Positions 1-30,418 of a stretch of DNA of 30,418 bases are shown here, piece after piece. This DNA is from a virus, in IMG/VR virus record IMGVR_UViG_3300025030_000334, positions 1-30,418 of that record; one strand, 5' to 3'. The translations under genes and the position numbers were made by a program. Under the pieces are notes generated by a model. It saw nothing but the letters and a program-made list of their open reading frames with translations. It ran no database searches and had not been told where the DNA came from. The stretch's first letter is position 1. Each line of letters starts with the position of its first letter.

Positions 1-1
1 C

Positions 2-574
2 GGTGAGTCGGAGGACGAGTCCTCTACAATATTAGCCATTAATGAAATGGCACCGCATGAGCGGGAGAAACTGGCGCATGCGATGCTGCAGCGCGGCGAC
101 AAGTCGCCAACGCCCACATTCGACCCCGCGGCCTATGTCGGCGATTCAATCGGTAGCGGCATAGAGCTGGCCTTTGCAACACGCCTGTTCGCAGCAGGCT
201 GCTCAACGGAGGCGGCTGACGAGCTGAACGGCTTTAGAGAGAAGGTCGCGTCTCTGCGATACCGGCCGCGTGACATGATCGCGCTTCTAGAGGACTTCGA
301 TAGCAAGCATAACCTACCGCGTTATTATGGGTCTACGCTGCTCGACCCTATCGCCGCGGTTTACAACACGATAGAGAAGACTGCCGCTGCACGCTGCACG
401 ACTGTACAGGGCCGAGAGGTCCGTGACGAGGACCTGAGAAAACTAGCTGTCAACAAAGTAAAGCTAGCAGAGAAGTTTGGCGAAGACTTTGCCGACACGT
501 TCTCTCGTGACCCGTTCGCCGTCTTTATCTCACTTCCGGACCCGCACAAGAACATCATCGCAGAGATGCTATGA
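2..574 (+). CDS. Hypothetical phage protein, 5' end outside window
   Basis: The reading frame is open from base 2 to the TGA at 572-574, giving at least 190 residues. The first in-frame ATG is at 47, but no Shine-Dalgarno sequence precedes it. The frame reads through the repeat at 30-44 in the same codon phase used inside other genes here, so the gene probably begins before the window. I recognise no domain. The protein is mostly charged and soluble, with no membrane segment. It carries EKVAS and EKTAA segments like those in many neighbouring proteins. Its stop overlaps the next start (ATGA), which suggests translational coupling. Its position just upstream of the portal suggests a head or virion role, but that is inference only. 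Confidence 0.8.
   Translation, partial: GESEDESSTILAINEMAPHEREKLAHAMLQRGDKSPTPTFDPAAYVGDSIGSGIELAFATRLFAAGCSTEAADELNGFREKVASLRYRPRDMIALLEDFDSKHNLPRYYGSTLLDPIAAVYNTIEKTAAARCTTVQGREVRDEDLRKLAVNKVKLAEKFGEDFADTFSRDPFAVFISLPDPHKNIIAEML
30..44. repeat. Dispersed palindrome, copy 1
   Basis: TATTA-GCCAT-TAATG; one outer mismatch. It lies inside the first gene in the common codon phase, encoding ILAIN. Confidence 0.75.
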
Positions 575-1182
575 ACCCCTCGCAGCTGCTAGAAAACCCA
601 GACGCGCACCCACTTCTGTTGCACGAAATTCTGTCGGCAGAGTTCGGGCCTACGTACGCCGGCTGGGGGCCGGAGACGCTGTGGCTAGAGATAAGCAGGG
701 ACATCGGCCCACTAATTAGCCGCAATAAGCATAGGATTCAGGCTGTGCGGTCGGTGCTGGTTAGTACGACAGTAACGGTAGATATCGTCGCGTTCCAGGC
801 CGTAATGTGGGGCCTACTGGGAATGCCTCCGATGTTTGATCAGATAGTCCCCCCTAACGTCGAGGACTTGGCGGGCGGGGTAAAGATTATTAATCATTTA
901 TACAAGTCGTCGCTGAAGTTCGGCATAGACATCTGCGGCTACTGTGCAGCGGTTCTGGCGGACTCCGGCTTCGTACTTGCCCCGCCATTTCTGGACTTTG
1001 CGAATGCCAAGCTAGCGGCGATAAACCCGCCGCAGGACGTAGCGGCTGTGAAAAGTGCGCTTGCAGACATAGCTACACTAGAGCGCGGCTCACGGACAGA
1101 AATTCAGCTTTCAAAGATACACGCCGTAGTAACGCACCTCAAAGGCATGGATGCATTACTAGAGGCGCAGGCTAAGGGGTAA
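571..1182 (+). CDS. Hypothetical protein upstream of portal
   Basis: This 203-residue protein starts at an ATG overlapping the previous TGA by four bases (ATGA) and ends three bases before the portal start, so it sits in a tightly coupled operon. No domain is recognised. It is a mixed, probably helical protein with several moderately hydrophobic stretches but no clear membrane helix. The repeat copy at 888-902 lies in this gene in a codon phase where a perfect right arm would create a TAA stop; that arm is changed to TTATA. The gene is real by coding density and overlap. A head-assembly role is guessed from position alone. Confidence 0.8.
   Translation: MNPSQLLENPDAHPLLLHEILSAEFGPTYAGWGPETLWLEISRDIGPLISRNKHRIQAVRSVLVSTTVTVDIVAFQAVMWGLLGMPPMFDQIVPPNVEDLAGGVKIINHLYKSSLKFGIDICGYCAAVLADSGFVLAPPFLDFANAKLAAINPPQDVAAVKSALADIATLERGSRTEIQLSKIHAVVTHLKGMDALLEAQAKG
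888..902. repeat. Dispersed palindrome, copy 2 (degenerate)
   Basis: TATTA-ATCAT-TTATA. It is coding in a different phase; an intact TAATA arm here would place TAA in frame. Confidence 0.5.
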
Positions 1183-1185
1183 GCA

Positions 1186-3042
1186 ATGTCGTCGTTTCCC
1201 GCCGGTAGAGTTAGTAGAGCCAAGGGTGTCGGGCGCCCGTCGGAGGCGTTTTATCCGTCTCCATTCTTTGACGTAGCGCAGCAGTACATGCCTAGGACGG
1301 TGCGGGAAACGTATCCTTGGGTATCGTTTTACCAGCAGACAAGCCCTATCGTGGCGACAGTTACGTCCAGGCTGGCGGCATACCCAATAACTGATGTCTT
1401 CTACGAAGAGCAGGATGGCGCCTCGGCGCAGTATTCAAACTTCTTCAACGAAGTGCAGCAGCTACGTACCTTCCTTGTAGAGATAAACCTGGACAGGTAC
1501 ACGTATGGAAACGGATTCGCTTCTATAGCGTATCCGTTCGAGAAGAAGCTGACGTGTAAGGCGTGCAAGTACATACAAACGGCTGCTAAGTCTAACTACA
1601 AGTGGCGAAACCACCAATTCCATATGCAGTGCCCTAAGTGCTCGCATACCGGAATTGCCACTGTAACAGACCAGTTCATCAGATCGTCTGAGCGTATCCG
1701 CCTTATACGCTGGCCGCCCGAGTGCATAATTCCTGACCACAACTCTATCACTGGGCAGACGACTTACTACTACTCGATACCTCAGAAACTCCGTAGTGAT
1801 ATCACTATGGGAACGCGGGCCATAATCGAGGAGACCCCGCAGGTATTCATCGAGGCCGTGCGGCTTGGCATGGCGGTGAAGATAGAGAACAGTAAGATTT
1901 TCCACATGCGCCGGCCTTCGATAAGCAGGGCTACCAGCGACGCCTGCCTTGGCAATCCGCTCATAGTTCCAGTTCTCAAGGACTTGTTCCTTGTACAGAT
2001 TCTTAAGAAGTCGCAGGAGGCGGTCGCTCTAGAGCACATTCTTCCAATGCGCAGTGTCTACCCTAATATCACGTCTGATGGGAATAACGTTTACGCCAAC
2101 GTCAACTTGCAGAAGTGGCAGCAAGAGACAGAGCAGCAGATAAGCCGCTGGCGCCAAGACCCTAACTACATATCCGTTGGAACTGTTCCGATGGGCTATC
2201 AGCTCATGGGCGGGCAGGGCCGGTCGTACCTCCTTCACCAGGAGATACGGATGTATACGGAGATGATCGTTGCGGGTATGGGCGTTCCCGTAGCATTCGT
2301 GTTCGGTGAGGCGCAGTTCTCTGGCGCTAACGTAAACATGCGCGCGATGGAAAACGAGTTCATAGGGAACCGAGATGATATGCTTCGCCTCATTAGGTGG
2401 ATGCATAAGGACATCGGGTCCTTCATGGCGTGGCCGGCTGCCGTCCCAAAGATGAAGCCATTCAAGATGGCGGACGATCTGCAGCGCCTTAACTTTGACA
2501 TGCAGCTTGTAACAAGCCGCATCAAGTCGAAGCACTCGTTCATGGCCGCCATTGACGCCGACTACGATAAGGAAATGGAGCTTATCGCGGAGGAAGACAA
2601 GGCCGCGCAGTTACAGCAGCGTGAGAGCACAATCGCGCAGGCTTACCTCAATGGCGAGTCCATGCTGATAGGCGCGGACTTTCAGGCAATGGCTAACGCC
2701 AAGATGGCGGATGCGCAGGCACAGCAGCAAGCCGCTATGGGGCCGCCACCGGGAGAAGAGCAGCCGCAGCAAGGAATGCCGCCACCGGACCCAATGGCAG
2801 AAGAAGCACCACCACAGGGCTATCAGGGGCAGGCCGACCCCACCGCAACAGCGCAAGCATTGGCTAGGCAGATGCAGTCTATGCGTACCGTCGATAGGTA
2901 CAACAGACTGCAGGAGCTAAAAAATACTGATGCCGAGCTAGCCACGCAAGTCGAGCTTCGGCTCAACGGTGGCGGCGTTGATATGCGGCCACTGCCCTCC
3001 AAACTTCCGCCTAGACGCGGCCCTGGCAACGCAATCATCTAA
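1186..3042 (+). CDS. Portal protein
   Basis: This 618-residue protein looks like a phage portal, the dodecameric ring at the head vertex through which DNA is packaged and which contacts the terminase and tail. Supporting segments include SPIVATVTSRLAAYPI near residue 50, RYTYGNGFASIAYP near residue 105, and the stretch around residues 350-400 containing EMIVAGMGVPVAFVFGEAQF and NVNMRAMENEF, the usual arrangement of portal stem and wing regions. An unusual insertion at about residues 124-155 has two CxxC pairs (CKAC and CPKC), a likely zinc ribbon. The C-terminal 100 residues are rich in Pro, Gln and Met, probably disordered. AAGGGG lies six bases before the ATG. The gene is followed by a repeat copy and a terminator hairpin. 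Confidence 0.82.
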   Translation: MSSFPAGRVSRAKGVGRPSEAFYPSPFFDVAQQYMPRTVRETYPWVSFYQQTSPIVATVTSRLAAYPITDVFYEEQDGASAQYSNFFNEVQQLRTFLVEINLDRYTYGNGFASIAYPFEKKLTCKACKYIQTAAKSNYKWRNHQFHMQCPKCSHTGIATVTDQFIRSSERIRLIRWPPECIIPDHNSITGQTTYYYSIPQKLRSDITMGTRAIIEETPQVFIEAVRLGMAVKIENSKIFHMRRPSISRATSDACLGNPLIVPVLKDLFLVQILKKSQEAVALEHILPMRSVYPNITSDGNNVYANVNLQKWQQETEQQISRWRQDPNYISVGTVPMGYQLMGGQGRSYLLHQEIRMYTEMIVAGMGVPVAFVFGEAQFSGANVNMRAMENEFIGNRDDMLRLIRWMHKDIGSFMAWPAAVPKMKPFKMADDLQRLNFDMQLVTSRIKSKHSFMAAIDADYDKEMELIAEEDKAAQLQQRESTIAQAYLNGESMLIGADFQAMANAKMADAQAQQQAAMGPPPGEEQPQQGMPPPDPMAEEAPPQGYQGQADPTATAQALARQMQSMRTVDRYNRLQELKNTDAELATQVELRLNGGGVDMRPLPSKLPPRRGPGNAII

Positions 3043-3046
3043 TCAG

Positions 3047-3061
3047 TATTAATCATTAATA
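3047..3061. repeat. Dispersed palindrome, copy 3
   Basis: TATTA-ATCAT-TAATA, part of a perfect 19-bp palindrome (3045-3063). It lies between the portal stop and the terminator hairpin. Confidence 0.9.
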
Positions 3062-3070
3062 CTAGGTAAA

Positions 3071-3090
3071 GAAAAGGCTGCCGCCTTTTC
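3071..3090. terminator. Bidirectional intrinsic terminator
   Basis: A perfect 8-bp stem, GAAAAGGC and GCCTTTTC, with a TGCC loop lies between the convergent ends of the portal gene (+) and the minus-strand cassette. On the minus strand the stem is followed by TTTACC, extending the T-rich tail. On the + strand the T's are inside the stem. It is best suited to ending minus-strand transcripts and may serve both directions. Confidence 0.7.
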
Positions 3091-3109
3091 CCCGGTTCCC
3101 GCCGGATGG

Positions 3110-3379
3110 TCAGCGTTCTGCTACAAACGTCCGTGGCTCCCAGCGGTTAGTCACCAGACGGTCGAGTAGGTAGCGGAACCTCCTCTCGATATATCGACGT
3201 GCCGATGACTCTCCGTCGAATGAAGTCCGCCGCGCGTCGCCCACAATAACAACTACCCACTCACCTGCACCTCCGTCGTAGAACGCCAACAGTGACTCCC
3301 CGTCAACGTTGTACAGTCTGCGCCCTTTCCACCGCAGTGGCGGCGCATGTGTAATACTCACAATGCTGTCTCCTTCCAT
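3110..3379 (-). CDS. Small hypothetical protein
   Basis: This 89-residue minus-strand gene is read away from the RNA polymerase gene. A strong GGAGG lies four bases upstream of its ATG, and it follows the 85-residue gene by 19 bases, so the two form a small operon. The protein is basic at its C terminus, with many Arg residues after residue 55, and has a short beta-like segment (EWVVVIVGDARR) in the middle. No domain is recognised. Its minus orientation inside a + strand structural block, together with a hairpin terminator just downstream, is typical of an independently expressed accessory (moron-like) gene. That reading is inference. Confidence 0.7.
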   Translation of the reverse strand: MEGDSIVSITHAPPLRWKGRRLYNVDGESLLAFYDGGAGEWVVVIVGDARRTSFDGESSARRYIERRFRYLLDRLVTNRWEPRTFVAER

Positions 3380-3398
3380 TTATCCTCCTTCACCCTTC

Positions 3399-3656
3399 TT
3401 ATGCCAAAATCTCCACTCTAGTTGCGGTCTGCGCGAGGTTTATAACGTGCGCAATGAGTACATTCGAGTACTCATTGCACGTTGGGCAGACGCCGGTGGT
3501 GTAGTAGCCCTTCAGCGCAAAAGTGTTCTTCTCCGCGCAGGCCGGGCACACCCACCCCATCGGTGTTATTCTGCTGGCCCTCTTGAAATGCCTGCACGCA
3601 TCACACCTTGTCGGGGTGTGGCATGGCGCAGGCGTAAACTCACAGCGTACTGACAT
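3399..3656 (-). CDS. Small zinc-ribbon-like protein
   Basis: This 85-residue minus-strand gene has three Cys pairs: CDAC near residue 18, CPAC near residue 37 and CPTC near residue 58. That pattern suits a small zinc-ribbon or zinc-finger protein that binds nucleic acid or a protein partner. No specific family is recognised. GGAGGG lies just before the ATG. The gene stands immediately after an intrinsic terminator that separates it from a 20-codon ORF, so its expression may depend on read-through or antitermination. The 89-residue gene follows 19 bases later. Confidence 0.75.
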   Translation of the reverse strand: MSVRCEFTPAPCHTPTRCDACRHFKRASRITPMGWVCPACAEKNTFALKGYYTTGVCPTCNEYSNVLIAHVINLAQTATRVEILA

Positions 3657-3676
3657 CTTCCCTCCAAAGTAAAAAC

Positions 3677-3697
3677 GCGCGGGATAGTTTCCCGCGC
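3677..3697 (-). terminator. Intrinsic terminator between leader ORF and 85-aa gene
   Basis: An 8-bp GC-rich stem (GCGCGGGA and TCCCGCGC) has a 5-base loop. Read on the minus strand it is followed by GTTTTTAC, a standard rho-independent terminator. It lies 9 bases after the TAA of the 20-codon ORF and about 20 bases before the start of the next minus-strand gene, in the position of an attenuator. Confidence 0.8.
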
Positions 3698-3706
3698 CTA
3701 CTTCAC

Positions 3707-3769
3707 TTACTTGCTACTACCGCCCAACGCCTCTTCTACATCGTCCTTTGTGTCACTTACTGACGACAT
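3707..3769 (-). CDS. 20-residue leader-like ORF
   Basis: A minus-strand ATG at 3769 opens a 20-codon frame ending in TAA at 3709-3707, encoding MSSVSDTKDDVEEALGGSSK. GGAG lies six bases upstream of the ATG, a good ribosome site for so short a frame. An intrinsic terminator begins 9 bases after the stop. The peptide is acidic and Ser-rich, with no run of one amino acid as in classical biosynthetic leader peptides. It could be a leader peptide for attenuation, a free micropeptide, or chance. The ribosome site and the adjacent terminator are seen directly; the role is inferred. Confidence 0.5.
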   Translation of the reverse strand: MSSVSDTKDDVEEALGGSSK

Positions 3770-3855
3770 TGGATTCTCCACAACAAAGCGGGACTCTGCC
3801 TTCTATGAATTCAGTCTAATACATGCGTGTATAGTCCCATAATTCTTATACCAAT

Positions 3856-3870
3856 TATTAATCATTAATA
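3856..3870. repeat. Dispersed palindrome, copy 4
   Basis: TATTA-ATCAT-TAATA in the divergent control region of the RNA polymerase gene. It starts 32 bp from copy 5. Confidence 0.9.
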
Positions 3871-3887
3871 GCACGGCCTGCATCCAT

Positions 3888-3902
3888 TATTAGTCGTTAA
3901 TA
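3888..3902. repeat. Dispersed palindrome, copy 5
   Basis: TATTA-GTCGT-TAATA, 54 bp before the RNA polymerase start codon. It is paired with copy 4. Confidence 0.9.
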
Positions 3903-3956
3903 TTGTATGCGCGGCGACTAAGTGGTAGACTAATTGGGTATTTTACGGAGTCCACA

Positions 3957-6900
3957 ATGTCCGAGCAGGTACATTCGTTAGATCCCGAGACAACGATGTC
4001 TCTCCTACTAAACAACGTAGTAGGCGCTATAGGTACGTACTTTCCCTTTGCAGGTAAGACGCAGAGGTTGGAGGCAACGAAGGTCTATGCCGGTACAAAC
4101 GAACTCGACGTTGACAATATCGAAGCTCAGAAGAATGCGAAGCTTCGAGGTAGAACTTGGTCGATTCCAATATATGCTGACCTCGCCCTTAAGAACATTG
4201 CCACTGGAGAAGTCGTTTCCTCCGCAACTAAAGTCACAGTTGCTCAGCTGCCCCACATTACCCGGCGATATTCGTACATCGTTGACGGTTCGGAGTATCA
4301 GGCTGACCACCAGTGGCGCCTCAAAGCAGGGGCGTATTCTCGCGTCAAGGGTAACGGTGAGCTTGAGACCCAGTTTAACCTTTCAAAAGGAAAAGGTTTC
4401 AGAGTCCAGTTCGACCCCGTAAAGCGTACGGTGCAGATGCAGTACGGTACGTCGAACATCTCCGCGTACCCAGTGCTCAAGGCCCTCGGTGTCTCAGACG
4501 ACGAGATAAAGAAGGCGTGGGGCGACGAGCTATTTTCTGCGGTATCCAAGGAAAACAAGAAGGGCCAGCTAATGCGGTTGGCCAAGATTCTAGATAAGAA
4601 GTTAGTAGCTACTGATGAGAACTCAGCGGCGGATATTGTCCGCACGCAGATGTCTCTCACTAAGCTAGATCCAGAGACAACCGAGATAACGCTTGGTAAG
4701 TCGTTCGACTCGGTTACTGGCGACAGTGTTTTATTAGCTGCTAATAAGTTGATTAAGATAAACAGAGGCGAAGCCGCGCCAGATGAGCGCGACTCGATTC
4801 TGTTCAAAGAGTTGTGGAACATCGCGGACCACATACCTGAGCGAATAATCAACTCTAAGAATCAGCTTCAGATGAAGCTGCGTAACAACATCGACCGCAA
4901 GACTGAGGTCCGTGGGATCGTTACGCCTGACTTGTTTAGCATGCCTATCAAGTCGTTCTTTACGGCTACGTCGCTTTCACAGCAGCCGGACCAGACTAAC
5001 CCGGTAGACATGATTGGCGCGCATCTGCGCACCACGTTGATGGGCACTGGCGGCATCGGTAGTGACAACGCTGTTGCGCTGGAGGCCAAGCAGACACATC
5101 CAAGCCAGCTTGGTATCATCGACCCGGTGCACACCCCGGAGGGTGAACGAAGCGGCATCTCCACGCACCTAGCACTTGGCGTCTCCAAACGCGGACTTAG
5201 CCCGACTATGCGCCTGTGGGATACCGAGAAGAAGGAATGGACCGATAAGAGTCCGCTAGAGCTGCGTAATTCTATGGTCGCCTTTGCTGACCAGTACGAT
5301 ATGACTAGCGGGACTCCGAAGGCATTAACTAATAATATTGTGGCAGTTAGTCCTGGTGGCGGAGACCCGCGGTCTATCTCAAAAGACGAGATAGACTACG
5401 TTATCCGCAGCCCTAAGGCGATGTTCTCATTCGCCGCCAACCTAGTGCCATTCCTGCCGTCCGTTCAGCCCAACCGTGCGGAGATGGCCACCAGGCACAT
5501 TGAGCAGACTGTAGCCCTCAAGCACAGGGAAGAACCGCTCGTGCAGTCGTCCTCTGGCTCAGAGCGTTCGGACATCTCATCATGGGAAAAGTTGCTCGGC
5601 AAGCAGCACTCGCATCGCTCGCCAGTTGCCGGTGTAGTCACAGCAGTTACGCCAGGAAAGATGACCATAAAGGATGGTAAGGGCGCGTCGCACGTTGTGC
5701 AGCTATACGACAACTTCCCGCTTAACGAGAAGAAGACTTTTACGAACAGCGAGGCGACAGTAAAGGTCGGAGACAAGGTAGATAAGGGAGACCTTGTCGC
5801 GGATACTAACTACACAAAGAATGGCGTGCTGGCCCTTGGTACTAACCTGCGCGTTGGGTATCTGGCCTTTCGTGGCGGCACGTTCGAGGACGGCATCGTC
5901 GTATCGGAGACAGCTTCCAAGAAACTCACGAGCGAGCATCTAAGCAAAGAGCGGTTATTCGCGGATACCGACGCGGTGTTTGACTTGCGGAAGTTCCGAG
6001 GAAACTTCCCTTCCAAGATCACAGACGAGAACGCCAAAAAGCTAGACCCGAGCGGTGTCATACGTAAGGGAATGGTTGTGTCACCAGGTGACACCATAGT
6101 CGCCGCTATGCGAAAGGCTGACCCGTCGTCTGAGCAGATAATGCTCAAGGGTCTGCATAGAGCGCTTGCCAAGCCTTATCGCGACTTATCGATAGTGTGG
6201 GACAAGCCCATCTCTGGAGTCGTGACTGACGTGGCGATAAACGGGCGGGAAACCACGGTCTTTGTCAAGACCGAGGAGCCGGCCGACGTAGCCGATAAGC
6301 TCTGCTACGCAGCTGACCATGAGATATTAACCATTAATGGTTGGAAGCTTGTGGCCGATATTATCGTCGGCGACTTAGTAGCTTCTCTAAACAGAGTTAC
6401 AGGTTACATAGAGTATGTGCGGGTCGAGGCCACGCACACGTACGGCTGTGTAGACGAGAACCTTTATACGTTAGAAACTACGCAGGTTTCTATGGCCGTT
6501 ACCAAGGACCACGGCCTGTGGGCGATGCCTCGGAAAGAGCAGCGCTACCGTGAAATCAAGGCGATAGACCTGTACGGAAAGTACTACCGCCTAAAGATGT
6601 GCGGTAAGTGGGCTGGCATCGACCAGGCATACTTCACCTTTCCCTCTACCGTTGTGTATGCAGGCCAGCACGGAAACGGAGTCAGAACGCTGCCCGAGGT
6701 GGCATGGCCAATGGCGACGTATCTGATGATACTCGGCATGTACCTCTCGGAGGGTAACTGCGTTTGGGATGATAAGAACGGTAACTACAGCATCCAGATA
6801 TGCCAGGTTAAGCCGGCCAACGTAGCGCAGCTAGTGAGGGCGCTTGAGGACTCGGGAATCGCGTATCGTCGTAATGGCGATAAGTTCGTAATAACTGGCA

Positions 6901-9900
6901 AGCAGATAATGCTCCATTTCCATCAGTTCGGTTTGTGCTACGAGAAGTTCATACCAGAGTGGGTATTCGCTCTTCCGCCGGCTAAGCTGGACATACTCTA
7001 TAAGTGGCTAATGTGGGGCGACGGTAACGAGACTGGCACCAGCCATTCTTATGCTACTACGTCTAGACAGCTGGCCGATGGCGTGCAGCGCTTGTTGCTG
7101 CATATCGGCCTCGCGGGCAAGATAGACGTTAAACCTGCGTGCGACGGCGTTATAAAGGGAGTCAGCTACAAGTTCCGCGAGTGCTATAGGGTAGCGGTGT
7201 ACCGCGATAAGCTGCGCCCTACCATAAATCACGGCCATCACGATACGCAGAACGGGCAGGAAGAATGCCTACGGCCCTATACAGGCAATGTCCACTGCGT
7301 AACGCTAGCTGAAAACCACGTCCTGTACACTAGGCGCAATGGTAAGGCGCATTGGTCGTGCAATAGCGGCCGCTTCGGTAACAAGGGTGTTATCTCCATG
7401 GTGCTCCCAGACGCAGAGATGCCGAAGGACGCCGAGGGTAACCCAATAGAAATCATAATGAACCCGTCCGGTGTCCCGGGCCGAATAAACCCTGGGCAGG
7501 TTCTTGAGACTTCCATAACCAACGCGGCAAAAGCAGCCGGCATGGTTGTGGAGGTGAACAGCTTTGAGAAGAACCCCGACAAACTGCTAGCGTTCGTCCC
7601 TCCGGCCGGTAAGGTGCAGGTGGATGGGCACTTCCGCACTGTGAAAACCAAGGATGGCGAAAAGCGCATCTGGATAAAGCCGTACGAGTACAATAGAGAA
7701 AAGGGCTTTTACGGCGCGGTAGATTCCGCCCTTAAGCAGTACGGTGTTTCTGAGACTACGGAGCTATTCGATTCCACCACTGGGAAGTCTCTGGGACAGG
7801 TGTTGACCGGGTATCAGTACGTCCACAAGCAGAAGCACCAGGTTGCTAGCAAACTCAATGTGCGCGCGCATGGTCACGGCTTTGGCTACGACCAGAACGG
7901 ACAGCCACGCCCATCTGGTAGGCACGACGGTGCGCAGCGTTTCGGCGAATTGGGTCTGTACGCCATGCTCGCGCACGGAGCCACCGCCAACATCCGAGAG
8001 GCTCTCTCGTACAAGTGCTTCCCCTATCACGAGAAGGTGCTGACAGAGCACGGCATGATAGAGATTGGTAAGATTGTTACGAACCGCATGGACGTGCGCG
8101 TAGCCAGCAAGAATCCTGACGGGACGCTGGATTACAAGAACATAACGAACTATTGGCGTCGGCCGATGCACGGCGTCGACATATTAGCGGTTAATACTTA
8201 CGCCAGCATCGATAACATCTCCTACCGGAGAACACGGATTACCTGCGCGGACACACACGAGTTCTATACTGTACGCGGCAAGGTGCACGCCAAAGACCTC
8301 TGTCAAGACGACATGTTGCTCACGCCCGGTAGCCGTATTTCTCAGGTCCAGCGAGAAGTGATCATAGGGTCACTATTGGGTGACGGGTCTCTTATTAAGA
8401 AAGCCTCAACGCAGTTCCCCTCCTTTCAGGAACGGCACTGCCTGGCGCAGCGCGACTACCTGCAGTTCAAAGCCGACGTTCTCGAGAACCTCTCTTACCC
8501 GCGTGACGTGCGAGAATACAATGCCGGCGAAGAAGGTTTCAATGTCGGTCAGCAGATGGTTGAATGGCGTACCAACTGCCATCCGGAATTGCTGCCATTG
8601 CACGAGACGTTCTATGCCACCGGCGAGCGCCGCTTTCCTGCACGTGTATGGGAAGAGCTGACTTTGCTGAGCCTTGCGATATGGTTTCAGGACGACGGGG
8701 CCGGTTTCATAGCCAAGGGCAACGTTGACCCTACGATTAATATCGCCGCCTGCTCTATGACCCCGGAAGAGCTGGACAACGCCGCCGCCGCCATAGAGCG
8801 TCTGACGGGCGTTAGGTTTAACGTTTATTACGATGATGGATACCTAGTGAAGCAGGGCGTAGAAACGCACAAGTTCATACTTGCAGTGGCGCCGTATATA
8901 CATCCAGTGATGCAGTATAAACTTTGTGGGCTGGCTCTAGAGCCCGGTGGGGCTATAGCACGGACGCTAGCGGGTGCTATCGGGGAAATACAGCTAGTTC
9001 CTGTACCGGTGCTAGGCACGAAGAAGTTGGGAAAGGGCGAAGCGCTGTCTAGATGGCGTGGCGAATACCTGTTCAATCTGGAGGTAGAGGATACCCACTG
9101 TTACTTTGTTCGTAACATTCTCGTTGGGAACTCTGATAGGCAGCAGGACGAGGTGTGGACGGCGATTCAGACTGGGCAGCCGCTCCCCGCTCCCCGGACA
9201 AGCTTTGCATACAGTAAGTTCTTGGCCTATCTGCAGGCAGTCGGCGTCAGCGTTGAGAAGAACGGCAACGAGCTTAAGCTCGTTCCGCTGACAGACGCAC
9301 AGGTCTTGGATATGTCGAGTGGTGAGCTTAAAGACGCTACTAAGGTAGTCCGCGGTAAAGACCTAACTGTCGAGAAAGACGGGCTGTTCGACGAGAAGAT
9401 TACCGGTGGTCCGGGCGGCAAGAAGTGGTCACACATAACTCTTGCGGAGCCTATTCCTAACCCGCTGTACGAGACTGCTGTCATGTCCATCCTGGGGCTG
9501 ACTGGCAAGCGGTATGAAGAAATATTAATGGGTAATGAAAAGCTGGGCGAGAAGACCGGCCCGGCGGCAATAACAGCTGCGCTAGAAAAAGTCGACGTGG
9601 ACAAAGAGATAGTCCTGGCCAAAGAGGACCTGCGCACCGCTAGGCGCGATGAGCTTAATCGTCTTAATCGGCGTACCAAGTACCTCATAGCGCTAAAGAA
9701 TCTAGACATGCGTCCGGAGGATGCCTACGTCACTAAGCACGTCGGCGTTATACCTCCTATCTTCCGCCCAGTTACCGCCATGGAGTCTGGAGACCTGAAT
9801 GTCGACGGTATAAACTTGCTGTACAGAGACGTTGCCATGATGTCTCAGAAGCTGCAGCAGGCTCGCGGCGTATTGCCGGAGAAGGAAATCGCCAAGCTGC

Positions 9901-12419
9901 GTAAAGATTTGTACGACGCTGTTAGCGCGTACACAGGCATAGGCGGTGAAGAGGGTCAGCTGCAGGATGGGCAGGACCGTCCGCCCGGCGTACTTGGAAT
10001 AATCTCCGGTAAGATCCCAAAGGAATCCTTCTTCCATACGAAGTTGATGGACAGACGGCAGGATCTTACTGCCCGGTCAGTCATTGTTCCGGACATGTCG
10101 CTAGGTCTCGACGAGATAGCGCTGCCTCGCAAGGCCGCTATGACACTGTATAGACCGTTCATTGTGAAAGAGCTTGTACAGATGGGGTTCACCCCGCTAA
10201 CGGCGCGTGCAGAGATAGACAAGAAATCCACGCTAGCAAACCGTGCTCTTGAGGTGGCGGCGTCTAAGCGACCTGTTCTGTTCAAACGTGACCCCGTCTT
10301 GCACAAGTTCGGCATCATGGCGTTTAAGCCAAAGTTCAAGGACGGGCTCTCCATCGGCATTCACCCGCTAACATGCGGCGGGTTTAATGCGGACTTCGAT
10401 GGCGACCAGATGGCACTGTTTGTTCCTATAACAGATGAGTCTGTCAAGGAGGCGTATAACATGATGCCTTCTAGAAACATATTCAGCCCGTCTACTGGCC
10501 ACGTCATGTATCAGCCGACACTGGAAGGGCAGCTTGGTCTGTACCTTATCTCTATGTTCGGCAAGGACTCAAAGAACAAGTACGACACGCTAGAAGCCGC
10601 GGCAAAGGCCGGCGATGACGGTACTATCTCGTACACGGATGTAGTTACTGCCGGTGGTAAGCGCACCACTGCTGGTCGGGCCAAGATATACCTGGCGCTG
10701 CCAGAGGGGTCCAGAAAAGATGACCTGCTGACTGACCCGGCAAAGACGATGGACAAGAAGAACCTTGGAGTATTACTGACTAATATCGGTAAGAAGGAAA
10801 CAGGCACCGACTTCGCCCTATCTGTCGACAAACTAAAGAACGTCGGCTTCGGGTACGCGCACTCATCAGGCTTTAGCTTCTCATTAGCGGACTTCGACAC
10901 GCTAACCTCTATCCGTGATAAGCACCTGCATGCGGCGGACGCTAAGGCCTCTTTAGTGCGCGCTAATAAGCGTATTAGTATCAAAGAGCAGGACGCGGAC
11001 GTAGTATCGATATACATGGACGCTTCAAAGAAAATTGAGTCTGAAGCGCGTGACGAACTCAAGCGCCGCGGAAGTAAACTGCTCACCATGAACACCGCTG
11101 GCGTCAAACCCGGCTGGGACCAGCTCAAGCAGTTGGTAATTGCACCGCTACTTGTGCAGAACGCGTCGGGCCGCGTCATTCCTGTGCCCATCGCTAGGTC
11201 CTATTCCGAAGGCGTATCATCTGCCGACTACTACACAGCGTCTGAAGGTGCGCGCAAGGGCCTCATCGAAAAGGTGCAGGCCGTGCGGGAGCCTGGAGCG
11301 CTAACTAAGCAGATCATAAACTCCCTCATTCCAATCGTCGTCACGCATAGCGACTGCGGTACGTCCAGCGGAATATCGCTAGAGTCGGACGAGCCGGAGG
11401 TGGTGGATAGGTACTTAGCCAAGCCCGTGAAGATTGGCAGCAAAGTATTAATGGCTAATACTTTGATAACGCCAGCTGTGGCCATGGAGATGCGTGCAGG
11501 CAAGGTAGGCAGAGTCGTCGTCCGCAGCCCTATGAAGTGCGAGTTGCCGAAGGGCCTGTGCGCTCATTGCTACGGTGTGTCCGATGATGGCAACCCTTTG
11601 CAAATAGGTACAAACATCGGCGTAATAGCTGGGCAGGCTATCGGCGAGCGCGGTACGCAGCTTTCTATGAAGACATTCCACTCCGGTGGCGTTGTCGGTG
11701 GCGGCTCTTCGATGCTAAGCGCGCTTGGCTCAGTCATACAGCTACTGAAAATGCCGGAGACGCTGCCAGGTAAAGCTACGCTGTCTGACGTAACCGGCAA
11801 GGTAGGCAAGGTAGAGAAGAGTTCGCTAGGCGGTTTCAACGTCTCCGTTGATGGCAGTGACCACTACATCCCTGGCGGACGCGAACTGGCTGTAAAGGTT
11901 GGCGATGACGTGCGGCGTGGTGACGCGCTAAGTTCTGGGCCTATTTCGCCCAAGGATCTGCTCGCCGTAACAGACATGGATAAGGTGCAGCGCTACATGA
12001 GCGATGCGCTGTATAACGCCTATAAGGGCGAGGGTGTGAAGCGCCAGAACGCGGAGGTAGTTATCCGAGGGCTTACTAACCTCGGTGTCGTCGATGACCC
12101 AGGCGAAGTCGGCGATGGGATTGGCATGCTTCGCGGAGATTTGGTCGGCGTATCATTTACAAACGCTGCGAACAAAGCCTCTGCGGCCAAGACTCCGATG
12201 AAGGTTACGCCCATCCTAAAGGGCGTGGAGACGCTACCACTCGACCAGTCTAACGACTGGCTTGCCCGCCTGCAGTACCGCAGACTCAAGGACACGCTAG
12301 TGCGCGGAGCCAACGAATCGTGGTCTAGCGATATCCATGGTACTCACCCAGTTCCGGGTCTTGCCTACTCAGCAGAGTTTGGCAAGAAGGACCCTGCCCG
12401 TCCAGGGATACCGTACTGA
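3957..12419 (+). CDS. Fused beta-beta' RNA polymerase with two inteins
   Basis: One 2,820-codon gene encodes both large subunits of a cellular-type RNA polymerase in one chain; splicing would leave about 2,094 residues. Beta landmarks are HPSQLG...DPVHTPEGERSG (from residue 381), DGIVVSE (about 645), and DKL joined across intein 1 to SGRFGNKGVIS. The beta C-terminal FGELGLYAMLAHGA region is joined across intein 2 to SDRQQDEVW. Beta ends near residue 1778 after a segment matching the usual beta tail (FLAYLQAVGVSVE), and beta' follows directly. Beta' landmarks are VIPPIFRP, the catalytic NADFDGDQM at residue 2144 with all three Asp, CELPKGLCAHCYG, and the trigger-loop segment QLSMKTFHSGG. The N-terminal beta' zinc-binding cysteines are missing. 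ATG 3957 is chosen over an upstream in-frame ATG (3909) because GGAG lies six bases before it. The stop overlaps the next start by one base. Confidence 0.95.
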   Translation: MSEQVHSLDPETTMSLLLNNVVGAIGTYFPFAGKTQRLEATKVYAGTNELDVDNIEAQKNAKLRGRTWSIPIYADLALKNIATGEVVSSATKVTVAQLPHITRRYSYIVDGSEYQADHQWRLKAGAYSRVKGNGELETQFNLSKGKGFRVQFDPVKRTVQMQYGTSNISAYPVLKALGVSDDEIKKAWGDELFSAVSKENKKGQLMRLAKILDKKLVATDENSAADIVRTQMSLTKLDPETTEITLGKSFDSVTGDSVLLAANKLIKINRGEAAPDERDSILFKELWNIADHIPERIINSKNQLQMKLRNNIDRKTEVRGIVTPDLFSMPIKSFFTATSLSQQPDQTNPVDMIGAHLRTTLMGTGGIGSDNAVALEAKQTHPSQLGIIDPVHTPEGERSGISTHLALGVSKRGLSPTMRLWDTEKKEWTDKSPLELRNSMVAFADQYDMTSGTPKALTNNIVAVSPGGGDPRSISKDEIDYVIRSPKAMFSFAANLVPFLPSVQPNRAEMATRHIEQTVALKHREEPLVQSSSGSERSDISSWEKLLGKQHSHRSPVAGVVTAVTPGKMTIKDGKGASHVVQLYDNFPLNEKKTFTNSEATVKVGDKVDKGDLVADTNYTKNGVLALGTNLRVGYLAFRGGTFEDGIVVSETASKKLTSEHLSKERLFADTDAVFDLRKFRGNFPSKITDENAKKLDPSGVIRKGMVVSPGDTIVAAMRKADPSSEQIMLKGLHRALAKPYRDLSIVWDKPISGVVTDVAINGRETTVFVKTEEPADVADKLCYAADHEILTINGWKLVADIIVGDLVASLNRVTGYIEYVRVEATHTYGCVDENLYTLETTQVSMAVTKDHGLWAMPRKEQRYREIKAIDLYGKYYRLKMCGKWAGIDQAYFTFPSTVVYAGQHGNGVRTLPEVAWPMATYLMILGMYLSEGNCVWDDKNGNYSIQICQVKPANVAQLVRALEDSGIAYRRNGDKFVITGKQIMLHFHQFGLCYEKFIPEWVFALPPAKLDILYKWLMWGDGNETGTSHSYATTSRQLADGVQRLLLHIGLAGKIDVKPACDGVIKGVSYKFRECYRVAVYRDKLRPTINHGHHDTQNGQEECLRPYTGNVHCVTLAENHVLYTRRNGKAHWSCNSGRFGNKGVISMVLPDAEMPKDAEGNPIEIIMNPSGVPGRINPGQVLETSITNAAKAAGMVVEVNSFEKNPDKLLAFVPPAGKVQVDGHFRTVKTKDGEKRIWIKPYEYNREKGFYGAVDSALKQYGVSETTELFDSTTGKSLGQVLTGYQYVHKQKHQVASKLNVRAHGHGFGYDQNGQPRPSGRHDGAQRFGELGLYAMLAHGATANIREALSYKCFPYHEKVLTEHGMIEIGKIVTNRMDVRVASKNPDGTLDYKNITNYWRRPMHGVDILAVNTYASIDNISYRRTRITCADTHEFYTVRGKVHAKDLCQDDMLLTPGSRISQVQREVIIGSLLGDGSLIKKASTQFPSFQERHCLAQRDYLQFKADVLENLSYPRDVREYNAGEEGFNVGQQMVEWRTNCHPELLPLHETFYATGERRFPARVWEELTLLSLAIWFQDDGAGFIAKGNVDPTINIAACSMTPEELDNAAAAIERLTGVRFNVYYDDGYLVKQGVETHKFILAVAPYIHPVMQYKLCGLALEPGGAIARTLAGAIGEIQLVPVPVLGTKKLGKGEALSRWRGEYLFNLEVEDTHCYFVRNILVGNSDRQQDEVWTAIQTGQPLPAPRTSFAYSKFLAYLQAVGVSVEKNGNELKLVPLTDAQVLDMSSGELKDATKVVRGKDLTVEKDGLFDEKITGGPGGKKWSHITLAEPIPNPLYETAVMSILGLTGKRYEEILMGNEKLGEKTGPAAITAALEKVDVDKEIVLAKEDLRTARRDELNRLNRRTKYLIALKNLDMRPEDAYVTKHVGVIPPIFRPVTAMESGDLNVDGINLLYRDVAMMSQKLQQARGVLPEKEIAKLRKDLYDAVSAYTGIGGEEGQLQDGQDRPPGVLGIISGKIPKESFFHTKLMDRRQDLTARSVIVPDMSLGLDEIALPRKAAMTLYRPFIVKELVQMGFTPLTARAEIDKKSTLANRALEVAASKRPVLFKRDPVLHKFGIMAFKPKFKDGLSIGIHPLTCGGFNADFDGDQMALFVPITDESVKEAYNMMPSRNIFSPSTGHVMYQPTLEGQLGLYLISMFGKDSKNKYDTLEAAAKAGDDGTISYTDVVTAGGKRTTAGRAKIYLALPEGSRKDDLLTDPAKTMDKKNLGVLLTNIGKKETGTDFALSVDKLKNVGFGYAHSSGFSFSLADFDTLTSIRDKHLHAADAKASLVRANKRISIKEQDADVVSIYMDASKKIESEARDELKRRGSKLLTMNTAGVKPGWDQLKQLVIAPLLVQNASGRVIPVPIARSYSEGVSSADYYTASEGARKGLIEKVQAVREPGALTKQIINSLIPIVVTHSDCGTSSGISLESDEPEVVDRYLAKPVKIGSKVLMANTLITPAVAMEMRAGKVGRVVVRSPMKCELPKGLCAHCYGVSDDGNPLQIGTNIGVIAGQAIGERGTQLSMKTFHSGGVVGGGSSMLSALGSVIQLLKMPETLPGKATLSDVTGKVGKVEKSSLGGFNVSVDGSDHYIPGGRELAVKVGDDVRRGDALSSGPISPKDLLAVTDMDKVQRYMSDALYNAYKGEGVKRQNAEVVIRGLTNLGVVDDPGEVGDGIGMLRGDLVGVSFTNAANKASAAKTPMKVTPILKGVETLPLDQSNDWLARLQYRRLKDTLVRGANESWSSDIHGTHPVPGLAYSAEFGKKDPARPGIPY
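4732..4746. repeat. Dispersed palindrome, copy 6
   Basis: TATTA-GCTGC-TAATA. It is a perfect palindrome including flanks, within the RNA polymerase gene, encoding LLAANK. Confidence 0.9.
5323..5337. repeat. Dispersed palindrome, copy 7
   Basis: CATTA-ACTAA-TAATA; one outer mismatch. It is within the RNA polymerase gene, encoding ALTNNI. Confidence 0.75.
6303..7364 (+). mobile_element. Intein 1 (LAGLIDADG) in the beta part
   Basis: This in-frame 354-residue insertion begins with Cys (CYAADHEILTING) and ends AHWSCN before Ser. Removing it joins DKL to SGRFGNKG, matching the DKM-AGRHGNKG motif of bacterial beta exactly. Splicing blocks are visible: TKDH (block B TxxH) near residue 70 and VTLAENHVLYT near the end. 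The two endonuclease motifs are LGMYLSEG (about residue 144) and LYKWLMWGDG (about residue 232), so it is a LAGLIDADG (DOD) homing endonuclease intein. The residue before the terminal Asn is Cys instead of the usual His. A copy of the dispersed palindrome lies 22 bases into the intein. Confidence 0.93.
6325..6339. repeat. Dispersed palindrome, copy 8
   Basis: TATTA-ACCAT-TAATG; one outer mismatch. It lies inside intein 1, 22 bases after its first codon, encoding ILTIN. Confidence 0.8.
8016..9131 (+). mobile_element. Intein 2 (LAGLIDADG) near the beta C terminus
   Basis: This in-frame 372-residue insertion begins CFPYHEKVLTEHGM and ends CYFVRNILVGN before Ser. Excision joins REALSYK to SDRQQDE, matching the MLTVKSDD region of bacterial beta. 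Endonuclease motifs are GSLLGDG (about residue 118) and LAIWFQDDG (about residue 221), so it is a LAGLIDADG intein. Two splicing positions look atypical: the block B region reads ITCADTHEF, with Ala where Thr is usual, and Gly replaces the penultimate His. A copy of the dispersed palindrome lies about 165 bases in. The splicing efficiency of such a variant cannot be judged from sequence. Confidence 0.92.
8182..8196. repeat. Dispersed palindrome, copy 9
   Basis: TATTA-GCGGT-TAATA inside intein 2, encoding ILAVNT. Confidence 0.9.
9523..9537. repeat. Dispersed palindrome, copy 10
   Basis: TATTA-ATGGG-TAATG; one outer mismatch. It lies in the beta' part of the RNA polymerase gene, encoding ILMGNE. 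Confidence 0.75.
10771..10785. repeat. Dispersed palindrome, copy 11
   Basis: TATTA-CTGAC-TAATA in the RNA polymerase gene, encoding VLLTNI. Confidence 0.9.
11446..11460. repeat. Dispersed palindrome, copy 12
   Basis: TATTA-ATGGC-TAATA in the RNA polymerase gene, encoding VLMANT. The arms extend to AGTATTA and TAATACT. Confidence 0.9.
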
Positions 12420-13696
12420 TGAGCGACTACGGAAAAACTCCAGCCGCAGCAGGTGGTCCGGCTTCTGTATTTCTGGCGACGGTCATAGCGGCAGACCCTG
12501 TTGGATACACTGTAGACGTTAGACCTGAGTCGACAGGTAAGCCACAGCTTACAGGCCTGCCTATGATGACTCCGTACGTAGCGGCCGACGGGTCCGGCGT
12601 TAACGTGCTACCAGACGTGGGCACTACGTGCCTCGTTCTCGAGTCGGCCGACGGGTCTACCGCTGTTCTGGGGTGCCTAGCAAAACCGACTCCTACTAGC
12701 GGTTTGCCTGGGTTCTCCGGCGGACGACCGGCTAACGAGCTTGGTGACCTTATCTACACTACCAAGGAAGGCAACTTCGTAAAGATACTTCGAGGCGGCA
12801 TTGTCCACCTTGGAGCAAGCGGCCTTGCGAATAGAATGTACATACCGGTTGCCAATCTTATTCGCGATGTATTCGAGCGCTTTGAAGCGTTGTCTCCTTG
12901 CGGAGAAATAAAATGGCTGCACTCAGAGATAACCGGTCCTACTGGAAATCCTGACGACGTAGGAGCAGTGCTGACCTACCGTGTGAAGGAGAAGGCGACG
13001 GATTCCCCGGCGGACGGCAAGCTGTTCACCGTTGAGGTAGCCTGTGGCGAACTCTCAGACAGAACGCTAGCCATCGCTAACAGGACGCAACATAAGTTCT
13101 TCTCTCTCCCCGGGCTAACTAATCAGGGGTTCTTGAGTACAGACGGCGTAGTCAGTATCCTCGTTGCTAGTCCGGATGGAAGTAAGGGCGTCTTCACCTA
13201 CCAGCTATCTAGGCTCGGCGACGTGCTTATGAAAGCTGAAGGGTTAGTACACGTAGAGTACAACAAGCTATACGTGAAGATAGCCGACTCAGCGCTCATA
13301 GACCTTCCGGGCGGCGCACGCGTGTCTGTCAGCTCTGCCGGTGCTCTTGATATAACCGGACCTGGCGGCCTGGCGCACGTCACAGTCGGCGCTGACGGCG
13401 CCATGGAAATAGGCAGCAGTGCATTAACGATTAATATCGCCGGAATGAAGTTATTAATCACTAATACTGGTGTAACGCTGCTGTCAGACAGCGGAGCCCC
13501 TGCACTGGACTTATCTGGCCTGACAGTAAATATGCCAGGGGAAGGCGCTCCGGCGCTACTTAACGTCTCCGGATTCTTGGACCTACTCCTTAACCACGAC
13601 CACAAAGAGACGGCTGGGCTAGGGCCGTCCGTTTCCCTCGGTAGTTTTGTCCAAGACTCATCCATGTTACAATCTAGTCGTGCATTACTACGCTAA
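12419..13696 (+). CDS. Baseplate spike-like protein (gpV/gp45-like)
   Basis: This 425-residue protein starts at an ATG overlapping the polymerase stop by one base. The N-terminal 90 residues are beta-rich (ATVIAADPVGYTVDV ... CLVLESADGSTAVLGCL), like the OB-fold that opens phage spike proteins. From about residue 270 it turns into short alternating beta segments rich in Gly, Ala and Asp, as in a trimeric beta-helix. Near the C terminus is LLNHDHKET; an HxH near the tip is known to bind iron in P2 gpV-type spikes. I infer a membrane-piercing tail spike, which would imply a contractile tail. Two palindrome copies 30 bp apart lie in the beta-helix part. Another beta-rich structural protein remains possible. 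Confidence 0.6.
   Translation: MSDYGKTPAAAGGPASVFLATVIAADPVGYTVDVRPESTGKPQLTGLPMMTPYVAADGSGVNVLPDVGTTCLVLESADGSTAVLGCLAKPTPTSGLPGFSGGRPANELGDLIYTTKEGNFVKILRGGIVHLGASGLANRMYIPVANLIRDVFERFEALSPCGEIKWLHSEITGPTGNPDDVGAVLTYRVKEKATDSPADGKLFTVEVACGELSDRTLAIANRTQHKFFSLPGLTNQGFLSTDGVVSILVASPDGSKGVFTYQLSRLGDVLMKAEGLVHVEYNKLYVKIADSALIDLPGGARVSVSSAGALDITGPGGLAHVTVGADGAMEIGSSALTINIAGMKLLITNTGVTLLSDSGAPALDLSGLTVNMPGEGAPALLNVSGFLDLLLNHDHKETAGLGPSVSLGSFVQDSSMLQSSRALLR
13422..13436. repeat. Dispersed palindrome, copy 13
   Basis: CATTA-ACGAT-TAATA; one outer mismatch. It is in the spike gene, encoding ALTINI, and starts 30 bp from copy 14. Confidence 0.8.
13452..13466. repeat. Dispersed palindrome, copy 14
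   Basis: TATTA-ATCAC-TAATA in the spike gene, encoding LLITNT. It is paired with copy 13. Confidence 0.9.
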
Positions 13697-13705
13697 GGAC
13701 ACGCA

Positions 13706-15691
13706 ATGAATCTCGTTAAAGTCATCGACTCGCCATTTGGGCACAGCAAGACGGCTGGTAAATACCTGCTAGGGGACAACCCGGCTACGCATGAGTCGGA
13801 GATGACTGCACAGCTATACAAGCAGCATCCGTACCTTGGTAAGTATCACGTCGAGCTGGAGATACAGCAGCAGGACGCGGAGCGCGGCTACGCTAAGGGA
13901 CTGTTTACGGTAAAGCCCCCCGAGTACAGGGCGCAGCCTGTGCAGCAGATGACTGCCGACCCTTACGGGCAGTCGGCTACTCGTAACGCGGAGGAGGCCA
14001 ACGCTACGCAGCAGGAGCTAGCCCCGCTTGCAACAGCGCGTATCCCTGTCATAGTGAAGGACAAGAAACTATACTCGTTCGACGTATTCATAACCAGGGA
14101 CGGCGCGTTTCTTCCTCTGAGTGAGGCCAGAGTCTCGGAGTACATGTTCTCGGCTAACCTGTACTCGTTGGCGAGCCCACAGGGTATGCAGGCCGCACAA
14201 CAGGGTGACATTTCCGCTGGCATGGGCGGGCTTGATGAGCAGTCAAGAGGTCTCAGTGTCCGCGGAGCGGGCCTACTGGGAAATGACAGCGCAACCAAGA
14301 TAAGCTCCCTTGTTAGCATGCTCGCCCCCTCCAAGGCGGATGCAGACGCCGTACTGGACGAGGTAGCCAATGACGACTGGCTGTATGCGATGTCGAGCGT
14401 TCCTCTGGTGAGCGTAGCGCTAGAGAAGATAGCGGCATTCTCATTACTGGACGCCCCTACAGCTGAGACATTCTCTCCGCTAGTGGCGGTTCTCGCTAGA
14501 ACGGCCAGCGGAGTCAAGATAAGCGATGGTGTTAGGGAAGTAGCAATCGGGAACGAAAAGCTGGCGTCCCTACCGCTTGAGGTCAGGCAGAAACTAGTCG
14601 AGGACAACATAGTCCTAGTTTCTCCCTGCTCCAGCATAGGCTCGGTCAAACTGGCCAACGCCAGCATGCCGCTCATTAAGACAAGTGGCCTGTACCGGGC
14701 AATAAACACACAGGGCGACTACGTCACAGTCGCGGCAATAGCTGGTCCTGTCGGTATGGACGGCAGAGTCATCGATACGTACACCATCATGTCTCCGGCT
14801 GGCGTCGCCACGCAGAGCAATCCCGCTGGTGTCCGCCTTGGCGACGCGACAGTTGATAAGCTGGCGTCCGTCTACGGCGGCCCTACAGCTGGTCATGGCG
14901 TATTTGTATTACCGAATAATAAGTTGTCGGAGCCAGTGACCATAGAGTCCACGACCCGCCGCGGTAATGACGTAGAGCACACTGTCACTAACTCGATGGG
15001 TGTGCGCGTAAAGCTTGCTCGCGCTGATGTAGATAGAATTGTCAGCGTTGATGGGTCCTCGTCGCTGCTACCGAGAACGGCTGAGTTTGTGCAACTTAGG
15101 CCTGCTAGCTCGCTGCGCGACAACACCGCGTTGCCGGACGATTCTCTAAGTGTTAAGTTGGCGTATGTAGACAGCTGCGGTTTTTCCTTCGCCGGAAAGC
15201 CCGCAGAGAAAATAGTCGTAAGCCCGTCCGAGTACCTGGGTGTTCCGGAAACATTGCTGGCGCTTGGACTCCTCGGCGCTGATGACCGTAGCGCCAAAGA
15301 GAAGATGGCAGAGGCTATGGCAGTAGGAGAAACATCATTCTCCGCCAACCCTGTAGATACTTCGGCGGCCGGCAAGCTGAAGGTCGCCAGTGTTGACGTA
15401 CAGGGCATACGCTGCGACATGGTGAAGGTCGCAGTAGCACTTCTGGCCGCGTCAGCCCCTGACTCCGTTGACGCTGTTCTGTCTCTAAACTTCATAACGC
15501 CAGAGAACGTAGCGAAGGCGATGGAGGTGATGCCGGCGTACGAGCAGTCTATCCGCGGGCTGGCAGAACTACTGATAACAGTGCGTCTCGGTCTAAGAGA
15601 AGTGCCTGAGGACGCAGTTACCAGTGCACTAAACGGGCTCGAACGCGCCGTAGTCGGTATGAAAAAACTACAGCTGGGGCAGCCCCAATAG
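13706..15691 (+). CDS. Large hypothetical virion protein
   Basis: This 661-residue protein has AAGGA six bases before its ATG and follows the spike gene by nine bases. No family is recognised. A compact block at about residues 105-150 (ARIPVIVKDKKLYSFDVFITRDGAFLPL) looks like a folded beta domain, followed by a Gln/Gly-rich linker and a long alternating alpha/beta region. The chain contains many K-[VIL]-A segments (LEKIAAF, NEKLASL, VDKLASV, KEKMAEA). No membrane helix or catalytic motif is visible. Its place between spike and other unknown genes suggests a tail, baseplate or internal virion component, but this is inferred from position. Confidence 0.75.
   Translation: MNLVKVIDSPFGHSKTAGKYLLGDNPATHESEMTAQLYKQHPYLGKYHVELEIQQQDAERGYAKGLFTVKPPEYRAQPVQQMTADPYGQSATRNAEEANATQQELAPLATARIPVIVKDKKLYSFDVFITRDGAFLPLSEARVSEYMFSANLYSLASPQGMQAAQQGDISAGMGGLDEQSRGLSVRGAGLLGNDSATKISSLVSMLAPSKADADAVLDEVANDDWLYAMSSVPLVSVALEKIAAFSLLDAPTAETFSPLVAVLARTASGVKISDGVREVAIGNEKLASLPLEVRQKLVEDNIVLVSPCSSIGSVKLANASMPLIKTSGLYRAINTQGDYVTVAAIAGPVGMDGRVIDTYTIMSPAGVATQSNPAGVRLGDATVDKLASVYGGPTAGHGVFVLPNNKLSEPVTIESTTRRGNDVEHTVTNSMGVRVKLARADVDRIVSVDGSSSLLPRTAEFVQLRPASSLRDNTALPDDSLSVKLAYVDSCGFSFAGKPAEKIVVSPSEYLGVPETLLALGLLGADDRSAKEKMAEAMAVGETSFSANPVDTSAAGKLKVASVDVQGIRCDMVKVAVALLAASAPDSVDAVLSLNFITPENVAKAMEVMPAYEQSIRGLAELLITVRLGLREVPEDAVTSALNGLERAVVGMKKLQLGQPQ
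14907..14921. repeat. Dispersed palindrome, copy 15
   Basis: TATTA-CCGAA-TAATA in the 661-residue gene, encoding VLPNNK. Confidence 0.9.
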
Positions 15692-15706
15692 TGCTATGCT
15701 GACTAA

Positions 15707-16492
15707 ATGGAGCTTCACCACTACTGGCTAAAGAGCCTGCTCGCCTCCGGCTTTGCCCCGCAAAAGATCGGCAAACTTGAGTATCTATTCAGGTTACCGC
15801 CCATCAACGCCCTCGAACTCAGAGAATTAAGAAAAGAGCTAGAAGAGTCGAAGCCGACGCGGGTAGACCCGCGTTTTTCGTCATCTATACTGTGGCTAGA
15901 GAAAGAGGGCATAGCCGCGGCGTGCCTGTCCTCCGCAGAGTTTAAGAAGGCAGAGACCGCCATACTGTCTGACAAAGCGGTTCGCAGAATGGTAGAGGCG
16001 CTGCTGCTGTCTAGCATGTCTTACACGGACGTAACAGAGAACGTGGCTACGCGTCTTGGTAAGTCTCTTACTGAGGCCGACATAGCGGCGTTTGAACACT
16101 ACTTCTTTAATTGGAGGGAGGTGCCGCATGCCACCTTGTCCGCACTGTTTAAGTCGCATCACGAGGGCTATACATATAGGATGATATACACTTCCAAGCG
16201 CCCAGAATTGGCGCTATGGAAACTTGGCTATAGGACATCGGTAGATAAAGATAAGGCCATAGAGCTTATAAAAAATGAGGCCATCATGCGGTTTCTTGAA
16301 ACCGGCATGCTGCCCAACTCTATGCAAACAGCAGTCGCAGCGGACAAGTGGGCGGCTATATTCATGGCCGCAGACACACATGGCAACGGCGGCAACGAAC
16401 AGGTCACCGAACTTCTGAAGACGCTCCGTCAACTACAGATGGAGACCATAGAAGTCAAACCGATTTCAATCGAGACACTGAGGGGTAAGTGA
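15707..16492 (+). CDS. Hypothetical helical protein
   Basis: This 261-residue protein starts at ATG 15707 after a 15-base gap. No good Shine-Dalgarno sequence is seen, so it may be translated by coupling. The sequence is strongly helical and charged. Residues about 100-140 (SSMSYTDVTENVATRL ... TEADIAAFEHYFF) could form a helix-turn-helix-like unit, as in small terminase subunits or other DNA-binding adaptors, but this is weak. No known family is recognised. Its TGA overlaps the next start within GTGATG. Confidence 0.75.
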   Translation: MELHHYWLKSLLASGFAPQKIGKLEYLFRLPPINALELRELRKELEESKPTRVDPRFSSSILWLEKEGIAAACLSSAEFKKAETAILSDKAVRRMVEALLLSSMSYTDVTENVATRLGKSLTEADIAAFEHYFFNWREVPHATLSALFKSHHEGYTYRMIYTSKRPELALWKLGYRTSVDKDKAIELIKNEAIMRFLETGMLPNSMQTAVAADKWAAIFMAADTHGNGGNEQVTELLKTLRQLQMETIEVKPISIETLRGK

Positions 16493-16917
16493 TGCGAGAC
16501 GCGGTTGAGCCAGGGCCGATTCCAGCAGTATTAATGACTAATACTGTGGGCGGCGTTGCAATAGATAAGTTCGTTGCCTGCACTAGCAAACTTCCTGGGC
16601 TCCACATAGAGTACGTGGATACCCCGGAAGAAACTGCGTATAGATTCTGGGCAGATGACGGCGAGTTTTCTGAGGAGCTTGTGCACCTTATCGAAAAGGC
16701 CGCGGCAGAGGTTATGACGCCAGAATCATGCGTTGTCAGCCCTATCGACAATGTCTACCGAGACGCCGATAGCATGGAAAAGCGTGAATCAGAGACCGCT
16801 ATACTGGTGGCAGGCCAGCTGACTAATCGGTCTCCCTTTAAGTACGAACTTATAGTAAAATGCTTGGAGAAGTTACTTTTCCAAGCGGTGGACAATGGCA
16901 ACGTCAGCAACAGATAG
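16492..16917 (+). CDS. Hypothetical small protein
   Basis: This 141-residue protein starts at ATG 16492, with GAGGGG six bases upstream. The GTG at 16489 is an alternative that adds one residue. It carries a palindrome copy (16529-16543) encoding VLMTNT near its N terminus. The sequence is acidic in the middle (DDGEFSEELVHLIEKAAAEV) and mixed alpha/beta. No domain is recognised. Its 3' end overlaps the next gene by 23 bases and contains a strong hairpin (16862-16886) just ahead of that gene's start. Confidence 0.7.
   Translation: MRDAVEPGPIPAVLMTNTVGGVAIDKFVACTSKLPGLHIEYVDTPEETAYRFWADDGEFSEELVHLIEKAAAEVMTPESCVVSPIDNVYRDADSMEKRESETAILVAGQLTNRSPFKYELIVKCLEKLLFQAVDNGNVSNR
16529..16543. repeat. 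Dispersed palindrome, copy 16
   Basis: TATTA-ATGAC-TAATA with 8-bp arms (CAGTATTA and TAATACTG). It lies near the start of the 141-residue gene, encoding VLMTNT. Confidence 0.92.
16862..16886 (+). promoter_or_regulatory. Strong RNA hairpin before the 662-aa gene start
   Basis: An 11-bp stem (GCTTGGAGAAG paired with CTTTTCCAAGC, one G-U pair) has a TTA loop and ends nine bases before the ATG at 16895, immediately ahead of the GGTGG that would serve as its ribosome site. It lies inside the coding end of the previous gene. No T-run follows, so it is not an intrinsic terminator. Possible roles are an RNase processing site, an mRNA-stabilising structure or control of initiation. Confidence 0.6.
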
Positions 16918-18883
16918 CAAAGAGCTACCATATCTCGCCGCAGTTGGCGCAGCGGCTCCGGCATTCGCCATCAAGGCCCTCGCCAACACTCCCGTCTCCG
17001 CAATAGAATATGCAGTTGAACGTAAAGCGGAAGGCTCAGGCAGTCCGCTTAGCAAGCTCTTGTCATCCGGCTTTCGCGGCAGGGCAAGCGGTAAGTTGTT
17101 GGGCGGCTCGCTCGGCATACTTACAGCGCCTCTGTACATGCGCGGCGTACATTTATTATCCACTAATAATAAAGAAGATCGGAAGAAGGGCCTTGGCTAC
17201 ATAGCCGCCGCTTCTGGTCTATACGCCGGCGGTAAGGGCTTGCTAGAGGACACCTTCGAGGCAAGAACAGAGGGCTCAACATTTAGGAAGGCCCTTGGTT
17301 CTGGCGGCAGGATGGCGGCGTCGAGGGCAACGACGGCTATACCTGTCTCGCTCCTGCTCGGCGCCAGCATAGCCAAGGGCCGTAAAAAGTCCGAGGACTC
17401 TGGGCGGGTGCTAGACAAGTATGTCTCTCCTGCCCTAGCAGGCGCTGCTATGGGAGCGATGCTGAACGCTGGCGATAGAAGCATAAAGGACATGTTGTCC
17501 GGAGTTTCGGCCAGAGCTATAAAGCCGAGAATACTACCTAGGGCACTCTCTGGCGCCGTCGGCGGTCTTCTGGGCGGCGCGATAACAGCTGGAGTAACCG
17601 ACTTGGCAGCTAACGCGATGAGTAGAAGAAAAGAAAAGACCGCCGGTGCGCTAGGCGAGGTAGCCGATTTCGGGTTCGGCAAGCTCAAAGACCTTGGCAA
17701 GGGACTGCTCAATACGTCAACCGCGGCGCATGGTAAACTTGTCGATACCGCCGCTACGGGCATGCAGTTAGCTGACAGCGGCATACAGGGTATGGGTGGT
17801 CTTGTAGCCAACGGGGTTATGAACCTTCCAGACGTCTTTGCGCTACACACGATAATGCGCCCATTCTTCGGAATCAAAGGGCGGTTTATCGGTAAGAATG
17901 GCCCAGCCATGGTGAGGGCCACTCCGGGCCTTCGCAACATAGCTACTGCCGTCGACAACATGCGTGCTAGGGAGCTGGCCGTTGGTATCCGCGAGGGTAT
18001 AGCTGGCAGAAACTCCATGGGTATTCGTGCAAAGCTGCACCATAATATCATTGCGGCCGAGGCGCGCATTGAGCGCGAACTTGGTCGGCAAGTCGGTCAA
18101 GTCATGCGCGGTGTTCCGGAGGCCAAGAGAGCCGACCTGTTACGGCGCTTCTCGAAATTCGTAGAAATAAATCCGCAGCTAAAAGAAACCGCAAGCGGTA
18201 ATAGGTCCGTGTTTGCGACAATACCGACTGCAATAGACATGGCAGTTGGTGACAGGCCTATGATGGTACGTGGCGGGCGCGTACGTAATGCCCTCAATAC
18301 AGGGTATGAAAAGCTACTGTACGGTGGCCGCGGAGTACTAGGTAAGGGCCTCCCAACTGCAGGCAAGATAGACTCTGCCAACTCCAGGTTTAGAAACGTT
18401 CTAGAGGAGCTGCCCGCCCTAGGTGTGGCGGCGGCCATAAAGCCTGTCGCTGCGCCTCTGGCGGCGCACGTCACTTTCAACACCGTAAAGTCTCTCATAG
18501 CGTCTACTCCGGCTATGCAAGCAGTCGGAGCGCGCATAGGTCGTGAAGGATTTATGCGCGGTTTGGCTGGCCTCCCGGCTTCAGACAGCAAACTCGTGAA
18601 GCGCGAGCTTGGCGAAATAGCCGGCTCCCCGCTAGCTTTCGCCATAGAAGACCTAGGTGAGGCGGCTGGCGCGTTTACTAGGGCGCAGGTGGTCGGAAAT
18701 GGCCCGACGGCAATGCGGAAGGCACACAAAGCCGTGGTGGCGCGCATAAATGCGGCTAAGCTTAAGAACACGCTGAAAGACCTAACAATGCCTGCAACAG
18801 CCGGTGTAGGCGGCCTGGCCCTAGCCAAGATACTGGCTGACAGGAGGAATGCAAATGCCGCCAGTTCCAGTAGCTCCAAGTAA
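16895..18883 (+). CDS. Gly/Ala-rich hypothetical virion protein with membrane-like segments
   Basis: This 662-residue basic protein starts at ATG 16895 behind GGTGG and a hairpin. No family is recognised. It contains several hydrophobic Gly/Ala stretches, notably about residues 182-195 (SPALAGAAMGAML) and 215-240 (RALSGAVGGLLGGAITAG), which look like glycine-zipper, membrane-active segments. It also has long Arg-rich helical regions (IRAKLHHNIIAAEARIEREL) and a Ser-rich C-terminal tail. Such composition is common in internal ejection proteins that enter the host envelope with the DNA, so I suggest that role with low certainty. The 3' end overlaps the helicase start by 29 bases. Confidence 0.72.
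   Translation: MATSATDSKELPYLAAVGAAAPAFAIKALANTPVSAIEYAVERKAEGSGSPLSKLLSSGFRGRASGKLLGGSLGILTAPLYMRGVHLLSTNNKEDRKKGLGYIAAASGLYAGGKGLLEDTFEARTEGSTFRKALGSGGRMAASRATTAIPVSLLLGASIAKGRKKSEDSGRVLDKYVSPALAGAAMGAMLNAGDRSIKDMLSGVSARAIKPRILPRALSGAVGGLLGGAITAGVTDLAANAMSRRKEKTAGALGEVADFGFGKLKDLGKGLLNTSTAAHGKLVDTAATGMQLADSGIQGMGGLVANGVMNLPDVFALHTIMRPFFGIKGRFIGKNGPAMVRATPGLRNIATAVDNMRARELAVGIREGIAGRNSMGIRAKLHHNIIAAEARIERELGRQVGQVMRGVPEAKRADLLRRFSKFVEINPQLKETASGNRSVFATIPTAIDMAVGDRPMMVRGGRVRNALNTGYEKLLYGGRGVLGKGLPTAGKIDSANSRFRNVLEELPALGVAAAIKPVAAPLAAHVTFNTVKSLIASTPAMQAVGARIGREGFMRGLAGLPASDSKLVKRELGEIAGSPLAFAIEDLGEAAGAFTRAQVVGNGPTAMRKAHKAVVARINAAKLKNTLKDLTMPATAGVGGLALAKILADRRNANAASSSSSK
17154..17168. repeat. 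Dispersed palindrome, copy 17
   Basis: TATTA-TCCAC-TAATA in the 662-residue gene, encoding LLSTNN. Confidence 0.9.
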
Positions 18884-20606
18884 ACCAGAGCAGGCGCCAG
18901 CTAGAGGTAAGTTTGTCCCTACCTCTTTCAAAGATGGCGTAACGCCGCAGGAGCACCAGGTATCCGCAGTAAAGAAGCTGTTCTCTAACGGCGGTAAAAT
19001 CGTACTCACGGCTCCTCCGGGCTCCGGCAAAACCCTAACTGCCATACTTGGACAGGAAGCCCTAAAGGACGCCGGGCGTTCCAGCAGGGCTCTTGTTATA
19101 GTCCCCTCCGGCTTGCGTAGTAACTTCGCCCAGGACGGCATACAGAAGTTTACTAACGCAACGTATCAGATAATAGGCGGCGGAGACGAAAGCCGCACTA
19201 TGCCTGGTGTGACGTCGGTGCCTTTATTAATGAATAATAAAGACTACACCATCGTCTCATACGAGATGTTCAAGCGCGCACCAGAAGAGATAATCGCTAG
19301 GTCGGGCGCCGACACTTTAATCTGCGACGAGTACCACAAAGCCCGGAACGAGGCTACTGGGTTGTTTAAGACACTGGCTCGTGTGCGCGGCCAGTTCAAG
19401 AACTTCATGGGCATAACCGCCAGCCCAGTCAACAACGACGTATCGGAACTTGCGTCTCTTCTGAGTCTGTCCGAGGGTAAGCGCATAGCCACTCCGGCGC
19501 AGTTCAAGCAGGCATTTACCGAGACTGTCGGATTCTCTAGCGGGTTCTCCGGCGGCAAAGTCAAAGAGCGCGGGCTAAAGAATACGCAGCAGTTGATGGA
19601 ACTTATCTACCCTAAGATGGACTACCTAACGTACGACCAGCTTAAGGGCGATAAGGTGATGCCGCGTAAAGAAATACGCAACGTCGAAGTCCCGATGACT
19701 CAGCAGCAGTGGGACCTGTACCAGCTCGCTCTAGACCGGCTAGGGCCCGAGAAGGAGCAGATTCTCCGGGGCGACCCTAACGTCTCTCTAAAAGACGCTA
19801 AGATAATGTTTGTCCGTATGGCGCAGGCTAGGCAAGTCGCCAACTCGGTCGGTCGCGGTGTGAGAGATATAAACCCGGAGGCATCGTCTCAGCTGACTCC
19901 GAAAGCCATGCGAATTGTCGCAGACACTGAGCAGCACCTATCACAAGACCCCAAGAACAGCGTCGTGCTGTATAGCAATTTGGTGAATGGCGGCGTAGAC
20001 GTGCTGCTAGCGGGCCTTCGCAAGAAAGGCATCGACCCGGCTATCTTCATTGGAAAGGGGGCCGAAGTAGACGGGCAGTCAATAACGTCTAACATAAGAG
20101 AGAAGGGGCTGCAGGAGTATAAGGACGGTAAGAAGCGCGTCATAGTTCTTAGCGGCGCTGGAGCAGAAGGTCTAGACCTTAGAAACTCCACAGCGTTCTT
20201 TGCGTATGACGGGCACTTTAATCCGGAGCGTATACTGCAGGCAGAAGCACGCGCTAGGCGTCTAGGTGGACAAGAATTCCGAGCACCTGAAAAGCGTGTG
20301 GTGGATGTTCGCCGCTACATGAGTGTGGCACCACCTAACGCGCAGCAGACAGAAACAGGTGGGTTCTTCTCCTCCATGTTCCGCGGCGACTCTGGGCCTA
20401 AGCCGGCACCATTCACGACAGACCAGTGGATGTACAGAGTTGCGGGTAAAAAATTTGGCAAGACGCAGCAACTCTACGACGCGCTAAAGCAGCCATACAA
20501 GTATATCCGCAAGTACCCTGCCGCAGACGGCACCATGCGGTACGTGTACCCCGACAAAGACGGTAACGCTGTTGTGTCTGCAATCCCGCCCCCGGCAAAG
20601 TATTAA
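18855..20606 (+). CDS. SNF2-type superfamily 2 helicase
   Basis: This 583-residue protein has the two RecA-like domains of SF2/SNF2 ATPases: motif I APPGSGKT (residue 53), motif II DEYH (158), motif III GITASP (about 193), and in the second domain VLSGAGAEGLDL with motif VI-like ILQAEARARRLG (about 463). It probably translocates on double-stranded DNA using ATP. ATG 18855 is preferred over ATG 18849 because AGGAGG (18842-18847) is seven bases away from it, but only one base from the other. The C terminus ends in a YKYIRKYPAADGTMRYVY segment, resembling short K-Y-I-(R)-K...Y-V-Y tails that I recall from other phage proteins. Its place among structural genes is unusual for a replication enzyme. 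The stop codon lies inside a palindrome copy. Confidence 0.88.
   Translation: MPPVPVAPSKPEQAPARGKFVPTSFKDGVTPQEHQVSAVKKLFSNGGKIVLTAPPGSGKTLTAILGQEALKDAGRSSRALVIVPSGLRSNFAQDGIQKFTNATYQIIGGGDESRTMPGVTSVPLLMNNKDYTIVSYEMFKRAPEEIIARSGADTLICDEYHKARNEATGLFKTLARVRGQFKNFMGITASPVNNDVSELASLLSLSEGKRIATPAQFKQAFTETVGFSSGFSGGKVKERGLKNTQQLMELIYPKMDYLTYDQLKGDKVMPRKEIRNVEVPMTQQQWDLYQLALDRLGPEKEQILRGDPNVSLKDAKIMFVRMAQARQVANSVGRGVRDINPEASSQLTPKAMRIVADTEQHLSQDPKNSVVLYSNLVNGGVDVLLAGLRKKGIDPAIFIGKGAEVDGQSITSNIREKGLQEYKDGKKRVIVLSGAGAEGLDLRNSTAFFAYDGHFNPERILQAEARARRLGGQEFRAPEKRVVDVRRYMSVAPPNAQQTETGGFFSSMFRGDSGPKPAPFTTDQWMYRVAGKKFGKTQQLYDALKQPYKYIRKYPAADGTMRYVYPDKDGNAVVSAIPPPAKY
19225..19239. repeat. Dispersed palindrome, copy 18
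   Basis: TATTA-ATGAA-TAATA with 8-bp arms (CTTTATTA and TAATAAAG). It is in the helicase gene, encoding LLMNNK. Confidence 0.92.
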
Positions 20607-20615
20607 TCATTAATA
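20601..20615. repeat. Dispersed palindrome, copy 19
   Basis: TATTA-ATCAT-TAATA spans the helicase stop codon (TAA at 20604-20606) and ends on the A of the next gene's ATG, so it fills the whole gap. Confidence 0.92.
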
Positions 20616-20899
20616 TGCAGAACCAAAACCTAAGAGAAGCGACCGGCCACCTAGAGTGCGGCAACTGCAGCTACTTCAGTTATCAAACAGGAAAGGCGTG
20701 GAGTGGTGACGGGCAGTGCGCGTATCTTTCCAAGTACGTGCGTGAGTCTTTTGTATGTGACATGCACTCCGAGGCACTAGAGGATGAGGCGGCACCAAAG
20801 CCTAAAATGCCTCGTCACTCTACTAGACCGCTCTCTTCTTCATCGTCTTCTTCAAGTCTTGCCTTTGACTTGCGGGCCTTCCTGGCCAGCCGCAGCTGA
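20615..20899 (+). CDS. Small Cys-rich protein with Ser-rich tail
   Basis: This 94-residue protein starts at the final A of the palindrome at 20601-20615. The N-terminal half holds four Cys in CGNC, QCAY and VCDMHS context, suggesting a small metal or iron-sulfur site; no known family is named with confidence. The C-terminal third is low-complexity, with a run of eight Ser. That tail overlaps by 85 bases, on the opposite strand, the 3' end of the minus-strand gene 20815-21078. No clear ribosome site is seen, because the upstream bases are taken by the palindrome. Confidence 0.65.
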   Translation: MQNQNLREATGHLECGNCSYFSYQTGKAWSGDGQCAYLSKYVRESFVCDMHSEALEDEAAPKPKMPRHSTRPLSSSSSSSSLAFDLRAFLASRS

Positions 20900-21078
20900 A
20901 TAATCCATCCCTTCCTCTTCCTAGCCGCTATCTTCCTACTCGACAAGTACGCGCACACGCTAGTGACAAGTTCGGCACTTCTGCATAGTGGCGATAGGTG
21001 TATTTCTACGCCATCGTCTGTATGTACAAGTTGAAATAGCACCCCTGCGGCTGCTATACTCGAAACAACGTCATTCAT
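20815..21078 (-). CDS. Small basic-acidic hypothetical protein on minus strand
   Basis: This 87-residue minus-strand gene has AGGAG eight bases before its ATG. The N-terminal half is a folded-looking domain (VLFQLVHTDDGVEIHLSPL). The middle is strongly basic (SSRKIAARKRKGWIIQLRLARKARKSK is the region, about residues 46-72) and the end is acidic (EEDDEEE). No family is recognised. It is divergent from the terminase gene, with only 16 bases between the two start codons, and convergent with the Cys-rich gene, whose end it overlaps. The small size and odd orientation lower certainty; the ribosome site supports it. Confidence 0.6.
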   Translation of the reverse strand: MNDVVSSIAAAGVLFQLVHTDDGVEIHLSPLCRSAELVTSVCAYLSSRKIAARKRKGWIIQLRLARKARKSKARLEEDDEEESGLVE

Positions 21079-21081
21079 TGC

Positions 21082-21092
21082 CAGGACTCCTG
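21082..21092. promoter_or_regulatory. Palindromic shared Shine-Dalgarno of divergent genes
   Basis: CAGGA-C-TCCTG is a perfect 11-base palindrome between the divergent starts at 21078 (minus) and 21095 (plus). Read on the + strand it gives AGGA eight bases before GTG 21095. Read on the minus strand it gives AGGAG eight bases before ATG 21078. The spacing is symmetrical, so one element appears to serve both starts. Confidence 0.65.
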
Positions 21093-21094
21093 CC

Positions 21095-22804
21095 GTGTTC
21101 GGATTCGACCCAATAATACCAGCGTCGGTTAAGAGCGACTACCCAAATGTGGTGAAAGTCACTCCCTCTAGGTTTACAGAGACATCTGTAAAGATACCGG
21201 AGGCCGGTCAGCTAGCGCCATTCAGCTTTGTGGGTAGGCGGTATCTTAAGCCTATCTACGATTCTAATGACGAGCAGATACTTTTATGCTTTGCCAGGCA
21301 GTCTGAAAAAAGCACAACTATAGGAAACAGCTGTATAGCAAAGAGCTGCCTTCGCCAGTACTACAGAATTTTGTTCGTTAGCCCGACACAGACACAGACA
21401 GAGACGTTTTCTCGTGACAGGCTGGCGTCACCGATAATGCAGTCTGAGTTGTTGCAGCAGTACAAGGGTAAGGGCATTCGGTTTCCGGATAATGTCCTAT
21501 ACAAAAAGTTCATCACCGAATCCGACATCACACTTAGGTATGCATTCCTTAGCGCCGATAGGTCGCGAGGTGTTTCTGCCGAGATGCTAGTGCTGGACGA
21601 GATTCAGGACATCTTGGTGGATGTAATCCCGATTGTGCGAGAGGCCTGCTCCCACTTTCCGCAGAAGTGTTTCAGGTACGCAGGTACACCTAAGACCCTA
21701 GAAAACACGATGAACGTGTATTGGGAAAGGTACTCCACGCAGAACGAGTGGGTCATACCCTGCGACGGCTGTAAGACGTGGAACGTGCCCGATGAGAGCA
21801 ACATAGGTAAGAAGTTCCTAATCTGCATGAAGTGTGGGAAGCAGATTTTCCCCGACCACCCGAACGCCCAGTGGGCGTCAATGCGGGACGAAGAGTGGCT
21901 GCGTAATCCGCCACTGAACACCGTTTATACTGGCTATAGAATACCGCAGATAATTGTGGCGTGGGCCAAGTGGGCCGACATTCTGGATAAGATGGAAGGC
22001 AAGGGGTATACCCGCGCGCAGTTCCTGAATGAGTGTCTTGCCAGGGCGTATGACACTGCAGCAAGACTCCTGACTAGAAGCCTTCTTAGAGCGAACTGCG
22101 ACGAGGGCAGAAAAGCCGCTGATGGTGTGCTGTTTGCCGACCGCGGTGCTGCCTACATGGGCATAGACTGGTCAGGCGGCGAGGAAGGGCAGGAGCGGTC
22201 ATTCACTGTAGTCACCATCGCTGCGTACGTCGGCAGCAGATTTTGTGTGCTGTATGTGCATAGATTCGAGGGACTAGACGCCGAGGAAGAGGCGATGATG
22301 TCAATCATCGAGCGTCTAGTGGAAGTGTACAAAGTCCGCCTCATAGGCACCGACTACGGCGGCGGACACGTCTACAACCGCAGACTTATCAACAAGTTTG
22401 GTCTTAGGCGCGTGTACCGGTACCAGTACTGCGGAGCCAAGTTCATCTACTACGACAAAGACCTTATGCGCTTCATGGTGAATCGAACCGAAGCCATCAT
22501 GGCGGTCATAACCGCTATACGGTCTGGGAACGTCTTTTCCTTCTTTTGTTGGGAAGACTTTCAGCGTTTCGCTGATGACTTTCTGTGCGTGTTTCAAGAG
22601 CAGACAAAGCGCGGAGACGTCACTGTTTCCAAGTCTCCGGGTGCTGTAGACGACGCATTGCATTCTCTCGTGGTAGCTTTTCTTGCCTCTTTGATAGAGC
22701 ACCCGAGACCTGATATAATGAGACCAACTGGCCTTAACGATACAACCTCCGATGAAAAGCTGGAGGATCTGATGGACTACACGGAGACATCGTACGATGA
22801 ATGA
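21095..22804 (+). CDS. terL: Terminase large subunit
   Basis: This 569-residue DNA-packaging motor starts at GTG with AGGA eight bases upstream. The ATPase domain shows a variant Walker A, ARQSEKST (from residue 67), with Glu where Gly is usual, a Walker B MLVLDEIQD (Asp at 168) and the coupling segment AGTPKT. A zinc-ribbon-like insertion follows, CDGC (residue 223) and CMKCGK (about 243). The C-terminal nuclease has GIDWSGGE (about 355), IGTDYGGGHVYNRR (about 417) and DDALHSLV, supplying the acidic metal ligands of the RNase H-like fold. Together with the portal it would translocate and cut the genome. The stop overlaps the next start by 8 bases. Confidence 0.93.
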   Translation: MFGFDPIIPASVKSDYPNVVKVTPSRFTETSVKIPEAGQLAPFSFVGRRYLKPIYDSNDEQILLCFARQSEKSTTIGNSCIAKSCLRQYYRILFVSPTQTQTETFSRDRLASPIMQSELLQQYKGKGIRFPDNVLYKKFITESDITLRYAFLSADRSRGVSAEMLVLDEIQDILVDVIPIVREACSHFPQKCFRYAGTPKTLENTMNVYWERYSTQNEWVIPCDGCKTWNVPDESNIGKKFLICMKCGKQIFPDHPNAQWASMRDEEWLRNPPLNTVYTGYRIPQIIVAWAKWADILDKMEGKGYTRAQFLNECLARAYDTAARLLTRSLLRANCDEGRKAADGVLFADRGAAYMGIDWSGGEEGQERSFTVVTIAAYVGSRFCVLYVHRFEGLDAEEEAMMSIIERLVEVYKVRLIGTDYGGGHVYNRRLINKFGLRRVYRYQYCGAKFIYYDKDLMRFMVNRTEAIMAVITAIRSGNVFSFFCWEDFQRFADDFLCVFQEQTKRGDVTVSKSPGAVDDALHSLVVAFLASLIEHPRPDIMRPTGLNDTTSDEKLEDLMDYTETSYDE

Positions 22805-23759
22805 CCTGACTTCTCTACTCACCACGTCGTTCAACAGCACGGTCGATGTTTGCGCGATAGGACGGCAGGTGGCGGCCAAGTACCTAGCCGACGGCTCGCC
22901 GCTCAACGACTCAATAGCCGAGCACATAAAAGAGTCCTCACTGAATAGCGAGCAGCTTAGGCGCGTTGTCGAAGAGGCCAACAAGCAGACGTTTGCCGGC
23001 CTGTTCAAGCGCGGGAACTACGGCAAGAACGTAGAGTTCCCCGTGGCGGACTTCACGAAACTGTGCATGGCTAAGGAGTCCGCTAAGCGCAGCCTCGTCG
23101 CCGGAACGACGGAGCGGACGAAGACTGCTAGCGTTAACAGGCTTACGCCAAAAGGCGGCGACTTACTTCTGTCTGGGCTGTTCGGCAGTGATATCTTCAA
23201 GGAGAAGGTCGCCGCTGTAGTTTCTCCGGAAGTATTAATGACTAATAATGTCACTAAGCTGGCCGCCCTGCGGGAAGACAAAAAGGATATAGGCGGTAAG
23301 CACTATGCCGCTACTGAGGAATTCAATACAAAATTCTTCAAGCTAGGCACGCTGATTAAGTCTGCCAGCCTGCAGCACGGCGCGGCCATAGTGGCAGCAG
23401 CACTTGCGGCGGGCAAACCCACGGCAGCACTAGCAGAACTCATAAAAGAGGCGTTCGCGGTAGACCCGGCGATGGCGCCTCCTCCAGGCCAGATGCAGCA
23501 AGCCGGCATGGAAGTTGTACAAGGCAACCCGGTTACAGGGCTAGTGCAAGACCTAGACCAGGTTGTAAACAAACTGTTCGCAGCCAGGACCGCCATGCAG
23601 AAAGTAGACGAAGGTATCTTCGAGCTACAGGCAGTATTGAAAGGAAGCGGCCCTCCTACTGAGCAGGTGTTCGCACAGTCCGCTCCACCGCCTCCACCGG
23701 ACCCATCTCAGCCTGAGGTGCAGCAGCCCGGCCCAGGTGCACAGTATGCTCCAGCGTGA
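22797..23759 (+). CDS. Hypothetical protein with Pro-rich C terminus
   Basis: This 320-residue protein starts at ATG 22797, overlapping the terminase end, with GGAG ten bases upstream. The N-terminal 220 residues are helical and charged, with repeated K-[TVL]-A motifs (TKTASVN, KEKVAAVV, TKLAALR). The last 90 residues are rich in Pro, Gln and Ala, with a PPPPPDP stretch, probably disordered. A palindrome copy encodes EVLMTNNV in the middle. No family is recognised. Its position between terminase and protease suggests a head-assembly or internal virion role. Confidence 0.75.
   Translation: MNDLTSLLTTSFNSTVDVCAIGRQVAAKYLADGSPLNDSIAEHIKESSLNSEQLRRVVEEANKQTFAGLFKRGNYGKNVEFPVADFTKLCMAKESAKRSLVAGTTERTKTASVNRLTPKGGDLLLSGLFGSDIFKEKVAAVVSPEVLMTNNVTKLAALREDKKDIGGKHYAATEEFNTKFFKLGTLIKSASLQHGAAIVAAALAAGKPTAALAELIKEAFAVDPAMAPPPGQMQQAGMEVVQGNPVTGLVQDLDQVVNKLFAARTAMQKVDEGIFELQAVLKGSGPPTEQVFAQSAPPPPPDPSQPEVQQPGPGAQYAPA
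23233..23247. repeat. Dispersed palindrome, copy 20
   Basis: TATTA-ATGAC-TAATA in the 320-residue gene, encoding VLMTNN. Confidence 0.9.
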
Positions 23760-24363
23760 TAGATACGACGCGATAACCAAGCTAGCGGAAAAGAAATTAA
23801 GCCCTACGGAGAGAGTGGGCAAGTTGACTTCGCACGCGTCAAGATGGGCAACACGCGGTACTACTGCCCTGGAGACTCCGCTGGTCTCGGCCGCGGCATT
23901 TCCATTTCGTGTAATCGGAGACCTAGCCGGCTTGGCGCTGTTCGGCAACAAAGCTGTTAGCGGACCCATGCGTGGTCAACGGCTTAAGCCCGTAGCAGGT
24001 GGCCCAGGCGTGGGCATGTCACAGATAGACCGCGCAAGGTACGAAGCAATAAAGGCCGGCAAGGTTCCAGGCAAGGCGTTCTCCGGCGCTCTAGAGGGGC
24101 ACCCTATGCACTTCGAGCGCAAGTTCGCCCCTGGCGGCCTTGTCGGCTACGCGCAGCGGCATCCGGGTAAGGCGATGGCGGTGGGCGCTCTCGGTGCCTA
24201 TCTACTGACTCACAGAGATAAGGCCGGCCCTGCCTACGAGTTAGCACGCGGGTTCGTGCCCGTGGCCCCTGCCCCTGATAGAGGAGTATCGGCGCAGACC
24301 GTCGGTATGTTCTCTCAGCAGACAAACACAAACAATCCATTAACCAGTAATACTTGGGGGTGA
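23746..24363 (+). CDS. Hypothetical protein with one hydrophobic segment
   Basis: This 205-residue protein starts at ATG 23746 (AGG eight bases upstream), overlapping the previous stop; a GTG at 23737 would add three residues. It is basic at the N terminus. Two hydrophobic regions are visible: LVSAAAFPFRVIGDLAGLAL (about residue 48) and KAMAVGALGAYLLTH (about residue 141), the second a possible membrane helix. A palindrome copy encodes NPLTSNT just before the end. No domain is recognised. The next start follows the TGA after one base. Confidence 0.7.
   Translation: MLQRDRYDAITKLAEKKLSPTERVGKLTSHASRWATRGTTALETPLVSAAAFPFRVIGDLAGLALFGNKAVSGPMRGQRLKPVAGGPGVGMSQIDRARYEAIKAGKVPGKAFSGALEGHPMHFERKFAPGGLVGYAQRHPGKAMAVGALGAYLLTHRDKAGPAYELARGFVPVAPAPDRGVSAQTVGMFSQQTNTNNPLTSNTWG
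24338..24352. repeat. Dispersed palindrome, copy 21
   Basis: CATTA-ACCAG-TAATA; one outer mismatch. It lies 11 bases before the end of the 205-residue gene, encoding PLTSNT. Confidence 0.75.
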
Positions 24364-24364
24364 C

Positions 24365-25096
24365 ATGCTCGACGTAACTTCAATGCTAGAAAGTAAGGGG
24401 CTAAAGAAAATTGCCTCTACGCCTGCCCCGGCTATTGGCACACCGGCCGCTTTGGCAGGCGGCTCCGGCATACTTAGTAAGGGGCCTCTAGGTATAAAAG
24501 ACGCTCTTAACCAGGTTGTCGCTAACAGGGGCCATGTGGCCGCAGACATCGTATCCGACTTGCCTGGCAAGTTGGTAGGCGGGTTAGGCCTCGGTGCGTC
24601 GGCGCTGCTCGCTAGGAAGTTCCTTCATGCCAAGCCTACTCTATCGCAAGAATTGTTCGGCTCTGGCGGGGCAGTTCGGCGGGCGCTAGGTTTTGGCGCC
24701 GTGGCGGCCGGCCTAGGTGCAGGAGCGGCAGCCGCCACTGGAGGGGCCAGCTACCTGCACAACCGAATAAGCAACGAGAAACACTACAACGACGCCCTTA
24801 AGAACAATCCAGGCCTTAAGGAGCACAAGGACGAGGATTTGCGAGCAGCGTTCAAGTCGCTCAGCAAGTTCAGCCCTGACCTAGCCTCTGACCCTCTAGC
24901 GGCTGGCGCCTTCCTACGCCGCTCTATGATGTTCAAGGAAGAGGGGCTGCAGCCTACCGACATAAAGACGCTGGTTGATACTAGGAAGCTGCTCAGTGAG
25001 GCGCGTAAGAATGAACACGCTGGTTCTTTGCTTACCGACATGTTCGGTAAGCCGGCCCAGACGCTATCGTCCATGTCCATCGCAGACAACAAATGA
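24365..25096 (+). CDS. Gly/Ala-rich hypothetical protein
   Basis: This 243-residue protein starts at ATG 24365 with a GGGGG-type ribosome site six bases before it. Hydrophobic Gly/Ala segments at about residues 69-84 (KLVGGLGLGASALLAR) and 107-128 (GFGAVAAGLGAGAAAATGG) could insert in membranes. The rest is helical and charged. The N terminus contains LKKIASTPAP, one of the recurrent K-[VIT]-A-[SA] segments. It resembles the 662-residue gene in composition. No family is recognised; an internal or ejection protein is one possibility. Confidence 0.7.
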   Translation: MLDVTSMLESKGLKKIASTPAPAIGTPAALAGGSGILSKGPLGIKDALNQVVANRGHVAADIVSDLPGKLVGGLGLGASALLARKFLHAKPTLSQELFGSGGAVRRALGFGAVAAGLGAGAAAATGGASYLHNRISNEKHYNDALKNNPGLKEHKDEDLRAAFKSLSKFSPDLASDPLAAGAFLRRSMMFKEEGLQPTDIKTLVDTRKLLSEARKNEHAGSLLTDMFGKPAQTLSSMSIADNK

Positions 25097-25102
25097 TCCT
25101 AC

Positions 25103-27712
25103 ATGATTAAATACATTCAAACGCCTGGAGTGTGGGAGGACGGCACGGCAACGTGTCAGCTAATTCCGCAGACCAGCGGCTTGAAGATAAAGACGGCTGC
25201 GCCCTTGCACGAGGACGTGGCCGCTTTTATTTCTAAGCTAAAGCCAGATAGCGGCAAAATATATGTGCTGGTCAACGCCCTTGGCGCCGGAGAGTTCTAC
25301 GGGTCTAACCTTAACTCCGACTGGTTCGGGGAAGAGGAATTACTCGGAGACTCTGGCGGTACTTATGGGTTAAAGACGTTCCTAGACGCCGGCGTGTATA
25401 GACACCACTGTTTTGTCGCGGGTACTCCAGTAGTGACCGGTTCTGGCCGTCGCGTAGCGATTGCGACTGTAAAGCCCGCCGATATAGTGAGATCCGGGGA
25501 TGGCCATGCTGTCCCCGTGGTGCAGGTGTTTAGCGACCATTACACCGGCGCTGGCGTAGAGCTAGAGTTGAGTGGCGTACTAGATAACACAAGGGTTACG
25601 GCGTCGCATCCGTTTCTGTGCTACCGGTATGCCGACATCCATTGCAGGCACAAATACATGCGAACCACGGCAACGGGCCACGGAGGGCACTGCCGTGAAT
25701 TTAGAACGGCGATAGGCCCGCCAAGGGTGGTCGCGGCCGGCGACTTGCGTCCTGGCGACTATGTTCTCAGGCCGATGCTGCCCCCTGGCAGTGAGGCGGT
25801 GGACCCGAATTTTGCCGAACTCGTTGGGTGGGTAGCGTCTGAGGGTTGCGTAAATGACGGCAGCATCCAGTTCACTTTTTCTACTAAGAACGAAGTCGAC
25901 ATCTCTTCAGTTGCTCGGTGCCTCTTACTCAACGGCGTGCTCGTAGGAGTTACCGAGCTTCCGGAGAAGGGGACAACACACCTTATCGCGTACGCTCCGC
26001 AGCTAGCGCACAAACTTTCAAAGTATGTGCGTGGCACGCTAAGCGTTAAACGATTAACGGAAGCGCTATATTCGTGGGACGCTGCCTCACTGCTACGCAT
26101 GCTCGGGGCCTTTATAGACGGTGATGGGCATATAGCGCCTAGAGGGAAGAATCGCGGACAGTTACGTATCCGCTCCGCCTCACGCCAAATGTTGCAGGTG
26201 CTTAGTGACATAATTATGTCACTGGGCATCCCCAGTACTAGCAACTGGGATACGCCGCCTGGCACTATGCTAAGCCCTGTTGCCGGCTATGGCGAGTACA
26301 CACATCTCGGATCTGGGTGTGTGGCCGTCTCAGCGGAGTATGCCGCTAAGATTGCTGTGTACAGTCGAAAGAAGTTGGCCTTTGTCAGTCGGAAGGCCGC
26401 TTCTAATTTAAGGACTAGTTTCGGGTTTCTAACGCGGGTTCACGGTACTACGGCAATTGAGCTGGACGAGCAGGTGTACACCCTTGAAGTTGGCGAGCCC
26501 AACACGTACGTTGCCAATGAGGTAGCCGTACACAATTGTAATAAGGACAAAGAGAAAAGCTTTGGCGAAGTTCTGCTGTCTGTCTACAACAGGCGCATGC
26601 ATAGAATTGAGTTAATATTAGCCATTAATAAAAAGCTGGCTGTAGAGTTCGGACACTCCGACCTTGTAGCCGCGCTGGAGACTGGTAAGCCCGTACCTGT
26701 GTCTATGGGTTGCAAGGTACCGTTCGACGTTTGCCGCATATGTGGCTTTGAGTCCAAGAGCCCGAAGAGCCGCTGCGACTGCATGCGACTCTCGGCCAAC
26801 TCCATACTCAGCGACGGGCGCCGTGTTTGCGTAGCTAACCCCAGACCGCGGTTCTTTGATATCAGCTTTGTCATAATAGGAGCTGATAGTACAAGCTTCG
26901 CTATGACGAAGATTGCGTCACTACTGTCCGCGCAGGTAGGAACCGCCAGCAAGAGCAATGGCCAGATACGTGCGGAGCTACTTGCCGCTGTAAAGGAAAA
27001 GTCCGCTGCGCAGCATAAGTTTAGCGAGCTGATAAAGCGCGTTCCCGCAGTGGCCGTGCCAGTAGCAAATAAGATGAGCGCGCTTGACGGTACATTAGAC
27101 TACGAGTCGCTACTGCGCATAGCCATGGCGGCTCCGATGTCTTCCGTACTGTCTGGGCTTACGTCTGCGGGCGTAGTACTGTCTCCACTTGAGTACCAGA
27201 CTATCGCACTGGCTAATGCCGGTATGGGCGGAATGGCACAGTCAATGCATAGCCGCGGCGCGTCGTTCGCTCCGTCATCGCGTGTGTCAGACGTATCCAT
27301 GCACGACTTCTCGCCGACGGCGCTTCCAGGCATTGACGCGATAATGCGGAAACGTTCGTGCATGCCAGATATGCTTGGCCCAAGATTGTTTAGCGGCGGG
27401 TGCGGCGGAGAAATAAATCAAATAGGACGCACAGAAGAAAATAGTATTCTTTCTTCATTATCGGCTCCGTATAATGGGTACAGGATAAGAGCACTCCTGA
27501 GTGGGTGCGACATGTGCAGTTCTTTTGCAAATAGAGAAAGCGCCTTCTTCGGGAAGCCCGGGTTTGGCGAAGAGTATAAGCCAGTAATAACTGCTTTTAT
27601 CTTCGTCTCAGGTAGACGTGGCTACGGCTCCGCTACTCCTCTCGATAGCTTCCTGCAAGGAAACGCTTCGCTAGCCACAACGGTAATGCAAGGTCTAAGA
27701 AGTCTAGACTGA
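25103..27712 (+). CDS. Capsid maturation (prohead) protease-like protein with intein
   Basis: The 869-codon gene contains a 376-residue intein, leaving about 493 residues. The extein has NALGAGEFYGSNLNSDWF, then VYRHH joined across the intein to CNKDKEKSFGEVLLSVYN, then MHRIELILAIN and VPVSMGCKVPFDVCRICG. This is the pattern I know from phage head-maturation proteases, in which a His in the (N)H-x-NKD segment and a Ser in V-SMG are the likely catalytic residues; here these are His 102 and Ser 534 of the precursor. Cys residues in CRICG and CDC may bind zinc. Position before scaffold-like and capsid genes fits prohead processing. The start has no clear ribosome site and lies six bases after the previous stop, so coupling is likely. 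The C-terminal 250 residues are unassigned. Confidence 0.7.
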   Translation: MIKYIQTPGVWEDGTATCQLIPQTSGLKIKTAAPLHEDVAAFISKLKPDSGKIYVLVNALGAGEFYGSNLNSDWFGEEELLGDSGGTYGLKTFLDAGVYRHHCFVAGTPVVTGSGRRVAIATVKPADIVRSGDGHAVPVVQVFSDHYTGAGVELELSGVLDNTRVTASHPFLCYRYADIHCRHKYMRTTATGHGGHCREFRTAIGPPRVVAAGDLRPGDYVLRPMLPPGSEAVDPNFAELVGWVASEGCVNDGSIQFTFSTKNEVDISSVARCLLLNGVLVGVTELPEKGTTHLIAYAPQLAHKLSKYVRGTLSVKRLTEALYSWDAASLLRMLGAFIDGDGHIAPRGKNRGQLRIRSASRQMLQVLSDIIMSLGIPSTSNWDTPPGTMLSPVAGYGEYTHLGSGCVAVSAEYAAKIAVYSRKKLAFVSRKAASNLRTSFGFLTRVHGTTAIELDEQVYTLEVGEPNTYVANEVAVHNCNKDKEKSFGEVLLSVYNRRMHRIELILAINKKLAVEFGHSDLVAALETGKPVPVSMGCKVPFDVCRICGFESKSPKSRCDCMRLSANSILSDGRRVCVANPRPRFFDISFVIIGADSTSFAMTKIASLLSAQVGTASKSNGQIRAELLAAVKEKSAAQHKFSELIKRVPAVAVPVANKMSALDGTLDYESLLRIAMAAPMSSVLSGLTSAGVVLSPLEYQTIALANAGMGGMAQSMHSRGASFAPSSRVSDVSMHDFSPTALPGIDAIMRKRSCMPDMLGPRLFSGGCGGEINQIGRTEENSILSSLSAPYNGYRIRALLSGCDMCSSFANRESAFFGKPGFGEEYKPVITAFIFVSGRRGYGSATPLDSFLQGNASLATTVMQGLRSLD
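25409..26536 (+). mobile_element. Intein 3 (LAGLIDADG) in the protease gene
   Basis: This in-frame 376-residue insertion begins CFVAGTPVVTGSG and ends YVANEVAVHN before Cys, a canonical His-Asn/Cys junction. Block B is present as VTASHPF (TxxH). Endonuclease motifs are LVGWVASEG (about residue 138) and LGAFIDGDG (about residue 232), so it is a LAGLIDADG homing endonuclease intein. It interrupts the gene directly after the presumed catalytic His pair, so the protease should be inactive until splicing. Unlike inteins 1 and 2 it carries no copy of the dispersed palindrome. Confidence 0.93.
26204..26223. repeat. Perfect 20-bp palindrome inside intein 3
   Basis: AGTGACATAA is followed directly by its exact reverse complement, in the coding region for LSDIIMSL of the endonuclease part. 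It is unrelated to the dispersed TATTA/TAATA site. A role is not evident; it may be a by-product of codon choice. Confidence 0.5.
26616..26630. repeat. Dispersed palindrome, copy 22
   Basis: TATTA-GCCAT-TAATA in the extein of the protease gene, encoding ILAINK. It is 80 bases after intein 3. Confidence 0.9.
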
Positions 27713-27809
27713 GTAAGCCGGCTGTGGTAACGTGTTAGCCGTGGTGGTTAGGCGTACTGCCGACGACACCAGCCATGGACAACAAACCAACTGAGGAACG
27801 AGAAACGAA
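27713..27809 (+). promoter_or_regulatory. 97-bp gap before the scaffold-capsid genes
   Basis: This is one of the few real gaps on the + strand and precedes the genes with the most C/G-ending codons, so a late promoter could lie here. I see no sigma-70-like hexamers and no palindrome copy. GAGGAA lies about 11 bases before the next ATG. A 19-codon frame from 27775 lacks a ribosome site and is not called. Confidence 0.3.
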
Positions 27810-28412
27810 ATGGCAACTGGTAACCCGATTCTAGACGCTCTACACGCAGGCGATAACTCCGGCGACGGTGGCGACGAGAAGCTTCAGCAGATCCTGGCCG
27901 CGAGCCTAGACGAGCTAGAGAAGACCGCCGCTGCCGGCGGCTACGACCTGAGCAGCCTCTCGGACGACGACATCGCCGAGATGGTAGCTGAGATTGCCCA
28001 GCAGCAGCATGGCGTCGGTGGCGCGGATGGCGCTGGTGATTCGGCCTTCGACGAGCAGGTGAAGGTCGCTGAGTACCTCGGACGCGTACAGGCACAGGCT
28101 TACGCCGATGAGATTCTTAGCATCCAGAAGCAGGCGTCGGCAATCGAGCTGGACCCGTCCCAGGTCGACCAGCTCGCGCAGATGAACGCCATGGATATTC
28201 TGGTCACGCTCAACCAGCTCGACCCGCGCACGGATGGTGCAGCGATTCAGGAGTCGAACGGCCGCGAGAAGGTCGCGTCGGTTCTGCTGAACGAGAACAT
28301 CGCCCCCGTCACGATGGAGGCCATCGAGGTTCGTACGATGGAGCACCTCCAGGCCGCCGGCTGGGACGTAGAGAAGATCGCCTTCGCGCTTACACAGCTG
28401 GCCAACTCCTAA
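27810..28412 (+). CDS. Acidic scaffold-like protein
   Basis: This 200-residue, strongly acidic, mostly helical protein has GAGGAA upstream of its ATG. Asp/Glu/Gln-rich helices (DDDIAEMVAEIAQQQ, YADEILSIQKQ) and its position between the protease and the capsid gene fit a scaffold or head-core protein, though no family is recognised. It holds four K-[VIT]-A segments (LEKTAAA, VKVAEYL, REKVASVL, VEKIAFAL). Codon use differs from the upstream genes: every Ile codon is ATC or ATT and most third positions are C or G, which suggests high expression. Confidence 0.6.
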   Translation: MATGNPILDALHAGDNSGDGGDEKLQQILAASLDELEKTAAAGGYDLSSLSDDDIAEMVAEIAQQQHGVGGADGAGDSAFDEQVKVAEYLGRVQAQAYADEILSIQKQASAIELDPSQVDQLAQMNAMDILVTLNQLDPRTDGAAIQESNGREKVASVLLNENIAPVTMEAIEVRTMEHLQAAGWDVEKIAFALTQLANS

Positions 28413-28413
28413 G

Positions 28414-28428
28414 TATTAATCACTAATA
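28414..28428. repeat. Dispersed palindrome, copy 23
   Basis: TATTA-ATCAC-TAATA in the 33-base gap between the scaffold-like gene and the next, just before its ribosome site. Confidence 0.92.
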
Positions 28429-28445
28429 ATCAGGAGTACGACCCG

Positions 28446-28895
28446 ATGTCCCCGGCAGACAAGCTAATCAACCTACGAGACGGCGAAGGCAAGCAGAAGG
28501 TAGCTTCAGCTATGCTCGACGACGATCACGTAGAGAAGCTTGCAGGGGCGCTGGAGTTCATGGCCGCTTCTTACGTGGGCCCGGAGAAGAACGATCTCCG
28601 GTCTCTCGTAACAGAGAAGCTCAAGGCAAAGTTTGCGAGTCGCGGAACCGCACCTGCCTTGACCGCCGTTAGTTTGCAGCAGGAAGTTCAGGACGAACAG
28701 CCTGCCGCAAGTAGCGCCTCTGCTGGCGTACGCGATTTCGATGAAAGTACATTGACCCTTGACAGCATGCTGTCAGAGGTCCTGGGTGGCGCCGATAGTC
28801 GAGGTCCGGCCCCGACGGAGACTCAGGCGACCAGCAAGGTTGCGGCGGATAAAGACGGGCTGCGTAAGCTGCTACAGCAAAGGAGGGCACCGTGA
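28446..28895 (+). CDS. Hypothetical head-region protein
   Basis: This 149-residue protein has AGGAG nine bases before the ATG. The N-terminal half is helical and basic-acidic, with KQKVASAML and VEKLAGAL, echoing the preceding protein. The second half is Ala/Ser/Gln-rich and probably disordered, ending in a basic LRKLLQQRR. No family is recognised. The preceding 33-base gap is filled by a palindrome copy. Its TGA overlaps the next GTG. A scaffold or capsid-accessory role is inferred from position. Confidence 0.65.
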   Translation: MSPADKLINLRDGEGKQKVASAMLDDDHVEKLAGALEFMAASYVGPEKNDLRSLVTEKLKAKFASRGTAPALTAVSLQQEVQDEQPAASSASAGVRDFDESTLTLDSMLSEVLGGADSRGPAPTETQATSKVAADKDGLRKLLQQRRAP

Positions 28896-29248
28896 ACACT
28901 GATGACCATCCTTTCCTGTTTAAGGTTGCCGCAGCTACCCTGCGTGAGCAAAAGTCGGCCATACGGGAACTTAAGGAGAAGGTAGCGGAGTTGCAGAAGC
29001 GTGACTCCGACTATACCACCGCCCTACAGATAGTTGAGCTACTGAGAGAGCGTGGACAAGATAACCACGACCTCCCCACCAGCGAAAAGGTGGCTATGCT
29101 CATGGGCTCTGGTAAAGACCTCTCTGCCGTTAAGGAGTCCATAGAACGGACTGCCCCGGATATGTCCTTCGCGTCGCTCACTAGTCGGCCGACAGCCGCT
29201 TCGTCGTCAGATAGACTCACCAACCTCATCAACGGTATTAACGAGTAA
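28892..29248 (+). CDS. Small coiled-coil protein
   Basis: This 118-residue protein starts at GTG 28892 with a strong AGGAGG five bases upstream. Residues about 10-55 (AAATLREQKSAIRELKEK ... EIVELL-type heptads) form a likely coiled coil. It contains LFKVAAAT and SEKVAMLM. The C terminus is Ser/Thr-rich. The gene's own TAA stop is supplied by the right arm of a palindrome copy (29236-29250). No family is recognised; coiled coils near capsid genes often belong to scaffold or head-core proteins. Confidence 0.65.
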   Translation: MNTDDHPFLFKVAAATLREQKSAIRELKEKVAELQKRDSDYTTALQIVELLRERGQDNHDLPTSEKVAMLMGSGKDLSAVKESIERTAPDMSFASLTSRPTAASSSDRLTNLINGINE

Positions 29249-29250
29249 TA
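29236..29250. repeat. Dispersed palindrome, copy 24
   Basis: TATTA-ACGAG-TAATA. Its right arm supplies the TAA stop of the coiled-coil gene, and it extends to within five bases of the next start. Confidence 0.9.
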
Positions 29251-29254
29251 CACC

Positions 29255-29875
29255 ATGGCAGACGGACTAATCTCCGCTACTCGCCGGCGGAACGTATCGC
29301 CGATAAGTAGCATAATCAAACCGGACCTTACTCGGGATGCAGACTGCAGCCTGATGACCTACACGCCGGAGGATGGCCAGTTTATTCTGGTCAACGACAC
29401 CGTAGGTTCAACGGCCGCTGCTGTGTATCACGCTGCTACGGCCGCTGCCGTCACCGCCACAGACCGCCAGGGCGCTGCCCTACGCATGATCTGGGGCTCG
29501 GCAGAGCATACAGACCGTCGGTCCTCCGGGCAGACGCGGGTGCCGCACTTCAATGCGCAGGTAGACGTAGCTACTAACCTGTACATCGCTCCTAACACGT
29601 CGGCAGTTCTAAGCCACGCTGATAACTTCCCGGCCAATACGATCCTGTCAGTCGCAAATGCGGCGACTGTAGACGCGGCCTTTACTCTGCAGGGTTCGGG
29701 CGCACGCCTTGTACTGCAGCGTATGGCCGAGGGTGACTGCGGCTGGGCCGTAGGATACGTGCTCTCTTCTCCGGCAGAGAATCCGGCGTCTGGTAAGTGC
29801 ATCAACGTTCGCCTGTACGATGCACCTCGGTACGTCGGCCACCGCGCGGCCATAGCGGCAGGTGACATCGCATGA
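29255..29875 (+). CDS. Putative capsid decoration protein
   Basis: This 206-residue protein begins six bases after the previous stop and directly precedes the probable capsid gene (ATGA overlap). It is Ala/Thr-rich and beta-rich, with no membrane segment, resembling small head-stabilising or decoration proteins by composition and position (FILVNDTVGSTAAAVY, NLYIAPNTSAVLSHAD). No specific family is recognised, so decoration is inference. It lacks the K-[VIT]-A motif common in its neighbours. Confidence 0.5.
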   Translation: MADGLISATRRRNVSPISSIIKPDLTRDADCSLMTYTPEDGQFILVNDTVGSTAAAVYHAATAAAVTATDRQGAALRMIWGSAEHTDRRSSGQTRVPHFNAQVDVATNLYIAPNTSAVLSHADNFPANTILSVANAATVDAAFTLQGSGARLVLQRMAEGDCGWAVGYVLSSPAENPASGKCINVRLYDAPRYVGHRAAIAAGDIA

Positions 29876-30418
29876 GCGCCATAAACGCTAGCCCTCGGGC
29901 ACAGAACGAAGCGTTCATATCCCAGTTCTCGGACAATATCGACAACTTCCGCGCGAAGTTTGCGGCTGCGTCGTCTGACTTCGTGAAGGACCACATTCGG
30001 GAAGATTCGTTCTGCCCGAAGATCCTCCCGCATGTCACCGTGACGCGAGACGACCTACAGGTGTCGGTAAACCACGACACCCTCGTGAAGATCGTTTCGA
30101 CTGAGCCTCGTACTCGCGCTGCGTCTATGTCGTTCCGCGCTCAGCCAGAGGTCGTGTACTACACGGCTCCACGGTTTGAGGTAGCGTTCTTCGAGGTAGG
30201 CTCGCCCCGCTACGAGCAGACGAAGCAGGAACTACTAGCATACGACTTCCCCATAACGGACTTCATCAAGAAGTCCATTGTGATGGACATCGGCGCCATC
30301 AAGGACCGCATCCTCGTCAACTACAGCGAGCAGGCCGTGCAGTCGATGCAGCAGGCTGCGCAGTCGCTGGTGTTCGGCGCGGTGTACGCGGATACGGCAG
30401 CGTTCTCGGCGTTCAACG
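29872..30418 (+). CDS. Probable major capsid protein, 3' end outside window
   Basis: The frame from ATG 29872 stays open to the window edge, giving 182 residues. AGGTGA lies six bases upstream. The N-terminal region (FSDNIDNFRAKFAAASSDFV, then EDSFCPKILPHVTVTRDDL and an AFFEVGSPRYEQTKQELLAYDF stretch) is like the N-arm and E-loop side of HK97-fold capsid proteins, which often have an F-x-x-x-I-L-P segment near the start. Placement after protease, scaffold-like and decoration-like genes is the standard head order. Third codon positions are largely C or G, fitting high expression. Truncation prevents a firm call. Confidence 0.65.
   Translation, partial: MSAINASPRAQNEAFISQFSDNIDNFRAKFAAASSDFVKDHIREDSFCPKILPHVTVTRDDLQVSVNHDTLVKIVSTEPRTRAASMSFRAQPEVVYYTAPRFEVAFFEVGSPRYEQTKQELLAYDFPITDFIKKSIVMDIGAIKDRILVNYSEQAVQSMQQAAQSLVFGAVYADTAAFSAFN

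Follow-up and report, generated by a model that had tools for sequence, protein, structure and literature searches.

A dispersed palindrome in an uncultured phage

The 30,418-bp fragment of an uncultured phage analysed here (the window) raises the question of which protein reads a short palindrome, TATTA-N5-TAATA, that recurs along its length, and to what end. Seventeen exact copies are present, compared with a mean of 0.01 and a maximum of 1 in dinucleotide shuffles, and the set rises to 25 copies when up to one mismatch is allowed. A preliminary description had counted 24 copies by eye; its 17 exact sites and six outer-base variants (30, 5323, 6325, 9523, 13422 and 24338) stand, but the arm variants number two (888 and 27575), which brings the total to 25. 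The symmetry that it had seen in the spacer, with C or T at base 2 and A or G at base 4, is found in 25 of 25 copies. Their spacing averages 1,217 bp with a coefficient of variation (CV) of 0.55, compared with 0.94 ± 0.17 for random points (P ~0.003), in agreement with the earlier impression of a more even than random distribution interrupted by two close pairs, 32 and 30 bp apart. These distances, measured between the centres of the paired sites (3856–3902 and 13422–13466), correspond to approximately three helical turns. A CRISPR-like array was rejected as a reading of the palindromes, and so was a mobile repeat, since the flanks of the sites are not conserved. The 25 sites, to which no strand is assigned, are as follows.

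30–44: site TATTAGCCATTAATG, one outer mismatch; intergenic
888–902: site TATTAATCATTTATA, one arm mismatch; coding; homologous position occupied in relative G001
3047–3061: exact site TATTAATCATTAATA, directly 3' of the portal-like gene; a G001 site is similarly placed (2374)
3856–3870: exact site TATTAATCATTAATA, 5' of the RNA polymerase gene; paired with 3888 at 32 bp
3888–3902: exact site TATTAGTCGTTAATA, 5' of the RNA polymerase gene
4732–4746: exact site TATTAGCTGCTAATA, within the RNA polymerase gene; a similar site with matching context lies in the polymerase genes of G005 and G010
5323–5337: site CATTAACTAATAATA, one outer mismatch
6325–6339: site TATTAACCATTAATG, one outer mismatch; within intein 1; homologous position in G001
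8182–8196: exact site TATTAGCGGTTAATA, within intein 2
9523–9537: site TATTAATGGGTAATG, one outer mismatch; homologous position in G001, with altered spacer
10771–10785: exact site TATTACTGACTAATA
11446–11460: exact site TATTAATGGCTAATA
13422–13436: site CATTAACGATTAATA, one outer mismatch; paired with 13452 at 30 bp
13452–13466: exact site TATTAATCACTAATA
14907–14921: exact site TATTACCGAATAATA
16529–16543: exact site TATTAATGACTAATA
17154–17168: exact site TATTATCCACTAATA
19225–19239: exact site TATTAATGAATAATA
20601–20615: exact site TATTAATCATTAATA, sharing bases with a stop codon and with the start codon of the next gene
23233–23247: exact site TATTAATGACTAATA
24338–24352: site CATTAACCAGTAATA, one outer mismatch
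26616–26630: exact site TATTAGCCATTAATA
27575–27589: site TATAAGCCAGTAATA, one arm mismatch; absent from the earlier list
28414–28428: exact site TATTAATCACTAATA, intergenic
29236–29250: exact site TATTAACGAGTAATA, overlapping a stop codon

Selection on sites within genes

Eleven exact sites lie wholly inside genes of the window, compared with 0.055 in synonymous-codon shuffles, a codon-preserving comparison that had been proposed beforehand as a possible refutation and that the palindrome survives. Across the window proteins (9,528 residues), the residue pattern permits an in-frame site at 12 places, compared with 1.9 ± 1.4 in shuffled proteins, and 11 of these 12 places bear the exact palindrome, the exception at 9118 being the end of an intein. 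Such an excess of permissive places, nearly all of them realised, suggests that selection for the DNA site has bent protein sequence. TTA accounts for 6% of Leu codons in the window, and motif sites contain 17 of its 57 TTA codons. All 17 coding copies of the relaxed set share one codon phase, because the other two phases would give an in-frame stop or a forced Tyr codon. Judging from these counts, selection for the palindrome appears strong enough to alter the essential proteins encoded there.

The phage and its relatives

In addition to a SNF2-type helicase, the window encodes three genes that help to place the phage.

1186–3042, plus strand: portal-like gene of the clade, assigned from position and homologues
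3957–12419, plus strand: fused beta-beta' RNA polymerase with two inteins, the marker gene of the clade; the longest open reading frame (ORF) starts from TTG at 3903
21095–22804, plus strand: large terminase (GpA ATPase, PF05876)

Both inteins of the polymerase are of the LAGLIDADG type, and a gene of the structural region (25103–27712) contains a further, third insertion that is intein-like and has a LAGLIDADG domain. The polymerase homologues in G009, G010 and G002 comprise about 2,087 residues and are seemingly intein-free; that of G001 has the first intein in common with the window and another intein elsewhere. Between the portal and polymerase genes (3110–3656) are two small minus-strand ORFs, one with a zinc-ribbon-like cysteine pattern.

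Relatives in phage databases are distant (Vibrio phages D69, D148 and D181 and Salmonella phage Arash, at ~30% identity), and closer ones are found in IMG/VR, with G001 at 66% and a further set at 53–56%. Near-complete relatives of 135–181 kb were reached through alignment of the helicase; direct scans with single terminase and portal proteins returned no matches. A genome-collection scan of 84,980 species genomes revealed no relatives.

The palindrome was sought in these relatives by a blind scan, in which all gapped palindromes were ranked in each genome. TATTA or ATTA arms with a 5-bp (N5) or 4-bp (N4) spacer came first or among the top matches in each of the seven near-complete relatives, as they did in the majority of the shorter ones. 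The N5 form took this place in G020, G025, G031, G033, G009, G010, G005, G006 and G032, and the N4 form in a subclade comprising G023, G028, G037 and G036, whose geometry is TTA-N4-TAA as opposed to TTA-N5-TAA elsewhere in the clade. In G028 and G037, N4 and N5 palindromes are each enriched within one genome. The presence of the palindrome in relatives and across near-complete genomes answers the other objection raised in advance, that it might be confined to the window. The C/T and A/G spacer preference characterises the window lineage and a small number of others; G020, G025, G031 and G033, near-complete relatives of the N5 type, do not display it, and in them the arms alone are fixed. Exact N5 sites range in density from ~0.1 to 5.6 per 10 kb across genomes, with an interval of ~1.2 kb in the window phage and of 3–5 kb in most relatives. 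A control using the reversed pattern nearly always gave a count of zero.

The palindrome extends through most of the clade. G001 contains four exact and four near sites with the core TATTAACSGTTAATA; three of them occupy coding positions homologous to those of the window (888, 6325 and 9523), one has a similar place beyond the portal gene, and others are not common to both. No palindrome was enriched in the 21–25 kb examined of the clade members G002–G004, and it is weak or absent in several short clade contigs. G002 and G004 have the clade polymerase protein, yet no enriched palindrome in the stretch examined. The palindrome is absent from the outgroups G007, G008, G011, G012, G013, Arash and D69.

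Conservation and placement of the sites

Comparison of related genomes reveals that the arms persist. Between G031 and G033 (75% DNA identity), 13 of 15 alignable sites retain nine or more of the ten arm bases, where ~25% would be expected, while the spacers vary freely. Among the N4 genomes, arms are kept at 8 of 16 sites between G028 and G037 (~20% expected) and at 5 of 13 between G023 and G037 (~17% expected).

Sites span the whole contig in the seven near-complete genomes. Of their 239 sites, 67% fall in conserved genes, compared with 84% of random points, and 22% fall between co-directional genes, compared with 8.5% of random points, a ~2.5-fold excess. Across seven genomes, of which the window is one, the sites are more evenly spaced than random points (Stouffer z −4.0), three of the seven being not significant singly. 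Together with the shuffle tests, the relatives support the original reading of the palindrome as the site of a dimeric DNA-binding protein that acts genome-wide.

A ParB-family protein encoded by the relatives

The preliminary description had suggested a ParB-like gene among the candidates to look for, and one is present in six of the seven near-complete genomes that have the motif, and missing from G011, according to clustering of ORFs (taken from a simple longest-ORF caller, with no gene finder). A profile search confirmed ParB in the same six genomes and in no other record searched; the motif-free G011, G012, G007, Salmonella phage Arash and Vibrio phage D69 gave no match. In the incomplete G033 (134.5 kb), the motif is present and parB was not found. 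Searches of the window and the first relatives, mostly fragments, with PF02195 and PF17762 detected no ParB, and two scans for the parB of the window lineage found no contig of that lineage; the window phage's own parB lies outside the 30-kb fragment. Scanning again with the conserved core of ParB revealed no new lineage, and a tblastn search of plasmids with the phage ParB as query returned no match.

The phage ParB (~305 aa) consists of a ParB N-terminal domain, a ParB helix-turn-helix (HTH) and an unusual C-terminus, and the first two place it in the ParB/KorB/Noc family. PF02195 scores above cut-off in G028 and G023 (N4 type) and more weakly in G025 and G020, with PF17762 below cut-off; TIGR00180, TIGR04285 and the PHROG ParB family are also matched, and ParB/Spo0J/Noc entries of the PDB, 7ol9 among them, are matched by both sequence and fold, the structure model being of modest confidence (pLDDT 63). 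The CTP-pocket motifs GYRRxQA and ENxQR are invariant in the six phage proteins and conform to the family patterns GxxRxxA and ENxxR.

ParB subtypes differ between N4 and N5 genomes. For every protein compared, this split tracks the phage tree, and it is therefore not independent evidence for binding by ParB; as proof of binding, the match of spacer to subtype was set aside. No consistent site was found at the parB promoter, the single case being a site 121 bp upstream in G023. Among 74 clade-conserved families missing from G011, two with a recognisable sequence-specific DNA-binding domain were found, ParB and an XRE-type protein, among the 25 of 52 Pfam families listed. The conserved set of G025 that is absent from G011 also includes a TROVE/Ro60-type domain protein and an AAA+ ATPase adjoining parB. 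ParA (PF13614) was matched in none of nine near-complete or long phage records, and searches for tyrosine integrase (PF00589) and serine recombinase (PF00239) found none. In Gordonia phage BBQValindra, which has a ParB-like gene, the palindrome CTCG-N1-CGAG is modestly enriched (18 versus 2.7).

What may read the palindrome

The palindromes are probably dispersed loading sites of a phage-encoded clamp of the ParB/Noc/KorB type that acts genome-wide, the co-occurrence of protein and sites pointing to ParB as their binder. Each half of the ParB dimer would read one TATTA arm, and the spacer, of 5 bp or, in the subclade, 4 bp, would determine how far apart the two halves lie. On the model of KorB and Noc, ParB may be loaded at every palindrome, take up CTP, form a closed clamp and slide onto the flanks, so that near-even loading sites could allow it to coat or organise the entire phage genome. 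As no ParA was found, plasmid-type partition is less likely than an architectural role or genome-wide silencing. A fuller picture, put forward tentatively, is that of a phage family with no detectable integrase in which an orphan ParB-type CTP clamp, loaded at near-even sites, coats and organises the viral DNA. The result would resemble a chromatin-like system assembled from a partition protein, its sites dense enough to reshape structural and polymerase proteins, and might serve to compact, protect or segregate the DNA or to time its expression.

A rather unlikely variant retains ParB as the binder and makes it a silencer in the manner of KorB, of lysogeny type or for the early phase, instead of a genome organiser. 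The precedent is that KorB, a ParB-family CTP clamp, silences promoters from distant operators (PMC11790492). The KorB operator and the phage sites have identical TTA-N5-TAA geometry, and the excess of sites between co-directional genes would suit such a role; nevertheless, the majority of sites are intragenic without an apparent link to promoters, their spacing is more even than random, and neither an integrase, a KorA-like partner nor a relative among the 84,980 species genomes was found.

The conserved XRE-type HTH protein (~145 aa) is an unlikely reader. The sites would then be its operators, serving a genome-wide repressor or elongation block similar to stoperators. It is encoded by six of the seven near-complete motif genomes and by G009 and is unmatched in G011, and the palindrome is of a length to which XRE dimers are suited. 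XRE repressors normally rely on a small number of promoter operators, however, whereas about two thirds of the phage sites are intragenic, and the sites are spread genome-wide; in none of seven genomes does a site lie shortly upstream of the XRE gene, and neither a tyrosine integrase nor a serine recombinase was found. Genome-wide, largely intragenic sites typify ParB relatives such as Noc, and for this reason ParB is preferred over the XRE-type protein.

A role as promoter element for the phage's own fused RNA polymerase is very improbable: that polymerase defines the clade and two sites lie directly upstream of its gene, but the sites are symmetric, mainly intragenic and untied to gene starts save for the general intergenic excess, and outgroup phages with similar polymerases have none. 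Chance, codon bias or a repeated protein motif (L-x-x-N), to which the single phase of most coding copies might point, is refuted by the dinucleotide and codon shuffles (0.01 and 0.055 expected), by the stop and Tyr constraints that account for the phase, by the intergenic copies and by arms that are conserved while spacers drift.

Comparison with known systems

The ParB-family protein KorB of plasmids RK2 and R751 is a close parallel. It loads at its operator OB, slides as a CTP clamp and silences at a distance (PMC11790492). OB sites are likewise dispersed TTA-N5-TAA palindromes (TTTAGCSGCTAAA), nine in the 50 kb of R751 examined, and the blind scan, applied to this IncP plasmid as a positive control, recovered the operator as TTTAGC-N1-GCTAAA in nine copies. 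Unlike the phage sites, OB serves promoters with KorA as partner, and R751 encodes a ParA-family protein beside KorB; the phage sites are mostly intragenic, more evenly spaced than random and as dense as ~5 per 10 kb, with ParA not found. The similarity between the phage ParB and KorB is at family level only (hhalign probability 58%).

Noc is a ParB paralogue without the ParA-binding motif that nucleates at scattered 16-bp chromosomal sites and spreads with CTP (PMC8429893, PMC12704722). The phage protein resembles it in matching TIGR04285 and PDB 7ol9. Noc of Bacillus acts on cell division at the membrane through an N-terminal helix, and the sequence that it recognises is unlike the phage palindrome. 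Chromosomal ParB-parS shares the family, the domain order and a palindromic site, but parS is mostly near the origin and operates with ParA (PMC7333895), whereas in the phages the sites extend along the genome and searches for ParA found none.

The stoperators of cluster A phages, to which the preliminary description had compared the palindromes, provide a less well supported parallel. There too, a single phage protein is served by numerous dispersed sites whose motif drifts among relatives (PMC6550527), but stoperators belong to temperate phages, are 13 bp long and asymmetric, mostly keep one orientation with respect to transcription and are bound by a monomeric repressor (PMC6550527, PMC9283540). 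The sites described here are palindromic, and the phage records contain no match to PF00589, PF00239 or PF13614.

A survey of the ParB fold covering phages and other groups already exists (PMC12704722), and a limited search of the open-access literature found no account of a phage genome along which ParB-type sites are dispersed at near-even intervals. If the proposed reading is true, a partition-type DNA clamp is used along a full viral genome, and these phages provide a candidate case in which genome-wide organisation or silencing can be tested. Their 4- and 5-bp spacers and varied density would, in addition, constitute a natural experiment on how site spacing in the ParB family relates to function. 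In this large uncultured phage family, most members known almost in full encode a ParB that probably loads at the palindromes, and the viral genome may be organised or silenced as one.
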